From NCBI RefSeq assembly GCF_000166295.1, contig NC_017506.1, positions 2,232,001-2,296,000 on the forward strand: a stretch of 64,000 bases of DNA, given 5' to 3'. Positions 1 to 64,000 of this stretch are shown one piece after another (position 1 is the stretch's first letter; every line of letters starts with the position of its first letter). The position numbers were made by a program, and so were the translations under genes. Origin of the DNA: Marinobacter adhaerens HP15. GTDB lineage: Bacteria; Pseudomonadota; Gammaproteobacteria; Pseudomonadales; Oleiphilaceae. Below the pieces are notes generated by a model. The model was not told the DNA's origin, did no database searches, and saw nothing but the letters and a program-made list of their open reading frames with translations.

Positions 1-12
1 CCATGGTGTCAC

Positions 13-333
13 TCAGTCTTCGGCACAGTCCACGCAAACCGTGGTATATGGCAGAACCTGCAAGCGGCGTGGGTCAATGGCCTCGCCGCAGGATTCGCAT
101 TCGTCACCCACACCGTTATCAATCCGAGCCAGTGCGTGTTCAATCTGAGCGAGTTCGGAACGGGTTTCGGTTTCCAGCGAATCGACCACTTCGTCGTTCT
201 GGGTCTGGGTAGCCTGCTCCTCGAAATCCTTGTCTAACGCGCCCCCTTCCCGATGCTGATGCGCCTCATAACGGGAAAGTCTGGCCGTCAGGTCGGCTCT
301 CAGTGTTTCAAGTTCGGATTTCCGGTTGGTCAT
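13..333 (-). CDS. DksA/TraR-family zinc-finger protein
   Basis: Small (106 aa) protein of the DksA/TraR family, whose members bind in the secondary channel of RNA polymerase. The N-terminal two thirds is a charged helical stretch suggestive of a coiled coil. The C-terminus carries a four-cysteine zinc finger, CESC followed by CVDC. It is shorter than true DksA (about 150 aa), so it is a DksA-like paralogue rather than housekeeping dksA. The ATG at 333 is chosen because AGGAGG lies just upstream; an upstream in-frame start at 381 would add 16 residues lacking family character. Divergent from the phasin gene. Family assignment is firm; the physiological role is inferred. Confidence 0.85.
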   Translation of the reverse strand: MTNRKSELETLRADLTARLSRYEAHQHREGGALDKDFEEQATQTQNDEVVDSLETETRSELAQIEHALARIDNGVGDECESCGEAIDPRRLQVLPYTTVCVDCAED

Positions 334-476
334 ATGGCGCCTCCTGCCTTGCCGGGAAAACATGTTCCTACAGTAAAGCATAAGCTGAACCCGGGATTGA
401 TGCTTGTCAAAATTGCGTCACGCAGGATGAGGCAGAATAGAATTCCATCAAATCCATACGCAAAGGAGTTGTGACC

Positions 477-809
477 ATGAACACCGAGCTTTTCGAAAAA
501 GCGACCCGTCTGAACGAAACCCTGTTCGAGCAATTTGGCAAGGCTGCAGAAATGCAGATGAACGCCTTCCGACGTTATGCCGATGTCACCATGGAGCAGG
601 CTAAAAAGGTGTCTGAGGTCCGTGATCTGGAGAGCCTGAAAAGCCTGACTGGCGACCAGGCGGAGACCCTGAAATCACTGAGCGAGCAGTTCACCGCAGA
701 TTGGAAAGCCTGGCAGGACTACTTCAACGAAAGCAGGGAGCAGATTCAGAAGGTGTTCGAGAAAGCACCCGAGGCATCGGCCAAGCCCGGCCCGAAAACC
801 GCCAAATAA
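477..809 (+). CDS. Phasin family protein
   Basis: 110-residue amphipathic helical protein of the phasin family, which coats polyhydroxyalkanoate granules and influences their size. It is rich in charged and aromatic residues with no signal peptide, and ends in an Ala/Pro/Lys-rich tail, typical of short phasins. ATG at 477 is preferred over the in-frame GTG at 471 because AAGGAG (463-468) sits 8 nt from the ATG but only 2 nt from the GTG. The PHA synthase gene starts 9 bp downstream, so the two are very probably one operon. Confidence 0.88.
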   Translation: MNTELFEKATRLNETLFEQFGKAAEMQMNAFRRYADVTMEQAKKVSEVRDLESLKSLTGDQAETLKSLSEQFTADWKAWQDYFNESREQIQKVFEKAPEASAKPGPKTAK

Positions 810-818
810 GGGATAGTT

Positions 819-2621
819 ATGTTCGGTCTGGATACGCTCGGGAAAGCAGTAGGTCAGCTCGTCAACGGCTTCGAAACCAACGTCCGCCAGGGACAGCAGC
901 AACTGGAGAAAGCATTCGGAGATGCTGGCGTCCTGGATGCCGCAACGCTCTCCACGATAACGGAAATGTCGGATGCCTACCGCACAATGGCCGAAGATCT
1001 GCTCCTGCATCCGCTCCGGTTTGCAGGAGCGGAACTGGATCTGGCCCGCAAACATGCCGCGCTGGGGTACTACACCCTTGCACGGCTCGTGGGCAAGGAC
1101 AAGAAGCCCGTTGTCGAACCAGAGGCCGACGACCGACGCTTCCAGGCCGAGGAGTGGCACAAGCATCTGCCTTTTGATGTCCTCCACCAGGCCTATCTGA
1201 TCAACTCACAGGCCTTTCTGAACTGGGCGGCCGGCATGGAAGGGATTCCCCCGGCAGGACGGGACCAGATGCTGTTCTACGCCCGACACCTGACCAGCGC
1301 ACTGTCGCCATCGAATTTCCCCGCCACGAATCCGGAAGTGCTCAGGATTACGTGGGAACGCAAAGGGATGAACCTGATTGACGGTGGACGGCAGCTGATC
1401 GAAGACCTGCGGCAGAATCCTTCCCTGTTCAATGTTGGGATGACAGATCGCTCTGCCTTTGAGGTAGGACGTAATCTGGCAACTACCCCTGGCAAGGTCG
1501 TGTTCCAGAACGAACTGATGCAGTTGATCCAGTACTCGCCAACAACAGAGACCGTCAGCAAACGCCCGTTGCTGATTGTTCCGCCATGGATCAACAAGTA
1601 CTACATCCTGGACCTCACCGCCAGGAACTCCTTTATCCAGTGGTTGGTCAACCAGGGACAGACTGTTTTTATTATTTCCTGGCGAAATCCCGGGCCCTCC
1701 CTGCGGGACAAAGGCTGGGAAGACTACATGGAACTCGGGCCACTGGCGGCCATGGATGCGGTTACCGAAGCCACCGGCGAAGACCAGATGAATCTGATCG
1801 GCTATTGCATCGGTGGCACCCTGCTGGGCTCAACATTGGCCTGGCTCAAGAAAAAAGGCCGTGATCCGGTAGCCAGTGCTACCTATCTGACGACACTTCT
1901 GGACTTCTCGGACCCTGGCGGAATCGGTGTCTTCATCAACGATCACTCGATCCGGGGTATTGAGAAAATGCTGGAGCGCAAGGGCTACCTGGACGGCCGC
2001 GCTATGGCGTTCACGTTTAACCTTTTGAGAGAAAACGAGCTGTTCTGGTCGTTCTGGACCAATAACTACCTTAAAGGCCAGAAGCCCGCGGCTTTTGACC
2101 TGCTGTACTGGAACACCGATGGCACCAACCTGCCAGCGCGAATGCACAGCTACTATCTGCGACAGATGTACCTGAATAATCGACTGGTGAAGCCAGATTC
2201 CCTGAATCTGCTCGGCGAGTCCATCAATCTGTCCGAAATCGATGTGCCCTCTTTTTTCCTGTCCGCCAGGCAGGATCACATCGCCAAATGGAAAACCACC
2301 TACAAAGGGGCGCTGGCCCACGGCGGTGATGTCCGCTTTGTGCTCTCCGGCTCCGGCCATATCGCTGGCGTGATCAACCCGCCCTACAAGGAAAAGTACG
2401 GCTACTGGACCAATGACACCCTGGTGCCGGATGCAGACACCTGGTTCGAGAAGTCCGAACACCATCCGGGATCCTGGTGGCCTCACTGGCTCGAGTGGAT
2501 TGCCCGTTTCTCAGACGGCGACGTGCCGGCTCGCATCCCCGGCGAAGGGAAACTTCCTGCGATTGAAGACGCACCCGGCAGCTACGTCAAAGTCAAAGCT
2601 GCGGAGGCCGTGAAGCAGTAG
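819..2621 (+). CDS. phaC: Class I poly(3-hydroxyalkanoate) synthase
   Basis: Polymerises (R)-3-hydroxyacyl-CoA into polyhydroxyalkanoate storage polymer on the granule surface. At 600 aa it matches class I PhaC length. An N-terminal PhaC domain is followed by an alpha/beta-hydrolase fold. The lipase-like box is GYCIGG with nucleophile Cys330, and Asp486 (in RQDHIAKW) and His514 (in SGSGHIAG) complete the triad. It follows the phasin gene by 9 bp. A GC-rich hairpin without a T tract lies just after the stop. No phaA or phaB is in the window, so monomer supply is encoded elsewhere. Confidence 0.95.
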   Translation: MFGLDTLGKAVGQLVNGFETNVRQGQQQLEKAFGDAGVLDAATLSTITEMSDAYRTMAEDLLLHPLRFAGAELDLARKHAALGYYTLARLVGKDKKPVVEPEADDRRFQAEEWHKHLPFDVLHQAYLINSQAFLNWAAGMEGIPPAGRDQMLFYARHLTSALSPSNFPATNPEVLRITWERKGMNLIDGGRQLIEDLRQNPSLFNVGMTDRSAFEVGRNLATTPGKVVFQNELMQLIQYSPTTETVSKRPLLIVPPWINKYYILDLTARNSFIQWLVNQGQTVFIISWRNPGPSLRDKGWEDYMELGPLAAMDAVTEATGEDQMNLIGYCIGGTLLGSTLAWLKKKGRDPVASATYLTTLLDFSDPGGIGVFINDHSIRGIEKMLERKGYLDGRAMAFTFNLLRENELFWSFWTNNYLKGQKPAAFDLLYWNTDGTNLPARMHSYYLRQMYLNNRLVKPDSLNLLGESINLSEIDVPSFFLSARQDHIAKWKTTYKGALAHGGDVRFVLSGSGHIAGVINPPYKEKYGYWTNDTLVPDADTWFEKSEHHPGSWWPHWLEWIARFSDGDVPARIPGEGKLPAIEDAPGSYVKVKAAEAVKQ

Positions 2622-2631
2622 ACCTCTGCGT

Positions 2632-2651
2632 GGCCCGCATTCCTGCGGGCC
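2632..2651 (+). terminator. Hairpin downstream of phaC
   Basis: GGCCCGC and GCGGGCC form a perfect 7-bp stem with a 6-nt loop 10 bp after the phaC stop. No T run follows, so it is either a weak intrinsic terminator or an mRNA 3'-end stabiliser. Confidence 0.45.
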
Positions 2652-2720
2652 AACGTATCTCGCCCCGCTTCCGCCGTTGTGGCACTATGGCCCGCTTGAT
2701 GAACGGCGGAGAACCTCCCG

Positions 2721-4085
2721 ATGTTTTATACCACCCTCGCGGCGATCGTGGTCGCCATGATCCTGTTTGCCTGGCTCGGACTGAGAGCCCGTCTCGCCGA
2801 CGGCGGACTGGATGACTATGTAACGGCAAGAAACAGTCAGGGAGCCAGGGCCCTCGGACTGTCTTTCCTCGCTTCCGGCATGGGCGGCTGGATACTGTTT
2901 GCCCCGCCGGAGGTTGGCGCACTGGTCGGCCCTCTGGCTCTGGCTGGCTATGCCCTGGGCGCCGCCTTGCCGTTTATCGTGTTCGCCTTCTGTGGCCCCG
3001 CTATTCGCCGCTTCCTTCCGGAAGGACGCAGCATCGGCGAATTCGCCAACGCCTGTTATGGCAATGGCGTACGCCGCTACGTTTCGACGATCTCGGTGCT
3101 CTATATGCTTTGCTTTCTGACCGCGGAGCTTACTGCCATTGGTGCCATAACGTCGCTGCTTTCCGGTATTGATGGCGGCATTGTGGTCATTGGCGTTGCC
3201 ATAACCACACTGGTATACACCGCTGTCGGTGGTCTCAGGGCCAGCATCGTTACCGACCAATGGCAGGCGCTGTTACTGATCGGCTTGCTGGCTATCGTCA
3301 GTTTTGTTGCCGTAGGCAAGCTTCCGGACGCAGCACCCGCAGCGCTACCGGATATCCCTGCGTCGGCGGCCCTGAGCGTGGCGCTAACCCTGGTGATTGC
3401 CGTCACCGCCGCCAACCTGTTCCACCAGGGATACTGGCAGCGTTTATGGTCGGCTCGTGATACGGACGCCCTGAGCCGCGGCGCGTTGCTGGGCGGCGTG
3501 GTCACCATCGCCGTTGTCGCCGTGGTTGGCGGGCTGGGAATACTGGCGGCCATGAGCGGCGCCGACCTTGGCAGCCCGCCGATTCCGTTTTTTGCCTTGC
3601 TTGCTGATGCGCCGGCCTGGCTCGCTTTACCGGCCCTGATCCTGGCCATCACACTCGTGGCATCCTCGGTGGATACCCTGCAGAACGCACTTGCGTCGCT
3701 GGCGGTTACCGAAAAACAGGGGTTGTCCATTGTCAGTGCCCGATGGTTTACCGTGCTGCTGATGATTCCTGTGGTTCTGGTGGCACTTCAGGGGATTTCC
3801 GTGCTGCGGCTATTTTTGATCGCAGACCTGCTTTGCGCCACGGCGGTTCTGCCTGTACTGATGGGGCTCTGGGGAAAAATGACCACGAGGGCGGCGATCC
3901 TGGGCTGTCTGGCGGGACTTTTCGGCGCGATTCTGCCCGGATGGATTACCGGTGGCAGCCTGATGGCCGGATTGGAAGCTGCCAGCTTCCCCGGCAGCAT
4001 TCCCACCCTGATGCCTTTCGTTGGTGCCCTGGTAGGCTCCGGACTGGTCAGTGTCGTGATCGCGACCACAACCCGGAAACGCTAA
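2721..4085 (+). CDS. Sodium/solute symporter (SSS)-family-like permease
   Basis: 454-residue polytopic inner-membrane protein with about 12 hydrophobic segments. The segment TAVGGLRASIVTDQWQ resembles the conserved TM5-TM6 region of Na+/solute symporters (PutP/PanF superfamily), and the early GMGGW glycine cluster also fits. Substrate cannot be read from sequence. A GGAG lies 9 nt before the ATG. It is convergent with the TonB-like gene, sharing a strong hairpin at 4095-4124, so it is a single-gene unit or the distal gene after phaC. Confidence 0.72.
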   Translation: MFYTTLAAIVVAMILFAWLGLRARLADGGLDDYVTARNSQGARALGLSFLASGMGGWILFAPPEVGALVGPLALAGYALGAALPFIVFAFCGPAIRRFLPEGRSIGEFANACYGNGVRRYVSTISVLYMLCFLTAELTAIGAITSLLSGIDGGIVVIGVAITTLVYTAVGGLRASIVTDQWQALLLIGLLAIVSFVAVGKLPDAAPAALPDIPASAALSVALTLVIAVTAANLFHQGYWQRLWSARDTDALSRGALLGGVVTIAVVAVVGGLGILAAMSGADLGSPPIPFFALLADAPAWLALPALILAITLVASSVDTLQNALASLAVTEKQGLSIVSARWFTVLLMIPVVLVALQGISVLRLFLIADLLCATAVLPVLMGLWGKMTTRAAILGCLAGLFGAILPGWITGGSLMAGLEAASFPGSIPTLMPFVGALVGSGLVSVVIATTTRKR

Positions 4086-4094
4086 GCGGCATAC

Positions 4095-4124
4095 TTGCTG
4101 TCCAGTGCCCTAGCTGGACAGCAA
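4095..4124. terminator. Bidirectional hairpin between convergent genes
   Basis: TTGCTGTCCAG (4095-4105) and CTGGACAGCAA (4114-4124) form a perfect 11-bp stem with an 8-nt loop. It lies between the symporter stop and the convergent TonB-like gene and overlaps the latter's stop codon (4110-4112). Position and symmetry suggest it ends transcription from both sides. No long T tract is present. Confidence 0.6.
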
Positions 4125-5111
4125 TTCGATCGGATAACGGATCTTGGTTTGATCAACGCCCGGTCGGGCCCCGAAATCCACCAACCTCAGACGATTGCAG
4201 ATCTTGCTCTCCAGCGCCGGCTCATTGAGTGTAGATTCCACCACCGAACAACTCGATACTGCACCGTTCGGCTCAATGACCAACTCCGGGGTAATACTTC
4301 CCTGCAGCGACGGTTTGCGCCGAAGCTCCCGGTTGTAGATGCTGTAGATCGCGGATTTGTTGGCATCCATGGTCCGGCGCAACTCTTCCTTGCTCCGGGT
4401 TCTGGCCGCAGTTTCCTGCTGTTCCTTGCGTGCCGCCTCTTTCACCGCAGCAACTCTCTCTGCTTCGGCAACTTCCGCGCGCTGACGCTCGGCCAGGGCG
4501 ACCTGACCGGCCTCCCGGTTGAGCACTTCCTCGTTCACCCCACTGCTCTTCGCGCTCGCGGTCGCGCGCGAGGCCAAAGTATCACCGGTTTTGCGGGCAA
4601 TAGGTTCCGCTGTATTGGCAACCGGGCCGTCCAGCTTGACCGACTCCGCCAGCGAACTGAGTTTCTTCAGTTCGTTCCCCATTGCGAGAATACCGGTATT
4701 CTTTGCCTTCTCCCGCGCCTTGGCGACCTCTTCAGGCTTGGGTTCTGGCTTGGGCTCCGGTTTTTCGGCTACCTGAGGCTCCGGCTCGGGTTCCGGCATC
4801 ACCGGTTCAGGAACCGGCTCCGGCTTGGGCTCTGGTTTGGCCTGTTCCACCGGCTTTTCCTCAGGCTTCGGCGGTTCGGGCTCCGGCTCGGGCAACACCG
4901 GTTTTGGGGGCTCCTTTTTCTCGATGATCAGCTTGGCCAGCTGAGGCGGCAGAGCTTCCTGTTCCTGCCTGTCACGTTCTGGCAGCTCTACCCAGCTGAC
5001 ATAACCTGCAATTGCAAGGAACAATGGCATCACAAAAACAGCGGCGGCCAACAACCGCTTACGTTCACCACGCTCCTGATTCCAGGGCAATCCGTACCGA
5101 TAATCCATCAT
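4110..5111 (-). CDS. TonB/AgmX-like energy-transducer protein
   Basis: 333-aa inner-membrane-anchored periplasmic protein. After a short cytoplasmic N-terminus there is one membrane segment (about residues 20-38), then a long Pro/Glu/Lys-rich spacer (about 65-130) of the TonB/TolA kind, and an Ala/Glu-rich helical stretch (about 165-240). The C-terminal domain of about 80 residues, with RKPSLQGSITPELVIEPNG, resembles the AgmX/PglI C-terminal or TonB-like fold. It begins 2 bp after ExbD2, so it should be the transducer of the ExbB-ExbD complex. Its partner is unknown. It is the last gene of the long minus-strand cluster. Confidence 0.8.
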   Translation of the reverse strand: MMDYRYGLPWNQERGERKRLLAAAVFVMPLFLAIAGYVSWVELPERDRQEQEALPPQLAKLIIEKKEPPKPVLPEPEPEPPKPEEKPVEQAKPEPKPEPVPEPVMPEPEPEPQVAEKPEPKPEPKPEEVAKAREKAKNTGILAMGNELKKLSSLAESVKLDGPVANTAEPIARKTGDTLASRATASAKSSGVNEEVLNREAGQVALAERQRAEVAEAERVAAVKEAARKEQQETAARTRSKEELRRTMDANKSAIYSIYNRELRRKPSLQGSITPELVIEPNGAVSSCSVVESTLNEPALESKICNRLRLVDFGARPGVDQTKIRYPIELLSS

Positions 5112-5113
5112 GG

Positions 5114-5614
5114 TCAGGCTCCCTGTTCCGCACGCTGATTAACCGCCAGGGAAATACTGGCGTAACCGGCGTCCACACAGGTGGACATGATTTTTTTCAG
5201 CAGCTCGTAGGGCAGTTCGCGGTCTGCAAGAATGGTAATTGGTCGACCCGCATCCGGGGCAGGTGCCGACGAGCGACTGGCCTGATAGTCCAGTTCCTGC
5301 TTCAGGGCAGGCTCCACCTGTCCGTCAAACGTCTGGAAGGCGTCGCGTTTCACTACCAGCCGACCGTTCACCAGGATATCCCGGTCTGTGACGGTGAGGG
5401 CCAGGACGTCACCAGGGGGTTGCTGAGCGGTGGAATCCGGCAGTTTGATAGTGTTGTTCTGGTTCAATACCTGTACGTCGGAGGAGGAGTTCACCATCAG
5501 GAAGAACACCAGGATGGTGAAGATATCCATCAACGAGACCAGGTTCATCTTTCCCTGGCTTTTATTGCGCCGGTAATGGCGTTTCTGGCGGCGGGCCTTG
5601 GCAGATTCTTTCAT
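5114..5614 (-). CDS. ExbD/TolR biopolymer transport protein (second copy)
   Basis: 166 aa. A basic N-terminus leads into one membrane segment (about residues 24-44) containing SLMDIFTILVFFL, with the Asp expected of the proton-conducting ExbD/TolR family. A periplasmic ExbD domain follows. The ATGA overlap (5611-5614) with the preceding exbD implies translational coupling. Two different ExbDs with one ExbB and a TonB-like protein is the arrangement seen in specialised TonB-type systems. Confidence 0.88.
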   Translation of the reverse strand: MKESAKARRQKRHYRRNKSQGKMNLVSLMDIFTILVFFLMVNSSSDVQVLNQNNTIKLPDSTAQQPPGDVLALTVTDRDILVNGRLVVKRDAFQTFDGQVEPALKQELDYQASRSSAPAPDAGRPITILADRELPYELLKKIMSTCVDAGYASISLAVNQRAEQGA

Positions 5615-6123
5615 GAACTCACCTCCGCGGATCCCGAAGGCTGTGCGGGCGCATCGCCGAGAGAGATCTCGGGGAACAGCTCCGCTTCAACCACACTACC
5701 AGCCACTACTGCCTCGTACGAGCGCACCGTGTCCATCACCGAGACCAGAGACTGATAGGACGTCTGCCGGGACGGCATAATAATCACATCCTTTTTGTCG
5801 GGCACACGGCTCTTGATTTCCTTCATGACATCCTTGAGCAGAACGAAATCATACTCGCCCTCGCGCTGGGGGATGTTCTTGATGACGCCGCCCTGGTTAT
5901 CCGCAACGACCAGGCGATCCTCATAGATCACCACCTGGATCTGCAGCTCTTCCGCCTGCTGGGCCGACAGGCTCTCACCGGTCGGGAAGTTGAGTTCCAG
6001 AACGCTGGTGTGGGCGAACACCATATTCAGCAGCAGTACCGGCACCAGCACAATCATGAGATTCATGAAGGGCGTGATGTCGAGATCGGCCTCACTTTGT
6101 AGGCGACGATGTTTCCGTCTCAT
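5611..6123 (-). CDS. ExbD/TolR biopolymer transport protein (first copy)
   Basis: 170 aa. The basic N-terminus and the motif DLDITPFMNLMIVLVPVLL are typical of ExbD/TolR, with Asp at the start of the single transmembrane helix (about residues 18-38). The rest is the periplasmic domain. It lies 25 bp after exbB and overlaps the second exbD by 4 bp. It should form a proton-motive-force-driven motor with ExbB. Confidence 0.9.
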   Translation of the reverse strand: MRRKHRRLQSEADLDITPFMNLMIVLVPVLLLNMVFAHTSVLELNFPTGESLSAQQAEELQIQVVIYEDRLVVADNQGGVIKNIPQREGEYDFVLLKDVMKEIKSRVPDKKDVIIMPSRQTSYQSLVSVMDTVRSYEAVVAGSVVEAELFPEISLGDAPAQPSGSAEVSS

Positions 6124-6148
6124 GGCCTGACATCCTTCTGGCTGGTTA

Positions 6149-6856
6149 TCAGGCCGGGCTACCGGCCGGAGTCGCTACCTGTGCCGGCGCAGCGGCATTC
6201 TGTCCCTGTGGTTGAGCGGCGGTCTTACTGCCAGAACCATCGCTGAGGAGGTTCAGGACCTTGATGCCCGCCATCTCAAAGCTGTCGACGATCTCATTGG
6301 TCTTGGTCTGCAGCAGTGAGTGGATCAGCAGCATGGGAATTGCAGACATAAGGCCGAAGGCGGTGGTGTTCATGGCAACCGAGATACTCTGGGACAGAAG
6401 GCTCGCCTTCTGGGCCGGATCCGCTGCAGCTACCGCGGTAAACGCTGCAATCAACCCAATAATGGTACCCAGCAGGCCGAGCAGCGTGGCAATGTTGGCC
6501 AGCGTGGCCAGATACTGGGTACGCTTTTCCAACCGCGGCATCACATCCAGCAACCCCTCTTCCATCGCGTATTCGATCTCTTCACGACCCTGGCGGCGGG
6601 CCAGGCGCTGAAGGCCGAAGCCGATCATGGTCGACATGGCACTACCGGATTCCTGGGTGTAGTTCAGGGCGCCCTTCAGGTCACGCTTGGCGATCATCTG
6701 ATGCAGGCGGTTGAAGTCCCGACGGTTGGTCAGTTTCTGGGCGGAAAGGTAAACGTAACGTTCAATGGCAACAATGAGTCCGACAATCAGCACAACTGCA
6801 ATCGGAAACATAAAAAAGCCACCTTCCTGGAAGAAGCGAACGGCGGTATCGATCAT
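6149..6856 (-). CDS. ExbB/TolQ/MotA-family proton channel
   Basis: 235-aa inner-membrane protein with three hydrophobic segments (about residues 15-35, 115-140 and 155-180). The conserved region LATLANIATLLGLLGTIIG followed by FGLMSAIPMLL is diagnostic of the MotA/TolQ/ExbB family. The C-terminus is Ala/Gln/Pro-rich. It starts the ExbB-ExbD-ExbD-TonB module. The 139-bp gap upstream is the largest within the minus-strand cluster and could hold a separate promoter for this module. Confidence 0.92.
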   Translation of the reverse strand: MIDTAVRFFQEGGFFMFPIAVVLIVGLIVAIERYVYLSAQKLTNRRDFNRLHQMIAKRDLKGALNYTQESGSAMSTMIGFGLQRLARRQGREEIEYAMEEGLLDVMPRLEKRTQYLATLANIATLLGLLGTIIGLIAAFTAVAAADPAQKASLLSQSISVAMNTTAFGLMSAIPMLLIHSLLQTKTNEIVDSFEMAGIKVLNLLSDGSGSKTAAQPQGQNAAAPAQVATPAGSPA

Positions 6857-6995
6857 TTTCTGGGCACTCCATGGTCCGGTTTTCAGATCAGTCTAAGCGC
6901 GTCACTCCCCTGCAAGGGTAAGTTCGCGAAAGTCTGTGTGAGGGTTTGTTTAATCTTGCGCAGGAACACACTCATGACGTGACAGGCATCACACT

Positions 6996-7301
6996 CTACT
7001 GCCCTGTGTTGGCCTGGGTCTGTTTGATAAACGCTTCGTGGTACTTGATAAAACGCTGGAACTCATAGCGTTCCAATGGCCGGAGACCCTGATCAACCAT
7101 CAGGCGTTCTTCTGGCGCACGCAACTCGTCCACTTCCGGTGGCTGCCAGGGCACCAGATACATCACCGTAGGCACTTCCTGATCGCCACGGATTCGCGTG
7201 CCCTCAATGGTAACCACACCCGGAGCGTCCTGGGCGAAGACCATCGGCGCCGTGGGCACCAGCGCGGAAACTGCCAGAGCGATTAGCGCGAGACGTTTCA
7301 T
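6996..7301 (-). CDS. Small exported protein of unknown function
   Basis: 101 aa with a clear Sec signal peptide (about residues 1-23, ending VFAQ). The mature part of about 78 residues is acidic/aromatic and contains EGTRIRGDQEVP and WQPPEVDEL. I recognise no domain. It lies between the TPR lipoprotein (15 bp upstream) and exbB and is probably a periplasmic component of the same system. Confidence 0.7.
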   Translation of the reverse strand: MKRLALIALAVSALVPTAPMVFAQDAPGVVTIEGTRIRGDQEVPTVMYLVPWQPPEVDELRAPEERLMVDQGLRPLERYEFQRFIKYHEAFIKQTQANTGQ

Positions 7302-7316
7302 ATCACATAGTCCACA

Positions 7317-7886
7317 TCAGATTCTGTTTTTGGCATCGAAGATCCAGTCTTCCAGTCTGGGGTGCGGCTCACTGGCCGCGGACTGATAACGCTCATAAAG
7401 GTCAACCGCCTCGGCAGGTTTACCCAGGTAGATATCAAGCAGGAAGGCCAGATTAAGGATCGCAGGCGCGTAATTCGGATCAGCAGACAGTGCCGCGCGA
7501 TAATACCCTTCTGCTTCGTCGAATTCTCCGGCATTCCGGGCAATTACTCCCAGATGATTCAGCGCCTGGACATGTTCAGGATTCACCGTGAGCGTGCGTT
7601 CAAACCAACTTTTCGCGGTCTCGGTATCCTCTTCCTGGAACGCAATAATGCCAAGGTTGGCCATGGGGCCGGCTTTTCCGGGGTAGTCGCTCGCCAGTTG
7701 CTCGAATCGGGTTTTGGCCTCGGCAAGATTTCCCTCCTCCATGGCACTCACGGCCTTGGCGAATGACGCTTCCAGTGCAGCTTGCTCAACTTCTGCCTTA
7801 GACTCCGGCGGCGCCGGCGCCGTCACACACCCCGAAAGCGAAAAAATCACGAAAAGACAGAGTCCGCAGGCCTTAATCGAGCTCAT
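7317..7886 (-). CDS. TPR-containing lipoprotein
   Basis: 189 aa. The signal peptide ends in a lipobox (LSGC), so the protein should be a periplasm-facing lipoprotein. About four tetratricopeptide repeats cover residues 40-170, including a motif around WFERTLTVNPEHVQALNHLG. ATG 7886 is used because AGGGGG lies about 7 nt upstream; a TTG two codons earlier is less likely. The gene overlaps the end of the large TPR gene by 14 nt, indicating coupled expression. The role is probably scaffolding. Confidence 0.82.
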   Translation of the reverse strand: MSSIKACGLCLFVIFSLSGCVTAPAPPESKAEVEQAALEASFAKAVSAMEEGNLAEAKTRFEQLASDYPGKAGPMANLGIIAFQEEDTETAKSWFERTLTVNPEHVQALNHLGVIARNAGEFDEAEGYYRAALSADPNYAPAILNLAFLLDIYLGKPAEAVDLYERYQSAASEPHPRLEDWIFDAKNRI

Positions 7887-10758
7887 AGACAACCCCCTGG
7901 GTAACTTCTTCTTTCCGATAACGTCCGGGCAACAGGGCTTTCAAGGCCTCGTAACTGCGCTTGACCCATTCATCGAAAATGCCCTCCCGGGCCCGCCGGA
8001 TATTCTGCTCGTGGATATCGATGGCGTTGTCCTCAAACGGGTAGGCCTGCTCTTCCAGGAGAAGCTCGTACTGAGCCAGTTCAAGCTCGCTCAATCCGGT
8101 GGGCCGCTCCGAGTCCATGAGATCGGCACCGAGGCGTGCATAGATGTGGGCGATCTGGTAACCAGCCTCGGTTGCAAATGATGAAAGGCCATAGCTGGCC
8201 GTCTTCTTGTAGGCGTTGACCGCTCGTTCAAGCGCATCGGTCTTCGCTGTCATGCTTTGATTGAGTGGCAGAGTCAGCCTGATGCCGTCATACCGGGCAA
8301 GGGCGTCGCGGGCGAGGATTGCAGAGGCTGACGCCGCAAGGTACCGCATGCGATCGTCGGCGGCGTCCGGGTCCCGGTCCACCGTTTCCATCTGCTTTCG
8401 CAACCAGTAATCCCTGCTTTCGGCATCCCCGTCTTCCTGATAGAGCTCAGCCAGCCGATTGGCCGCTTCCATGTAGACGTCCGTCGGCTCGGGGTGGCTG
8501 TTGGCGTAATTTCGCCAGGTATCAATCGCCTTCTCCCGGTTACCGGCCTGATCGTACAGTTCTGCTGCAATCAACAGGTTTTCCCTTCGCTCTTCCGGCG
8601 TCTTGGCGAGGGAGACCATTTGCTGGAGTTCGTCGGCGGCTCGCTCCCACTGCTCCGTTTCACGGTAGGCCAACGCCAGTTTTGCAGGGACTGTGTCAAT
8701 CAGCTCGTGATTGGGGAAAGACCGCCTGAAACTGGTCAGCACACCGATGGCCTGCTCCCAGAGATTGGCGGTGATAAGAAGTGAGGCAGCATCGTATTCG
8801 GCGTTTGCCCGCAGAGCGGATTCTGGAACGGCCGTGCCGACTCGCAGGAATTCGCTCACCGCAGCCTCCACATTTCCGGCATCAGCTAACTGCTCCGCCT
8901 GTCGATAGACCGCGGCTGCCAGATTTTCACGAACGCCGCTTCTGCGTTCATCGTCTTCGGCCATTGTTGCCAGGGCGTCACGATAAGCCTGTTCCGCCTC
9001 GGCGTATCGGGCCAGTTCGGAGAGGCTGTGCCCGGATAACAGCAAAGCTTCCGTCGTCAATTCATCCGGGGGCGTGGGTTGCCAGGTAACAAGTCGGGCC
9101 GCCATATTGACGGTCTCTTCCCAGTTGTTCAGGTCAAATTCACGCTGCAGCGCAATGTAATACACCGCCGGCGCCCGGGCGTCGCCGGGAAACGCATTTG
9201 CGAACCGCAGCCGGTTCAGTTGTTGCAGCTCCTGATAGGCCATCCGCTCCGATACCGGTTCACTCTCCCAGGTTTGCGAGTACTCCCGGAATGCCAGCAC
9301 CGATGCATACCCGGCTTCAGCTGCCCGATCGGCTACTGTGTCTTCCGGATAGTCATAGGCCACGCGTTCGAAAGCTGCGATTGCTGCCGGCCAGTCTTCC
9401 AGCTCCAGGTAAGTCTCACCCAGAAGGAACAGCCGCTCCGGTGTACGGGGGTGGTCCGGGAAGGTAGCCGCAAATTCGGCGTAATAACTGGCGGCTTTGC
9501 GGTAATGATCGTCCGCCTGCTGATCATCCTCCGCCTCCCCTGCCAGCAGGTACTGGCGGTCCGCCAGTTCCGGCAACAGTTGTTCCAGTTGTTGCTCGAT
9601 GAAGCCAATTGCATCGGGGCCCGCTGACTGCCAGTAATCGCTGTAGATTCCGTAAAGGCTGACAAAGCCGGCCTTTCGTTCAGGGATCGTACGGGTGAAA
9701 CCGGCCAGCTCAAGGGTATCAATGATCCGGATGTGGTAGCGCGGCGCCCAGGGACTCTCCGGATGGTCTTCTATGTAGGCCTCGAAGACATCGATGGCAT
9801 CACTGTATTGCTCTCTCTCGAGCAAGAGCTCGCTGTAGCGGTCGTAGACCAGTATTTCGTAGGGGCGACCACCCGTTTGGCGGAAAAGCGCCTGGAGGGT
9901 TTCCGCTCCGTCAAGGTACGACAGGGACAGCCCTACCACCCTGAACAGATCTTCGATCAGTGTCTGGCTCCGCTGATCCACGTCCGCCACCGGCCTGCCC
10001 TCGGGCATGACAAGATCAAGCACTTCAACGTAACTGAAGAGCGCTTCCTGGTATTGCGCCTGCTTGAACAGACTCCAGCCCTTCATGTAATGCGCGTTCA
10101 CCAGGAACGAGGGATCGGCCATGCGTTCCTGGCTCGCGAGGGTAACCTCGTCGAAAGCCTGTTCCGCTTCCCCGTATCGACCATCGATAAACAACAGATC
10201 GCCGCGGCGGAATTGAGCCTCAACCCAGTATTCTGAATCCGGGTAGCGGCGAACCAGAGTATTCAGGGCTTCAAGCTGCTGCGGCGTCGCGCCTCGAAGC
10301 TCCCAGGCTCTGGCAAGCTGATAATAGATCTGGTCATTGCCCTCACGCTCTGGATATTCCGACAGAAGACGCTGGTAGGCATCGATGGCGCCGGACAGTT
10401 CATCGACAGCCGAATCCGCCATTTTCCGCTCCGCACGCTGGAATTCCAGATCGGCCAACCGATGCCTGATGGTAACCTGCTTGCGGGGATCCTCTACGAG
10501 TGGCAAAAGCGCCTTGTAACTGTCCATTACCGTTTCAATGGAAACATCTTCTGCGGGGTCGCTGACCGCCGCTGCATCTGCACTTTCCTGCCGCGTTTCG
10601 ATCGCCGGAAGCGCAGCCAGTGTGCCCTCACGGACTCGCGGCATTTCTTCGCCACCGGCAGGCATCATCGACTGCAACATCTGGCAGCCACTCGCCATGA
10701 CAAGGGCCCCAACCATGAGGAGGCCTTTAACAGTCCTGCCGGCCATCCGATTATTCAT
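7873..10758 (-). CDS. Large TPR-repeat lipoprotein
   Basis: 961 aa from ATG 10758, with a lipoprotein signal peptide (VMASGCQM). Tandem TPR-like helical repeats fill most of the chain, recognisable from recurring A-x3-F/Y-x3-YP patterns such as FDEVTL and YYAEFAATFPDHPRTPE. The start overlaps the stop of the upstream gene (ATGAATAA). An upstream extension to 10905 is possible but has no signal peptide. Likely an outer-membrane-anchored periplasmic scaffold, comparable in design, not in proven homology, to TPR proteins in myxobacterial AgmX-type envelope machines. Confidence 0.82.
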   Translation of the reverse strand: MNNRMAGRTVKGLLMVGALVMASGCQMLQSMMPAGGEEMPRVREGTLAALPAIETRQESADAAAVSDPAEDVSIETVMDSYKALLPLVEDPRKQVTIRHRLADLEFQRAERKMADSAVDELSGAIDAYQRLLSEYPEREGNDQIYYQLARAWELRGATPQQLEALNTLVRRYPDSEYWVEAQFRRGDLLFIDGRYGEAEQAFDEVTLASQERMADPSFLVNAHYMKGWSLFKQAQYQEALFSYVEVLDLVMPEGRPVADVDQRSQTLIEDLFRVVGLSLSYLDGAETLQALFRQTGGRPYEILVYDRYSELLLEREQYSDAIDVFEAYIEDHPESPWAPRYHIRIIDTLELAGFTRTIPERKAGFVSLYGIYSDYWQSAGPDAIGFIEQQLEQLLPELADRQYLLAGEAEDDQQADDHYRKAASYYAEFAATFPDHPRTPERLFLLGETYLELEDWPAAIAAFERVAYDYPEDTVADRAAEAGYASVLAFREYSQTWESEPVSERMAYQELQQLNRLRFANAFPGDARAPAVYYIALQREFDLNNWEETVNMAARLVTWQPTPPDELTTEALLLSGHSLSELARYAEAEQAYRDALATMAEDDERRSGVRENLAAAVYRQAEQLADAGNVEAAVSEFLRVGTAVPESALRANAEYDAASLLITANLWEQAIGVLTSFRRSFPNHELIDTVPAKLALAYRETEQWERAADELQQMVSLAKTPEERRENLLIAAELYDQAGNREKAIDTWRNYANSHPEPTDVYMEAANRLAELYQEDGDAESRDYWLRKQMETVDRDPDAADDRMRYLAASASAILARDALARYDGIRLTLPLNQSMTAKTDALERAVNAYKKTASYGLSSFATEAGYQIAHIYARLGADLMDSERPTGLSELELAQYELLLEEQAYPFEDNAIDIHEQNIRRAREGIFDEWVKRSYEALKALLPGRYRKEEVTQGVVYELD

Positions 10759-12694
10759 CACCGGCACCTGCAGTTTGCGATGCGCGGAACAACTGGTCCG
10801 CCAGCCTCGCCTGGGCGTGGCGAGAGGCCAGCAGGTATCCATTAAGCTCCTGTTGCTGGGCAGCCAGCATCCGATCAACCTGCGCCAGGAGTGTTTGCCG
10901 GGCACTGCCTAATGCCTCGGACACCTCTGTTCCAAGAGTCGCGAGTTCCCGTTCGCTGGCAGCGATCCGACGAGCCAGTTCCGCATGGCGGGCATCATCG
11001 GCCATCAGGCTTTCAACCCGTTGCCGCTGGGCCTGAAAGCTCTGCATCTCGCGATCCAGTTGCATGAGCTGTTTTTGCGCCGCCCAGCGATTGATTCCAT
11101 AGTCATCCGCAATCCACCAATCGAAGTAGGCACGCATCCGCCGATACGTCGCACGCTGCCTGGCGGTCGTCGCGTCGTCAGGCAAATCCGCCAGAGTTTC
11201 CTCCACCTCATCGAGCTTGTCTCTGAGCGCTTTTTGTTGCGAGGTCATGAAGAATCCCGCATCTTCGTCTGCCAGCGCCGAGGAAATTCTGTCCGTGAAG
11301 TCCTCGTGCAACTGCTGCCACTGGTCTGCCTGTTGGGTTTCGAGTGCCCGACGGGTCTCGGCAATACGAATCTGCCGTTGCTGCTCACGGGTCTCCAGCA
11401 TGATCCGGAACGATTCAAACCTGGACTGCCGCTCGGCAATGAAGGACTGCATTCGGTAGAGTTCGTTCAATTCGGCAAGCGCCTGCTGGAACGTTTCCGA
11501 AGCCAGCACTTCCGCCATACCAGAATCGAGGGGCTGCACGCGCAGCCGGCCATAGGAATCTGTAAGAATCCCATCGCTGTCACGGCTGAACTCAAGCTGG
11601 GCCATCAGACTTTCTTCATTCAGCCGATCCCGGATATTGTCGAGCTCCCTGATACGGGCCTCGTAATGGTCGGCTGCCTTTTTAAACGCAGGCAATGCTC
11701 GCTGTGGAGCGTTCATCTGCTCAAGAACATAGGCGCGGGCAAAGGGAACCTGCTGGCGCCAGGGCAAAAACAGTTCACGGTTCGCGAGAGTATCAAGGGC
11801 GTCGAGAGCCCTCTCCGGCCTGCCCTGGCCCGCCGCGGCGACGGCGTAGTCAAAGAGAGCCTGATCGGCGAACACGCCGGTCAGTGGCATGGCTCCCAGG
11901 ACCTCCAGAGCTGCCTCAAACTGGTTATCACGCAAATACAGGCCCGCAAGCGAGAGGCGAGCGCGGCCCAGCAGGCCCTCCCGTTCGGCATCTGGCTCGA
12001 CGGAGTCAATGGACTCGTCGAGGATGGCGATGAGCTTTTTCAGTGCCTCTTCGGCGGCAGCTCCGTCTGCCGCATCGAGAGCGGAGACCGCGGAATTGTA
12101 CCGGAGGTAAAGGGACCAGATGTCCGTTTCGTCCAGCTGCTCCCGAAGCGAAGTCAGTTCGGGTTCATCATCAGGGCGGGCAGACATCATGACCAGCCGG
12201 GAGCGCAGATAAATCCATTCGCGGAAAAGATCGTGGTCGGCCTCGGCCAGTATCTCGCCATCGACACGATCGAGGTTCTCACGTGCGAGCGCCTGATTCC
12301 CCTCGAGGTAAAACACCTTACCGAGATAGAACCAGGCCTGGTTGCGAACATCAGGCGACAGATTGCTGCCGGCGCCATCGGCCCCGAGTAGCTGCGTAAA
12401 CAACCTGCTCGCCTCTCGGGTCATCCCCCAGGACAGCATGAGCCCGCCCTCGACGAGAGCCGGATGATCTCCGTGTCCCTCGATGCCGCCCCGTTCGCGC
12501 GCCACGGCCAGCTGGGTCAGAGCCTCGAAGGCGTTACCCTGATGGTATTCGTACAGCGCCCAACCATAACGAAGGTCCTTCGCCCGCTCGGGTTGCGCCT
12601 CGTCGGCATGAGCCGGAGTCATCATCAGCCACAGTAGGGCACCCGCGTAAATGAACGGGCGTCGACCTGAGGACTGGCTTGCTTTCAATCCCAC
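10751..12694 (-). CDS. Exported TPR/coiled-coil protein of unknown function
   Basis: About 647 aa. A signal peptide (cleavage near MTPAHADEA) is followed by TPR-like repeats (about residues 40-330) and a long Gln/Arg/Ala-rich coiled-coil region (about 330-640) with many short heptads. GTG 12694 is chosen because GGGAG lies 10 nt upstream; GTG 12712 overlapping the previous gene is an alternative. The end overlaps the next TPR gene by 8 nt. I recognise no named family. Context makes it a periplasmic structural component of the same machine. Confidence 0.72.
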   Translation of the reverse strand: MGLKASQSSGRRPFIYAGALLWLMMTPAHADEAQPERAKDLRYGWALYEYHQGNAFEALTQLAVARERGGIEGHGDHPALVEGGLMLSWGMTREASRLFTQLLGADGAGSNLSPDVRNQAWFYLGKVFYLEGNQALARENLDRVDGEILAEADHDLFREWIYLRSRLVMMSARPDDEPELTSLREQLDETDIWSLYLRYNSAVSALDAADGAAAEEALKKLIAILDESIDSVEPDAEREGLLGRARLSLAGLYLRDNQFEAALEVLGAMPLTGVFADQALFDYAVAAAGQGRPERALDALDTLANRELFLPWRQQVPFARAYVLEQMNAPQRALPAFKKAADHYEARIRELDNIRDRLNEESLMAQLEFSRDSDGILTDSYGRLRVQPLDSGMAEVLASETFQQALAELNELYRMQSFIAERQSRFESFRIMLETREQQRQIRIAETRRALETQQADQWQQLHEDFTDRISSALADEDAGFFMTSQQKALRDKLDEVEETLADLPDDATTARQRATYRRMRAYFDWWIADDYGINRWAAQKQLMQLDREMQSFQAQRQRVESLMADDARHAELARRIAASERELATLGTEVSEALGSARQTLLAQVDRMLAAQQQELNGYLLASRHAQARLADQLFRASQTAGAGDE

Positions 12695-12702
12695 GACGCG
12701 GC

Positions 12703-13254
12703 TTACTCCCACTCCACAATGGATACGGAGGGTTGGTAGTTGGAGGAGCGATCTTCAACGCGGATTTCCAGAGCGGCCGTTCCAGTGCCCTTCTCAAACT
12801 CCAGGGAGGCCGCCTGCTTGTAAGGCCGCTGATCCGGGCCGATTCCCTCAACAAACGCCGTCATCTCATGGACGCCGGTTTTCAGGTTGCCAACGTATAG
12901 CCGCTGCATGCCGCCGCGTTCAAGGGCAGTCACCTGTCGCTCCGTATACAGGTGGGAAGCAACAATCTCGTCGTCGACTTTCAGTTTGACCGCATCCAGC
13001 TTCAGAAACTTCCCGGCATCAACGCTGAGAAACACGGCAACCTGGGTATTGGCTGGAAAAAGCAGATCTTCCTCAAGGATAAACAGGTCACGATTCAGGC
13101 GTATCACTTTCTTCTTGAGCGCCTCCACCTGCTCGGCGACGGCTGTATCATCTTTCTCCGCCCCGGGATTGGTCTGGGCAAATGCGGGGGCTGTCAGGGC
13201 GAGGGTCAATGCCGCTAAAAGCACCGGAAATCGGGAGTTCAAGCAAGTGGCCAT
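12703..13254 (-). CDS. Exported protein of unknown function in the envelope cluster
   Basis: 183 aa with a Sec signal peptide (cleavage near PAFAQ). A short heptad-like helix (EQVEALKKKVIRLNRDLFILEEDLL) is followed by a beta-rich domain of about 110 residues. ATG 13254 has an AGGAAG ribosome site 7-8 nt upstream; a TTG at 13284 would overlap the DUF3570 stop. It lies between the DUF3570 gene and the first TPR gene. Function unknown; the helix-plus-beta-sandwich layout would suit an assembly or adaptor role. Confidence 0.68.
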   Translation of the reverse strand: MATCLNSRFPVLLAALTLALTAPAFAQTNPGAEKDDTAVAEQVEALKKKVIRLNRDLFILEEDLLFPANTQVAVFLSVDAGKFLKLDAVKLKVDDEIVASHLYTERQVTALERGGMQRLYVGNLKTGVHEMTAFVEGIGPDQRPYKQAASLEFEKGTGTAALEIRVEDRSSNYQPSVSIVEWE

Positions 13255-13273
13255 GGTCGTTCTTCCTGCATGC

Positions 13274-14434
13274 TCAGTATTCAAGAATCAACGACGCCCG
13301 GGTTACGTAGGCATCGAAGGAATATAGGGGTTCTTCGCCGGGGAGAAAGTCACCTGCTGCGGTGACATCCCGGAAGTTGTCATATTCAAAATTCAGCCAG
13401 TCCACCAGTAAGCTGAACTGCAGGCGATCGATGCCGGGAAGCGACGTCTGCTTCCATTCGTAGACCGCGCCCACCGCCAGGGTTGTCCCGGATAGGGAGC
13501 TGAGCTCCTTGTCACGGGCCAGGTGTGTCTGGGAGTTCTCGAATGGGAAAAGATCGCTGTAAAAGTCCGCCTCGCTCTGGCTGTAGTAACGAATGGAACC
13601 TTCAAGGGTCCAGTGCTGGTTCAATCCGTGCACGTATCCCAGTTCGACCGTGTGGGCGTTGATGCCCCAGGTATCGGAAAAATAACGGTATTCACCGCGA
13701 ATTGAGGCGCGATATGGCAGATAGTAAAGCGCTCGCATGGCCACGGAGGTACTTGTTCGGGTTTCCGGATAACGTTCTGGTTGATACAGGAACGCTGTGG
13801 AATCGTTCGGGTCGATGTAGCGGTTCTGTCGGTAAGGGTTCTGCAGGAAGCCCTCATCCGTAACCACCTCAAGATCCAGGCCTACCAGGCTGTTGCGGGT
13901 GACGACCTGGCTCAGTCCGAGCTGATAGTTCCGACGATCAGCTTCCTCGCTGAAGGAATCGTTGCCGACCCGGCCCACTTCATCCCAGCCGCTGGCATAG
14001 CCCATGGTTACTGTGGACATGCCCCCGAAAAACTCCTGGCTGAGCGAGAAGTAAACGGTGTTGGCCTCGTAATCGTTTTCGGAACTGTTGGTGAAACCCA
14101 GACTCAAAATGGACTTATCGTGCAGGTAATCGACACCAAAAGTGTACTCGTTGCGTTCTTCCTCGTAGGGGCTCGCCGTGGCCAGAACGTCCACAGAGGC
14201 AGCCGAAACGGAGTCAACATAGTACTGGCCGGAAAACGAAACCGACGAGCCAATACCCTTGCGCACCAAAACTGAGGGGCCATCAATGACCATGCCACCA
14301 CCGTCATAGCGGTGGTAGAGAACATCCACGTTATCCACTGGCAAGGTCGCCGCAATCGCCTGTTGCCCGGCCAACATCAGCACGAACAGAGCGCAGACGG
14401 AGCGTACTAACCTCTTGCCGTCAGTTACAGCCAC
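13274..14434 (-). CDS. DUF3570 outer-membrane barrel-like protein
   Basis: 386 aa from GTG 14434. A signal peptide (cleavage near GQQAIAA) is followed by the DUF3570-type N-terminal motif VLYHRYDGGG. Alternating aromatic/polar beta strands continue to a C-terminal aromatic residue (SLILEY), consistent with an outer-membrane beta-barrel. GTG 14434 gives a normal signal peptide and has GGGGGT upstream; GTG 14440 is equally possible. It overlaps the DUF4266 gene by 14 nt. From memory, DUF3570, DUF4266, TlpA-like and ApbE genes often co-occur, but the function is undescribed. Confidence 0.78.
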   Translation of the reverse strand: MAVTDGKRLVRSVCALFVLMLAGQQAIAATLPVDNVDVLYHRYDGGGMVIDGPSVLVRKGIGSSVSFSGQYYVDSVSAASVDVLATASPYEEERNEYTFGVDYLHDKSILSLGFTNSSENDYEANTVYFSLSQEFFGGMSTVTMGYASGWDEVGRVGNDSFSEEADRRNYQLGLSQVVTRNSLVGLDLEVVTDEGFLQNPYRQNRYIDPNDSTAFLYQPERYPETRTSTSVAMRALYYLPYRASIRGEYRYFSDTWGINAHTVELGYVHGLNQHWTLEGSIRYYSQSEADFYSDLFPFENSQTHLARDKELSSLSGTTLAVGAVYEWKQTSLPGIDRLQFSLLVDWLNFEYDNFRDVTAAGDFLPGEEPLYSFDAYVTRASLILEY

Positions 14435-14657
14435 AGCCACCCCCAGAACCGCCTTCTGCTCCCCGCGCAGACTCCCGGGACTGATAGACGTGATGCATAT
14501 AGGAATCCGCCTTGCCATGACGGCTGAGACTCATGACCGGATCCGCCAGATTATCCCGTTCATAGGGTTTTACCCACGGCTTGATTGAGCTGCATCCAGA
14601 GATCGTGAAGGTCGCGACCAAAAGAGCAGAGGCAGTGAAGATCGACAAATTACGCAT
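14421..14657 (-). CDS. DUF4266 small lipoprotein with Gly/Cys tail
   Basis: 78 aa. A lipoprotein signal peptide ends in ISGC. The mature part has the DUF4266 signature: KPWVKPYERDNLADPVM, then HHVYQSRESARG, and the C-terminal glycine/cysteine tail ending GGCGCN. The tail cysteines could bind metal, accept a cofactor or be modified; that is inference. It lies 18 bp after the thioredoxin gene, suggesting redox handling of those cysteines, and overlaps the DUF3570 gene. Confidence 0.82.
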   Translation of the reverse strand: MRNLSIFTASALLVATFTISGCSSIKPWVKPYERDNLADPVMSLSRHGKADSYMHHVYQSRESARGAEGGSGGGCGCN

Positions 14658-14675
14658 AAACGTTCCGTCCGAAAA

Positions 14676-15173
14676 TTATTCGCGCACCAGCTCGCGAATC
14701 TGCTGTTCGTACTCGTCTTCGTAACCCGGCTGATAGCCGTAGTGGAGATACCGGGCATTACCATCGCGATCGATCATCACGGTCGTTGGCATAGCCTGGA
14801 CTTCATAAAGCTCGCTCACCGAACTCTCCGGATCGTAAAGGATCGGGTAATTCACGGGTACCTTGTCCAGGAAGCGATGGGCCTCTTCCCGATTCTCATC
14901 CACATTGACCGCCAGAATCGTGAAGCCGAGATCCTTGTATTGGCTGTAAAGCTCATCCATCAGCGGCATTTCCTGGCGGCAGGGACCACACCATGATGCC
15001 CAGAAGTTCAGCATCACCACTTCACCACGATGGTCCTCCAGCCTCAGGTTTTCGCCGGAACGGCTTTCCAGGGTGAAATCCGGAGCTGGCACATTGATGG
15101 CCTCGGCGCCCGCCATGGGGCTAAGACAGGCCAGGACGCCCGCCACAGCCAGTGATTTTATGGATGCTTTCAT
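14676..15173 (-). CDS. TlpA/ResA-like periplasmic thioredoxin
   Basis: 165 aa with a signal peptide (cleavage near MAGAEA) and a thioredoxin fold. The active site is WCGPC at residues 61-65 within NFWASWCGPCRQEMP, and the cis-Pro is in QAMPTTVMID. It should act in the periplasm, reducing disulphides or supporting cytochrome c maturation. ATG 15173 has AGGAG at 8 nt; ATG 15179 is only 2 nt from it. Placement next to a Cys-tailed lipoprotein and near CxxCH proteins suggests a dedicated reductant. Confidence 0.88.
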   Translation of the reverse strand: MKASIKSLAVAGVLACLSPMAGAEAINVPAPDFTLESRSGENLRLEDHRGEVVMLNFWASWCGPCRQEMPLMDELYSQYKDLGFTILAVNVDENREEAHRFLDKVPVNYPILYDPESSVSELYEVQAMPTTVMIDRDGNARYLHYGYQPGYEDEYEQQIRELVRE

Positions 15174-15190
15174 AACCATTGCTCCTGTAA

Positions 15191-15835
15191 TCAGAAAAAG
15201 ACCGACAGGCCAGTGCTGACCTCTGTGTTCATGGAGGTTTTCTCGGCCCCAAGAACATCTATTCGGTAGTAGTGCTGTCTTACGCCAATCTGAACTGCAA
15301 CGCTGTCCGTCAACAGAACCTGATAGCCCGCGCCGGCATTCAGGGTAAACCGGGTGTCACCCGCAAAATCGGTAGCGCCGGCACCCGCAATCAGATAGAA
15401 ATTGGTGTTGAATGCGTAGTTCTCGGTGAGGAAGGCCTCGCCCGGAAGCACGTTGTAACCCAGGTTGATGTTGTAATAGCTGTAATCCCGCTCGCTGTCG
15501 GTAAGCACCTCCACGTTACCGGCCAGCTTCTCGAAACTGGTTTCTCCACCCTCCGCGAAGCCGACTCCGGCCTCGAAAAAGAAGGACTCGCTGAGGTGGT
15601 AGGTGAGCTTGCCGCCATAAAGCAGCGACGACTCGAAGTCCTCGATATTGAGCACGCCCACAAAAGCGCCAATTTCAAAGTTCTCGGTGTCAATCAGCGC
15701 CTCGGTGACCGGCACTGGGGTAACATCCGGCTCGATCAGCGGCCGATCATCCTGGGCCTGGGTTGCTGTGGCTATGCATAGCCCTGCCCCGAGACACAGC
15801 GTTTTCAGAAAAAGATGCTTAGTCCGATTTTCCAT
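15191..15835 (-). CDS. Outer-membrane beta-barrel domain protein
   Basis: 214 aa with a signal peptide (cleavage near TATQAQ) and an acidic linker (RPLIEPDVTPVP). About eight amphipathic beta strands follow, ending in a C-terminal aromatic (GLSVFF), the usual sorting signal for OmpA/OmpW-size barrels. It overlaps the preceding barrel gene by 31 nt, and both end in SxFF, suggesting a paired arrangement. No specific family is recognised. Confidence 0.75.
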   Translation of the reverse strand: MENRTKHLFLKTLCLGAGLCIATATQAQDDRPLIEPDVTPVPVTEALIDTENFEIGAFVGVLNIEDFESSLLYGGKLTYHLSESFFFEAGVGFAEGGETSFEKLAGNVEVLTDSERDYSYYNINLGYNVLPGEAFLTENYAFNTNFYLIAGAGATDFAGDTRFTLNAGAGYQVLLTDSVAVQIGVRQHYYRIDVLGAEKTSMNTEVSTGLSVFF

Positions 15836-16557
15836 TCTGTCGCTTCTTCGTTGGTGGACCGGGTAGTGAACACTTTGTAGTCCTTCACTTCGGCACGGAT
15901 GAAATATCGATCGGTGATGTAGGCGCGGATGCCAAGCCCTGCATGGCCAATGCTGTTATCCCGCTCTTCGGGCTGAGCCAGAGTGGCCTTGGGATCAACC
16001 CAGATATGCCCGACCCCCAGGGTAAAAAAGGGTGATACCCGCCAGTCAGGAAATGGCTGATGCACCAGATTCGCATTAACCATCCTAATTTCCGAGGCGC
16101 TGCCCAGAATCTGAGAAGCCCAAAGCTCGGCGGACAGGTTTCTGGTCATCCAGAAGCCTCCGTAGCCTGCCGTGACAGCGGCACCGTCAAACTCCCCCAT
16201 CATCAATCCGGCTTCCACCCGCCGGCTTTCAAAAGCCTCAAAATCCGGCACCTGAAGATCCACACGATTACCCGTGGCATCCACCGTCTGCGCAATATCC
16301 GCAACCGCTATCCAACCCTCCCGGCCACGGGTATCCGTCACTTTGATCCAACTTGTCTTGCGCTGGAGAATGGTCAGCCATTCCCCTTTTTCGCTGGTAT
16401 GAAAAACCGGATAGCCCGTTGCCGGTCCGGTTCGCCAGGACACATAGGGCTCCGCCACCTGCACTTTCAATGCATCGTCTTCAGCCTGCCCCCACAGCCA
16501 GCCGGCCCAGCTCTGGGCCGGCAACAACAAAAGAAACATAAGAATGGCGATGGGCAT
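15805..16557 (-). CDS. SH3-domain plus outer-membrane barrel protein
   Basis: 250 aa. A signal peptide (cleavage near SWAGW) precedes a bacterial SH3-like domain (about residues 30-95), with YVSWRTGPATGYPVFH and GREGWI typical of SH3b folds that bind peptidoglycan or peptides. The C-terminal half is beta-barrel-like and ends GLSIFF. ATG 16557 is chosen because the signal peptide starts there. It lies 22 bp after the HzsA-related gene. It may link peptidoglycan to the outer membrane in this system. Confidence 0.75.
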   Translation of the reverse strand: MPIAILMFLLLLPAQSWAGWLWGQAEDDALKVQVAEPYVSWRTGPATGYPVFHTSEKGEWLTILQRKTSWIKVTDTRGREGWIAVADIAQTVDATGNRVDLQVPDFEAFESRRVEAGLMMGEFDGAAVTAGYGGFWMTRNLSAELWASQILGSASEIRMVNANLVHQPFPDWRVSPFFTLGVGHIWVDPKATLAQPEERDNSIGHAGLGIRAYITDRYFIRAEVKDYKVFTTRSTNEEATEWKIGLSIFF

Positions 16558-16579
16558 GGTGCGAATTTCAGTCCTTGGA

Positions 16580-19282
16580 TCAGTCTTCCGGAGCGTCGAA
16601 CGGATTGTTGAAATACTGGCCGCCAATATCCAACCACTCTGCAATCAGTCGCAGTTCGGCGGGCGAGAGGAAATCCCTGTGTGAACCGTCGTCGGCGAAT
16701 ACGTCGAAGAAACGACTGGCACGAGCACCGTTGACGGACATTGAAGCCTGCACCGGCACAGTTACCAGGATGGGTTGTTCATCTCCGTTGGCGTCCAGAA
16801 TGGGATTGCCTTCTTCGTCCCTCAAAACCTCCCCGGAGTCCACGAGCACATCGATCAGAGCGCCGTTCACCAGTTCCTGCTCACTGTCCGGGAAGAGCAG
16901 TTCTCTGTAGGCGTTGAAGTGTAGCGGTTCATCGGGTGACGGGCCATCGCCCAGATCCAGTTGTCCAGCCGGCACTTGCTGAGCGTCCGCCGCATCGGTG
17001 TCCGTATGGCAACTGGTACAGGTGTAGTCATCCACGACCGCCATGGTGTCCGGGTCCAATACCTCCCGATTGACGCTCCACAGCGGATGAATATGCTGCT
17101 CGTAGTTGATCACAATCCGGCAATTCGGCGCCCAGTCGGTGGCACATACGCCGGATATCGGCGGCGGTGTCTGCAGATCGGCATAGGCGTAGGCAAAGCT
17201 GTCAGGCTTGGGATCCACGGCATCTCCGGACCATTCATCGGCATAGATCACATCCGGCGTCGGCCGGCGAATCTCGTTGATGCGGGCAAACACCTGAGCC
17301 ATGGTTTCACCCATGTCGGCAAACAGAGCCGGGTCGGTATTCGGGAACGGAAGGCTGGTGGTTGCGGCCCCACCCCACACGGACGCTGGACCGGCATCCG
17401 GTCTGCCATGGGGTGTCGGACTGTTCGGGTTGTGGCACCCTGAACATTCAAGGGTCTCGCCGGGGCGCACCGTGAGCCAGTTCTGGTGCCGGTTGCCCAT
17501 AGCGCCACCAACACGCTGGCCTTTCTCATCGAGAATACTGATGGCAAATGCAACATTGGCGGGCACCGCCACCTTCACTGACCCATCGGGCTCTATCGGC
17601 ACGTAGCCCAGTATCTCCCGCATCAGCTGAGCCCGGCTGCGGCCAAAGGCGCTGTTGTCGAAATCCCGGACATTCTCATCGGGGATGGCCACGGGCTTTT
17701 CCAGTCGAAGGAATCTTGCCGGGCGATCTTCCGGCGGCGTTTGCAGCGGATCAGCCATTGCAGCAATACCAGTCGGCGTGGTGTCCACTCCATCGATATC
17801 ATAGACGCTTCGAATGTGCAGGACGCCGTAGCCGGCATCGCCGAGGGCCCCCTCATCACCCGTGAACTGGGATTCCGGGATGAACCCTTCCAGAGGCCGC
17901 TCCTTCATCAGGACCGCCTCATCAAACTGAACGCCCTCTACCGGCGGGACCACCGGCCGCTGGGTTTCGCTGTTGATATCCAGAAGCCACAAACCGTAGA
18001 CGGGCTCTGCGGGTTGATAGTCTTCGGATTGCAGGCGATCTTCCGTGCAGTTCACAATCCGGTCGGTCGCTGTTTCACGCAACCGGCAAGGTGTCCAACT
18101 GACCAGGTAGCGGTTGGTACCATCAAGCAGCGGTGAAACCGATGCATAACTGCCCTTCAGCGATAGTTGGCCATCCAGGCCCACGCCGGGCACAAGCGAG
18201 CGCTGGCCCGAACCTTCTGTGCCATCGAGACGAAGATTGGCCTCAACAAATTGGTCAACATCGACTTCCGCCAACACAGACGCGTAATCATCTGTTTCAA
18301 ACGGCCTTAGCTGCACGAGCAGATTGCCGCTGTCTGATTTGCGTGGCTGCAGGTACTGTATGTCGTTCGCTTCTGGAACCGAATCGTGGGAGTGACGACC
18401 GAAAAGATAACTCAGGCCAGTGCCGTCAGGGTTGACGCGGTAGAGGTTCACACCGTTGTTCCGGGTTTGGCCGGCATTATCCCAGCGGCTGAACACAATG
18501 GTGCCATCATCCGCCACCATGGGGTCGAGGTCGTGGCTCTGATTGAAGGTGATCTGTTCAATGTTCTGACCATCGTCGTCCATCACATGCAGAACAAACC
18601 CGGGGCTATCACCCTCCTCGTCCAGACCGGAATACTGGGGTTTGCCTTCATCAAGCAGCACCGCCTTGGAAATCCGCTGGCGGGTTGACGAGAAAACGAT
18701 TCTGCCATCAGGCAGATAGGCTGGCGCAACGTCCTGCCCGGCCCCGGCGGTAACGTCCGAATCGATGATCCGGCGCAGGATGTCGGTACTAACGTCGTAT
18801 TCCCAGATATTCCAGGTTGGCTGATCCTCGTCGTCTGCGTCCTCGATTTCCGGCGCACGCATGGCAAACAGCAGTCTGGAGCCGTCGTGGGAAACGTGGA
18901 GATCTTTCACGTCGTAACGCAACTGACCATTGTCATCAAGGAATTGCGGCCCCGCGAATGCTCTTGAGGCAATATCCCGCGTCTCGGCGTCCGCAGTGGC
19001 ACTGGCCTTCAGAAACAGCCGCGCTCCGGGGCGGAAAGCGCTCGGGTCGGCCAGGTTGTCCTCGACAAGGGCCCCGGTATTTTCGTCAAAAAGCAGAGCC
19101 CGTTCGACATAAGCCACAGGGTTCTCGACGACAACCGGATCCGCCTGCTGACTGTCGCTGCTCGAAAGACAGCCAGACAGAGCAGCAAGCGAGCCGAGTG
19201 CGAAAGCCAGGCGAGCACTGCGAGAGATGGTTAGAGTGGGCGACTTAATTTCCAACGTGAGAAACCCTGTTTCGGATGACAT
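16580..19282 (-). CDS. HzsA-related c-type-cytochrome-like lipoprotein
   Basis: 900 aa. A lipobox (LAALSGC) predicts a lipid-anchored exported protein. The N-terminal half has beta-propeller-like repeats of the PD40/TolB kind (DGRIVFSSTRQR, DGTIVFSRWDN). The C-terminal half carries haem-binding motifs CSGCH (613-617) and CTSCH (755-759). This layout matches proteins annotated as related to the hydrazine synthase alpha subunit; hydrazine synthesis is not implied. ATG 19282 has a poor ribosome site, and a TTG 30 bp further in is possible. It heads the minus-strand cluster and is divergent from the cytochrome operon. Confidence 0.78.
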   Translation of the reverse strand: MSSETGFLTLEIKSPTLTISRSARLAFALGSLAALSGCLSSSDSQQADPVVVENPVAYVERALLFDENTGALVEDNLADPSAFRPGARLFLKASATADAETRDIASRAFAGPQFLDDNGQLRYDVKDLHVSHDGSRLLFAMRAPEIEDADDEDQPTWNIWEYDVSTDILRRIIDSDVTAGAGQDVAPAYLPDGRIVFSSTRQRISKAVLLDEGKPQYSGLDEEGDSPGFVLHVMDDDGQNIEQITFNQSHDLDPMVADDGTIVFSRWDNAGQTRNNGVNLYRVNPDGTGLSYLFGRHSHDSVPEANDIQYLQPRKSDSGNLLVQLRPFETDDYASVLAEVDVDQFVEANLRLDGTEGSGQRSLVPGVGLDGQLSLKGSYASVSPLLDGTNRYLVSWTPCRLRETATDRIVNCTEDRLQSEDYQPAEPVYGLWLLDINSETQRPVVPPVEGVQFDEAVLMKERPLEGFIPESQFTGDEGALGDAGYGVLHIRSVYDIDGVDTTPTGIAAMADPLQTPPEDRPARFLRLEKPVAIPDENVRDFDNSAFGRSRAQLMREILGYVPIEPDGSVKVAVPANVAFAISILDEKGQRVGGAMGNRHQNWLTVRPGETLECSGCHNPNSPTPHGRPDAGPASVWGGAATTSLPFPNTDPALFADMGETMAQVFARINEIRRPTPDVIYADEWSGDAVDPKPDSFAYAYADLQTPPPISGVCATDWAPNCRIVINYEQHIHPLWSVNREVLDPDTMAVVDDYTCTSCHTDTDAADAQQVPAGQLDLGDGPSPDEPLHFNAYRELLFPDSEQELVNGALIDVLVDSGEVLRDEEGNPILDANGDEQPILVTVPVQASMSVNGARASRFFDVFADDGSHRDFLSPAELRLIAEWLDIGGQYFNNPFDAPED

Positions 19283-19452
19283 TCCATGACATAAATTAAG
19301 TCGGTTCCGCTGGCAGGCTCCAAGGGTTTTACGTAACGCAATGTAATAACGTGGCCTACGGCTCAAAACGAAGGATATAGCAAGCCGTAAACTTTTAACA
19401 ATTGTCAAAAAGCATTAATGTGCACATGCTATCGATCACCGAGGGAAAGGAC

Positions 19453-20688
19453 ATGACCGCCCGGAACAGGATCAGAAGCCTGCTTTGCAAGGCTTGCAGT
19501 ACCGCAGTTCTCGTCGCATTGGTGTCTGGACAGGCCAGCCTTGTTCAGGCTGGCCCCAGGGAGCAGGCCAAAAGAATTCACGATCGGGTCGCCGGCGTGC
19601 CACCCTCTGAAGTCGTCCTTGACGATATGGCGAGCGACATAGAGTCCGGCAGAGCGATTGATGCCGCCTTCACGGCCATGCAAGACAGCGCTTTCTACGA
19701 CGTCACCCTGAAGAATTTTGCAGCCCCCTGGACCAACGAGGCGATGTCAAAGTTCGTGCCCCTTAATGATTACATTGCCACGGTGATTGGCCTGGTGCGG
19801 GACGGGGAAGACTTCCGAAAAGTTCTGTATGACGATGTTCTTTACATCGGGAATGCATCCCTGAACCTGCCAAACTACTCCACCAGCAACAACAACCACT
19901 ACGAATCCCTCGAGAACAGTGGAGCCAGCCTTAAGGACAACCTGGAGCGGGTAAACCAGTCGACCTACACGGGCCTTCCTCCCTCGGCCACCGCCGGCGT
20001 CATTACATCAAGAGCTTCCGCCCGGGCTTTCTTCAGTGCCGGCACCAACCGGGCGATGTTCCGCTTCACACTAATCAATCACATGTGCAACGACCTGGAG
20101 CAGGTTGCGGACGTTACCTTGCCCACGGACCGCATTCGCCAGGATGTTTCCCGCAGCCCGGGTGGTGACAGCCGGGTATTCCTGAACAACTGCGTTGGCT
20201 GCCACACCGGCATGGACCCCATGACCCAGGCGTTTGCCTACTACGACTACGAGTATGACGCCAACACCGACCCCGATGGAGAACTGGGCAGGCTGGTCTA
20301 CAACGCTATTGGCGAAACAGATCCAGAAACCGGCTCCAGGGTTCAGGCCAAGTACCACATCAACTCTGCAACCTTCGAGCAGGGCTATGTCACACCTGAC
20401 GACAGCTGGGATAACTACTGGCGCCAGGGCGCCAATCGCCGACTGGGATGGGATCCCTCACTCCCGGGTTCCGGCAGCGGTGCCAAGAGCCTGGGTATGG
20501 AATTCGCGAATTCCGAGGCCTTCGCAGAGTGCCAGGTCAAGAAGGTGTTCGAGAATGTCTGCCTGCGACCTCCCTCCGACAGCGCAGACCGTTCGCAGGT
20601 AAGCAGTATGGTTGCCAGCTTCGCAAGTCAGGGTTACGACCTGAAGCAGGTATTTGCAGAATCCGCCGTGTACTGCATGGGGGAGTGA
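19453..20688 (+). CDS. Exported protein with one CxxCH haem motif
   Basis: 411 aa with a Sec signal peptide (cleavage near SLVQAG). One c-type haem motif, CVGCH (247-251), is followed by TGMDPMTQAFAYYD, a motif style seen in cytochrome-domain proteins of planctomycete-like DUF1585/1588 families. The rest is not recognised. ATG 19453 is preceded by GAGGGAAAGG. First gene of a three-gene operon; the next gene starts 7 bp later. Likely periplasmic electron carrier or haem enzyme. Confidence 0.75.
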   Translation: MTARNRIRSLLCKACSTAVLVALVSGQASLVQAGPREQAKRIHDRVAGVPPSEVVLDDMASDIESGRAIDAAFTAMQDSAFYDVTLKNFAAPWTNEAMSKFVPLNDYIATVIGLVRDGEDFRKVLYDDVLYIGNASLNLPNYSTSNNNHYESLENSGASLKDNLERVNQSTYTGLPPSATAGVITSRASARAFFSAGTNRAMFRFTLINHMCNDLEQVADVTLPTDRIRQDVSRSPGGDSRVFLNNCVGCHTGMDPMTQAFAYYDYEYDANTDPDGELGRLVYNAIGETDPETGSRVQAKYHINSATFEQGYVTPDDSWDNYWRQGANRRLGWDPSLPGSGSGAKSLGMEFANSEAFAECQVKKVFENVCLRPPSDSADRSQVSSMVASFASQGYDLKQVFAESAVYCMGE

Positions 20689-20695
20689 GGACGCT

Positions 20696-23185
20696 ATGAA
20701 AACATTTAAAGGAATTTCCATGAGCTCCCTCAAATCGGTCCTTGCCATCACTGCCCTGGCCCTTCTGCTTTCTGCCTGCGGGGGCGAATCCACGGAACAA
20801 CTGCCGAATACCTCCCAGAATTCCGGCACGGTTACCTACAACGGGCCTGCCCCCTCGACGGATGATGTAGCCAACTTCAAACGCACCGTGTGGGACAACC
20901 TGGTCACCCAGGATAAATGCGGCGCGTGCCACGGCTCCAATGGCCAGACACCCACATTCGTCAATGAGCAGGACGTTAACCTTGCTTACGCACAGGCGAA
21001 CTCTATTGTTAACCTGTCTGATCCATCCCAGTCCACAATGGTGACAAAGGTCGCAGGTGGCCACAATTGCTGGCTCCAGAGCACGTCAGCCTGTGTGGAC
21101 ATTCTCACCACCTATATTTCCAACTGGGCAGGCGGGTCAGAAGGCTCTGCCAAAACCGTGGAACTTCGCGCTCCAGCGCTCAAAGAACCGGGTGCCACGG
21201 TTGCCCTTCCAACCGACACTGGCCTGTTTTCCACCACGGTATACCCCGAACTCAGACAGTATTGCAGCGACTGCCATGCTGATGGTGGGCAAACCCCTTA
21301 CATTGCCAGCGCCGATGTTACTACTGCCTACGATCAGGCGAAAAGCCGTATTGATCCTATGAATCCGGGCGCATCCCGACTGGTTGAACGTCTGCGCTAC
21401 GACTTCCACAACTGCTGGGACGACGACTGCGAAGCCTCAGCCGATTTGATGGAACTGAAGATTCTTGAAATGGTCCAGGATCTGAGCGCCCAACCCGTGG
21501 ACCCGGCAATCGTTGCTAGCAAGGCACTCAACCTGCAGGCAGACGGCCTGCTCGCAAACTCCGGCGGCCGGTTTGAAGACAACGTGATTGCCCTGTACGA
21601 ATTCAAGTTTGGTGAAGGCCAGACTGCCTTTGATACCAGCGGCGTATCGCCAGCGCTGGATCTGACCCTGAGCGGAAACGTTGACTGGGTTGGCGGCTGG
21701 GGCATCGACCTTGGCCCGGCGGGCGAAAACGAGCAGGGCTTCATGATCCCCGCGGGCAAGGCCCAGGGCAGCACCACCGCCAGCCGGAAGCTGCACACCC
21801 TGCTGACCGCCTCCGGCGAATACAGCATCGAGGCCTGGGTCGCCCCGGGCAACATTACCCAGGAAGATGCCCGGATCGTGACCTACTCCGGCTCATCCAC
21901 CACCCGCAACGTCACCCTGAGCCAGTCGCTCCAGCGTTACGAGGTACTGCATCGCAGCACCACCAGTGACGAAAACACGCCTTTCGCAACCCAGGACGCC
22001 GACATGCTCCTGCAGGCAACGCTCCAGCACGTAGTGGTTAACTACACCCCGGCGACCGGTCGCCAGATCTTTGTGAATGGCGTTCCAACCGGCGATGTTG
22101 ATCCGGACGACGGCGGACTACTGACCGAATGGGACGACAGTTTTGCCCTGGTCCTGGGCAACGAGACCGATGGCAACTCGCCCTGGCAGGGCGCGATCCG
22201 GATGGTCGCCATCCACAATCGGGCGCTGACACCGGAACAGGTCCAGGCCAACTTTGAGGTGGGCGTTGGCCAGAAGTTCTACCTTCTGTTCGGGGTCTCT
22301 CACCTGATCGACCTGCCCGAGAGCTTCATCGTGTTCGAAGTCAGCCAATTCGACAGCTACGCCTACAGATTCACCAGTCCCTTCTTTATCAGCCTTGATG
22401 ACTCCGTCGAGCCATCAAATATTCCGCTGCGTGGCATGCGACTGGGTATTAACGGCAAGGAGGCAACGGTGGGACAGGCCTGGGCCAATCTGGACGTTAC
22501 CCTCGACAGTGGCAGCTATGAACCGGGTACTGGGCAACCTCTCTCCTCCCTGGGCACCATCATCGCTCTTGAGAATGGGCCCGGAAACGATGAGTTCTTC
22601 CTGACGTTCGACCAACTGGGCGGAAACAACTTTGCCCGCTCCGAACCCTCGCTGCCGCCGCAGCCGGAACCCGCTGACCTGCCACCGTCATCGGAGATCG
22701 GCTTGAAGACTTTTGACGAGATAAACGAGTCCATGTCGAGGATGACCGGTGTTCCCACAACCAATCAGGCTGTATTCAACACATACACCACCGTGAAGCA
22801 GCAATTGCCTACGGTAGAGACTATTCAGGGTTTCCTGTCCTCTCATCAGATGGCCGTTACCCAGATGGCCATCCAGTACTGCGATGCCCTGGTCTCAAAT
22901 GCGCAGCTTCGGGACCAGATGTTCCCAGGGTTCGATTTCTCCGCCCCGGCCAGCACCGCCTTCGACCACGGTGGCAAGAGCCTGGTTACCGGGCCATTGC
23001 TGTCGCGCTTTGTGGGCAGCAACCTGGCATCACAGCCTGGTGACAGCGCAATCGAAACGGAGCTCAGCGAGCTCATGGATAGACTGACCAGCTGTGATAC
23101 AGGGTGTGAGCCTGACCGCACAGAAACAGTCGTGAAAGCAAGCTGTGCCGCCGTGCTTGGCAGCGCCACCACCCTGGTTCAGTAG
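20696..23185 (+). CDS. Lipoprotein with two CxxCH motifs and a LamG-like domain
   Basis: 829 aa. A lipobox (LLSACGG) predicts a lipid anchor. Haem motifs CGACH (75-79) and CSDCH (190-194) lie in two similar N-terminal segments, each followed by a histidine/Trp/Cys stretch (GGHNCWLQ, YDFHNCWDD), so the region looks duplicated. A LamG/concanavalin-like domain spans about residues 300-520 (EYSIEAWVAPG, LGNETDGNSPWQG). The C-terminal 300 residues are unassigned. ATG 20696 has GGAGTGAGG upstream; ATG 20720 with AAGGAA is an alternative. Combines electron transfer with a carbohydrate- or protein-binding fold. Confidence 0.78.
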   Translation: MKTFKGISMSSLKSVLAITALALLLSACGGESTEQLPNTSQNSGTVTYNGPAPSTDDVANFKRTVWDNLVTQDKCGACHGSNGQTPTFVNEQDVNLAYAQANSIVNLSDPSQSTMVTKVAGGHNCWLQSTSACVDILTTYISNWAGGSEGSAKTVELRAPALKEPGATVALPTDTGLFSTTVYPELRQYCSDCHADGGQTPYIASADVTTAYDQAKSRIDPMNPGASRLVERLRYDFHNCWDDDCEASADLMELKILEMVQDLSAQPVDPAIVASKALNLQADGLLANSGGRFEDNVIALYEFKFGEGQTAFDTSGVSPALDLTLSGNVDWVGGWGIDLGPAGENEQGFMIPAGKAQGSTTASRKLHTLLTASGEYSIEAWVAPGNITQEDARIVTYSGSSTTRNVTLSQSLQRYEVLHRSTTSDENTPFATQDADMLLQATLQHVVVNYTPATGRQIFVNGVPTGDVDPDDGGLLTEWDDSFALVLGNETDGNSPWQGAIRMVAIHNRALTPEQVQANFEVGVGQKFYLLFGVSHLIDLPESFIVFEVSQFDSYAYRFTSPFFISLDDSVEPSNIPLRGMRLGINGKEATVGQAWANLDVTLDSGSYEPGTGQPLSSLGTIIALENGPGNDEFFLTFDQLGGNNFARSEPSLPPQPEPADLPPSSEIGLKTFDEINESMSRMTGVPTTNQAVFNTYTTVKQQLPTVETIQGFLSSHQMAVTQMAIQYCDALVSNAQLRDQMFPGFDFSAPASTAFDHGGKSLVTGPLLSRFVGSNLASQPGDSAIETELSELMDRLTSCDTGCEPDRTETVVKASCAAVLGSATTLVQ

Positions 23186-23197
23186 AGGAAGCCGATC

Positions 23198-24757
23198 ATG
23201 TTTATACGCAAATCCCGTAAAAAGCCTTTGGCCAACGGCAGCCCACTGCTCCACGACGATCACGGCAAGCCACGGACCCGCCGCGAATTTATCGCACAGG
23301 GCCTGATGGCAGGCTCAGCGACGGTGTTCGGTGCTTCCCTGTTCAGCCTGTTCGGTAATCCGAGAACAGCATCCGCGGCGCTCTCTTCAGACCTGGAAAC
23401 GCTGAAAGCAAGCTGTGGCATCGCGGTTCAGGGCGCCGGCAAGATTCCGTTTATCTGCTTTGACCTGGCAGGAGGCGCCAACATTGCCGGCTCTAACGTG
23501 CTGATGGGCAAATCCGGTGGGCAAATGGATTTCCTGAGCACCGCGGGCTACAACAAACTCGGGTTACCAGGTGACATGCTGCCGAACGACCCGGCGTTCG
23601 TGAACACTGAGCTGGGCCTGGCGTTCCATTCGGACAGTGGTTTCCTGCGCGGCATTCTCCAGAGCACGAGTGCCGGCACCCGAGCAGGAATCGACGGCGC
23701 CATTATTGCGGCCCGCTCGGAAAACGACACCGGAAACAACCCCCACAACCCGATGTACGGCATCCATCACGCGGGTGCCGACGGCTCCCTGCTCTCCCTC
23801 ATAGGGTCCCAGAGTTCGGAATCCGGCGGTAACTCGCTGGCACCGATGAACCTGATCAACCCGGAGGTTCGCCCCACCAAGATTGACCGGCCATCAGACG
23901 TTACCGGCCTGGTAGATGTAGGCGACCTGATTGGCATTCTGGATCAATCAGACGCGGTCGCCGTGATGGAATCCATTCAGCGCATCAGCGACGCCAAGAT
24001 GAATCAGGTCAACACCGGCATCTCTACAGACGACGTCGTCAAGGATCTGGTTCGTTGCGGCTACATCAAGAGTGCAGACCTGGCAGACCGCTTCGGCAAT
24101 CCGGCAGAACTGGATCCAGAGCTGGACCTCGAAATCGTGGGCCCTACCGGCATCTTCACCCGCGATGAGTTCAATAATAACCGTGAGTTCCGCAAAACTG
24201 CGTCTGTCATGAAGCTGGTGCTGAACGGCTACGCTGGCGCCGGCACGATCACCATGGGCGGCTACGACTACCATACGGGTGAGCGCGGAACCGGCGAGCG
24301 TCGTGATGAACAGGCCGGTCGGTGTATGGGCGCCTGTCTGGAATACGCCGCCCGGGTAGGAATGCCATTGATGCTCTATGTGTTCAGTGACGGCTCGGTG
24401 TCGAGCAACGGCCGAATCGACGATTCCATGGACGGTCGTGGCAAGGGCGAATGGACCGGCGATAACCAGCAGACGGCCGCCTCGTTCTTCCTGGTTTACA
24501 ACCCGGCGGGCCGCCCCGCTCCGATTCGCAGGCAGATCGGCTTCATGCGCTCTGATGCGTCGGTGGAAACGGCCTCCAGTCCTGCGGCCAACAACGTCAA
24601 CCAGTTGGTTCAGACCGTGCTGCTCAACTACATGGCATTGCACGGGGAGCAGGGTGACTTCGGTACCCGTTTCAACGGCCACGGGCTGGGCAATGGGACA
24701 TCTCAGGACAGCCTGATTGCGTTCTCGAATGTCGTGAACGGCACTATCGGAAATTGA
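23198..24757 (+). CDS. Tat-exported DUF1501-like protein
   Basis: 519 aa. The N-terminus has a twin-arginine signal (TRREFIAQG, Arg28-Arg29) and an Ala-rich hydrophobic stretch ending near ASAA, so it should be exported folded by Tat. The mature part contains GGYDYHTGERGTGERRDEQ and VFSDGSVSSNGR, reminiscent of the DUF1501/alkaline-phosphatase-like fold. It starts 12 bp after the LamG-cytochrome gene. Tat export implies a cofactor bound in the cytoplasm or pairing with a folded partner. Function unknown. Confidence 0.75.
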   Translation: MFIRKSRKKPLANGSPLLHDDHGKPRTRREFIAQGLMAGSATVFGASLFSLFGNPRTASAALSSDLETLKASCGIAVQGAGKIPFICFDLAGGANIAGSNVLMGKSGGQMDFLSTAGYNKLGLPGDMLPNDPAFVNTELGLAFHSDSGFLRGILQSTSAGTRAGIDGAIIAARSENDTGNNPHNPMYGIHHAGADGSLLSLIGSQSSESGGNSLAPMNLINPEVRPTKIDRPSDVTGLVDVGDLIGILDQSDAVAVMESIQRISDAKMNQVNTGISTDDVVKDLVRCGYIKSADLADRFGNPAELDPELDLEIVGPTGIFTRDEFNNNREFRKTASVMKLVLNGYAGAGTITMGGYDYHTGERGTGERRDEQAGRCMGACLEYAARVGMPLMLYVFSDGSVSSNGRIDDSMDGRGKGEWTGDNQQTAASFFLVYNPAGRPAPIRRQIGFMRSDASVETASSPAANNVNQLVQTVLLNYMALHGEQGDFGTRFNGHGLGNGTSQDSLIAFSNVVNGTIGN

Positions 24758-24766
24758 CGGAAACTG

Positions 24767-24802
24767 CTCGTTCCGCCCCTAGTCTGATTGGGGCGGAACG
24801 AG
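24767..24802. terminator. Bidirectional terminator between the Tat-protein gene and apbE
   Basis: CTCGTTCCGCCCC (24767-24779) and GGGGCGGAACGAG (24790-24802) form a perfect 13-bp stem with a 10-nt loop, placed between two convergent genes. It overlaps the apbE stop codon (24779-24781). No strong T tract follows on either strand. Confidence 0.65.
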
Positions 24803-25843
24803 GCCTTCTGAAACGTGCATCATGCGCTGATCATCGATAACCACAACATCGATACCTTTCAAACGCTCAATCATCTCCAGTCCCTTTTTGGGCCCGAGCA
24901 CGAAAACCGCCGTGGAGAGGCCGTCGGTTGTCAACGCATCCTCGCCGATAATGGTCACGCTTTGGACACCCTGGACCGATTTGCCGGTCTCAGGCGACAG
25001 GATGTGATGAACCCTTTCTCCCGCCTCATCCACGAAGAACCGCTCGTAGTCGCCGGAGGTGGACACGGCCACATCCTCGAGCGGCAAAACCACCGCGTTG
25101 CGCCCTTCTGAACGGGGGTCCCGAATGCCCACGTACCAGGGCCGGCCCCGCTTGTCCCCTAACAGTCGCATGTCGCCGCCAGCACTCAGCCGGGCATGGC
25201 GAATGCCAAAACTGACCAGACGCTCGATTCCCAGATCCACTGCATACCCTTTGGCGATGCCACCGAGGTCTACCAGAATCCCTGCCTGCCGGTATTCGAC
25301 CGTCTGATCATCCTCATCAAGAATCACATCCCGAAAATTCACCCGCGGCAAGCCGGATCGAAGCTCCTCGTCCGTGGGCTTTTTGCCGGCCCTGAAGTCA
25401 TACAGGTAACCCACTGAGCCAAAGGTGATGTCGAAGGCGCCCTGGCTGAGTAGAGAAACCTCCCGTGCTTTTTCAATCACCTCGAACAACCCGTCACTGA
25501 CTTCTACTGGCCCGTCGGGTGCATTGCGGTTGAGCCTGGAGACCTCGGACTCTTCCCGATAGCGACTCATCTGTTCATCAACCTGATGAAAAACCGCCAG
25601 CACCTCTTTGCCAACCCGGTTCGCCAGCTCGTCATCTTCCGCCCAGAACTCCAGTTCGATAGGCGTTGTCATTGCAGTATCCGAAAACCGATACCACTCG
25701 GCGCTGGCCGACATCGGGACAAAGACAAGCCCCATTGCCGCCACAAGAGACGAAAGAGTCGATCCAATTCCGAATTTCCAGCGCTTTATAGTTACCAAGA
25801 CCCACAAAACTCCATTGGCTGCCGCGAAGCCCACACCGGGCAT
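24779..25843 (-). CDS. apbE: FAD:protein FMN transferase (ApbE family)
   Basis: About 354 aa. ApbE enzymes attach FMN covalently to Thr/Ser of periplasmic redox proteins. Visible motifs are the YREESEVSRLNR region, GAFDITFGSVG, DLGGIAKGYAVD, the SAGGDMRLLG loop and the C-terminal TTDGLSTAVFVLG. A signal peptide ends near MSASAEW. The start is uncertain: ATG 25843 is used, and TTG 25798 would give a shorter signal peptide. No NqrC/RnfG-like target is seen in the window, so its substrate is unknown. Position beside the cytochrome operon suggests it serves that system. Confidence 0.85.
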   Translation of the reverse strand: MPGVGFAAANGVLWVLVTIKRWKFGIGSTLSSLVAAMGLVFVPMSASAEWYRFSDTAMTTPIELEFWAEDDELANRVGKEVLAVFHQVDEQMSRYREESEVSRLNRNAPDGPVEVSDGLFEVIEKAREVSLLSQGAFDITFGSVGYLYDFRAGKKPTDEELRSGLPRVNFRDVILDEDDQTVEYRQAGILVDLGGIAKGYAVDLGIERLVSFGIRHARLSAGGDMRLLGDKRGRPWYVGIRDPRSEGRNAVVLPLEDVAVSTSGDYERFFVDEAGERVHHILSPETGKSVQGVQSVTIIGEDALTTDGLSTAVFVLGPKKGLEMIERLKGIDVVVIDDQRMMHVSEGLVPPQSD

Positions 25844-26073
25844 TTCCGGAAAGTATATCCATTTCTTCGACCGCCGCCGAACCGATTCATGGGAACAACA
25901 GAGGCCAGACAAGATGCAGATCACTAACCTACAATTTGTTACCCAAAATTCCACTTTTGTCCCATTGTTGGCTTCATAATCAGCAGAGACACTAGCGTTG
26001 CTTAACAAATAATCAAAACAATGATTGGCAGCCCTTTTCCCCATTGGCGCTGCAATTCCGGAGGCCAACCTGA

Positions 26074-27323
26074 ATGAACGTCAGAAAAGTACTCTTTTCT
26101 GCTTGTCTGCTGTTGCTGGCGAGCACCACTGTGTATGCCGAAACCCTTAAAATCGGCCTGAACTACCCGCAGACCGGTCGTTACAAGGATCAGGGCCTGC
26201 AACAACGTCTGGGCGCCTTTCTGGCGGTTGATGAAATCAATAAAGCCGGTGGCGTGATGGGGCGTCAGCTGGAGCTGGTGATCAGAAATACCCGCGGTGA
26301 CCCTGCCCAAGGTGCAAAGAACACCGCAGAACTCATCGACCGTGAAGGCGTCCAGATGGTGTTCGGCGGTGTGTCCAGCGCCGTTGCCATTGCCTCAGGC
26401 AAAGCTGCTCGCGATCGCAACCGGATCTACTTCGGCACGCTGACCTACTCGAACGCCACCACCGGCGCCGAAGGGCATTCATACATGTTCCGTGAGCCCT
26501 ACAACGCCTGGATGACTGCAAAGGCGCTCAGTCAGTATCTGACCACCAATCATGCGGAAGACGATTACTTCTACATTACCGCCGACTACACCTGGGGCTG
26601 GTCTGTGGAGGAGTCTGTTCGCAAGTTCTCGGGAACCGAAGACACTGACCGCCATCAGGGCGTGAAAACCCCTTTCCCCGGGCACTGATTACCGATTTCA
26701 GGGAGGCGCTGGAGCAGGCAGAGGCCAGTAACGCCAAGGTTCTGATGATGGTCCTGTTCGGCGACGACATGGTGAGAGCACTGAACGTTGCCTACGAAAT
26801 GGGCCTCACCAAGAAAATGCAGATTGTTGTGCCCAACCTGACCCTGGGCATGGCTCGGCAGGTAGGTCCCACCATTATGGAGGGCGTTATCGGTGGCTCC
26901 CCCTGGGTATGGAACGTACCCTACGAGCTGAACTATCCGAGAGGAAAAGAGTTTGTTGAGGCCTTCTCAGCGCGGTATGAAATGCGGCCTTCTACCGCTG
27001 CGGCCTCAGCCTACAGCATCGTCTATCAATACAAGGATGCAGTGGAACGTACCGGAACCACCAATACCGCCAGCCTCATCAGGGCCCTGGAGGGACATCG
27101 ATACACATTCCTGAAGGATGAGCAGTACTGGCGCGAATTCGATCACCAGAATGTCCAGACGGTGTATGTGGTGAAAGTAAAACCACGCAACACCATCATT
27201 GCTGACGAATACAGTTCCGATTATTTCAGCATCATTGATTCCATGCCCGGTGATCAGGCCGCACAAACCCGGGAAGAATGGGAAGAGCGGCGCCGGGAGG
27301 CTGGCAAGCCCCTCCAGCTCTAG
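26074..27323 (+). pseudogene. ABC-type branched-chain amino acid/amide substrate-binding protein, frameshifted
   Basis: Periplasmic binding protein of the Leu/Ile/Val-amide-urea type. The N-terminal part (26074-26688) has a signal peptide ending VYAE and the motifs LNYPQTGRYKDQG and GGVMGRQLELV. The reading frame then stops at 26686, while the C-terminal part continues in another frame (ALITDFREALEQAEASNAKV onward to 27323). One missing base in the CCCCGGG run near 26676-26682 explains the break. Repairing it gives an intact protein of about 416 aa. Either a real pseudogene or a homopolymer sequencing error. No permease genes accompany it. Confidence 0.8.
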
Positions 27324-27346
27324 TTCCAAGACAGAGGGTCCGGCGA

Positions 27347-28978
27347 TCAGAACAGATAGTCGGTTGTCAGTATTTTCGAGCTTCGTCCCCGCACAATGCC
27401 GGTCACCAGGTCCCGATTGCTCTCACTGGACTTGGTGGCCACGGTTGTGCGAATCGAGAACACCCGAAGGGCATCCGATACCGAAAGTGTGCCTTCCGCG
27501 GAGTCTTTGCGTCCGTTAAATGGCAGGGTATCGGGCCCCCTCTGGCACTGGGCATTGAGGTTGATCCGACCCACCTGATTTGCAAGCAGATCAATCAGCC
27601 TGCCCACCGTGTCGGAATCCGAACCGAAGATACTTAGCTGCTGCCCGAAGCTGGAATCCCGAACGTGCTCAATCACTTCCTGCTCATCCGAGAAAGCAGC
27701 AACAGGAATGACCGGCCCGAACTGTTCTTCATGATAGATGCGCATCTCGGCAGTGACCGGGTAAAGCACGGCAGGGTGAAAATACGTGCCGTTGACCTCG
27801 CCACCACACTCATTGACCACGGATGCGCCCTTGGCGATTGCGTCGTCTACCAGTTCCCTGAGAAACCCGATCTTGCCCGGCTCGGGCAATGGCGTCAGCG
27901 ATACGTCCTGCTCCCATGGCATGCCCGCAACCAGTTCATTGACCGCATCCGATAGCTTGCTGACAAACTGGTCCGCAAGGGAATCATGGACAAACAGCAG
28001 TTTCAGGGCGGTGCAGCGCTGACCATTGAAAGACAGCGCTCCGCTGATACATTCACTCACGGCAAGCTCAAAGTCCGCATCCGGCAGCACGATGGCCGGA
28101 TTGTTAGCGTCCAGGCCCAGCACTGCCTTTAAGCGATGCGGTTTCGGATGCATCTGTTTGAGCGCTGACGCACCCCGGTGGGTTCCTATAAAGGCGAACA
28201 TGTCGACCTTGCCGCTTTCCATCAATGGCCCAACCGTATCCCTGCCCCGTCCGAAAATAATGTTGATGACTCCTGGCGGAAACGACTTCCGGAATGCATC
28301 CATCAGCGGGCCAATCAACAGCACACCGTATTTGGCGGGTTTGAAAACCACCGTGTTGCCCATGATCAACGCCGGAATCAGCGTCGTGAAAGTCTCATTG
28401 AGCGGGTAATTGAACGGCCCCATGCAGAGGGCTACCCCTACCGGTAGGCGACGAGTCTGAGCCACCACGCCACCGACGATTTCAAATCTCGAGGACCGGC
28501 GGTCAAGCACCTTAAGCTCATGAATCGTATCGTTTATATAGTCGCAGGTCCGGTCAAATTCCTTGCAGGCATCTTTCCGGGTCTTGCCGATTTCCCACAT
28601 CAGAAGCTTTACCACGGCCTCCCGATGGTTACGCATCTCCGCGAGGAACTGCTCGACATGTTCGATTCTGTTGGCGACAGACATGCTGGGCCAGTCGCCA
28701 CTTCCCTGACCGTAGGCCTGAACCGCCGCGTCCAGTGCTTCCAGAGCAGCCGCCTCATCCATCAGAGGCGTCCGCCCGATCAGCAGAGGTTGAGGAACTC
28801 CGTCGCCTTGCGCTGCTGAGCAAATCGGGCTGCGAACCTCTGCATAAGAACCGTCCCAAGGACGCAGTTCGCCGCCAACAAGGGTATGATTTAAGTTCAC
28901 GCCTCCCTCACGGAACTCCTCCGGCACATCGGTTTCTTTCGGGAAAAACGTGGTTTGCATCCAGCGTGTTGGATCCAT
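27347..28978 (-). CDS. gapN: NADP-dependent non-phosphorylating glyceraldehyde-3-phosphate dehydrogenase-like ALDH
   Basis: 543-aa aldehyde dehydrogenase superfamily member. It probably oxidises glyceraldehyde 3-phosphate directly to 3-phosphoglycerate with NADP+. The catalytic Cys322 is in FNGQRC, the oxyanion Asn in GPFNYPLN (about 190), and the family motif EEQFGPVIP is present. The usual LELGGK motif holding the general-base Glu reads LGLDANNPAIV (287-297), so Glu is absent at the standard position. It is longer than streptococcal GapN (about 475 aa). It is co-directional with tpiA (11 bp) and eno, supporting the triose-phosphate substrate. Confidence 0.8.
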   Translation of the reverse strand: MDPTRWMQTTFFPKETDVPEEFREGGVNLNHTLVGGELRPWDGSYAEVRSPICSAAQGDGVPQPLLIGRTPLMDEAAALEALDAAVQAYGQGSGDWPSMSVANRIEHVEQFLAEMRNHREAVVKLLMWEIGKTRKDACKEFDRTCDYINDTIHELKVLDRRSSRFEIVGGVVAQTRRLPVGVALCMGPFNYPLNETFTTLIPALIMGNTVVFKPAKYGVLLIGPLMDAFRKSFPPGVINIIFGRGRDTVGPLMESGKVDMFAFIGTHRGASALKQMHPKPHRLKAVLGLDANNPAIVLPDADFELAVSECISGALSFNGQRCTALKLLFVHDSLADQFVSKLSDAVNELVAGMPWEQDVSLTPLPEPGKIGFLRELVDDAIAKGASVVNECGGEVNGTYFHPAVLYPVTAEMRIYHEEQFGPVIPVAAFSDEQEVIEHVRDSSFGQQLSIFGSDSDTVGRLIDLLANQVGRINLNAQCQRGPDTLPFNGRKDSAEGTLSVSDALRVFSIRTTVATKSSESNRDLVTGIVRGRSSKILTTDYLF

Positions 28979-28989
28979 TTACATCTCCA

Positions 28990-29796
28990 TCAGTGGGTTT
29001 CGCATTCGCCGGCCAGAATTCCGGAAGCCTCAGCCAGGGCTCCGGCGATCGTTCCGAATTCATCCGCGTGCAGTGAGGCACCGCCAATCAAGCCGCCATC
29101 AACGTCGGCAAGGCTGAACAGTTCATAGGCATTGGCAACTTTAACGCTGCCCCCGTATATCACCCGCAGCTCCTCGCTGATGTCGTCGGCTGACTCGGGC
29201 GCGCTTTTGGCGAGGAACTGACGGATCTGTTGATGCACCTCCGAAACCTGCTCCGGCGTTGCTGTTTTGCCCGTTCCGATAGCCCAAACCGGTTCATAGG
29301 CAACGATTCCATTAGCCATGGCCGCCAGGCCGACCTCGTCAATCACTGCCTGTAGCTGCTGTTCGATAATCAGACCGGTACGGCCCGACTCCCTGTCTTC
29401 CAGAGTCTCACCGACGCATAGCACCGGTGTAAGGCCGGACTGCAAAACCGAGCGGTATCGGGCTGCCACCTCCTGGTTGCCCTCGCCGAACAGTAGTCGG
29501 CGCTCGGAGTGACCCACGAGCGCATACCGGCAGCCCATTTCCTGAAGCATGGTGGCGCTGACCTCGCCGGTGTAGGCACCAGAGACAAACCCGGATGCAT
29601 TCTGGGCGCCCAGCATGATGCCGGTATAGCCAAGCAGATCACGCACCTGGAACAGGTACGGATGCGGCGGGCATACCACCAGATCAACAGACTTACGGAA
29701 CATCCGAAGTCGGGGTAAGACGCGCACCATCAGGGCCTGGTTTGCCTGGAGGCTGCCATTCATTTTCCAGTTTCCAATCAGAATCGGTTTTCTCAT
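28990..29796 (-). CDS. tpiA: Triosephosphate isomerase
   Basis: 268 aa. Interconverts dihydroxyacetone phosphate and glyceraldehyde 3-phosphate. The motifs GNWKMN (Lys), GHSERR (catalytic His), the YEPVWAIGTGK loop with catalytic Glu, and the YGGSV phosphate loop are all visible. ATG 29796 is preceded by GGGAG. It lies between eno (22 bp upstream) and gapN, forming a compact operon that takes GlpD-derived dihydroxyacetone phosphate towards phosphoenolpyruvate. It could be a second tpiA copy, since housekeeping tpiA is normally located elsewhere. Confidence 0.95.
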   Translation of the reverse strand: MRKPILIGNWKMNGSLQANQALMVRVLPRLRMFRKSVDLVVCPPHPYLFQVRDLLGYTGIMLGAQNASGFVSGAYTGEVSATMLQEMGCRYALVGHSERRLLFGEGNQEVAARYRSVLQSGLTPVLCVGETLEDRESGRTGLIIEQQLQAVIDEVGLAAMANGIVAYEPVWAIGTGKTATPEQVSEVHQQIRQFLAKSAPESADDISEELRVIYGGSVKVANAYELFSLADVDGGLIGGASLHADEFGTIAGALAEASGILAGECETH

Positions 29797-29818
29797 GGTG
29801 TTTCTCCCGCAAAGAAAG

Positions 29819-31138
<1,320 letters not shown>

Positions 31139-31190
31139 TCATTGTTGTTTGTGAATTTTATTTTCGGATAACGAACATTCTAAACATCTT

Positions 31191-31210
31191 AATATTCGTA
31201 AACGAACATC
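31191..31210 (-). promoter_or_regulatory. GlpR-like operator upstream of eno-tpiA-gapN
   Basis: AATATTCGTAAACGAACATC matches the E. coli GlpR consensus WATGTTCGWTAWCGAACATW at about 17 of 20 positions and keeps the TTCG-N4-CGAA core. A further CGAACATT half-site lies at 31172-31179 within GATAACGAACATT. Both are 50-90 bp upstream of the enolase start. Confidence 0.6.
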
Positions 31211-31283
31211 TTCAAGCGAAAATGAACGTTGGATCAGACAAATTTGTTATATGAAAACAAAAGTTGGTCAGTTGCCGATTTGT

Positions 31284-33290
31284 TTATTGGATCCGAAAGC
31301 GAGCCATCAGTGACTCAATGTTTGTCACCGAATCCTCCAACCGGTCACAGGTTGTGACCAAATCATCAATGCTTTCAAGCCCTTCAGCCGCAGAACCGCT
31401 GATATCACTGACCTGTCGGGCCACCGACTGACTGACGTTTTCCTGCTCGTCCATGCCGTGGCGGATGTGCTCAGCACCCTGATGAATCCGCTCCATCGCC
31501 GAGCCAATTCTGCCTGCGCCCTCGGAAACGCTGGCCATCAGCTCACGCACAGATCGCAGCTGTTCGAAGCTGGAGTTCATAGAGCTGACCGATTCCGACG
31601 CTTCTGCCTGAAGCCCTTCTACGAGGCTCCGGATACTATCGGTGCTCTCAGTAGTCTTTTGGGCCAGACCCCGCACTTCATCGGCGACCACTGCAAAACC
31701 GCGACCGGCATCACCGGCGCGTGCCGACTCGATGGCGGCGTTGAGGGCCAACAGGTTGGTCTGATTGGCGATGTCATCAATTGCCTCGGTAATCCTGCCA
31801 ATATCGAAGGACGCCTGCTCAAGCTGACGCAGCTTCCCTGCGGTCTGCTCCGCCTGGACCTCCAGATCTGCAACACAGTCCATGCCGCGTTTAGCGGCAG
31901 AGAGATTGTCGTCCACCTGGAGATTGACCTTGCCAACCAGATCATGGGTATCCCGAACCGATCTTGCCACCTCCCTTGCAGAAGCCTCCATTTCAGTCAT
32001 GGCAGCCGCAATGGAACCAAGTTCGTCAGACTGAGTCCTTGTCCGTTCGTTGAATTCGCGGGCGAACCTCGCGTTGCCCGACGCAATCACCGAGATGTCT
32101 GACCCCGCCTGTTGCAAACTACCCAAAACCGTGGCCATGGCCTCCGACAGCCGGTTAACAGAACTCTTGAGATCAATAAATTCGCCGCAGGCAGGAAACT
32201 CGAGAACCTGTGAGTAGTCACCCTCGGCCATTGCAGCAAGATGAGCCTGGGTCACCTGCAGTGGCCTGCTGATCATTCGCCCCAGCCTGAACGAGGTTGC
32301 GAGCGTCAGAAGAACCACCACGGGCAACAACCAGTAGACCAATTTTTCCGAAGTCAGAGCGGTTGCATCCAGTGTGAACACCGAGGCGCTGGCACGATCA
32401 GAGACCGTCTTCGCAGCCTCATCCAGGGCTGACGCCAATGCTGCCAGATTCTCCTCGACCTCTCTGGCAACATTATCCAGCTCTAGCCGCCTCTGGCGAT
32501 AACCCGAGTACTGGCTGATTATCCCGGCCTGGTCATTTACCGCAGACAGAAACGTCGTCACAAGTGCCGGCAAACCATCCAGACGTGGTACCTCCTCAAC
32601 CAGGGCCGATATGTCCTGCTCGATGGTCTGGGTATTGAATCGGAGATTCTCGACTATGGCATCGAGCTGACGCGCATCCTCGGTGCTGACCATCTGCATG
32701 ACCAACAACTCGATGTTCGCCAGATTCTCCATGACGGTAGTAAACAGATCACGGATGTAAATATCCCGGCCTGCCGGTTCGGTACCCTCCCGAACCAGGG
32801 TTCGTTTGATTTCCCCGTTATTGGCGAGAAATTCAGTCAGGCCAGTATTCACCGCATCCGAAACCGACAACACCCGTGCCTTGAGAGAGGCCAGCGCGTC
32901 AGTGCTGCGATCAAGTTTCGACAGCTGTGACTGAGCTGTCCTGTTGACAGCCTGCAGTGGAGGAAACATGGCAGAACTGTTCGTGGTTAACAGCGTGTCA
33001 CCACTGCCGCGCAGTCGCTCAATGCTGTTGGAAAGCTTTTCCAGCCTGGCATCCAGTGCCTCCGGATCGTCGGCCGAGACTACCTCCACCACATACTTGG
33101 CGGTTTCAGAACGATGGGCTTCCATTTCCTGAATCAAACCGCTGAGCGGAAAAACATCCGATGTTAGTTTGTCCGTAGTTCCTGAAAAGGACGACATGAC
33201 GCTGATATTGAACGCTCCCCAGCACACAATAATCACGCAAAGCAGGCCAAAGCCAGCGTACAAACGATGAATTACGGAGATTTTGTTCAT
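31284..33290 (-). CDS. Methyl-accepting chemotaxis protein
   Basis: 668 aa. The N-terminal membrane helix (about residues 10-32), a mostly helical periplasmic sensor region (about 33-330), a second membrane helix (about 335-355) and a HAMP region precede the cytoplasmic methyl-accepting signalling domain. The signalling hairpin tip contains [37 protein letters not shown] 33290 is used. It lies between the glycerol ABC operon and the eno-tpiA-gapN operon, both on the same strand. A glycerol or triose-related ligand is plausible but not shown. Confidence 0.9.
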
Positions 33291-33423
33291 TGGAAACACC
33301 CTTCCCGCTATCGACATGCAGAGGCGGGCCAAACGGTAGAAAAAGGGCCGGCAGGGTTAACCCCGGGAGGGGCTACCTTGAAATGCTTGATAAGGGGGGG
33401 ACTATAAGCAACCGGCCAAAACC

Positions 33424-33439
33424 CACCGTGACAACGGTG
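33424..33439 (-). terminator. Intrinsic terminator after the glycerol ABC operon
   Basis: On the minus strand CACCGT-TGTC-ACGGTG forms a perfect 6-bp stem, followed by GGTTTTGG. It lies 65 bp downstream of the glpV stop. A second weaker 5-bp hairpin is at 33464-33477. Confidence 0.5.
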
Positions 33440-33503
33440 CTCTGCCTGCCGCAACCAAAGGGTCCTGTTGCGACAGGCATTGCTCTTCAGGAATCAGCTC
33501 GCC

Positions 33504-35252
33504 TTAGCGCGCCTCTTCCCAGGTTTTCAGCAGCTCATCATAAGCAACGGTTTTGCCTTGCGGCTTCTCGTTTGCAAGCTTGGGCTTGGGTGCGCCTGGC
33601 TGGTCCAGCCAGTATTGCGGATCGCGCGGCTCATTCAGCTTCGGACCACAGGTCGGCTGGACATTGGCGCGCTCGAGGCGCTCCATGACACGATCTTGAG
33701 CCTGCGCAAGACCATCAAGGGCTTCTTGCGGAGTAGCTTCGCCACTGGCTGCCTGAGCGATGTACTGCCACCACAGCTGGGCCAGCTTCGGATAGTCCGG
33801 TACGTTGGTACCAGTGGGAGACCACTGAACGCGCGCAGGGCTGCGATAGAACTCAACAAGACCACCGAGCTTGGGAGCCATTTCAGTCATCGCCTCAGAC
33901 TCGATATCGGATTCCCGGATCGGAGTCAGACCGGCAATGGTTTTTTCTAGAGAAACGGTCTTGGATACGGTGAACTGAGCATACAGCCACGCTGCAAGAC
34001 GACGCTTCTCGGGCGTTGAGTCCAGGAAGGTCCAGGAGCCGACGTCCTGGTAGCCCAGCTTCATGCCTTCTTCCCAGTATGGCCCGCGTGGCGACGGCGC
34101 CATGCGCCATTTGGGTGTGCCATCTTCGTTCACCACCGGCAGGCCATCCTTGATCATGCTCGCGGTAAAGGCTGTGTACCAGAAGATTTGCTGGGCAACA
34201 TTACCCTGAGCAGGTACCGGGCCGGCCTCGGAAAAGGTCATGCCTTGGGCTTCGGGTGGCGCATACTCACGCAGCCAGTCCACGTATTTCTCGGTGGCAT
34301 AAACGGCAGCGGGACCATTGGTTGCACCGCCACGGCTGACGCTGGACCCTACCGGGTGACACTCTTCAACCCGAATACCCCACTCGTCGACCGGCAGACC
34401 GTTGGGCAGGCCCTTGTCGCCAGCACCCGCCATGGAGAACCAGGCATCGGTGAAACGCCAGCCCAGAGATGGATCCTTCTTGCCATAGTCCATGTGGCCG
34501 TAAACGCGCTCGCCATCAATTTCCTTCACGTGCACCGAGAAGAATTCGGCAATATCCTCGTAGGCTGACCAGTTGACAGGTACACCCAGGTCGTAACCGT
34601 AGATGTCCTTGAACTGCTTTTGCAGATCTTCACGTTCAAACCAGTCGGCACGGAACCAGTAAAGGTTTGCAAACTGCTGGGAGGGGAGTTGGTAAAGCTT
34701 GCCGTCAGGCCCGGTGGTAAAGTCGAGCCCGATGAAATCATCGAGATCCAGGGTGGGCAAAGTGAGGTCCTTACCAGCACCATTCATGATGTCTTCAACA
34801 GCCACCACTTTTCCATAGCGGAAGTGGGTGCCGATCAGGTCGGAATCGTTCACGTAGCCATCGTAGATGTTCCGTCCAGACTGCATCTGAGTCTGGAGTT
34901 TCTCGATAACATCGCCTTCCTGAATCAGCGTGTGGGTAAGGTTGATCCCGGTAATTTCGGAAAACGCCTTGGCCAGAACATTGGACTCATACTCATGAGT
35001 CGCTATGGTTTCGGAAACCACGTTGATGTCCATGCCACGAAACTGCTCAGCGGCTTTGGTAAACCACTCCATTTCCTTGAGTTGCTCTTCCTTGCTCAGA
35101 GTGGAGTTCTTGAACGCTTCATTAACCCACTTCTCAGCTGCTTCACTATATTGATCGGCACTGACATGCAGGCTCAAACCCAAGCTGGCAACACCAACGG
35201 CGGCGCTGAGCAACAGGGTCCTCGGATATTTATTGTTGTTGAACATATCCAA
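33504..35252 (-). CDS. glpV: Glycerol ABC transporter substrate-binding protein
   Basis: 582-aa periplasmic binding protein, longer than usual sugar binders (about 420 aa) and matching the GlpV family. A signal peptide (cleavage near LHVSADQ) starts the chain. Motifs such as DSDLIGTHFRYGKV, QQFANLYWFRADWF and GWRFTDAWFSMAGAGD are shared with a second copy at 47819-49570. It is the distal gene of glpSTPQ-DUF2160-glpV, separated from DUF2160 by 215 bp that hold GlpR-like half-sites, so it probably also has its own promoter for high expression. Confidence 0.9.
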   Translation of the reverse strand: MDMFNNNKYPRTLLLSAAVGVASLGLSLHVSADQYSEAAEKWVNEAFKNSTLSKEEQLKEMEWFTKAAEQFRGMDINVVSETIATHEYESNVLAKAFSEITGINLTHTLIQEGDVIEKLQTQMQSGRNIYDGYVNDSDLIGTHFRYGKVVAVEDIMNGAGKDLTLPTLDLDDFIGLDFTTGPDGKLYQLPSQQFANLYWFRADWFEREDLQKQFKDIYGYDLGVPVNWSAYEDIAEFFSVHVKEIDGERVYGHMDYGKKDPSLGWRFTDAWFSMAGAGDKGLPNGLPVDEWGIRVEECHPVGSSVSRGGATNGPAAVYATEKYVDWLREYAPPEAQGMTFSEAGPVPAQGNVAQQIFWYTAFTASMIKDGLPVVNEDGTPKWRMAPSPRGPYWEEGMKLGYQDVGSWTFLDSTPEKRRLAAWLYAQFTVSKTVSLEKTIAGLTPIRESDIESEAMTEMAPKLGGLVEFYRSPARVQWSPTGTNVPDYPKLAQLWWQYIAQAASGEATPQEALDGLAQAQDRVMERLERANVQPTCGPKLNEPRDPQYWLDQPGAPKPKLANEKPQGKTVAYDELLKTWEEAR

Positions 35253-35378
35253 CCTCGTTCGTCTTGTTATGAATGGAACGAAACAGCCGGGTTTCGTTTC
35301 CGCATTTATAGCGCTCTGGTCGCTATTCTTTTCACCGGAATCTCCCGTGATCGATTCCGATCATTAAACTAAAAATAG

Positions 35379-35390
35379 TTCGTTTACGAA
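35379..35390 (-). promoter_or_regulatory. GlpR-like operator core upstream of glpV
   Basis: TTCG-TTTA-CGAA keeps the inverted core and spacing of the GlpR consensus. It lies about 130 bp upstream of the glpV start in the gap between the DUF2160 gene and glpV. Confidence 0.5.
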
Positions 35391-35427
35391 ATCATTACAA
35401 GTGTTTTTGCAGATTTTCTCGGGCGAA

Positions 35428-35455
35428 ATGTTCGCAAAAACAACATAGCGAACAT
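35428..35455 (-). promoter_or_regulatory. Paired GlpR-like half-sites
   Basis: Perfect half-sites ATGTTCG (35428-35434) and CGAACAT (35449-35455) are inverted about 14 bp apart, wider than a standard operator. They may bind two dimers or form part of a looped control region for glpV. Confidence 0.4.
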
Positions 35456-35467
35456 CCGGCTTCAAAT

Positions 35468-35743
35468 TCATCCCCAACGCAACAACACCAGTAACCAGGC
35501 CACCGAAACCGCCAGCGCCACCCAGAGGGTGATATCGCTGACCGCCAGGAAGGTTAGATGTATATACGCAGCCGATAACAATCCGATAAACAACCGGTCA
35601 CCACGGGTGGTGGCTATCGGCAGAAACCCCTTTCTCTCGGTGCACGGGGAGACAATTTCGTAAACCGTCATTACCGCTAGAATTCCCGCAATCACTGCAA
35701 AGAAGATGGCGACGGTCGGCGTCCAGTTCATCCAGGCAATCAT
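35468..35743 (-). CDS. DUF2160 small membrane protein of the glycerol ABC operon
   Basis: 91 aa with about three hydrophobic segments (residues 8-28, 48-66 and 70-88). This small membrane protein family (DUF2160) is typical of glpSTPQV operons, where its role is undefined. It starts 11 bp after the GlpQ permease. It may stabilise the permease complex. Confidence 0.8.
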   Translation of the reverse strand: MIAWMNWTPTVAIFFAVIAGILAVMTVYEIVSPCTERKGFLPIATTRGDRLFIGLLSAAYIHLTFLAVSDITLWVALAVSVAWLLVLLRWG

Positions 35744-35754
35744 AAAACGTCTCC

Positions 35755-36564
35755 TTACACGCGTCCGAGGGCGAAGCCTTTGGCAACATGGTTACGAACG
35801 AACCAGATCACCAGCAGGCCGGGAATAATGGTGAGCGAACCGGCGGCAGCCAGAACACCCCAGTCGATACCGCTCGCCCCTATGGTTCGGGTCATAATCG
35901 CCCCGATCGGCTGGGCATCCACGGACGTTAGCGTCCGGGCCAGCAGCAGCTCTACCCAGGAGAACATGAAGGCAAAGAAGGCCGTCACCCCGATCCCGGA
36001 ACGAATCATCGGCAGGAACACCTTCACGAAAAATTTCGGAAAGCTGTAGCCATCAATATAGGCCATCTCGTCATACTCACGGGGAACACCGGACATGAAC
36101 CCTTCCAGAATCCAGACAGCCAGGGGCACGTTGAACAGGCAGTGAGCCAGTGCCACCGCAATGTGGGTATCGAAAAGGCCAATGGATGAATAAAGCTGGA
36201 AGAAAGGCAGCAGGAAGACCGCCGGCGGCGCCATCCGGTTGCTCAGCAGCCAGAAAAACAGATGCTTGTCACCCAGGAACTTGTAGCGACTAAACGCATA
36301 GGCGGCAGGCAGGGCCACAAGTAACGTGATGACCACGTTGATCGACACGTAGATCATCGAATTGATGTAGCCGTTGTACCAGCTGGGATCCGTAAAGATC
36401 ACGGCATAGTTATCCAGGGTGAAGTTCTGGGGCCAAAGGGTAAGCCCGCCCAGAATTTCCTGGTTGGTCTTGAACGACATGTTCAACAACCAGTAGATCG
36501 GAGTCAGAAGCAAAAGAATAAACAGCGTAATCCCGACGTTTTTCGAACGTGTCTGTCTCATCAC
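35755..36564 (-). CDS. glpQ: Glycerol ABC transporter permease
   Basis: 269-aa inner-membrane permease with about six membrane segments. The cytoplasmic EAA loop, EMAYIDGYSFPKFFVKVFLP, contacts the ATPase. It belongs to the carbohydrate ABC permease family (MalG type). It follows glpP by 7 bp. Confidence 0.88.
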   Translation of the reverse strand: MMRQTRSKNVGITLFILLLLTPIYWLLNMSFKTNQEILGGLTLWPQNFTLDNYAVIFTDPSWYNGYINSMIYVSINVVITLLVALPAAYAFSRYKFLGDKHLFFWLLSNRMAPPAVFLLPFFQLYSSIGLFDTHIAVALAHCLFNVPLAVWILEGFMSGVPREYDEMAYIDGYSFPKFFVKVFLPMIRSGIGVTAFFAFMFSWVELLLARTLTSVDAQPIGAIMTRTIGASGIDWGVLAAAGSLTIIPGLLVIWFVRNHVAKGFALGRV

Positions 36565-36571
36565 ACTCTCC

Positions 36572-37438
36572 TTATTTTTCTTTGTCGGCGTGCGTAATGG
36601 CGGTAAAGAAGAGCCACGAAATCAGCAAGACGATCAGGAAATAGATCAGCGAGAACGCGGCCGCGCGCCCGAGATCGAACTGCCCGATGGCCATAGTTGT
36701 AAGAGTCTGGCTCAGGAAGGTCGTGGAACTGCCGGGACCACCACCAGTCAGCACAAAAGGCTCTATGTAAATCATGAAACTGTCCATGAACCGCAGGAGA
36801 ACCGCGATGATCAGAACGCTTTTAAGCCTGGGGAGCTGGATATACCGGAACACGGCCCATTTCGAGGCGCGGTCGATCTCAGCCGCCTGGTAGAAAGCTT
36901 CCGGAATCGCCCTCAGCCCGGAGTAGCAGAGCAGGGCCACCAGGGGCGTCCAGTGCCAGACGTCCATCAAGAGAACCGTCAGCCAGGCATCGAGGGTGTC
37001 TCCGGTGTAGTTGTAATCTATACCCAACTGATTAATGCCCCATCCGAACAGACCGATATCGCCGCGGGCAAAAATCTGCCAGATGGTGCCAACCACATTC
37101 CAGGGAATCAGCAGTGGAATGGCCAGAAGAATCAGGCACAGGGAACCCTTGATACCGGATTTCGGCATCATGAGGGCAACACCGATACCCAGAGGAATCT
37201 GGATCAGCAGTACCGCACCCGAGAATATAAATTGACGAATCAGGGAATCCTGCAGGCGCTCATCAGTCAGTACCTCTTTAAACCACTCTGTGCCTACAAA
37301 GAACGCCTGGCCCGGGCCAAAAATATCCTGGACCGAGTAATTCACCACGGTCATCAGGGGAATCAGCGCCGAGAAGGCAACGAGCAGGAATACCGGCAGC
37401 ACCAGCCACCAGGCTCTATTGTTTTGTACCTTTTGCAT
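36572..37438 (-). CDS. glpP: Glycerol ABC transporter permease
   Basis: 288-aa permease of the MalF/UgpA type with about six membrane segments. The EAA loop reads EIDRASKWAVFRYIQLPRLK. ATG 37438 overlaps the glpT stop (TGATG) and has AGGAG 8 nt upstream; the GTG one codon earlier is possible. Translational coupling to glpT is likely. Confidence 0.88.
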   Translation of the reverse strand: MQKVQNNRAWWLVLPVFLLVAFSALIPLMTVVNYSVQDIFGPGQAFFVGTEWFKEVLTDERLQDSLIRQFIFSGAVLLIQIPLGIGVALMMPKSGIKGSLCLILLAIPLLIPWNVVGTIWQIFARGDIGLFGWGINQLGIDYNYTGDTLDAWLTVLLMDVWHWTPLVALLCYSGLRAIPEAFYQAAEIDRASKWAVFRYIQLPRLKSVLIIAVLLRFMDSFMIYIEPFVLTGGGPGSSTTFLSQTLTTMAIGQFDLGRAAAFSLIYFLIVLLISWLFFTAITHADKEK

Positions 37439-38538
37439 CACTGTTGCTCCTGTACCAGGAATTCATCCACATACAGCTTCAGCCATTGCCTCGGGAACGA
37501 GAGGTGAACCTTACTGCCAATCGATGCGGCGAACTCCTCGCTCTGCCGGACTTTCATTTTTTCATGGTCAAGCTGAACGGTAACAATCTTGTAGGTACCC
37601 AGGTCCTCTACATCCAGGACCTCGGCCTCGAAGGTGTCGTCTGAAGCCACAGAGGACACTTCCACAAACTCGGGACGGATTCCGATCTTGATGTTGGTGG
37701 ACCTGGTCCGCTGCAAGACATCTACCTGCCAGGACTCGAGTGACACAACTGTGCTTCCGAAACACACGCCCCGGGGACACCGCTGCACTTCAATAAGGTT
37801 CATGCCGGGGCTGCCAATGAAAAAGCCCACGAAGGTATGGTTGGGCTGTTCGAACAGCTCGGTCGGCGTACCAAACTGGACAATCTGCCCGCCGTACATC
37901 ACCGCTATCTTGTCGGCAAAGGTGGAGGCCTCGAGCTGGTCGTGGGTGACATACACCATGGTGATGTCAAACTGCTCGTGAATCTGCTTTAGCTTGCGGC
38001 GCAGTTTCCACTTGAGTTGCGGATCGATCACCGTCAGTGGCTCGTCGAACAGAATCGCGGACACGTCCTCCCGAACCAGGCCGCGGCCCATGGATACCTT
38101 CTGCTTTTCATCCGCGGTCAGGTTCTTCGCCTTCTTGTAGAGCTTGTCCTCTATTTCGAGGACCTCTGCAATCTCATGGACGCGGGCCTTGATCTTGGAG
38201 GCTGGCACCTTGTTGTTCTTCAGTGGGAACGCCAGGTTGTCGTATACCGTCATTGAGTCGTAAATGACGGGGAACTGAAAAACCTGGGCGATATTCCTGT
38301 CCCGGGGAGACAGTTCATTGACCCGCTTGCCGTCAAACAGAACATCACCTTCCGAAGGCTGAACAAGACCGGAAATAATGTTCAGCATGGTGCTTTTTCC
38401 GCAGCCCGACGGACCGAGCAGAGCGTATGCACCACCTTTGTGCCAGACATGGTCAAGCTGGCGAATCGCGTAATCATCCGGCCCGGTAGGCATATCGCTG
38501 TAGCTGTGGGCGAGTGATTTCAATTGAATTTCAGCCAT
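37438..38538 (-). CDS. glpT: Glycerol ABC transporter ATP-binding protein with degenerate signature
   Basis: 366 aa. An N-terminal ABC ATPase has Walker A GPSGCGKST (about residues 39-47) and Walker B ILFDEP, with a C-terminal TOBE-like regulatory domain. The ABC signature reads LTADEKQ instead of LSGGQ, so one composite ATP site should be degenerate. It overlaps glpS and glpP by single bases, giving a fully coupled operon. The name follows the rhizobial glycerol system and should not be confused with the glycerol-3-phosphate antiporter GlpT. Confidence 0.88.
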   Translation of the reverse strand: MAEIQLKSLAHSYSDMPTGPDDYAIRQLDHVWHKGGAYALLGPSGCGKSTMLNIISGLVQPSEGDVLFDGKRVNELSPRDRNIAQVFQFPVIYDSMTVYDNLAFPLKNNKVPASKIKARVHEIAEVLEIEDKLYKKAKNLTADEKQKVSMGRGLVREDVSAILFDEPLTVIDPQLKWKLRRKLKQIHEQFDITMVYVTHDQLEASTFADKIAVMYGGQIVQFGTPTELFEQPNHTFVGFFIGSPGMNLIEVQRCPRGVCFGSTVVSLESWQVDVLQRTRSTNIKIGIRPEFVEVSSVASDDTFEAEVLDVEDLGTYKIVTVQLDHEKMKVRQSEEFAASIGSKVHLSFPRQWLKLYVDEFLVQEQQ

Positions 38539-39632
38539 CAGACAGACCCTCCTGAAACCTGGGACGGTGTGTGCACCAGTTGCTCGTCGTTGTCGAAAAC
38601 GAAAAGCTTGTTGATTGGCAGGTACACCTTGATGGGTGAACCCGTGTGGTACTGATGCACGCCCATCAGTTGCAACACCATTTCAAAGTGGCTGTTCTCA
38701 ACGTGCATGAAGGTTTCAGAACCACTGATCTCACTGAGCTCCACCTCCATGGACATCTCCAGGTCATCATCACTGGTGGGCACCAGACCGATATGGCTGG
38801 GACGGATCCCGAACCAGTAATCACCCGGTTTCAGCTTCGCCAATTCCTGCGTGAGCGCGTGGTGGGAGTATTCGTCGAAGGTCACCTCGGTTTCGGAAAC
38901 CCGGCCACGAATCATGTTCATTGGAGGCTCGCTGAACAATTGTGCAGCGAGAGTGTTCACCGGTGCCCGATAGACATCCATCACCGGGCCGGTCTGAACG
39001 ACCTGCCCCTCGTGCAGTAATGTTGTTGTACCGCCGAGTGCAAGGGCTTCATTGGCCTCTGTGGTTGCGTACACCGCAATACACTGGCGCTCGCGGAACA
39101 GATCCCGCAGTTCCGCCCGGAGCTCTTCGCGCAGCTTGTAATCAAGGTTGACCAGTGGCTCATCGAAAAGCACCAGGGTGGCATCTTTAACCAGCGCCCG
39201 GGCCATGGCCGTTCGCTGCTGTTGACCACCCGACAGTTCCAGGGGATAGCGCTTCAGCAGAGGGTCAATCCGGAGCATCGACGCGGTTTCTTTCACCCGA
39301 CGATCAATCTCGGACTCGGTCATCTTTGCAAGCCGCAGGGGCGAAGCAATGTTTTCGTAGACCGTCAGGTTGGGATAATTGATGAACTGCTGGTAGATCA
39401 TCGAAATATTACGGTTCTGTACGCTCTGCCCTGTTACGTCCTCGCCGTTGTATATCAGACGGCCATTATCGGGCTTGTCTAACCCGGCCATCAATCGCAT
39501 CAGCGAGGTCTTTCCGGCCAGTGTCCGGCCGAGCAGAACGTTAAAGGAACCTGCCTCAAAGGTGAGGTTGGCATCCCGTATGTAGTCGACACCGTCGACC
39601 TCACGGGAGAGATTCTCCAGTGTTAAGGACAT
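38538..39632 (-). CDS. glpS: Glycerol ABC transporter ATP-binding protein
   Basis: 364 aa. Walker A is GRTLAGKTS (about residues 35-43), the signature LSGGQQQRTAMARAL is canonical, and Walker B is LVLFDEP, with a C-terminal TOBE-like domain. It should pair with GlpT as a heterodimer with one canonical and one degenerate site. It is the first gene of the operon. A sigma-54-type promoter lies 84-98 bp upstream and a sigma-54 activator gene diverges from it. Confidence 0.88.
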   Translation of the reverse strand: MSLTLENLSREVDGVDYIRDANLTFEAGSFNVLLGRTLAGKTSLMRLMAGLDKPDNGRLIYNGEDVTGQSVQNRNISMIYQQFINYPNLTVYENIASPLRLAKMTESEIDRRVKETASMLRIDPLLKRYPLELSGGQQQRTAMARALVKDATLVLFDEPLVNLDYKLREELRAELRDLFRERQCIAVYATTEANEALALGGTTTLLHEGQVVQTGPVMDVYRAPVNTLAAQLFSEPPMNMIRGRVSETEVTFDEYSHHALTQELAKLKPGDYWFGIRPSHIGLVPTSDDDLEMSMEVELSEISGSETFMHVENSHFEMVLQLMGVHQYHTGSPIKVYLPINKLFVFDNDEQLVHTPSQVSGGSV

Positions 39633-39715
39633 AGGCTTTCCTTTTTGTTCTTGTGGAAACGCGCTTCGGGACCGGCATACACCGACCGCGAAAATTCGAT
39701 TTCGAATCCACTAAC

Positions 39716-39730
39716 GCAAACGGTGTACCA
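39716..39730 (-). promoter_or_regulatory. Sigma-54 (-24/-12) promoter of the glycerol ABC operon
   Basis: On the minus strand TGGTACACCGTTTGC has the invariant GG-N10-GC spacing and matches TGGCAC-N5-TTGC except for one base. It lies about 85 bp upstream of glpS. The divergent gene encodes a sigma-54 activator with GAFTGA, which strengthens the assignment. Confidence 0.72.
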
Positions 39731-39743
39731 CTTCTTTAAGGTT

Positions 39744-39763
39744 TGTAGGTATCTCTACCTACA
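39744..39763. promoter_or_regulatory. Palindrome upstream of the sigma-54 promoter
   Basis: TGTAGGTA-tctc-TACCTACA is a perfect 8-bp inverted repeat that begins 13 bp upstream of the -24 element. It could be an activator binding site or an operator. The position is closer than a usual upstream activating site. Confidence 0.4.
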
Positions 39764-39838
39764 GCACTGTTTTTCAAGACTTTAAATTTTTATGACGATT
39801 TCCTATCCGAAAATAGCAATGTTCGTTTAGCAATACTT

Positions 39839-39853
39839 TGTTCAAAATGAACA
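39839..39853. promoter_or_regulatory. Inverted repeat in the glpS/activator intergenic region
   Basis: TGTTCA-aaa-TGAACA, with a nearby AATGTTCG half-site at 39818-39825. It sits about 110 bp upstream of the -24 element, the right distance for an enhancer site, and also resembles GlpR half-sites. The rest of the 334-bp intergenic region (39633-39966) is AT-rich with no gene seen. Confidence 0.45.
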
Positions 39854-39966
39854 TTGACGTGAACAGCATTTGCACAGATTATTGAGCAACAGCAAGAACA
39901 GGCCTGTTCCACTTTGCTGCTCGAATCGTCAACCAGAACAACAAACGAAAAACTGAGTGACGCCTG

Positions 39967-41847
39967 ATGAGAAAAAACGAATATTCGGATTATCGAAGTG
40001 TGATTGCCGATTCCTGGAACCGCTGTATTGCCTGGGGCCTTGATCACGATCATGAGCCAGCACCATTGAAACCAGAGCCGGCGAGGTTAGAGGAGATAAA
40101 TCGACAGCACAGCGAACTGCTTTCGGTGACCGAAGCAGAAGTTCTGCCCTATTACCGAAACGTCCTATCAAACAGCCGATGTCTCATCCTGCTTGCCGAT
40201 CAGCACGCAACCGTACTCAGCAGCTGGGGTGATGAACGCATCACCGAGACCCGTCTCAAACCCTGGTTCCAGACCGGTGCAAACTGGCAAGAGCAGAACT
40301 GCGGTACCAACGCTATTGGCACATCAATTGCAGTGGGGGGGCCCGTTCAGATTCAGCGTAATGAACATTTTCTGAAAACAAACCGGAGCATCATCGGCTC
40401 TGCCGCACCGATTTTCGATGCCCACCGCCAGATCGCGGGTGTTCTGAGCGTGTTTAGCGACGCCTATCTGCCTCAGGCTCACACGTTAGGCATGGTGCGA
40501 CTGCTGTCCCAATCTGTGGAAAACCGCCTGATCAATCGTCAGTTCGGGCCGGATCACTTCCAGATCACCCTGAATACAACGGCGGACAACTTCGATAGCC
40601 CCTGGTCCGGCATTCTCGTGTGTGATGATTCCGGTCAGGTGATCGCCAGCAACCAGAGGGCAGATCAGCTTCTGGGAATGAACACCGTCGAAGCCAGGCT
40701 GGATGAGCTATTCACCCGCCACCGGAATCACATCCTCGGCCACCCTGAAACAGAAACCCTGCAACTGACCACCCGGAGCAAGGTCCGTCTTAGTGCCCGG
40801 ATCAAACGCCCCACCCGAATCCCCGACGCCAACGGAAAAACAAAGCCGTCTCCAGTACCGGAGGACCTCCGACAATCCGCCCGACCGCTCGACATCGACA
40901 ATCTTGATTACGGCGATTCCGCGGTCAAACGCTGTGCTACGCAAAGTCTCAAAGTTCTGGAGCGGGGTTTACCGGTACTCATCACCGGCGAAACGGGGGT
41001 AGGCAAGGAAGTGCTGGTGAAAGCTCTTCACCGCGCATCCCACCGCAAGGACCAGCCGCTGGTCGCGGTCAACTGCGCAGCCATTCCGCCGGAGCTGGTC
41101 GAATCGGAATTGTTCGGTTATGAAGCCGGTGCTTTCACCGGCGCAAGGGCGCAGGGATCACTGGGGTTCATACGAAAAGCGCACAAGGGCGTTCTGTTCC
41201 TCGACGAGATCGGCGAAATGCCTCTTTCTGCGCAGTCGCGTCTATTGCGTGTTCTACAGGAAAGGGTCGTTACACCGGTGGGATCCACCGACAGCGTCCC
41301 GGTCGATATTCTGTTGGTTACGGCAACCAATCGACCGCTGACCACCCGGATTGAAAACGGCCATTTCCGGGCCGACCTCTACTACCGCATCAACGGGTTG
41401 TGCGTCGAACTCCCAGCCCTTCGAAACCGTGCCGACAGGCGGATGCTGATACAGAGCCTGTATGCCCGGCACCGGGATCCGGGTCAGTCTGAGCAACTTT
41501 CACCGAAAGTCCTTTCGGCCCTGGAAGCCCACCCCTGGCCCGGTAACATCCGCCAACTGGTAAATGTGCTGAGGGTCGCCATCGCAATTGCCGACGGCGA
41601 GCAGGTGCAGGTTTGGCACCTGCCAGAAGATTTTCTTGCAGAGTTCGAGGCCAACCCCCTTGAACAGAGCGATCCACCGATGCAGGAACAGCCAGTTGCT
41701 GGTTCCGAAGCAGAAACCGAGGACACCCTTGCTAGAACCCTGCAAATTTACCGGAAATGCACCGGCAATATCTCGCAGGCGGCCAGAGAACTGTCCATCA
41801 GCCGCAACACCCTCTATAAGCGCCTGCGGGAAATGGGTGTTCGCTGA
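39967..41847 (+). CDS. Sigma-54-dependent activator (AcoR-like)
   Basis: 626 aa. An N-terminal GAF-like sensor region (about residues 50-190), a possible PAS-like segment (about 205-285), a central AAA+ domain and a C-terminal Fis-type HTH (about 585-626, ISQAARELSISRNTLYKRL). Walker A is GETGVGKE (341-348), the sigma-54 contact loop GAFTGA is at 388-393, and Walker B is GVLFLDEIGE. It is divergent from the glycerol ABC operon, which has a sigma-54 promoter, so it probably activates that operon in response to glycerol or a metabolite. Confidence 0.9.
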   Translation: MRKNEYSDYRSVIADSWNRCIAWGLDHDHEPAPLKPEPARLEEINRQHSELLSVTEAEVLPYYRNVLSNSRCLILLADQHATVLSSWGDERITETRLKPWFQTGANWQEQNCGTNAIGTSIAVGGPVQIQRNEHFLKTNRSIIGSAAPIFDAHRQIAGVLSVFSDAYLPQAHTLGMVRLLSQSVENRLINRQFGPDHFQITLNTTADNFDSPWSGILVCDDSGQVIASNQRADQLLGMNTVEARLDELFTRHRNHILGHPETETLQLTTRSKVRLSARIKRPTRIPDANGKTKPSPVPEDLRQSARPLDIDNLDYGDSAVKRCATQSLKVLERGLPVLITGETGVGKEVLVKALHRASHRKDQPLVAVNCAAIPPELVESELFGYEAGAFTGARAQGSLGFIRKAHKGVLFLDEIGEMPLSAQSRLLRVLQERVVTPVGSTDSVPVDILLVTATNRPLTTRIENGHFRADLYYRINGLCVELPALRNRADRRMLIQSLYARHRDPGQSEQLSPKVLSALEAHPWPGNIRQLVNVLRVAIAIADGEQVQVWHLPEDFLAEFEANPLEQSDPPMQEQPVAGSEAETEDTLARTLQIYRKCTGNISQAARELSISRNTLYKRLREMGVR

Positions 41848-41864
41848 CGTTCGTTGCCGCGGCC

Positions 41865-41886
41865 GCTTTGTTGTGTCAAAGCTTTT
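41865..41886 (+). terminator. Intrinsic terminator of the sigma-54 activator gene
   Basis: GCTTTG-TTGTGT-CAAAGC followed by TTTT, 17 bp after the activator stop. It overlaps the convergent glpK stop codon. Confidence 0.6.
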
Positions 41887-43348
41887 GCACCGCTTGGCTC
41901 CAGCCGTCGTAGAGCTTATCCCGATGCTCTTTAGTCATAACCGGCTCAAAATTCCGATCGCATCGCCACAAGTCCGAAAGCTCCTCGAGAGAGCCATAGA
42001 CCCCGGCTTCCAGACCGGCGAGGTAGGCGGCGCCAAGCGCCGTGGTTTCAACCAGTGAAGGTCGATCCACCCGGGCGCCGAGAATGTCTGCCAGGAACTG
42101 GAGGACCCAGTTGTTGGCCACCATACCACCGTCGACTCTGAGGTTGACTGGGCGGATACCGTCCTTTTCCATGGCTTTTTGCAGATCCTTGGTCTGGTAG
42201 CAGACCGATTGCAGACCTGCCGTCACAATCTCCTTGATACCGGTATCACGAGTCAGGCCGAATATCGCGCCTCTCGCGTTGGGGTCCCAATAAGGTGCCC
42301 CAAGCCCGGTAAACGCAGGCACCAGATAGACGCCGTGGTCGACCGGTGTCCCCTCTGCCAACGGCTCTGTTTCACAGGCATCCCGGATAAGCCGAAGCCC
42401 GTCCCTCAGCCATTGAATGGTGGCCCCGGCAATGAAAATACTGCCCTCAAGGGCATAGGTAGGCTTGCCATTTACCCGGTACGCCACCGTCGTAAGCAAA
42501 CGGTGCTTCGACTGCAAAGCCTTGTCGCCAGTATTGAGCATCAGAAAGCAACCCGTGCCGTAGGTGCTTTTCGCCATGCCAATGCCAAAGCAGGTCTGAC
42601 CGAACAGGGCCGCCTGCTGATCGCCGGCCACCCCCAATACCGAGGTGCCGCTGAGTGCCCCGCCCTCGGTGATCCGCCCGAACTGATCGGCGGAATCCAT
42701 CACCTCCGGCAACAGCGATTCGGGAATATCGAAAAGTTGCAGAAGCTCCGGATCCCATTTCTGGTTGTGAATGTTGAACAGCAGCGTACGACTGGCATTG
42801 GTGGCGTCAGTACGGTGCTCACGGCCACCGGTCAACCGCCACAACAGGAAGCTATCAACCGTCCCGAACGCAAGCTCTCCGCGCTCCGCACGCTCCCTGA
42901 CTCCAGCGACATTTTCCAGAATCCAGCGGAGTTTGGTGGCCGAGAAATACGGATCAACCAGCAACCCGGTTTTGCTGCTGACCCACGGCTCAAGCCCCTC
43001 ACTCTTCAGGGATTCGCAGTAGGAGGCTGTCCGCCGGTCCTGCCAGACAATAGCGTTATATACGGGCTCCCCGGTTTGACGATCCCATACCACAGTGGTC
43101 TCGCGCTGATTGGTAATGCCCACCGCGATCACTTCATCGCGATCACCACATTCCTCAGCCATCACCGCGTCGCAGGTCTGCTTAACCGATGACCAGAGAT
43201 CCTCCGGATTGTGCTCTACCCAGCCACTGGCCGGGAAATGCTGCGGAAACTCTTGCTGGCGGGTGGCGTGTATGTTGCCCTGCAGGTCAAAGAGTATGGC
43301 TCTGGAACTGGTAGTTCCCTGATCAATGGAGAGTATGTACTGGCTCAT
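41876..43348 (-). CDS. glpK: Glycerol kinase
   Basis: 490 aa, near the usual 500. Phosphorylates glycerol to sn-glycerol 3-phosphate. The FGGY-kinase motifs [13 protein letters not shown] at the N-terminus and [11 protein letters not shown] near residue 405 are visible. It stands alone on the minus strand, divergent from glpR. The upstream region has TTTTTCG and GAACAT half-sites but no full GlpR operator. Confidence 0.96.
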
Positions 43349-43552
43349 AGAATTTCGACCTCGGTTTCTTATTTTTTCGTATTTTTACTTTTTTGAACAT
43401 AAATGCCAAGTGGTTTTCACGGCAAGCGCGCATCTGGCCAACCTGTCCCGGTAAAAAAGCTGCATAACCCGCTGAAAACCACTAAACTTTGGGAATGTTT
43501 TCGGACGCACTATATTTCGCATGAGAAAAATGACAGAGCGGAGGAGGTTTTA

Positions 43553-44309
43553 ATGGCACAGCGTCGCCGACAGGATCTGATTATGGAGCTGATCCAGCAG
43601 AACGGTTTCGTCACCACCGAACAGCTGGTAGACCAGTTCAAGGTGACGCCTCAGACCATCCGCCGGGACCTGAATGAACTCGCCAAACAGAAGAAACTCC
43701 GCAGGCACCATGGTGGAGCCGGCATTGACTCCAGCACTGTGAACACCGCCTATCAGGCCCGCAAGATCATGGATCTTGAAGCCAAGGAACGAATTGCCGA
43801 AGCACTCGTGGAGCTTATTCCTGATAACTCCTCAATGTTCATCAACATCGGCACCACCACCGAAACCATTGCCAAGGCACTGCTTGAGAAAACAACCTGC
43901 AGATCGTCACCAACAACCTGCACGTCGCATCTATTCTCTCCGCCAAAGAGACTTCCATGTCATCATTGCCGGTGGGGAAGTACGTAACCGCGACGGCGGC
44001 ATCGTCGGTGAAGCCACACGGGACTTCATCAATCAGTTCAAAATGGACTTCGGCATTATCGGCATCAGCGGCATTCATAACGATGGCTCCCTGCTCGATT
44101 TCGATTACCGCGAAGTCCGCGTCGCCCAGGCAATCATTGCCAACTCCAACCAGGTTCTTCTTGCTGCCGACCATTCCAAGTTCGGGCGCAACGCCATGGT
44201 CCGTCTCGGCAGCATCTCCCAGGCTGACCACGTGTTTACCGACCAGCAACCTCCTGTAGAGATCCGCCAATTGCTGACCGAGCATAACGTACAGCTTCAT
44301 ATCGTCTGA
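43553..44309 (+). pseudogene. glpR: DeoR-family glycerol-3-phosphate repressor, two frameshifts
   Basis: The product would be GlpR, the repressor of glp genes. The N-terminal HTH (VTTEQLVDQFKVTPQTIRRDL) is read from ATG 43553 behind GGAGG. The frame then changes twice. One base is missing in the A run at 43889-43892 (expected GAG-AAA-AAC-AAC-CTG), and one near 43948-43952 (expected GAG-GAC-TTC). The middle segment reads [19 protein letters not shown] and the last [19 protein letters not shown], both matching E. coli GlpR by memory. Repair gives about 252 aa. As read, the effector domain is lost. Confidence 0.85.
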
Positions 44310-44488
44310 TTTCTTTTCGGTCCCTCCTGTTCGAAAATGTGACCGCCTCGCTCTTTTCGTTTTTTTCTATTTTTTCCTTTACGAATATCCTTGCCTTTCG
44401 CATAATAGTTCCATACCGCTTATTGAACATTGAAAAGTGCGCATCACAACAAAGCGTCTTTTCCAGTGGCGTCAGGAGATGACCAACA

Positions 44489-46018
44489 ATGACTATGGAG
44501 CACGAACAGTTTGACGTTATTGTCGTTGGCGGCGGAGTCAACGGCACCGGCATTGCCATGGACGCAGCCGGGCGAGGTCTGAAAGTCCTGCTATGTGAAA
44601 TGAATGATCTGGCTTCGGCTACCTCATCCAGCAGCAGCAAGCTGATACACGGCGGCCTTCGTTATCTTGAGCACTACGAATTCCGACTGGTCCGGGAGGC
44701 ACTGGCTGAACGCGAGTCTCTGCTTCGCAACTCGCCACACATCATGTGGCCAATGCGCTTTCGGCTACCTCACCGCCCTCACCTGCGCCCGGCATGGATG
44801 ATTCGAACCGGCCTCTTCCTTTATGACCATCTGGCAAAGCGTGAGATCCTGCCGGGCTCTCGCTCGATCAAATTCGGGGCAGACGATCCGCTCAAACCCG
44901 ATATCACCAAGGGCTTTGAGTACTCGGACGGTTGGGTTGACGATGCCCGCCTGGTGGTTCTGACCGCAAAAAAAGCCCAGCAATTCGGTGCGCAGATTCT
45001 TACACGCACCAAATGCGTCAAAGCTGAACAGGGCTCCCGAGAGTGGCAAGTGACCCTCCGTGACATGACCGATGAGACCGAGAAAACCGTCTCGGCAAAG
45101 GCAATAGTGAACGCTTCGGGCCCCTGGGTGAGCCGGTTGTTCGGAGAAACGCTGTCGATGCCCGCCCCGAAGATGATTCGCATGGTTAAAGGCAGTCATA
45201 TCGTTGTTCCGAGGCTGAACAAGGGAACCGAAGCCTATATTCTCCAGAACGAAGATGAGCGGATAGTGTTTGTTATTCCCTACGAGGATGAATTTTCGCT
45301 CGTGGGCACAACCGACGTGGACTACGAGGGTGACCCTAAAAAAGCCAAGATTTCGCCCGAGGAAACTGATTATCTTCTCAACATTGTGAACTCTCACTTC
45401 AAGCGACAACTTGTACCTTCAGATGTGATCTGGTCGTACTCCGGCGTACGCCCTCTGATGGATGATGAGCAGGAAAACGCTCAGAAAGCCTCGCGGGATT
45501 ATTCTTTTGAGATCAACAGCGAGAAAGGCAAGGCACCGCTGATTTCAGTCTTCGGGGGCAAGATAACGACCTACCGCAAGCTGGCCGAAGCCGCGACTGA
45601 CAAACTGTGCCAGTTCTTTCCCGAAGCCGGCGGACGCTGGACCAAGAAAGGGGTTTTACCAGGCGGTGACTTTGCCAATCACGAGGCTCTGGAGGAAACT
45701 CTGCGTCGCGACTATCCATGGCTCGCCGAGAAGGTCATCAGCCGCTATGTTCGCACTTACGGCACAACCAGCTATGACATTCTCAGAAATTGTACGTCTA
45801 TGGAAGACCTCGGTATTCATTTCGCCGGAACTCTCTATGAACGTGAGGTCGAACACCTGGTCAAGAACGAGTGGGCCATGACGTCGGAGGATATTCTCTG
45901 GCGCAGGACCAAACAGGGGCTATACGCCAGCGACTCCGATATCGAATCCCTGGAACGTTATCTGATGAAAACTGTCACCACTGAAACTCGCAAAACTGCT
46001 CTCCACCACAGCGCCTGA
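44489..46018 (+). CDS. glpD: Aerobic glycerol-3-phosphate dehydrogenase
   Basis: 509 aa FAD enzyme of the membrane periphery that oxidises glycerol 3-phosphate to dihydroxyacetone phosphate and reduces quinone. The Rossmann motif VVGGGVNGTGIAMDAAGRG is at the N-terminus, with SSSSSKLIHGGLRYLE and the C-terminal helical domain following. ATG 44489 is 10 nt from GGAG; ATG 44495 is possible. A partial GlpR-like half-site (CGAATAT, 44382-44388) is upstream. It follows glpR and is ended by a strong terminator. Confidence 0.96.
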   Translation: MTMEHEQFDVIVVGGGVNGTGIAMDAAGRGLKVLLCEMNDLASATSSSSSKLIHGGLRYLEHYEFRLVREALAERESLLRNSPHIMWPMRFRLPHRPHLRPAWMIRTGLFLYDHLAKREILPGSRSIKFGADDPLKPDITKGFEYSDGWVDDARLVVLTAKKAQQFGAQILTRTKCVKAEQGSREWQVTLRDMTDETEKTVSAKAIVNASGPWVSRLFGETLSMPAPKMIRMVKGSHIVVPRLNKGTEAYILQNEDERIVFVIPYEDEFSLVGTTDVDYEGDPKKAKISPEETDYLLNIVNSHFKRQLVPSDVIWSYSGVRPLMDDEQENAQKASRDYSFEINSEKGKAPLISVFGGKITTYRKLAEAATDKLCQFFPEAGGRWTKKGVLPGGDFANHEALEETLRRDYPWLAEKVISRYVRTYGTTSYDILRNCTSMEDLGIHFAGTLYEREVEHLVKNEWAMTSEDILWRRTKQGLYASDSDIESLERYLMKTVTTETRKTALHHSA

Positions 46019-46037
46019 AGCTCTCTCAGGCATCCTT

Positions 46038-46071
46038 GCTCCGGCCGGATAATTCCGCCCGGAGCTTTTTT
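46038..46071 (+). terminator. Intrinsic terminator of glpD
   Basis: GCTCCGG and CCGGAGC form the outer stem, with CGGA-TAAT-TCCG inside, followed by TTTTTT (46066-46071). It lies 20 bp after the glpD stop. Confidence 0.85.
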
Positions 46072-46116
46072 CGGCGCTTCCACGGCCAGGGATTTTTGGC
46101 TTGGGAGAAGTCGGCC

Positions 46117-46214
46117 AGGCAGAGGAGACTCCTAAAACACGCTGTAAATACTTCCCTGTACGCTCGGCTCCGCCATCCATGGCTCCGGACGGTTTTTAGG
46201 AGTCTCCTCTGCCT
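46117..46214. repeat. Long inverted-repeat element, copy 1
   Basis: Perfect 21-bp arms at 46117-46137 and 46194-46214, extendable by GGGAG/CTCCC (46103-46107 and 46218-46222), enclose a 56-nt core. The core contains GTAAATACTTCCCTGTACGC and GCCATCCATGGC, each capable of a small hairpin. The core aligns with that of the element at 56631-56728 although the arm sequences differ, so both belong to one structured repeat family. It lies between the glpD and porin terminators. Confidence 0.8.
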
Positions 46215-46249
46215 GCCCTCCCATACATTTTCGGAATCTCGGACAATAA

Positions 46250-46279
46250 AAAAGGTTGAGGAATTAACCTCAACCTTTT
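46250..46279 (-). terminator. Intrinsic terminator of the porin gene
   Basis: AAAAGGTTGAGG (46250-46261) and CCTCAACCTTTT (46268-46279) form a 12-bp stem with a 6-nt loop. On the minus strand it is followed by a T run. It lies 42 bp downstream of the porin stop. Confidence 0.85.
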
Positions 46280-46320
46280 GAGCACCGACTTCCGAGGGTG
46301 CTTGCCTCTTTTTGAGACAA

Positions 46321-47448
46321 TCAGAACGTCAGTTGCGAACCAAAGATGATCGCATCGTATTCGCCCTGACCATTCCCCGTGCCCAGTGTCGTGTATTCCG
46401 CCATCAGGGTGAGGTGGTCTGTTGCTGCGTAGCGGGCAAACAGCATGGTCAGATCGGTATCGTCACCATCACCGGCGATGAAGTCGTCCTCACCTTCACC
46501 ATAACTGACACCGAGTGTGGTCCGGTTGATCTGATAGGTTGTTTCAACATACCACTGGCTTGCGTCTTCTTCGTTCGGGTCCAGGCGCGCGGCAAACACA
46601 CCGTTGCCTGTGCCCTGGGTGATGCCGTAGTTGCCACGAACACTCAGACCACCCAGCGAGACGGAACCACCGAAATCGATACCAGACATAGTGTAGTCAT
46701 CGAAGGTGCCGGTTTTGGAGTCCACATCCTGGGTAAAGCCACTGGACCAAAGGGAGAAGTTGTCGCCGGAATAGACCACGTTCGCTTCGATGCGGGGCAT
46801 GGTGTACTCGGCATCAGTAACGCCATCCACTTTCGACGGGCTAAACAGACCAACCTTGAATTGCAGGCCACCCAAGTTGTTGGAGGTGTACATCACACGG
46901 GGCGTGAAGTTGGCGTAAAAGTACCCGTTACCGATGCGCCCGGCGGTGGCCGCCACCTGGTCTGGCCCGCCAATGAGGCCGACACCCAACGCGCTGCCGT
47001 TATCACCAATGGCAGGAACCCCATAGATCCCGAAGCCTTTTCCTATATTAACCTTGCCAAAATCACCTGCCACTGCAATCTCCGAGACCCGACTGCGGAA
47101 CTCCGTATTGGCATCACCGGGCGCAATATTGGCATTCATCTGGAAGTGGCCTGACACCTCCAAGCCGTTCTGGGTGGGCGCATAGATGTTCGTTTGCAGT
47201 GTTGCGGGGTTAAAACCGGTTGTGATGGTGAAAGAATCCTCATCGGTTGGCTCGTCATAGTTTCCGAACACCGCAAAGATCGGAATATGGCCGTTGAAGC
47301 CCGCCTTCCACCCATTATCGGACTCGAAAGAAACTTCCGCCATGACTGGAGAGGAGACACCTGCCGCCAATACCAGTGCGGCTGCCATTGGGGCTTTCCG
47401 GAAAGAGCGGTTGTTGGACGATATAAAAACGTTGTTATTTTCGATCAT
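46321..47448 (-). CDS. Outer-membrane porin
   Basis: 375 aa with a signal peptide (cleavage near SSPVMAE) and about 16 beta strands alternating polar and aromatic residues, ending in a C-terminal Phe (FGSQLTF), the porin sorting signal. Its place between glpD and a glycerol-binding-protein paralogue suggests glycerol or small-polyol uptake. It does not look like E. coli LamB or OprB by motif. Divergent from the second glpV-like gene. Confidence 0.85.
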   Translation of the reverse strand: MIENNNVFISSNNRSFRKAPMAAALVLAAGVSSPVMAEVSFESDNGWKAGFNGHIPIFAVFGNYDEPTDEDSFTITTGFNPATLQTNIYAPTQNGLEVSGHFQMNANIAPGDANTEFRSRVSEIAVAGDFGKVNIGKGFGIYGVPAIGDNGSALGVGLIGGPDQVAATAGRIGNGYFYANFTPRVMYTSNNLGGLQFKVGLFSPSKVDGVTDAEYTMPRIEANVVYSGDNFSLWSSGFTQDVDSKTGTFDDYTMSGIDFGGSVSLGGLSVRGNYGITQGTGNGVFAARLDPNEEDASQWYVETTYQINRTTLGVSYGEGEDDFIAGDGDDTDLTMLFARYAATDHLTLMAEYTTLGTGNGQGEYDAIIFGSQLTF

Positions 47449-47742
47449 GTTAATTTCCTGTTTTTGTTAGCGCTGAACTTTAGCCAGCCAACCGAAACAC
47501 CTCGCCAAAAGCCTTAGCCCCGGCCAGGCGCGTGGCAGCCAACTGCGTTAACGAACCGATTTATTTTCGCTTTAAGACAAAACAGTTCGAAACAGCACAA
47601 ATTTAGCGCTCAAAATTCCAAATGAAAAGTTTATGATCGAAAAAATTTTCGTTTAGACGTGCCGCACATAGGCAAAAATTCCATTTAATGACTTTAACTT
47701 GTTGTATTAAAGGTATTAAATCTCAAATAGCCTAATCCTAAA
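47449..47742. other. AT-rich divergent intergenic region
   Basis: Separates the porin gene from the second glpV-like gene. No gene is seen. It holds several GlpR-like half-sites, including GTTAACGAACC near 47547-47557 and TTTTCGTTTAGACG near 47646-47659, so it probably contains promoters for both neighbours. Base composition is clearly more AT-rich than the flanking genes. Confidence 0.5.
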
Positions 47743-47762
47743 ATTTTTCGTTGACGAACCTT
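47743..47762 (+). promoter_or_regulatory. GlpR-like operator upstream of the second glpV-like gene
   Basis: ATTTTTCGTTGACGAACCTT matches the GlpR consensus at about 16 of 20 positions with the TTCG-N4-CGAA core intact. A further TAGCGAACCATA half-site follows. It is 57 bp upstream of the start codon. Confidence 0.55.
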
Positions 47763-47818
47763 TTAGCGAACCATATGATCGTAAATTGTACGAAAAGCAA
47801 CAAAAACAAGAGACGATC

Positions 47819-49570
47819 ATGAACAAACTCGCGTTGTTAATAGGGCTGACACTACTGATCGGCCCACCGGTAACCGCCGGGCCTCTTTTCGAGTCGCTCT
47901 CTGGGGAGAAGCAGTCGCAGATCCGCACGCTGATCGAAGACCATTTCCCGGATTCAACTCTGTCCGCGGATGAACAGGCGGAAGAGCTGGCCTGGTTTGC
48001 CCATGCAGCCTCTGAGCTAAAGGGAACAGAGATCTCGGTTCTGTCCGAACAACTGCCGACCCACGATTACGAGGCAGAAGTCCTGGCACCTGCTTTTTCC
48101 GAGCTGACGGAGATTCCGGTAACACACGATAGAAGGCCAGAGGGCGAAGTCATTCGCCAGATCAATCTCCAGCGAATCATGGCTGCCAAGGGCCGATACG
48201 ATGCGTTCGTTAACGACTCAGACATGATCGGCACCCACTCCCGCAGCGGCTGGGCTCTCGCACTCAGCGATTACATGGAGGGCGCGGGCGAGGCATTTAC
48301 CCTGCCTACCCTGTCACTGGAAGATTTCATTGGGCTGGAATTTGTTACTGGGCCGGATGGGAAGATGTACCAGTTGCCCGATCAGCAGTTCGCCAACCTT
48401 TACTGGTTCCGATACGACTGGTTCCAACGCCCGGAACTGAGGGTTCGGTTCATGGAGCGTTACGGTTACGAGCTTGGCGTGCCCGTCAACTGGTCTGCCT
48501 ATGAAGATATTGCAGAATTTTTCACGGTACACGTTCGGGAAATTGATGGTGAAAGGGTTTACGGCCACATGGACTACGGCAAGCGTGATCCCTCCCTGGG
48601 ATGGCGCTTCACCGACGCCTGGTTTTCCATGGCAGGCGCGGGTGATCGGGGTATTCCCAACGGCCTGCCCGTCGATGAATGGGGCATTCGTATGGAAGGC
48701 TGCCATCCTGTTGGCTCTTCTGTCAGTCGCGGCGGCGCCACCAACAGTCCTGCGGCGGTCTACGCACTGGCAAAATACATAGACTGGTTACAGCGCTTCG
48801 CGCCTCCTGAAGCCGCAAACATGACGTTTTCAGAAGCCGGACCCGTGCCGGCCAGAGGCCAGGTAGCACAGCAGATTTTCTGGTATACCGCCTTCACATC
48901 CGACATGGCAAAAGAGGGTTTACCCGTCGTCAATGAAGACGGCACTCCGAAATGGCGCATGGCGCCCTCTCCTCGCGGCGCCTATTGGCAAGAGGGAATG
49001 AAACTGGGATACCAGGACGTTGGCGCCTGGACCATTCCCAGGGCCATGGGTTCGAACCAGCAGAAAGCAGCTTGGCTTTACGCCCAATTTACCGTCTCGC
49101 GTACGGTATCACTGCAGAAGACCCTCTATGGCCTCACCCCGATTCGCCTCTCAGACCTGGAGTCGCCGCAAATGCAAGAAAAAGCGCCGACACTGGGCGG
49201 TTTGGTCGAATTCTATCGGAGTCCTGCCAGGACAGCCTGGTCGCCGACGGGTGTGAACGTGCCAGACTATCCCCGCCTGGCCAAACTATGGTGGCCTAAC
49301 ATCGCCGATGCGGTAACAGGCAAAGTCACTCCTCAGCAGGCGCTCGATAACCTGGCCGCAGCGCAGGACAGGACTCTGTCGGTCATTGAGCGTAATTTCC
49401 TGGCCGGTGATTGCGGCCCGAAAATGGCAAAGGAAGAGCAATTAAAGGACGCCGACTGGTGGCTGGCGCAGCCGGGCGCGCCCAAACCACGTCTGCGCAA
49501 CGAGAAACCGCCGGGCAAAACCATCCGATACGAGGATCTGCTCAAGCAGTGGGACGTTGCTGCCAAATGA
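47819..49570 (+). CDS. Second glycerol-type ABC substrate-binding protein (GlpV paralogue)
   Basis: 583 aa, paralogous to GlpV at 33504-35252. Long shared stretches include VPVNWSAYEDIAEFF and GWRFTDAWFSMAGAGD, and the C-terminal LAQPGAPKPRLRNEKPPGKT also matches. A signal peptide ends near PPVTAGP. ATG 47819 follows a weak AAGAGA site. No permease or ATPase genes are nearby, so it probably docks with GlpPQST. It has its own GlpR-like operator. The substrate may be glycerol or a related polyol. Confidence 0.85.
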   Translation: MNKLALLIGLTLLIGPPVTAGPLFESLSGEKQSQIRTLIEDHFPDSTLSADEQAEELAWFAHAASELKGTEISVLSEQLPTHDYEAEVLAPAFSELTEIPVTHDRRPEGEVIRQINLQRIMAAKGRYDAFVNDSDMIGTHSRSGWALALSDYMEGAGEAFTLPTLSLEDFIGLEFVTGPDGKMYQLPDQQFANLYWFRYDWFQRPELRVRFMERYGYELGVPVNWSAYEDIAEFFTVHVREIDGERVYGHMDYGKRDPSLGWRFTDAWFSMAGAGDRGIPNGLPVDEWGIRMEGCHPVGSSVSRGGATNSPAAVYALAKYIDWLQRFAPPEAANMTFSEAGPVPARGQVAQQIFWYTAFTSDMAKEGLPVVNEDGTPKWRMAPSPRGAYWQEGMKLGYQDVGAWTIPRAMGSNQQKAAWLYAQFTVSRTVSLQKTLYGLTPIRLSDLESPQMQEKAPTLGGLVEFYRSPARTAWSPTGVNVPDYPRLAKLWWPNIADAVTGKVTPQQALDNLAAAQDRTLSVIERNFLAGDCGPKMAKEEQLKDADWWLAQPGAPKPRLRNEKPPGKTIRYEDLLKQWDVAAK

Positions 49571-49621
49571 ACACCGATGAAACTAGAGACTCCAGCGGAC
49601 GTTGCCGGCTGAGCACACCGG

Positions 49622-50230
49622 CTATCCGTACTCGGGTGCGAGAAGAAGAGCCACCCGACGCTGCAGTTCAGGCACAACATCACTTTCGAACCAGGGATTG
49701 CGACGCAGCCACAGGTTGTTTCTCGGGCTGGGATGAGGCATCGGGAGAACATCTGGCCAGTAGTCCTGCCAATGTTGCACGTTGGCTGTTACGGATTTTC
49801 GGCCGTCGGCAAGGTGCCAGGCGTGCGCATACTGCCCGATAACCAGCGTGAGCCCAATCTGCGGCAGACGATCCAGCAGCAGGTTCCGCCAGGCTGGCGC
49901 GCACTCCGGCCGCGGCGGAAGATCTCCGGACTTGCCTGTGCCCGGATAGCAAAACCCCATCGGCAGGATCGCAAGCTTCTGCTCGTCATAGAAGGTATCC
50001 CGGGTAACCCCCATCCATTGCCGAAGCCTATCGCCGCTGGGATCGTTGAAGGGCAGCCCGGTTTCATGCACGCGCCTGCCCGGGGCCTGCCCGACTACGA
50101 GAATTCTGGCGCTTTCAGATATCTGAATGACAGGCCTCGGCCCGCGTGGAAGAACGTCGGCGCAAATCGTACACGCCCGCACGCGCCGAACCAGGTCATC
50201 GAAGGGAAGCCGGGAAAGGTCCTCTGTCAT
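49622..50230 (-). CDS. Uracil-DNA glycosylase family protein (family 4-like)
   Basis: 202 aa. Removes uracil from DNA in base-excision repair, by family. Motif A reads GQAPGRRVHETGLPFND and motif B HPSPRN. Four cysteines in a C-x2-C ... C-x15-C layout (CTIC and FC...EC) fit a family-4 type 4Fe-4S cluster. ATG 50230 is used; ATG 50260 is possible. Divergent from the nitroreductase gene and unrelated to the neighbouring metabolic genes. Confidence 0.85.
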   Translation of the reverse strand: MTEDLSRLPFDDLVRRVRACTICADVLPRGPRPVIQISESARILVVGQAPGRRVHETGLPFNDPSGDRLRQWMGVTRDTFYDEQKLAILPMGFCYPGTGKSGDLPPRPECAPAWRNLLLDRLPQIGLTLVIGQYAHAWHLADGRKSVTANVQHWQDYWPDVLPMPHPSPRNNLWLRRNPWFESDVVPELQRRVALLLAPEYG

Positions 50231-50322
50231 GAGCGTTCCGTTATCAGGGTGATTGCACATACCGTCATTTCCCGTAACGATAGAGGCACAATCACGACAC
50301 AACAAGTCTCGAAGGACACATC

Positions 50323-51063
50323 ATGAATGCGAAAGCAGGCTCTCTCCCGCTGCCGGAAATCGATATCGAAGAGTTCCGGAAAGTTGTTCGCACGCGCCGC
50401 TCCATCAGGCGCTTCACCGATGAGCCGATTCCTGAGGCAGTGCTTGAAGATTGCCTGGAACTGGCAACCCTGGCTCCGAATTCCAGTAACCTTCAGCCCT
50501 GGGAATTTTTCGTTGTCCGCACGCCGGAGCTCAAGGCAAAACTCGCCCACGCCTGTCTTGGCCAGAATGCAGCGAAAACTGCCGCTGCGCTGATCGTAGT
50601 GGTTGCCCGACCGGATAGCTGGCGGGCTCATGCACGGCAAGCTCTTGAGGATTGGCCAGAAGAAAAACTGCCGCCCATCGTTGAAAAATACTACCGCAAA
50701 GTCGCCCCCATTCATTACAACCAGGGGCCGCTCGGTATTCTGGGGTTAGTGAAAAAAGCGGCAGGCCTTGCGGTGGGAATGACCAGGCCGGTGCCCCGGG
50801 GGCCCTACTCCAATTGCGAGATGAAAATCTGGGCTACCAAATCCACAGCCCTGGCTGCCCAGAACCTGATGCTTGCGCTCCGCGCCCACGGGTATGATTC
50901 CTGCCCCATGGAGGGTTTTGACGAGCATCGAGTGAAGAAGCTGATTAATCTGCCCGGAAAAGGATTGGTAACCATGGTACTGGCAGCCGGCCGACGGGCT
51001 GAAAACGGCGTCTATAACCGCCAGTACCGTTTTGATCAGCGCCAGATGGTGCACTACCTCTGA
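50323..51063 (+). CDS. Nitroreductase family protein
   Basis: 246 aa flavin-dependent oxidoreductase fold. The N-terminal RTRRSIRRFTDEPI and LATLAPNSSNLQPWEFFVV motifs (FMN binding) are typical. The C-terminal AAQNLMLALRAHGYDSCPM is the conserved helix region. Substrate cannot be told from sequence. Single gene, convergent with glk. Confidence 0.88.
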   Translation: MNAKAGSLPLPEIDIEEFRKVVRTRRSIRRFTDEPIPEAVLEDCLELATLAPNSSNLQPWEFFVVRTPELKAKLAHACLGQNAAKTAAALIVVVARPDSWRAHARQALEDWPEEKLPPIVEKYYRKVAPIHYNQGPLGILGLVKKAAGLAVGMTRPVPRGPYSNCEMKIWATKSTALAAQNLMLALRAHGYDSCPMEGFDEHRVKKLINLPGKGLVTMVLAAGRRAENGVYNRQYRFDQRQMVHYL

Positions 51064-51084
51064 TCCAGTAACGGCAATCCGGCC

Positions 51085-52050
51085 TCATACTTCCGGATTG
51101 CCCAGTGCCTCGGCAGCCCCCAGCAGGCCGGTGTAGGGCTCAGTGACCACATAAACAGGTGTGAACTCCAGCAGCGGGCGCATTCTTCCCTTATCCTCAA
51201 AGCCATTTCGGAACGGGCTTTCGAGAAAGAACTCGAGGAAACGGGGCAGGATTCCGCCACACAGGAAGACACCGCCTGTGCTACCCAGGGTCAGAACGCC
51301 ATTGCCGGCTACCCGACCGAGAATTTCACAGAAATGGCTGAGCGTGTGGCGAGCCAGCCTGTCGGTGTTTTCTACCGCAGCCGCGGTGATTTTCTCCGGC
51401 GCATCCAGTGGCGCCGCAACGCCCTGAATCTCCGCATGGGCCTGATACAGGTTCAACAAGCCCTGACCGCACAGAATCCGTTCCACGGACACCCGGCCAA
51501 ACCGGGCCTTGAGAATCCGCAGCACAGCCATTTCGGCATCGTCCGTGGGCGCGAAATCCACGTGGCCACCCTCGGTCATCAACGGCACCCAGCCATGCTC
51601 GATGGGCACTAACCCTGAAACACCGAGCCCGGTTCCCGGACCCATCACCAGCCTGGGGCGCCGGCTGTCACCGGGGCCGCCGCAAACATGCACCAGATGG
51701 TCGTTCGCAACGTGAGGAACGCCGAGGGCCATGGCGGTAAAATCGTTGATCACCTTGAACCTGGACCAGCCAAACTGTGCGCGGACTTCTTCGGTATCAA
51801 AAAGCCAGTGGTTGTTGGTCATCCGAACCTGGGTCCCGCGAACCGGTGAGGCAACAGCCAGACAGGCCCCATCGACCTCCGAAACCCCAACCCTAGCCAG
51901 GTAATCCCGCACTGCGTCATCGAGGTTCGCGTATTCCCCGCAGGGCAAAATCTTGATGGCGCGAGGCTGCACGGTTCCCTGCTCTACCAGTGCAAAACGC
52001 GCATTGGTGCCACCAATATCACCGACCAGTGAATAGTGTGTTGCTGTCAT
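51085..52050 (-). CDS. glk: Glucokinase
   Basis: 321 aa, the bacterial Glk (ROK-unrelated) type. Phosphorylates glucose with ATP. The N-terminal phosphate loop [12 protein letters not shown] and the [14 protein letters not shown] motif are visible. It overlaps edd by 4 bp (ATGA), so the two are translationally coupled and feed the Entner-Doudoroff pathway. Confidence 0.95.
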
Positions 52051-53867
52051 GCCTCGTGATTCCAGAAAAAGCTGGCCCCTTCCTCGGGATTGCTGGCAGC
52101 GCGTCGCATCCAGCCGAACAACTCCCGACCATAGCCGTGATGATACCCGGTCAGGTCCGCTTTTTCAGATTCCCGGCCGGCGAACTCCTGATCATCCAGG
52201 CGGATGGCAAGAACACCACTCTCGGCATCCAGACAAACCATGTCGCCATTCTTGACCTTGGCCAGCGGGCCACCGTCCAGCGCCTCCGGGTAGACATGGA
52301 TCGCCGCAGGCACCTTGCCCGACGCACCGGACATACGGCCATCCGTCACCAGACCAACCTTGAATCCGCGATCCTGCAACACGCCAAGGTAGGGGGTAAG
52401 CTTGTGCAGCTCTGGCATACCATTGCTCTTGGGACCCTGGAAACGCACGATCACAATACAATCCCTGTCCAGATCCCCTGCCTCAAAGGCTGCCTTGAGT
52501 TCGTTCTGGTCGTTGAACACAACGGCCGGCGCTTCAACTTTACGGTGCTCCGGGGCAACGGCAGAGACCTTGATAACGCCCCGACCGAGGTTGCCATCAA
52601 GCACCCTCAGCCCACCATCGGGTGCAAACGGCTCGGCAACCGGGCTGAGCACATCCGGGCGAAGACTTTTTTCCGGCGCGGGCTTCCACACCAGTTGCTC
52701 ATCCGACAACTCCGGCATCTCGGTATAGCGCTCAAGGCCATAGCCAACCACTGTGTTCACATCGTTATGCACGTATCCGCCGCTCAGCAGTTCCCTGATC
52801 AGGAACGGCGTTCCGCCAGCCTCGTGGAACGCATTCACGTCTTCCTGCCCGTTAGGGTAGATCCGGGTCATGGACGGAACCACGGAGGAAAGCTCGGCGT
52901 AGTCGTTCCAGTCGATGATGATCCCCGCCGCCCGGGCAATCGCTATCCAGTGAATGGTGTGATTGGTGGAACCGCCAGTAACCAGCAGCGCCACCAGAGC
53001 ATTGACAATGCTCTTTTCATCCACCATATCGCCCAGACCCAGCTCGCCACCGTGAGGCTTGGACAGCCTGATCACCTGCTCGGTCGCCGCCCGGGTAAGC
53101 TCATCACGGAGCGGCGTATTGGGGTTCACAAACGCAGACCCCGGCATATGCAGGCCCATGACTTCCACCAACAGCTGGTTGCTGTTGGCGGTGCCGTAAA
53201 ACGTACAGGTGCCGGGGCTGTGATAGGACTTGCTCTCGGCCTCCAGCAATTCTTCCTTGCCAACTTTGCCCTCGGCGTAAAGCTGGCGGATCCGCTGTTT
53301 CTCCTTGTTCGGGAGCCCTGAAGGCATTGGACCTGCCGGAAGCAGAATAGTGGGCAGATAGCCGAAGCTCAGCGAGCCTATCAGAAGGCCAGGCACAATC
53401 TTGTCGCAGATCCCCAAAAGCAGCGTGGCATCGAACATGTTGTGACTGAGGGCCACGGCCGTACTCATGGCAATGGTGTCCCGGGAGAACAGACTCAGCT
53501 CCATACCCGGCTGGCCCTGGGTTACGCCGTCACACATGGCCGGCGTACCCCCGGCCACCTGAGCCACCGACCCCATTCCACGGGCCGCCTCCCGAATAAT
53601 ATCCGGGAACTTTTCGTAGGGTTGGTGGGCCGAAAGCATATCGTTATAGGCCGTTACCATGGCCACGTTGGCCTTGTTCATGAATTTCAGGGTGTCTTTG
53701 TCACCCTGATTACAGGCCGCGAAACCGTGGGCCAGATTGCCGCAGGACAGAGAGCTCCGGTGTGGAGACTGGGCTTTGAGGGCATTCATGCGGTTCAGGT
53801 AATCCTGCCGCGTTGGGTGACTGCGCTCGATGATTCTCTGGGTAACCTTATCTACGGTCGGGTGCAT
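52047..53867 (-). CDS. edd: 6-phosphogluconate dehydratase
   Basis: 606 aa. Converts 6-phosphogluconate to 2-keto-3-deoxy-6-phosphogluconate. IlvD/Edd family, with the cluster-binding [14 protein letters not shown] motif and the [11 protein letters not shown] motif. ATG 53867 has GGAG 6 nt upstream; the ATG four codons earlier lacks a ribosome site. Operon edd-glk, divergent from gap. Confidence 0.96.
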
Positions 53868-53895
53868 GGTGGGCTCCATTGCGTAATTTATTAGA

Positions 53896-53907
53896 GTGGT
53901 CGTTTTT
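53896..53907 (-). repeat. Leader motif shared by edd and gap (left arm)
   Basis: On the minus strand this reads AAAAACGACCAC, 29 bp upstream of the edd start. It is an exact inverted match to 54010-54021 in the gap leader, so both divergent mRNAs would carry the same sequence. The hexR leader has the near match AACGACCGCCC (59886-59896). Confidence 0.65.
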
Positions 53908-53911
53908 AGAC

Positions 53912-53921
53912 GTAATTTTAC
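53912..53921. promoter_or_regulatory. Possible HexR-type operator near edd
   Basis: GTAATTTTAC is a palindromic element resembling the inner part of HexR boxes. It is 45 bp upstream of edd. Confidence 0.4.
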
Positions 53922-53973
53922 TTCCTTTTTTTGGCATTTCCACCGGTTAATCGTTCATTTCTTCTTTTTTTGT

Positions 53974-53989
53974 TGTTATATTTACTACA
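53974..53989. promoter_or_regulatory. HexR-type operator upstream of gap
   Basis: TGTTATATTTACTACA (reverse complement TGTAGTAAATATAACA) closely matches TGTAGTAATTTTAACC at 59761-59776 in the zwf/hexR region. The recurrence next to Entner-Doudoroff genes in a hexR-containing locus supports a HexR box. Confidence 0.55.
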
Positions 53990-54009
53990 TTACTGAGGTA
54001 AAACGAACA

Positions 54010-54021
54010 AAAAACGACCAC
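54010..54021 (+). repeat. Leader motif shared by edd and gap (right arm)
   Basis: AAAAACGACCAC, the inverted partner of 53896-53907, sits just before the gap ribosome site. The A-rich flank (AACAAAAAA) also resembles a Crc/Hfq-type CA motif. Function inferred only. Confidence 0.6.
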
Positions 54022-54036
54022 CCAAGGAGTCAGACA

Positions 54037-55041
54037 ATGACGATCCGTATCGCAATCAACGGTTTTGGCCGCATCGGTCGCAATGTTCTCAGAGCATTGT
54101 ATGAAGTTAACTACCGGAGCCAGCTACAGGTTGTTGCCATTAACGACCTTGGCGACGCCGAAACCAACGCCCATTTGCTCAAGTATGACAGTGTTCATGG
54201 TCGATTTGAGGCCGATGTCAGCCACGACTCAGAATCGCTGACAGTGAACGGCGACCGCATTGCTATCACAGCACTGCGCAACCCCGAAGAACTGCCCTGG
54301 AAAGATCACCGTGTCGACGTTGTTTTCGAGTGCACCGGGCTTTTCACCAAACGGGACAAGGCGGCAGCTCACCTGAAAGCCGGCGCGCGCAAGGTTATCA
54401 TCTCTGCACCCAGCCCCGATGCGGATGCCATGATTGTCTACGGCGTGAATCACGAAACCCTGACCACCAATCACGACATTATCTCCAACGCGTCTTGCAC
54501 TACCAACTGCCTGGCACCGGTTGTCGAAGCCTTGCACAAGGCCATCGGCATCGAGAGTGGCCTGATGACCACCATCCACTCCTACACCAACGACCAGAAA
54601 CTGAGCGACGTGTACCACTCTGATCTTTACCGCGCTCGCTCTGCCACTCAATCGATGATTCCAACGAAGACCGGCGCGGCTGCCGCCATTGGCAAGGTTA
54701 TTCCGGAACTTGAGGGAAAGCTTGATGGCCTCGCAGTTCGCGTCCCCACCATCAACGTATCATTGGTGGACTTTGGCTTTATCGCCAGCCGCGAAACGAC
54801 CGTTGACGAAGTAAACGAGGCGATAAAAACAGCGGCCGAGAAAAATCCGGTTCTTGGTTATAATATCGAGAAACTGGTCAGCATCGACTTCAATCACAAC
54901 GCACTTTCCAGCATCTATGATGCCAACCACACCCGCGTTCTGGGTCGTCACGTAAAAGTCATGGCCTGGTACGATAATGAATGGGGCTTCTCGAATCGTA
55001 TGCTGGATAATGCCCTCGCCCTCCTCGAGGCCGGCCAGTAA
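54037..55041 (+). CDS. gap: Type I glyceraldehyde-3-phosphate dehydrogenase
   Basis: 334 aa, phosphorylating GAPDH. Converts glyceraldehyde 3-phosphate to 1,3-bisphosphoglycerate with NAD(P)+. The N-terminal [10 protein letters not shown] nucleotide-binding motif and [12 protein letters not shown] with catalytic Cys154 are visible. ATG 54037 follows AAGGAG. The long upstream in-frame extension is AT-rich leader sequence. Divergent from edd-glk, sharing an intergenic region with HexR-like sites; pyk follows 68 bp later. Confidence 0.96.
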
Positions 55042-55049
55042 ATCTGGCC
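55033..55049 (+). terminator. Weak hairpin at the gap 3' end
   Basis: GGCCAG-TAAAT-CTGGCC followed by GTTT. It overlaps the gap stop codon. May attenuate read-through into pyk. Confidence 0.4.
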
Positions 55050-55109
55050 GTTTCAGCTGATTCCGCTACTCTTTTCGAGACCATTTTGAAGAACCAAAGG
55101 ACACCAACC

Positions 55110-56558
55110 ATGCTCAGGCGTACCAAGATTGTCGCCACTCTCGGCCCGGCCACCGATTCACCGGAATCCCTCGCGGCCATTATCGCCGCCGGTGTGGATG
55201 TCACCCGACTCAACTTTTCCCACGGCAGCGCCGAAGAGCACATCGGCCGCGCTCGCCGGGTTCGCGAAGCAGCAGCGGCCCAAGGCCGGTTTGTCGCTTT
55301 GCTGGCCGATTTGCAGGGCCCCAAGTTGCGCATCGCACGGTTCTCGGAGAACAAGGTCACCCTCAAGGCAGGCCAGACGTTTATCCTGGACGCTGCCATG
55401 GACAAGGAGGCGGGTACCGAGGAAAAGGTCGGCATCGACTACGAGCAACTGATCGAAGATGTGGAACCGGGAGACATTCTGGTTCTGGACGATGGCCGCA
55501 TTGAGATGGAAGTGCAGTCGGTCAGCGACCACAGCATCACTTCCACCGTGCTTATCGGAGGTCCGCTCTCGAACAACAAGGGCCTGAACAAGCGCGGCGG
55601 CGGCCTGTCCGCCGATGCACTGACGGAGAAAGACAAACAGGATATCGTGACGGCCGCCAAACTGGGCGCGGATTACGTGGCGGTTTCGTTTGTGCGTACT
55701 GCCGAGGATATGCACATCGCCCGGCGCCTGCTGAAAGAGGCAGGCTCCGACGCAGGCCTGGTCGCGAAAATCGAACGGGCGGAACTGGCCGACGATGTGG
55801 AAGCCCTGGACGCGGTAATCGAAGCATCCGATGCCGTGATGGTTGCCCGTGGCGATCTCGCCGTTGAAATCGGCGACGCCCAGTTGGTGGGCGTACAGAA
55901 GCACATCATCTCCCGCGCCCGCGTTCTCAACCGCGCGGTGATCACGGCCACGCAGATGATGGAGTCTATGATCACCAGCCCGATGCCAACGCGAGCCGAA
56001 GTCTCAGACGTTGCCAACGCGGTGATGGACTACACTGATGCAGTGATGCTGTCTGCGGAAACAGCCGTGGGCGATTATCCCAAGGAAGCAGTCGAAGCCA
56101 TGGTGCGCATCTGCCTGGGCGCAGAGAAGCATCCGTCGATGCATCAGTCCAAACACCGGATTCACGAGAGCATGGAGGAAGTTGATGAAGCTATCGCTCT
56201 TTCCGCCATGTACGCCGCGAACCACCTTGAGGGTGTCTCGGCCATTATCTGCATGACCGAGACGGGTGCCACGCCGAGGTTGATGTCTCGCATCAAGTCG
56301 AGCCTGCCAATCTTTGCGTTTTCGCGCCATCACTCCACCCAGCATCGGGTCGTTATGTTCCGTGGCGTTCAAACGGTGCCTTTCGATTCAGCCAAGATTC
56401 CGAACGAGCGGACCAATGCGCTGGCGGTGTCGGAGCTGGTGAATCGCGGAGCAGTCAAGGATGGTGATCTGGTGGTGATTACCAAGGGTGATTATGTGAA
56501 TGCCCAGGGTGGAACCAATACCATGAAGATTGTTCGGGTTGGGTCGGATATCCGCTGA
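55110..56558 (+). CDS. pyk: Pyruvate kinase
   Basis: 482 aa. Converts phosphoenolpyruvate and ADP to pyruvate and ATP. The motifs [21 protein letters not shown], the active-site [12 protein letters not shown] and the C-terminal allosteric domain with [14 protein letters not shown] are visible. ATG 55110 has AAAGGAC upstream. It follows gap, making a plus-strand lower-glycolysis pair. Confidence 0.96.
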
Positions 56559-56630
56559 TTATTTCTTCCCGATTAGCCCGCCGTCGGCGGTGGAAGACCT
56601 TGTAGCCTGAGGTTCTTGTGCCGGGCGGCA

Positions 56631-56728
56631 GTGGGGTTCCCCTTTCCAAAAACCGCTACGAGCACATCCATGTGCGCTTGGCTGTGGCCATCCTTGGCCA
56701 CAGACATTTTTGGAAAGGGGAACCCCAC
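56631..56728. repeat. Long inverted-repeat element, copy 2
   Basis: Perfect 22-bp arms at 56631-56652 and 56707-56728 enclose a 54-nt core. The core contains two small hairpins, GCACATCCATGTGC and TGGCCATCCTTGGCCA. The core matches copy 1 (46117-46214) in the CGCT, TCC, TGT, CGCT, GGCT and CCATCC blocks while paired bases change together, and the outer arms are unrelated in sequence. It lies between pyk and eda. Confidence 0.8.
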
Positions 56729-56797
56729 TCCCTCGTTCAGAATGTTGCAGTTTTCTCGGCGTGACAGTTTCTCGAGTATTGAGAACTAAGCACGTAG

Positions 56798-56825
56798 GTC
56801 GGATTAGCCGCAGGCGTAATCCGAC
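56798..56825. repeat. REP-like palindrome
   Basis: GTCGGATTA and TAATCCGAC form a 9-bp stem around a GC-rich loop. The sequence type (TAGGTCGGATTAG...CGTAATCCGACA) is one I recall as a dispersed palindromic repeat in Proteobacteria. It lies 15 bp downstream of the eda stop and may act as its terminator. Confidence 0.6.
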
Positions 56826-56840
56826 AAAATCCAAGCATAA

Positions 56841-57506
56841 TTACAGTGCCAGATCAGCAAGGCTCCCCCGCGCAATCTCGGTAATCTGCGCCCAGTCCTT
56901 GGCCGCGACCAAATCTGCAGGGGTCAACCAGGTGCCACCAACGGCCTGGACGTTGCCCAGTGCCAGGTAGTCTGCCGCGGTGTTGCGGCGTATGCCGCCG
57001 GTTGGGCAGAAAGTGACGTCCGGGAATGGCCCGCTGAAGGCTTTGAGGGCCGGGATGCCGCCGGCGACTTCGGCGGGGAAGAATTTGAATTCGCGGTACC
57101 CGAGGTTATAGCCAATCATCATTTCCGAGATGGTGGCAATGCCCGGCAACAGCGGGGCTTCAGAGGTCAGGCCGAATTCCAGGATGGCTTCGGTTACGCC
57201 CGGGGTGATTACGAACTGGGCGCCAGCGGCCTCTACCTGTCGGTACTGGGCAATGCTGGTAACGGTGCCCGCGCCCACCCAGGCGTCCGGGATGGCTTTA
57301 CGGACTTCTTCGATGGCTTTTAGGCCGTGTTCAGTGCGCAGGGTAATTTCGAGGACGTTGATGCCGCCATCAACGAGAGCCTGGCAAAGGGGCACGGCGT
57401 CGTCGAGGTCCTGAATGGCGATGACCGGCACCAGAGGTGAGGATTGCAGTACTGCCCTGACGCGCTCGCGGTGGTAATCGGAAAGTTGGCTCACGGTTTT
57501 CTCCAT
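56841..57506 (-). CDS. eda: KDPG/KHG aldolase
   Basis: 221 aa. Cleaves 2-keto-3-deoxy-6-phosphogluconate to pyruvate and glyceraldehyde 3-phosphate. The Schiff-base lysine is in REFKFFPAEV, and GAGTVTS and CPTGGI are family motifs. Last gene of zwf-pgl-eda; starts 17 bp after pgl. Confidence 0.96.
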   Translation of the reverse strand: MEKTVSQLSDYHRERVRAVLQSSPLVPVIAIQDLDDAVPLCQALVDGGINVLEITLRTEHGLKAIEEVRKAIPDAWVGAGTVTSIAQYRQVEAAGAQFVITPGVTEAILEFGLTSEAPLLPGIATISEMMIGYNLGYREFKFFPAEVAGGIPALKAFSGPFPDVTFCPTGGIRRNTAADYLALGNVQAVGGTWLTPADLVAAKDWAQITEIARGSLADLAL

Positions 57507-57523
57507 AACAAATGTCGGGCGTT

Positions 57524-58243
57524 TCAGGGACTCCAGAACACCTGGAGGCCTGGTTTCAGGAAAGCTCTGATTGGCATCTCGAGCACCTTGTCCGGTTCAG
57601 ACATAGCACGGTCCAGTGTCTGCAGTTTGTCCTCGCCCTTCAGATGCAACGCGGTGAATCGGGCATCTCTAAGGGGTGGCCAGGTCAAGGTGATGCGCTT
57701 CTGCGGCTGCGACGCGGGCGTGGCGGGCGCAACGATTTCCTGGCATTCAGGATTCATCGCACTTTCCAATTCGGGTGCGTCGGGAAACAGTGAGGCGGTA
57801 TGGCCGTCGTTGCCCATACCAAGAATCAGCACGTCGATGGGCAGGGCCAGGTCCGCCAGCTCAGCCTTCACCCGCTCAAGTCCCTCTGAGGGTGTCGCAC
57901 CAGGCTGTTTGAGCGACAGGAACCGGGCCGAGGCCGCCTTATTCTTCAGCAGGTTCTCCCGAACCAGGCGGGTATTGCTGGCGTCATCGTTTTCTTCCAC
58001 CCAACGCTCATCCGCCAGCAGAACGTCTACCCTGCCCCAGTCCAGATCCTTGCCGGACAGCGCTCTGAAAAATGGCAGCGGCGTGGAACCGCCGGATACC
58101 ACCAGGCTCGCCCTGGGCGCTTCTCTCAGGCGGGCCGTCAGAAATCCCGCCACGGCATCAGCAAGATCCAAGGCCACGCCATTAGCCGTGTCACCTGAAC
58201 GGTCGCTGACACCCTCGGGCAAACGCAGATCACACATCTTCAT
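57524..58243 (-). CDS. pgl: 6-phosphogluconolactonase
   Basis: 239 aa, DevB/Pgl type. Hydrolyses 6-phosphogluconolactone. Motifs [13 protein letters not shown] and LADERWVEE are typical. ATG 58243 has AGGAG 6 nt upstream and overlaps the zwf stop by 14 bp, so it is translationally coupled to zwf. Confidence 0.94.
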
Positions 58244-59705
58244 ACCAGCTCCTGCCATCCCGGGTAATCATGGCGATGGAAGCAACGGGGCCCCAGGTTC
58301 CCGCCGCGTAACGTTTTGGCGGCTCGCCGCCATCCTTCCAGTTCCGAATAACCTGATCGACCCAGCGCCAGGCATACTCCACCTCGTCACGGCGCACGAA
58401 CAGGTACTGGTTACCCTTCATTACCTCCCACAGCAAACGCTCGTAGGCATCGGGAATCCGATCGGTAACAAAGGTCTCAGAAAAGGTGAGCTCCAGAGGG
58501 CCTTGACGAAGTCGCATGCCCTTATCCAGGCCCTGGTCCTTGGTGAGGATCTTCAGGGCCATGCCTTCGTCAGGCTGAAGACGGATAATCAGCTTGTTGT
58601 TGGCAAGGTGCTTCTGGTCCGGATCAAAAATGTAATGCGGCGCAGGCTTGAAGTGGATGATGATCTGGGACAGCTTTTCGGGGAGGCGTTTACCAGTGCG
58701 AATGTAAAACGGGACACCTGACCAGCGCCAGTTGTCGATCTCTGCTTTCAGCGCAACGAAAGTCTCAGTAGCGCTGCCCTTGTTTGCCCCCTCCTCTTCC
58801 AGATAGCCGGGCACCGGCCTGCCGTTACTGGTGCCGGCGGTGTACTGGCCACGCACCACGTAACTGTCCATCATATCGGGCGTTATGCGCTTCAAGGCCT
58901 TGAGAACCTTGACCTTCTCATCCCGGATGCTGTCGGCAGACAGGTCCGAGGGCGGGTCCATGGCGATCAGGCACAGCAGCTGAAGCAGGTGATTCTGGAT
59001 CATATCGCGAATCTGGCCAGCTTTGTCGAAATAGCCCCACCGTCCCTCAATGCCAACGCTCTCGGCCACCGTGATCTCAACGTGAGAAATGTGGTTCTGG
59101 TCCCACTGGGAGGCAAACAGGTTGTTGGCAAAACGCAGAGCGATCAGGTTCTGGACCGTTTCCTTACCCAGGTAATGATCAATCCGGAACAGCTGGTTCT
59201 CGTTGTAGACCTCGCCAAGCTCATCGTTGATCACCTTCGACGACTCCAGGTCGTGACCGATCGGCTTCTCGACCACCACCCGCGTCTTCTCGGTGCAGCA
59301 ACTTGCGGCCCGCAGATTTCGGGCTATGACGCCATACATGGACGGCGGGGTGGCCATATAAACAATAAGCTCATTATTGGCATCATCACGCCACTCGTTG
59401 AGCACACCAAAAGCGTCGGGTTCGTTAAAATCCAGAATCTGGTAATCGACCCGCTTAAGGAAGGATTCGGCGAGTCCAGCATCGAACTCTTCCGGCTTTA
59501 CGTACTGCTTCAGCTTGTCAAACAACTGCTGGCGCACGGTCTCGTTATCGGCATCTGAGCGGGCAATGGCCAGAACCCGGCTCCCCTCCGCCAAGAGGTT
59601 GGCGCGCTCAAGCTGGTACAGCGCCGGAAACAGTTTTCGCTGGGCAAGGTCACCCAAGGCTCCGAAGAGCATCAGGTCACAACGGGTATTGATCTTGTTG
59701 ACCAT
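58230..59705 (-). CDS. zwf: Glucose-6-phosphate 1-dehydrogenase
   Basis: 491 aa. Oxidises glucose 6-phosphate to the lactone with NADP+. The [16 protein letters not shown] nucleotide-binding motif and the RIDHYLGKE active-site motif are visible. First gene of zwf-pgl-eda, divergent from hexR with HexR-like sites between. Confidence 0.96.
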
Positions 59706-59760
59706 TGGTTCCTTCTCTCTGGTGGGCAGTCCGTCGCAAAAACTCGACGACAGAACTCAA

Positions 59761-59776
59761 TGTAGTAATTTTAACC
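59761..59776. promoter_or_regulatory. HexR-type operator, zwf side
   Basis: TGTAGTAATTTTAACC matches the site near gap at 13 of 16 positions on the other strand. It lies 56 bp upstream of zwf. Confidence 0.55.
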
Positions 59777-59824
59777 AAATAATGACATCCAAAAATCGTT
59801 TTTCCAAGAAAAAACTGCGTTTCG

Positions 59825-59839
59825 TGATACTTTTACTAC
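59825..59839. promoter_or_regulatory. HexR-type operator, hexR side
   Basis: TGATACTTTTACTAC shares the TTTACTAC block with the site near gap. A TATAAT -10 element for hexR follows at 59862-59867, so binding here could autoregulate. Confidence 0.45.
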
Positions 59840-59916
59840 CCCAAAACCGGTAAAAAAGCGGTATAATCACCGCGTTTTCAAGACAACGACCGCCCATGAT
59901 TCAGGGAGTACCATTG

Positions 59917-60789
59917 ATGGCCGCGAACCAGGCGCACCGTGACGACAATCTGCTTGAGGACATCCAGTCCAGGCTGGAGACCCTTAACAAATCCGAGCGG
60001 AAAGTGGCCGAGGCCATTCTCCGTGACCCAAGCGCGGCCACCCGTTACAGCATAGCTGCCCTGGCGAGAGCCGCCGACGTCAGCGAACCCACCGTTAACC
60101 GTTTCTGCCGGGGTTTCTCGGCAACAGGTTTCCCGGATTTCAAGATTCGCCTCGCCCAGAGTATCGCCACCGGCACCCCCTATATCGGCCAGAACGTGGA
60201 GCCCGACGACACCGTTGCCGAATTCGCCGACAAGATCATGCTCAGTACCATTGCCAGCCTGGACAAGGCTCGGCAAGCGCTGGACCCGAAAGCCCTGGCA
60301 ACGGCCATCGATTACCTGATCCAGGCCAAACAGATCAATTTCTTTGGCATGGGCGGATCTGCTGCCGTGGCTATGGATGCCCAGCACAAGTTCTTCCGCT
60401 TCAATATCCCGGTCATGTCCTACGACGACGCCCTGATGCAGCGCATGGTGGCGGCCGGGGCAAACGTGGGCGATGTTATCGTGCTCATTTCCTACACGGG
60501 CCGCACCCGGGAAACCGTGGATATCGCGCAACTTGCGCGGGCCAACGGTGCTACGGTGATCGGTATCACCAACCCCGATTCCCCCCTGGCGGAAAGCTGC
60601 ACGGTGGTGCTGGGCGTCACCGCGCCGGAGGACACTGAGGTCTATATGCCAATGTCCTCTCGCATCATTCATCTGAGCGTTATCGACATTCTTGCAACCG
60701 GCGTAACCCTCAAACGCGGCGCGGATTTCCTCGGGCACCTCAAGAAGATCAAGGAAAGCCTCAAGCCCACCCGCTTCCCACCGACCTGA
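59917..60789 (+). CDS. hexR: HexR/RpiR-family transcriptional regulator
   Basis: 290 aa. An N-terminal HTH of RpiR type ([21 protein letters not shown]) and a C-terminal SIS sugar-phosphate domain ([27 protein letters not shown]). In Pseudomonas and Shewanella HexR controls zwf, edd and gap in response to KDPG. ATG 59917 has GGGAG 8 nt upstream; ATG 59896 lacks a ribosome site. Divergent from zwf. Confidence 0.93.
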
Positions 60790-60830
60790 GCCTCAGTGCC
60801 ACAATAGAAGAGGTCAGCAGATACAAGAAA

Positions 60831-60855
60831 GCCCGGGCATTCGCACCGGGCTTTT
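60831..60855 (+). terminator. Intrinsic terminator of hexR
   Basis: GCCCGG and CCGGGC form a stem around a 9-nt loop followed by TTTT, 41 bp after the stop. Confidence 0.75.
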
Positions 60856-60867
60856 CGTTGATCGCGG

Positions 60868-60888
60868 GGCGCCATTCGGCGCCTTTTT
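60868..60888 (+). terminator. Second intrinsic terminator before ppiD
   Basis: GGCGCC-ATTC-GGCGCC followed by TTTTT. A tandem backup terminator in front of the convergent ppiD end. Confidence 0.7.
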
Positions 60889-60901
60889 CATGACGCGGAT
60901 A

Positions 60902-62746
60902 TCAGGGTCTCTCGACCTCCGCCCGGTTTCGAAGGAACTGCTGGTACGCGGCGTATTCCCTCTGGCCTTCGAGAGATGCCAGGAATTCCCGAAGCTGGTT
61001 CAGTTCGGTACCATCTTCCGAGACCTGCCCGTCCGTGACCTCGTCCAGCGCGATCACCGCGGCAGAATTGGCCATCACAGCCTTGCCAAACCGGGCGCCA
61101 TCCGCAGGGCGCGGCAAAGAAAACACCTGCTGGAGAATGGCGGGACCTGCCTCGGAGGCGTTCCGTGCCAGCCCTTCATAGCTGGACCACTCACCAATAC
61201 CCTCGGGGCTCTGACCTGACTCAAGGTCAGCGATAATCGCGTCAGCCCTTTCAGAAAGAGCTTCCCGCGTCTTGCGCTGCTCCAGCGTCGTCCGGATCTG
61301 ATCGCGAACCTGATCCAGGGGCAGCTGCTCGGCTTCATGATACTTATTCACCCGGGCAACGACAGACACGTTGTCACCCACATCGATCAACTCGGTGTTG
61401 TAACCCGCGTCCAGGACATCTTCGGAAAACAACTGCCGTACCAGACCGGCGTGGTCAAATGGCGCCTGACCACCGTCACGGGTAACGCCGTTGGCCTCCC
61501 GCACCTCAAGCCCGAGCTCTTCGGCAGGGCCCGCCAGATCATCGGCGGCATACGCGGAGTCGGCAAGCTCTGCCCGGACTTCAGCAAACTGCTCACGAGC
61601 CTTTTCACGGGCCAGCTCACGACGGAGCTGGTCTTCCATTTCATCCAGAGACGGCACCTCGGACTCCCTGACATCCTCGAGGCGAATAAGATGAACCCCG
61701 AACGATGTCCGAACCGGCTCGGAAACTTCGCCTTCCTCAAGGGCAAACAGGGCTTCCTCGAAGGGCTCGGCGTAAATGCCACGACCGGCATAGCCCAGAT
61801 CGCCGCCGTCTTCGGCCGAAACGGTATCAATGGAGTACTCCCGCGCCAGGTCAGCAAATGACTCCCCAGCCGCCAGGCGCTCCTGGATCGTTGCCATGGT
61901 TTCGTCCGCGTCACTGCCCTCTTCGATCAGGATGTGGGACGCCCGACGCTCCTCACTGGCCAAATCGGCCGCCTGCTGCTCGTAGTAGGCCTGAAGCTCC
62001 GCATCGTCAACTTCAATGCTCTCAGCAAGGGCACCCAGCGAAAGTGTGATGTAGGCAGCGTCTACACGCTCTGGCTGCTGAAACGCGCCCGAGTTTTCTT
62101 CATAGAAGGCTTCAACGTCAGCATCAGAAACCGATACTGCGTCCGCCACTGAGCTGGCAGGAATATCCAGTACCCGGAAACTGCGTGTCTGGTTCTGAAT
62201 CTGGAGCAGCTGTTCGGCATTCTCATCCGCCACCAGGCCACTCTGAACGATACCCGCACGGATCTGGTTCACCACATATTGCTTGCGCATGGCTTCCCGA
62301 AACTCGCCCACGCCCATGCCCATATTACGGACTGTGGCCACAAAGCGGTCGCGATTGAACTGGCCATCCACCTGGAACTGCGGCATCTGGGTAATCAACG
62401 CATCGATATCAGCATCATTGAGTTCCAGTCCCTGAGCGTTGGCATCCTGGATCAGGACCTGCTCCTGGATCAGGGAATCCAGAACGTCTGTGCGAATCTG
62501 GTCTTCGTCAAGCATCGAGGGATCCGGGTTTTCCATTCTGGATAGCCGGCGCTGGCTCTCCATCTGGACCACGCGGAGAAACTCCCGCTCGGTAATATCC
62601 TCGCCGTTGACGGTTGCCACCTCAGGCTCGCCGGAGAAGCCGCCGACAATGGCGTCCATCCCCCAGATGGATAGCGACACAATAAGAAGACCAATGATGA
62701 CCTTGGCGATCGTGCCCTGGGCATTGTTCCGAATATCTTGAAGCAT
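60902..62746 (-). CDS. ppiD: SurA/PpiD-type periplasmic folding chaperone
   Basis: 614 aa. One N-terminal membrane anchor (about residues 12-34, VIIGLLIVSLSIWGMDAIV), a SurA-N-like chaperone region and a parvulin-type PPIase domain (about 260-360, ASHILIE through GVHLIRLED). PpiD works at the Sec translocon exit. The order lon-hupB-ppiD is the classical gammaproteobacterial one. Confidence 0.93.
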   Translation of the reverse strand: MLQDIRNNAQGTIAKVIIGLLIVSLSIWGMDAIVGGFSGEPEVATVNGEDITEREFLRVVQMESQRRLSRMENPDPSMLDEDQIRTDVLDSLIQEQVLIQDANAQGLELNDADIDALITQMPQFQVDGQFNRDRFVATVRNMGMGVGEFREAMRKQYVVNQIRAGIVQSGLVADENAEQLLQIQNQTRSFRVLDIPASSVADAVSVSDADVEAFYEENSGAFQQPERVDAAYITLSLGALAESIEVDDAELQAYYEQQAADLASEERRASHILIEEGSDADETMATIQERLAAGESFADLAREYSIDTVSAEDGGDLGYAGRGIYAEPFEEALFALEEGEVSEPVRTSFGVHLIRLEDVRESEVPSLDEMEDQLRRELAREKAREQFAEVRAELADSAYAADDLAGPAEELGLEVREANGVTRDGGQAPFDHAGLVRQLFSEDVLDAGYNTELIDVGDNVSVVARVNKYHEAEQLPLDQVRDQIRTTLEQRKTREALSERADAIIADLESGQSPEGIGEWSSYEGLARNASEAGPAILQQVFSLPRPADGARFGKAVMANSAAVIALDEVTDGQVSEDGTELNQLREFLASLEGQREYAAYQQFLRNRAEVERP

Positions 62747-62820
62747 GTTTCTCCCGGATCCCTGTTCAAGGTAGTGCAGTTTTATTCGTTTCAGCGCGCG
62801 GCGAAGGGCGGACCTAACGT

Positions 62821-62850
62821 AAAAAGGCGCACCCGGTGTGGAATGCGCCT
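62821..62850 (-). terminator. Intrinsic terminator of hupB
   Basis: On the minus strand GGCGCA and TGCGCC form the stem, followed by TTTTT. It lies about 53 bp after the hupB stop. Confidence 0.75.
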
Positions 62851-62902
62851 TGAATTCTTCTTGGGTGGCTTCCTGCGACAGAAGCCACCGGAGAAAGAAC
62901 CG

Positions 62903-63175
62903 TTACTTAACGGCGTCTTTCAGGGCCTTGCCTGCTTTGAACCCAGGCACTTTGGAGGCCGGAATCTTGATCTCGGCACCAGTCTGCGGGTTACGACCGG
63001 TACGAGCAGCACGCTCTTTTACGGAGAAGGTACCAAAACCGATCAGAGTTACCTGATCGCCTTTTTTCAGGGCACCGGTGATTGAGTTGGTCATTGCGTC
63101 CAGAGCACGGCCAGCGGCGGCTTTGGAGATATCTGCGGACTCTGCAATTGCATCGATAAGTTCGGACTTGTTCAC
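62903..63175 (-). CDS. hupB: DNA-binding protein HU-beta
   Basis: 90 aa histone-like protein. Motifs [33 protein letters not shown] and [16 protein letters not shown] are diagnostic. The start is GTG at 63175, preceded by AAGGGG; no ATG fits. Sits between lon and ppiD as in E. coli. Confidence 0.95.
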
Positions 63176-63334
63176 ACTAAACCCCTTCGATTTCAGGTTG
63201 AAGATGTTATAGGTTGGTTTGTTTTTTCTCGGACGTTCTCGACTATCGCATAAGCGGTCGGAGAATTCCATTCTTCACTTTTCTTATTCCTTTCGGCTTT
63301 ATACCGGCATTCGGAATAGGGACTGACTGCGCGG

Positions 63335-63385
63335 GAGCCCTTGGTATTGGCTGCTTCACGGCGAAACAGTTATACCAATGGGCTC
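63335..63385. other. Stem-loop between lon and hupB
   Basis: GAGCCC-TTGGTAT (63335-63347) pairs with ATACCAA-T-GGGCTC (63372-63385): 13 bp with one bulged T and a 24-nt loop. No T run on the minus strand, so it may be a processing or stability element or part of the lon 3' end. Confidence 0.5.
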
Positions 63386-63413
63386 TCAGGCATGTCAACA
63401 ACTCATCAAGGCT

Positions 63414-64000
63414 TTAATGTGTATTTATGCGCTCTGACGCGTCGCCTTCTTCGTCACGCGGCTTGCCAGAACCCGTTTCCGGAGATGAATCTTCAGCCCT
63501 GGGCTCGGGTGAATAGGCCAGTGCAATATCCAGCACTTCGTCGATCCACTTCACAGGACGAATCTCCAGCGACTCCTTGATGTTTTCAGGTATCTCCTTG
63601 AGATCCCTGACATTCTCATCCGGAATGATCACCGTCTTGATGCCACCCCGATGCGCTGCCAGAAGCTTTTCTTTCAACCCACCGATGGCAAGAACACGTC
63701 CACGCAGAGTGATTTCACCGGTCATTGCAACGTCGGCGCGAACCGGAATCTTGGTCAGAGAAGAAACCAGCGCTGTGCACATACCGATACCGGCACTGGG
63801 ACCATCTTTCGGTGTCGCGCCCTCCGGTACATGCACGTGCAGATCGTGCTTCTCGTGGAAATCATCGGCAATTCCAAGACCGGGTGCCCGGCTACGTACC
63901 ACTGTCAATGCCGTCTGGATGGACTCCTGCATGACATCACCCAGGGAACCCGTCTTCACGACCCGGCCCTTGCCAGGCGTGAGGGCGCACTCAATATGCA
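63414..64000 (-). CDS. lon: Lon protease, C-terminal part (truncated by window edge)
   Basis: The last 195 residues or so of the ATP-dependent Lon protease; the reading frame continues past position 64000. Catalytic Ser is in [11 protein letters not shown] and catalytic Lys in [21 protein letters not shown]. The upstream segment [17 protein letters not shown] matches the start of the proteolytic domain. An acidic, Ser/Pro-rich tail ends the protein. Confidence 0.95.

Follow-up and report, generated by a model that had tools for sequence, protein, structure and literature searches.

An Agl-Glt/Nfs-like motor core inherited together with a putative surface redox set in Marinobacter adhaerens HP15 and other Gammaproteobacteria

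Introduction

What task would bring a proton-driven envelope motor together with flavin, thiol and haem proteins? The question is posed by a gene cluster of Marinobacter adhaerens HP15, lying in the 64,000-nucleotide stretch analysed here (hereafter the window; NC_017506.1, positions 2,232,001 to 2,296,000). Fifteen minus-strand genes (4110–19282) are followed by a divergent trio and an ApbE gene, all of them placed as first reported in an earlier note, which proposed that they form one undescribed "ExbBD-TonB" redox machine. With the starts chosen here, 11 of the 14 junctions in the run either overlap or leave less than 30 bp between genes, in keeping with the tight packing described there; the wider gaps are 43 bp (DUF3570/DUF4266), 77 bp (TPR653/h193) and 139 bp (ExbB/h101).

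Both halves of the cluster resemble systems already described. In Myxococcus xanthus, Agl-Glt is the gliding machine and Agl-Nfs the spore coat machine (PMC3169522; PMC3858216), with a single Agl motor serving both Glt and Nfs (PMC3858216), and a gammaproteobacterial "core complex" of the Agl-Glt/Nfs machine was recognised by Luciano 2011 (PMC3169522). Meheust 2021 (PMC8238504) described a flavinylation-linked module of DUF3570, DUF4266, thioredoxin and ApbE. Although the motor half and the flavin module were therefore known, our literature search found no paper joining a Glt-like motor core to the DUF3570/DUF4266 module, so that "undescribed" holds for the union of the two alone.

Results and discussion

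A Glt-like motor core

The motor genes, all on the minus strand, encode an ExbB/AglR-like proton channel protein (6149–6856; PF01618, 99.6 bits), two ExbD-like proteins (ExbD1, 5114–5614, and ExbD2, 5611–6123; PF02472, 64 and 53 bits) and a GltG-like protein of 333 residues (4110–5111). The last had been called TonB/AgmX-like, and the second part of that name stands: its C-terminal tail matches the AgmX/PglI model NF033768 at 67 bits (cut-off 40), whereas TonB_C reaches 15 of the 24.6 bits required. The full-length gliding_GltG model scored 46 bits, far under its cut-off of 650, and a family scan found no FHA domain in the protein. We reject an orthodox TonB uptake system because the equivalog cut-offs were not reached (ExbB 50 of 206 bits, ExbD 20 of 153); ExbB reached no cut-off among the TolQ/ExbB equivalog models. 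AglR-AglQ/S-GltG-like is thus a better label than ExbBD-TonB.

Upstream of the motor genes lie three TPR-type proteins, in an order that is fixed across loci: TPR191 (7317–7892, minus strand; TPR_2, 61 bits; lipobox-like LSGC), the large TPR964 (7873–10767 in an ORF reaching 10905, minus strand; TPR_6, 82 bits; lipobox-like ASGC) and TPR653 (10751–12712, minus strand). Of these three, all called TPR proteins in the earlier note, the third matches weakly (best TPR E 0.05), though its position in the order is conserved. They occupy GltE-, GltD- and GltC-like places, respectively, and are candidate counterparts of those proteins; the GltE model matched in the cluster at 43 of 225 bits. The tol_pal_ybgF model exceeded its cut-off in TPR964 (112 versus 90 bits, over six repeat stretches), a match that we read as reflecting the repeats rather than Tol-Pal identity. 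Tol-Pal and T9SS identities were both rejected, the TPR matches being merely generic.

Two further minus-strand genes have no family match: h101 (6996–7301), small, with a signal-peptide-like start, and h193 (12703–13284), a predicted secreted protein of 193 residues. The first is conserved in both locus types that we distinguish. The second has a subfamily, type I, that tracks the redox genes described below; the core is often found without those genes, as in type II loci. Either could be the extra gene of the Luciano core that has no myxobacterial homologues.

Judged by its sequences, the nine-gene motor half appears to match the core complex of Luciano 2011. Shared features are an ExbB-like protein with two different ExbD-like proteins (PF01618 and twice PF02472; Table 1 of that paper), an AgmX/PglI-tailed protein, three TPR-type proteins in one region, small outer-membrane barrels, the clustering of core genes in one region, duplicate cores in Marinobacter and one motor able to serve two adaptors. 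Unlike Agl-Glt/Nfs, the system here has a GltG-like protein without FHA, an ExbD2 that usually lacks the membrane Asp, and the added TlpA, DUF4266, DUF3570, ApbE, HzsA-like and trio genes; it shows no sign of gliding. A TonB-C/ExbD/ExbD/ExbB operon mentioned in an RNA-seq study of M. atlanticus (PMC8233155) may be such a core.

The two ExbD proteins differ at a conserved position. ExbD1 carries the membrane Asp in the window and in every homologue compared (61/61 type I, 19/19 type II), while ExbD2 has Asn there in the window, in 50/61 type I and in 19/19 type II homologues, the other 11 having Asp. This Asp/Asn pair is relevant to whether heterodimers are formed by the two ExbD-like proteins in Agl-type motors, a point that PMC9389320 describes as not known.

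A flavin and thiol module

Next in the run come the families of the Meheust module: a DUF3570 protein (13274–14518, minus strand; PF12094, 140 bits), a DUF4266 lipoprotein (14421–14657, minus strand; PF14086, 83 bits) and a TlpA/ResA-like thioredoxin (14676–15179, minus strand; redoxin PF08534, 106 bits), with ApbE, an FAD:protein FMN transferase (24779–26068, minus strand; PF02424, 270 bits; likely start inside the ORF), as one of two ApbE genes in the genome. The thioredoxin has a conserved WCGPC, and DUF4266 ends near a CGC, a CXC motif of which both Cys are kept in at least 15 of 16 homologues. The same four families adjoin as in Meheust 2021; differences are that the cluster contains no DsbD, that the barrel is accompanied by a motor and by haem proteins, and that DUF3570 has one near-canonical site where the published module has two canonical [S/T]GA[S/T] sites.

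A structure model of the DUF3570 protein, compared with the best 1000 Foldseek chains, is an outer-membrane beta-barrel. The window protein has no exact [S/T]GA[S/T] site; its putative ApbE site is DSVSAAS (residues 102–108), at a position kept as D-x-x-[S/T]-[G/S/A]-A-[S/T] in 80/81 homologues. The idea that flavinylation had been lost, drawn from the missing SGAS site, was dropped given this wider sampling and the Gly-to-Ala result of a review. FMN is probably attached by ApbE to Ser108, as the conserved site suggests, and if DUF3570 is an outer-membrane barrel, a covalent flavin would sit in the outer membrane. The motif ENSGASLK of the cytochrome cyt428 (below) was discarded as an ApbE site, since it is not among the conserved columns.

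Two barrel genes follow on the minus strand: OMP214 (15191–15835), a small outer-membrane barrel of the OMP_myx_plus type (TIGR04565, 158 bits, cut-off 60), and a protein with an SH3 domain and a barrel (15805–16644; PF06347, 33 bits; TIGR04565 at 34 bits, under cut-off). A protein search with OMP214 gave 747 matches, and among the 120 matches listed the named ones were mostly Marinobacter.

Haem proteins and a phosphatase-fold protein

The minus-strand run ends with an HzsA-like lipoprotein (16580–19282) bearing propeller-type repeats and two CxxCH motifs (HZS_alpha PF18582, 58 bits). A profile comparison with the alpha subunit of hydrazine synthase (5c2v; E 2.9e-16) gave collinear matches along most of its length which, with the two CxxCH motifs (two in 68/79 homologues), point to both the HzsA fold and its haem motifs. 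Unlike that subunit, the protein here is a lipoprotein. The Tyr ligand of hydrazine synthase, which we take to lie four residues after the haem His, is absent after the first haem His from all 82 HzsA-like homologues (0/82), and on this ground hydrazine synthesis is rejected; family scans of the cluster genes found no HzsB or HzsC.

The divergent plus-strand trio comprises cyt428 (19402–20688), a LamG-domain lipoprotein (20654–23185; PF13385, 78 bits) and the twin-arginine protein Tat519 (23198–24757). The LamG protein has two CxxCH motifs (two in 65/67 homologues) and cyt428 has one (exactly one in 75/75), so that the CxxCH proteins recognised in the earlier note are largely conserved in this respect. 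PSD2 matched 18/20 and PSCyt3 16/20 cyt428 homologues (E up to 1; best 1.2e-5 and 0.009, respectively), while the window protein falls under the PSCyt3/PSD2 Pfam cut-offs at 15.8 of 25.8 bits. Structure comparison with the best 1000 Foldseek chains assigns Tat519 to the alkaline-phosphatase superfamily; a Pfam scan of 31 homologues returned weak Tat-signal and chance rows and nothing else. PDB sequence searches with cyt428 and with Tat519 gave no useful match. The combination of a PSCyt3/PSD2-like protein, a LamG cytochrome and a sulfatase-superfamily fold recalls planctomycete-type PSCyt/PSD clusters (He 2017, PMC5615132), from which this locus differs in its very divergent cyt428 and its link to a motor. 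The "redox" reading of the cluster is well grounded in motifs.

TlpA and DUF4266 might instead be disulfide-exchange folding factors for Cys-rich surface proteins, carrying no electrons to the surface. Conserved Cys outside CxxCH in the HzsA-like protein, cyt428, the LamG protein and Tat519 would fit such a role, but DUF3570 and ApbE are kept adjoining TlpA/DUF4266, and the four-gene module recurs without those surface proteins (also in Meheust 2021, PMC8238504). We consider this explanation unlikely.

Co-inheritance of the two halves

The earlier note held that its proposal would fail if the halves were not co-conserved; examined in 369 gammaproteobacterial genomes and in congeners, it was not refuted. 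Type I h193 occurs in 55/369 genomes, spanning 30 family codes (53 genomes at 170 bits or more, plus G092 and G234, added by hand at 167 and 159 bits with DUF4266 linked). Of these 55, 53 carry DUF4266, 48 the HzsA-like protein (found in 50 of 369; p 4e-50) and 46 Tat519, leaving 7 and 9 in which HzsA-like and Tat519, respectively, were not detected; among genomes without type I h193, HzsA-like was found in 2 and Tat519 in 4. The count of 50 excludes 7 genomes whose HZS_alpha matches lie below 52 bits; with these included, 48/57 are shared (p 3e-43). The outcome was alike with h193 thresholds of 170, 188 and 200. As the Fisher tests treat related genomes as independent, the p-values overstate the association. 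Among 36 congeners, HzsA-like and type I h193 are both present in 19 and both absent from 17. Chance is excluded by this co-conservation, and the view that the genes are one inherited system is strongly supported.

A far less probable account is that a Glt-like core simply lies beside a separate set of flavin/haem surface enzymes, which would serve a function of their own. The core often occurs without the redox set: this genome has a second such copy, and L118, L152 and L162, with 10-kb flanks, contain the core and no HzsA, DUF3570 or cyt428. No motor lies at 6/26 fetched DUF4266 loci (from 28 matches outside the own genome), and the ExbB/ExbD tree mixes types I and II. Against this stand the joint occurrence across those 30 family codes and at least three gene orders, which holds also where the loci sit apart in a genome, the distinct h193 subfamily tracking the redox set, and the 19/19 versus 0/17 split within the genus. 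Seven loci have the redox set and adaptor with no ExbB, ExbD or GltG, and in those genomes a motor locus lies elsewhere, which parallels the Agl motor shared by Glt and Nfs (PMC3858216). The loci are layered, from the core alone to the core with barrels and HzsA-like protein, with TlpA-DUF4266-DUF3570 added in 7/40 stretches and the trio as well in 19/40. Roughly half of the sampled h193 matches (53/105, once two weak fragment rows of G320:C143 had been removed from the 107 listed) fall in the redox-linked subfamily, a clade whose local support is only 0.5. One co-conservation search kept only rows over cut-off (102) and discarded a few where the contig already had a row. The Marinobacter gene MARHY2686, considered as a possible member of the set, was set aside; the term appears in none of the 15 listed of 1,058 literature matches.

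A proposed trans-envelope machine for surface redox work

We favour, with a probability of roughly 0.6, the reading that the locus encodes a single Agl-Glt/Nfs-class machine that spans the envelope and has become specialised for surface redox work. The genes present, the layers they form and their inheritance as a set are observed; the motor and electron steps that follow are inferred. The ExbB/ExbD1-ExbD2 channel would use proton-motive force to move the GltG-like protein, which would drive the periplasmic TPR/h193 adaptor and, through it, act on DUF3570 and the two small barrels. Electrons would cross the outer membrane by a thiol relay from TlpA to the CXC tail of DUF4266 and by the FMN on DUF3570, with the haem lipoproteins as their destination or their source, either direction being a guess. 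The haem partners would be the HzsA-like protein, the LamG protein and the PSCyt-type cytochrome, beside the phosphatase/sulfatase-fold Tat protein.

These redox parts, placed from periplasm to surface, could alternatively form a trans-outer-membrane electron conduit, for extracellular electron transfer or surface metal redox, in which the motor would move no polymer and would supply energy only for assembly or gating, much as TonB energises receptors. Meheust 2021 (PMC8238504) connects clusters containing DUF3570 with electron transfer and, in 25 cases, with an iron transporter, and MtrCAB, NapC-family and PdsA-like proteins adjoin the variant locus G017. The window cluster, however, has no quinol oxidase or multihaem wire and only one or two CxxCH per cytochrome, and the LamG and phosphatase-fold proteins are left unexplained; Mtr adjoins just 1/5 variant loci and was rejected as a regular partner. 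A conduit of this kind is fairly unlikely, if the most plausible of the alternatives.

For the machine that we favour, the most likely substrate, at the level of a guess, is an extracellular polymer that LamG and propeller domains bind and that the machine moves and alters, oxidatively or by hydrolysis. The guess is by analogy, since Nfs moves glycan around the spore. More tentatively still, an asymmetric Asp/Asn ExbD heterodimer might mechanically work a trans-outer-membrane redox chain of thiol lipoprotein, FMN-bearing barrel and haem lipoproteins, coupling proton-motive force with electron transfer in polymer processing. The gammaproteobacterial Glt core would then have a major form specialised in this way, which we hold to be less likely than not. 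The earlier claim of one machine is supported in part, as one inherited system.

Significance

New details of the locus are the DUF3570 barrel model with its near-canonical ApbE site, the fold of Tat519 and the ExbD Asp/Asn pair. In many gammaproteobacteria, the flavin/thiol/haem set joined to the motor probably serves electron transfer at the surface of the cell. Motor core and redox module each give the other a partner, and their joint carriage offers a first testable idea of the role of an Agl-Glt-type motor outside myxobacteria; both questions can be tested in Marinobacter, Alteromonas or Shewanella.

Layout of the gene cluster

Every gene named in the earlier note is present in the window. 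Family searches place fifteen of them in a minus-strand run from 19282 down to 4110, which begins with genes for an HzsA-like protein, an SH3-barrel, an OMP_myx_plus barrel, TlpA, DUF4266 and DUF3570 (the redox set) and a 193-aa secreted protein (h193), and continues through TPR653, TPR964, TPR191, h101, ExbB, ExbD2, ExbD1 and a GltG-like protein, which together with h193 form a nine-gene core, the motor half. The tight packing that had been described also held, with an overlap or a gap below 30 bp at 11 of 14 junctions (starts as chosen here). The same searches identify a plus-strand trio encoding cyt428 (a PSCyt-type cytochrome), a LamG cytochrome and the Tat protein Tat519, followed by ApbE on the minus strand. 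An identical h193 in a named M. flavimaris contig points to Marinobacter as the genus. Nearby, the ORFs at 26074-26688 and 26745-27323 appear to make up one periplasmic ABC-type substrate-binding protein whose gene looks interrupted, since the Peripla_BP_6 match of the first ORF is confined to the front of that family. An ABC sugar-type transporter, a sigma-54 activator, an FGGY kinase and a glycerol-3-phosphate-oxidase-like protein at 33504-46018 suggest ordinary glycerol uptake and use.

Co-conservation of motor and redox genes

Our data indicate, with a probability of about 0.95, that the motor, redox set, trio and ApbE genes are one inherited system. DUF4266 occurred in 25 of 58 genomes (own genome counted), and the surroundings of 26 of its 28 matches outside the own genome were fetched and scanned by tblastn. 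Motor, redox set, trio and ApbE were found in the window's arrangement, save for the position of ApbE, at 16 of these 26 loci (with h101 undetected in one, G057); ApbE adjoins DUF3570 in G039 and G057, which belong to families other than the window's. One locus (G042) had the motor with the redox set and no trio, three were short contigs holding pieces of the set, and six had redox-module genes and no motor. Within the genus, the HzsA-like gene occurred in 19 of 36 genomes, exactly those 19 with h193 at 187 bits or more.

A single set of 369 genomes of the class served for all five wide searches. There, h193 was found in 83 genomes and the AgmX/PglI-type C-terminus that marks the GltG-like protein in 85 (over cut-off), with 79 in common (p 9e-68); DUF4266 was found in 90, including 65 with h193. 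Scores for h193 split into two groups, type I, which goes with the redox set, and type II. Among the 55 type I genomes, which span 30 family codes, 48 also have the HzsA-like protein (50 genomes in total with a score of at least 52 bits), 46 have Tat519 (50 in total) and 53 have DUF4266. Against this linkage, the HzsA-like protein was undetected in 7 type I genomes and Tat519 in 9, and they occurred without type I h193 in 2 and 4 genomes, respectively. DUF4266 lay within 15 kb of h193 for 37 of 53 matches of at least 170 bits, versus 3 of 52 weaker ones.

A second collection gave at least 581 h193 matches, of which the 80 best, all named loci, were scanned; they include Marinobacter, Oleiphilus, Hahella, Alteromonas, Aliiglaciecola and Shewanella. 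Among the 57 with full 10-kb flanks, 50 had TPR964, ExbB, both ExbDs and GltG, and 54 had HzsA, DUF3570 or cyt428, none of which was found within the 10-kb flanks of L118, L152 and L162. In five loci (L121, L127, L128, L132, L163), the genes for the Tat protein and h193 are separated by one for ApbE or a TlpA-like protein, their DUF3570/DUF4266 being beyond the fetched 10 kb or missing. In Marinobacter salarius R9SW1 (L155, CP007152), HzsA, DUF3570, h193, TPR653 and the barrels are each split in two ORFs, and therefore either this copy is degraded or the assembly contains frameshifts.

Gene orders and levels of the set

At least three gene orders were seen: the trio divergent from HzsA through GltG, as in the window; the trio ahead of h193 with HzsA through DUF3570 divergent (L219, L236, L246); and the trio after GltG on the opposite strand, then HzsA (L251). 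Fetched type I stretches held HzsA, DUF3570 and h193 with the whole trio (19 of 40) or without it (7 of 40), the remaining 14 being short, truncated at contig ends, second pieces or without linkage. Five congeners have the core with no more than an HzsA-like protein, the pair of small barrels and a protein of 235 aa; further lineages add TlpA-DUF4266-DUF3570, and others the trio too. At L278:5873-12892 (G017), Mtr-family genes (MtrC 549, MtrA 303 and MtrB 448 bits, all above cut-offs), together with genes for a NapC-family and a PdsA-like protein, adjoin the small-barrel gene of a Glt-like cluster of variant type; no Mtr group was found next to the equivalent cluster in four congeners.

All nine core genes were present in 16 of 20 fetched type II loci and all but one in 3; the last, L203, is not a core. 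HzsA, DUF3570, DUF4266 and the trio were found in none of the 20, although L207 has a TlpA-like match and L203 an ApbE match. The commonest neighbour family occurred in 4 loci, and no other was more frequent. The own genome carries a second nine-gene Glt-like core with no redox genes (L197, G000:C1:1970094-1990093).

Relation to Agl-Glt/Nfs machines

The system is probably a machine of the Agl-Glt/Nfs class. The core of Luciano 2011 comprises AglR, Q and S, GltC, D, E and G and one additional gene; it is described there as kept in one region in gammaproteobacteria, duplicated in two Marinobacter and "of unknown function" (PMC3169522). By Table 1 of that paper, with TPR653, TPR964 and TPR191 as candidate counterparts of GltC, GltD and GltE, sizes agree for AglR (245 aa; 235 in the window) and AglQ/S (162 and 194 aa; 166 and 170), and roughly for GltD (1191 aa; 964); GltC agrees by size and description (673 aa, very weak TPR; 653, weak TPR), whereas GltE disagrees in size (471 aa; 191) and GltG (640 aa) has an FHA domain that the window's GltG-like protein lacks.

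Seven genomes (G357, G253, G121, G134, G138, G262, G185) have the redox set with h193-TPR653-TPR964 and without ExbB, ExbD or GltG. Each has another locus with h193 and the AgmX tail 8-10 kb apart, which holds the motor in the three fetched (G357, G253, G262). This division resembles Myxococcus, in which one Agl motor is reported to serve two adaptors, Glt and Nfs (PMC3858216). Four genomes (G331, G223, G132, G362) carry the redox set on one contig and h193 on another. Types I and II are intermixed in the ExbB + ExbD tree; in the h193 tree, 116 of 117 type I sequences fall in one clade with low local support (0.5).

The membrane Asp of ExbD1 is present in 61/61 type I and 19/19 type II loci, while ExbD2 has Asn at that position in 50/61 and 19/19. 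The 11 ExbD2 with Asp (L122, L125, L127, L128, L132, L136, L143, L145, L151, L162, L163), versus 69 with Asn, all come from named loci; most of these are MAGs that show the second of the gene orders above. As judged from these residues, the Asp/Asn pair argues for an ExbD1/ExbD2 heterodimer; for AglQ and AglS, the account in PMC9389320 gives Asp as predicted in both and homo- versus heterodimer as not known.

The union of a Glt-like motor with a DUF3570/DUF4266 redox set was not found reported in the literature searched, and this statement reaches no further, because most subscription papers and preprints fell outside its scope. As to function, the system may, tentatively, handle a surface polymer with redox chemistry; a plain electron conduit is a slightly less likely possibility.
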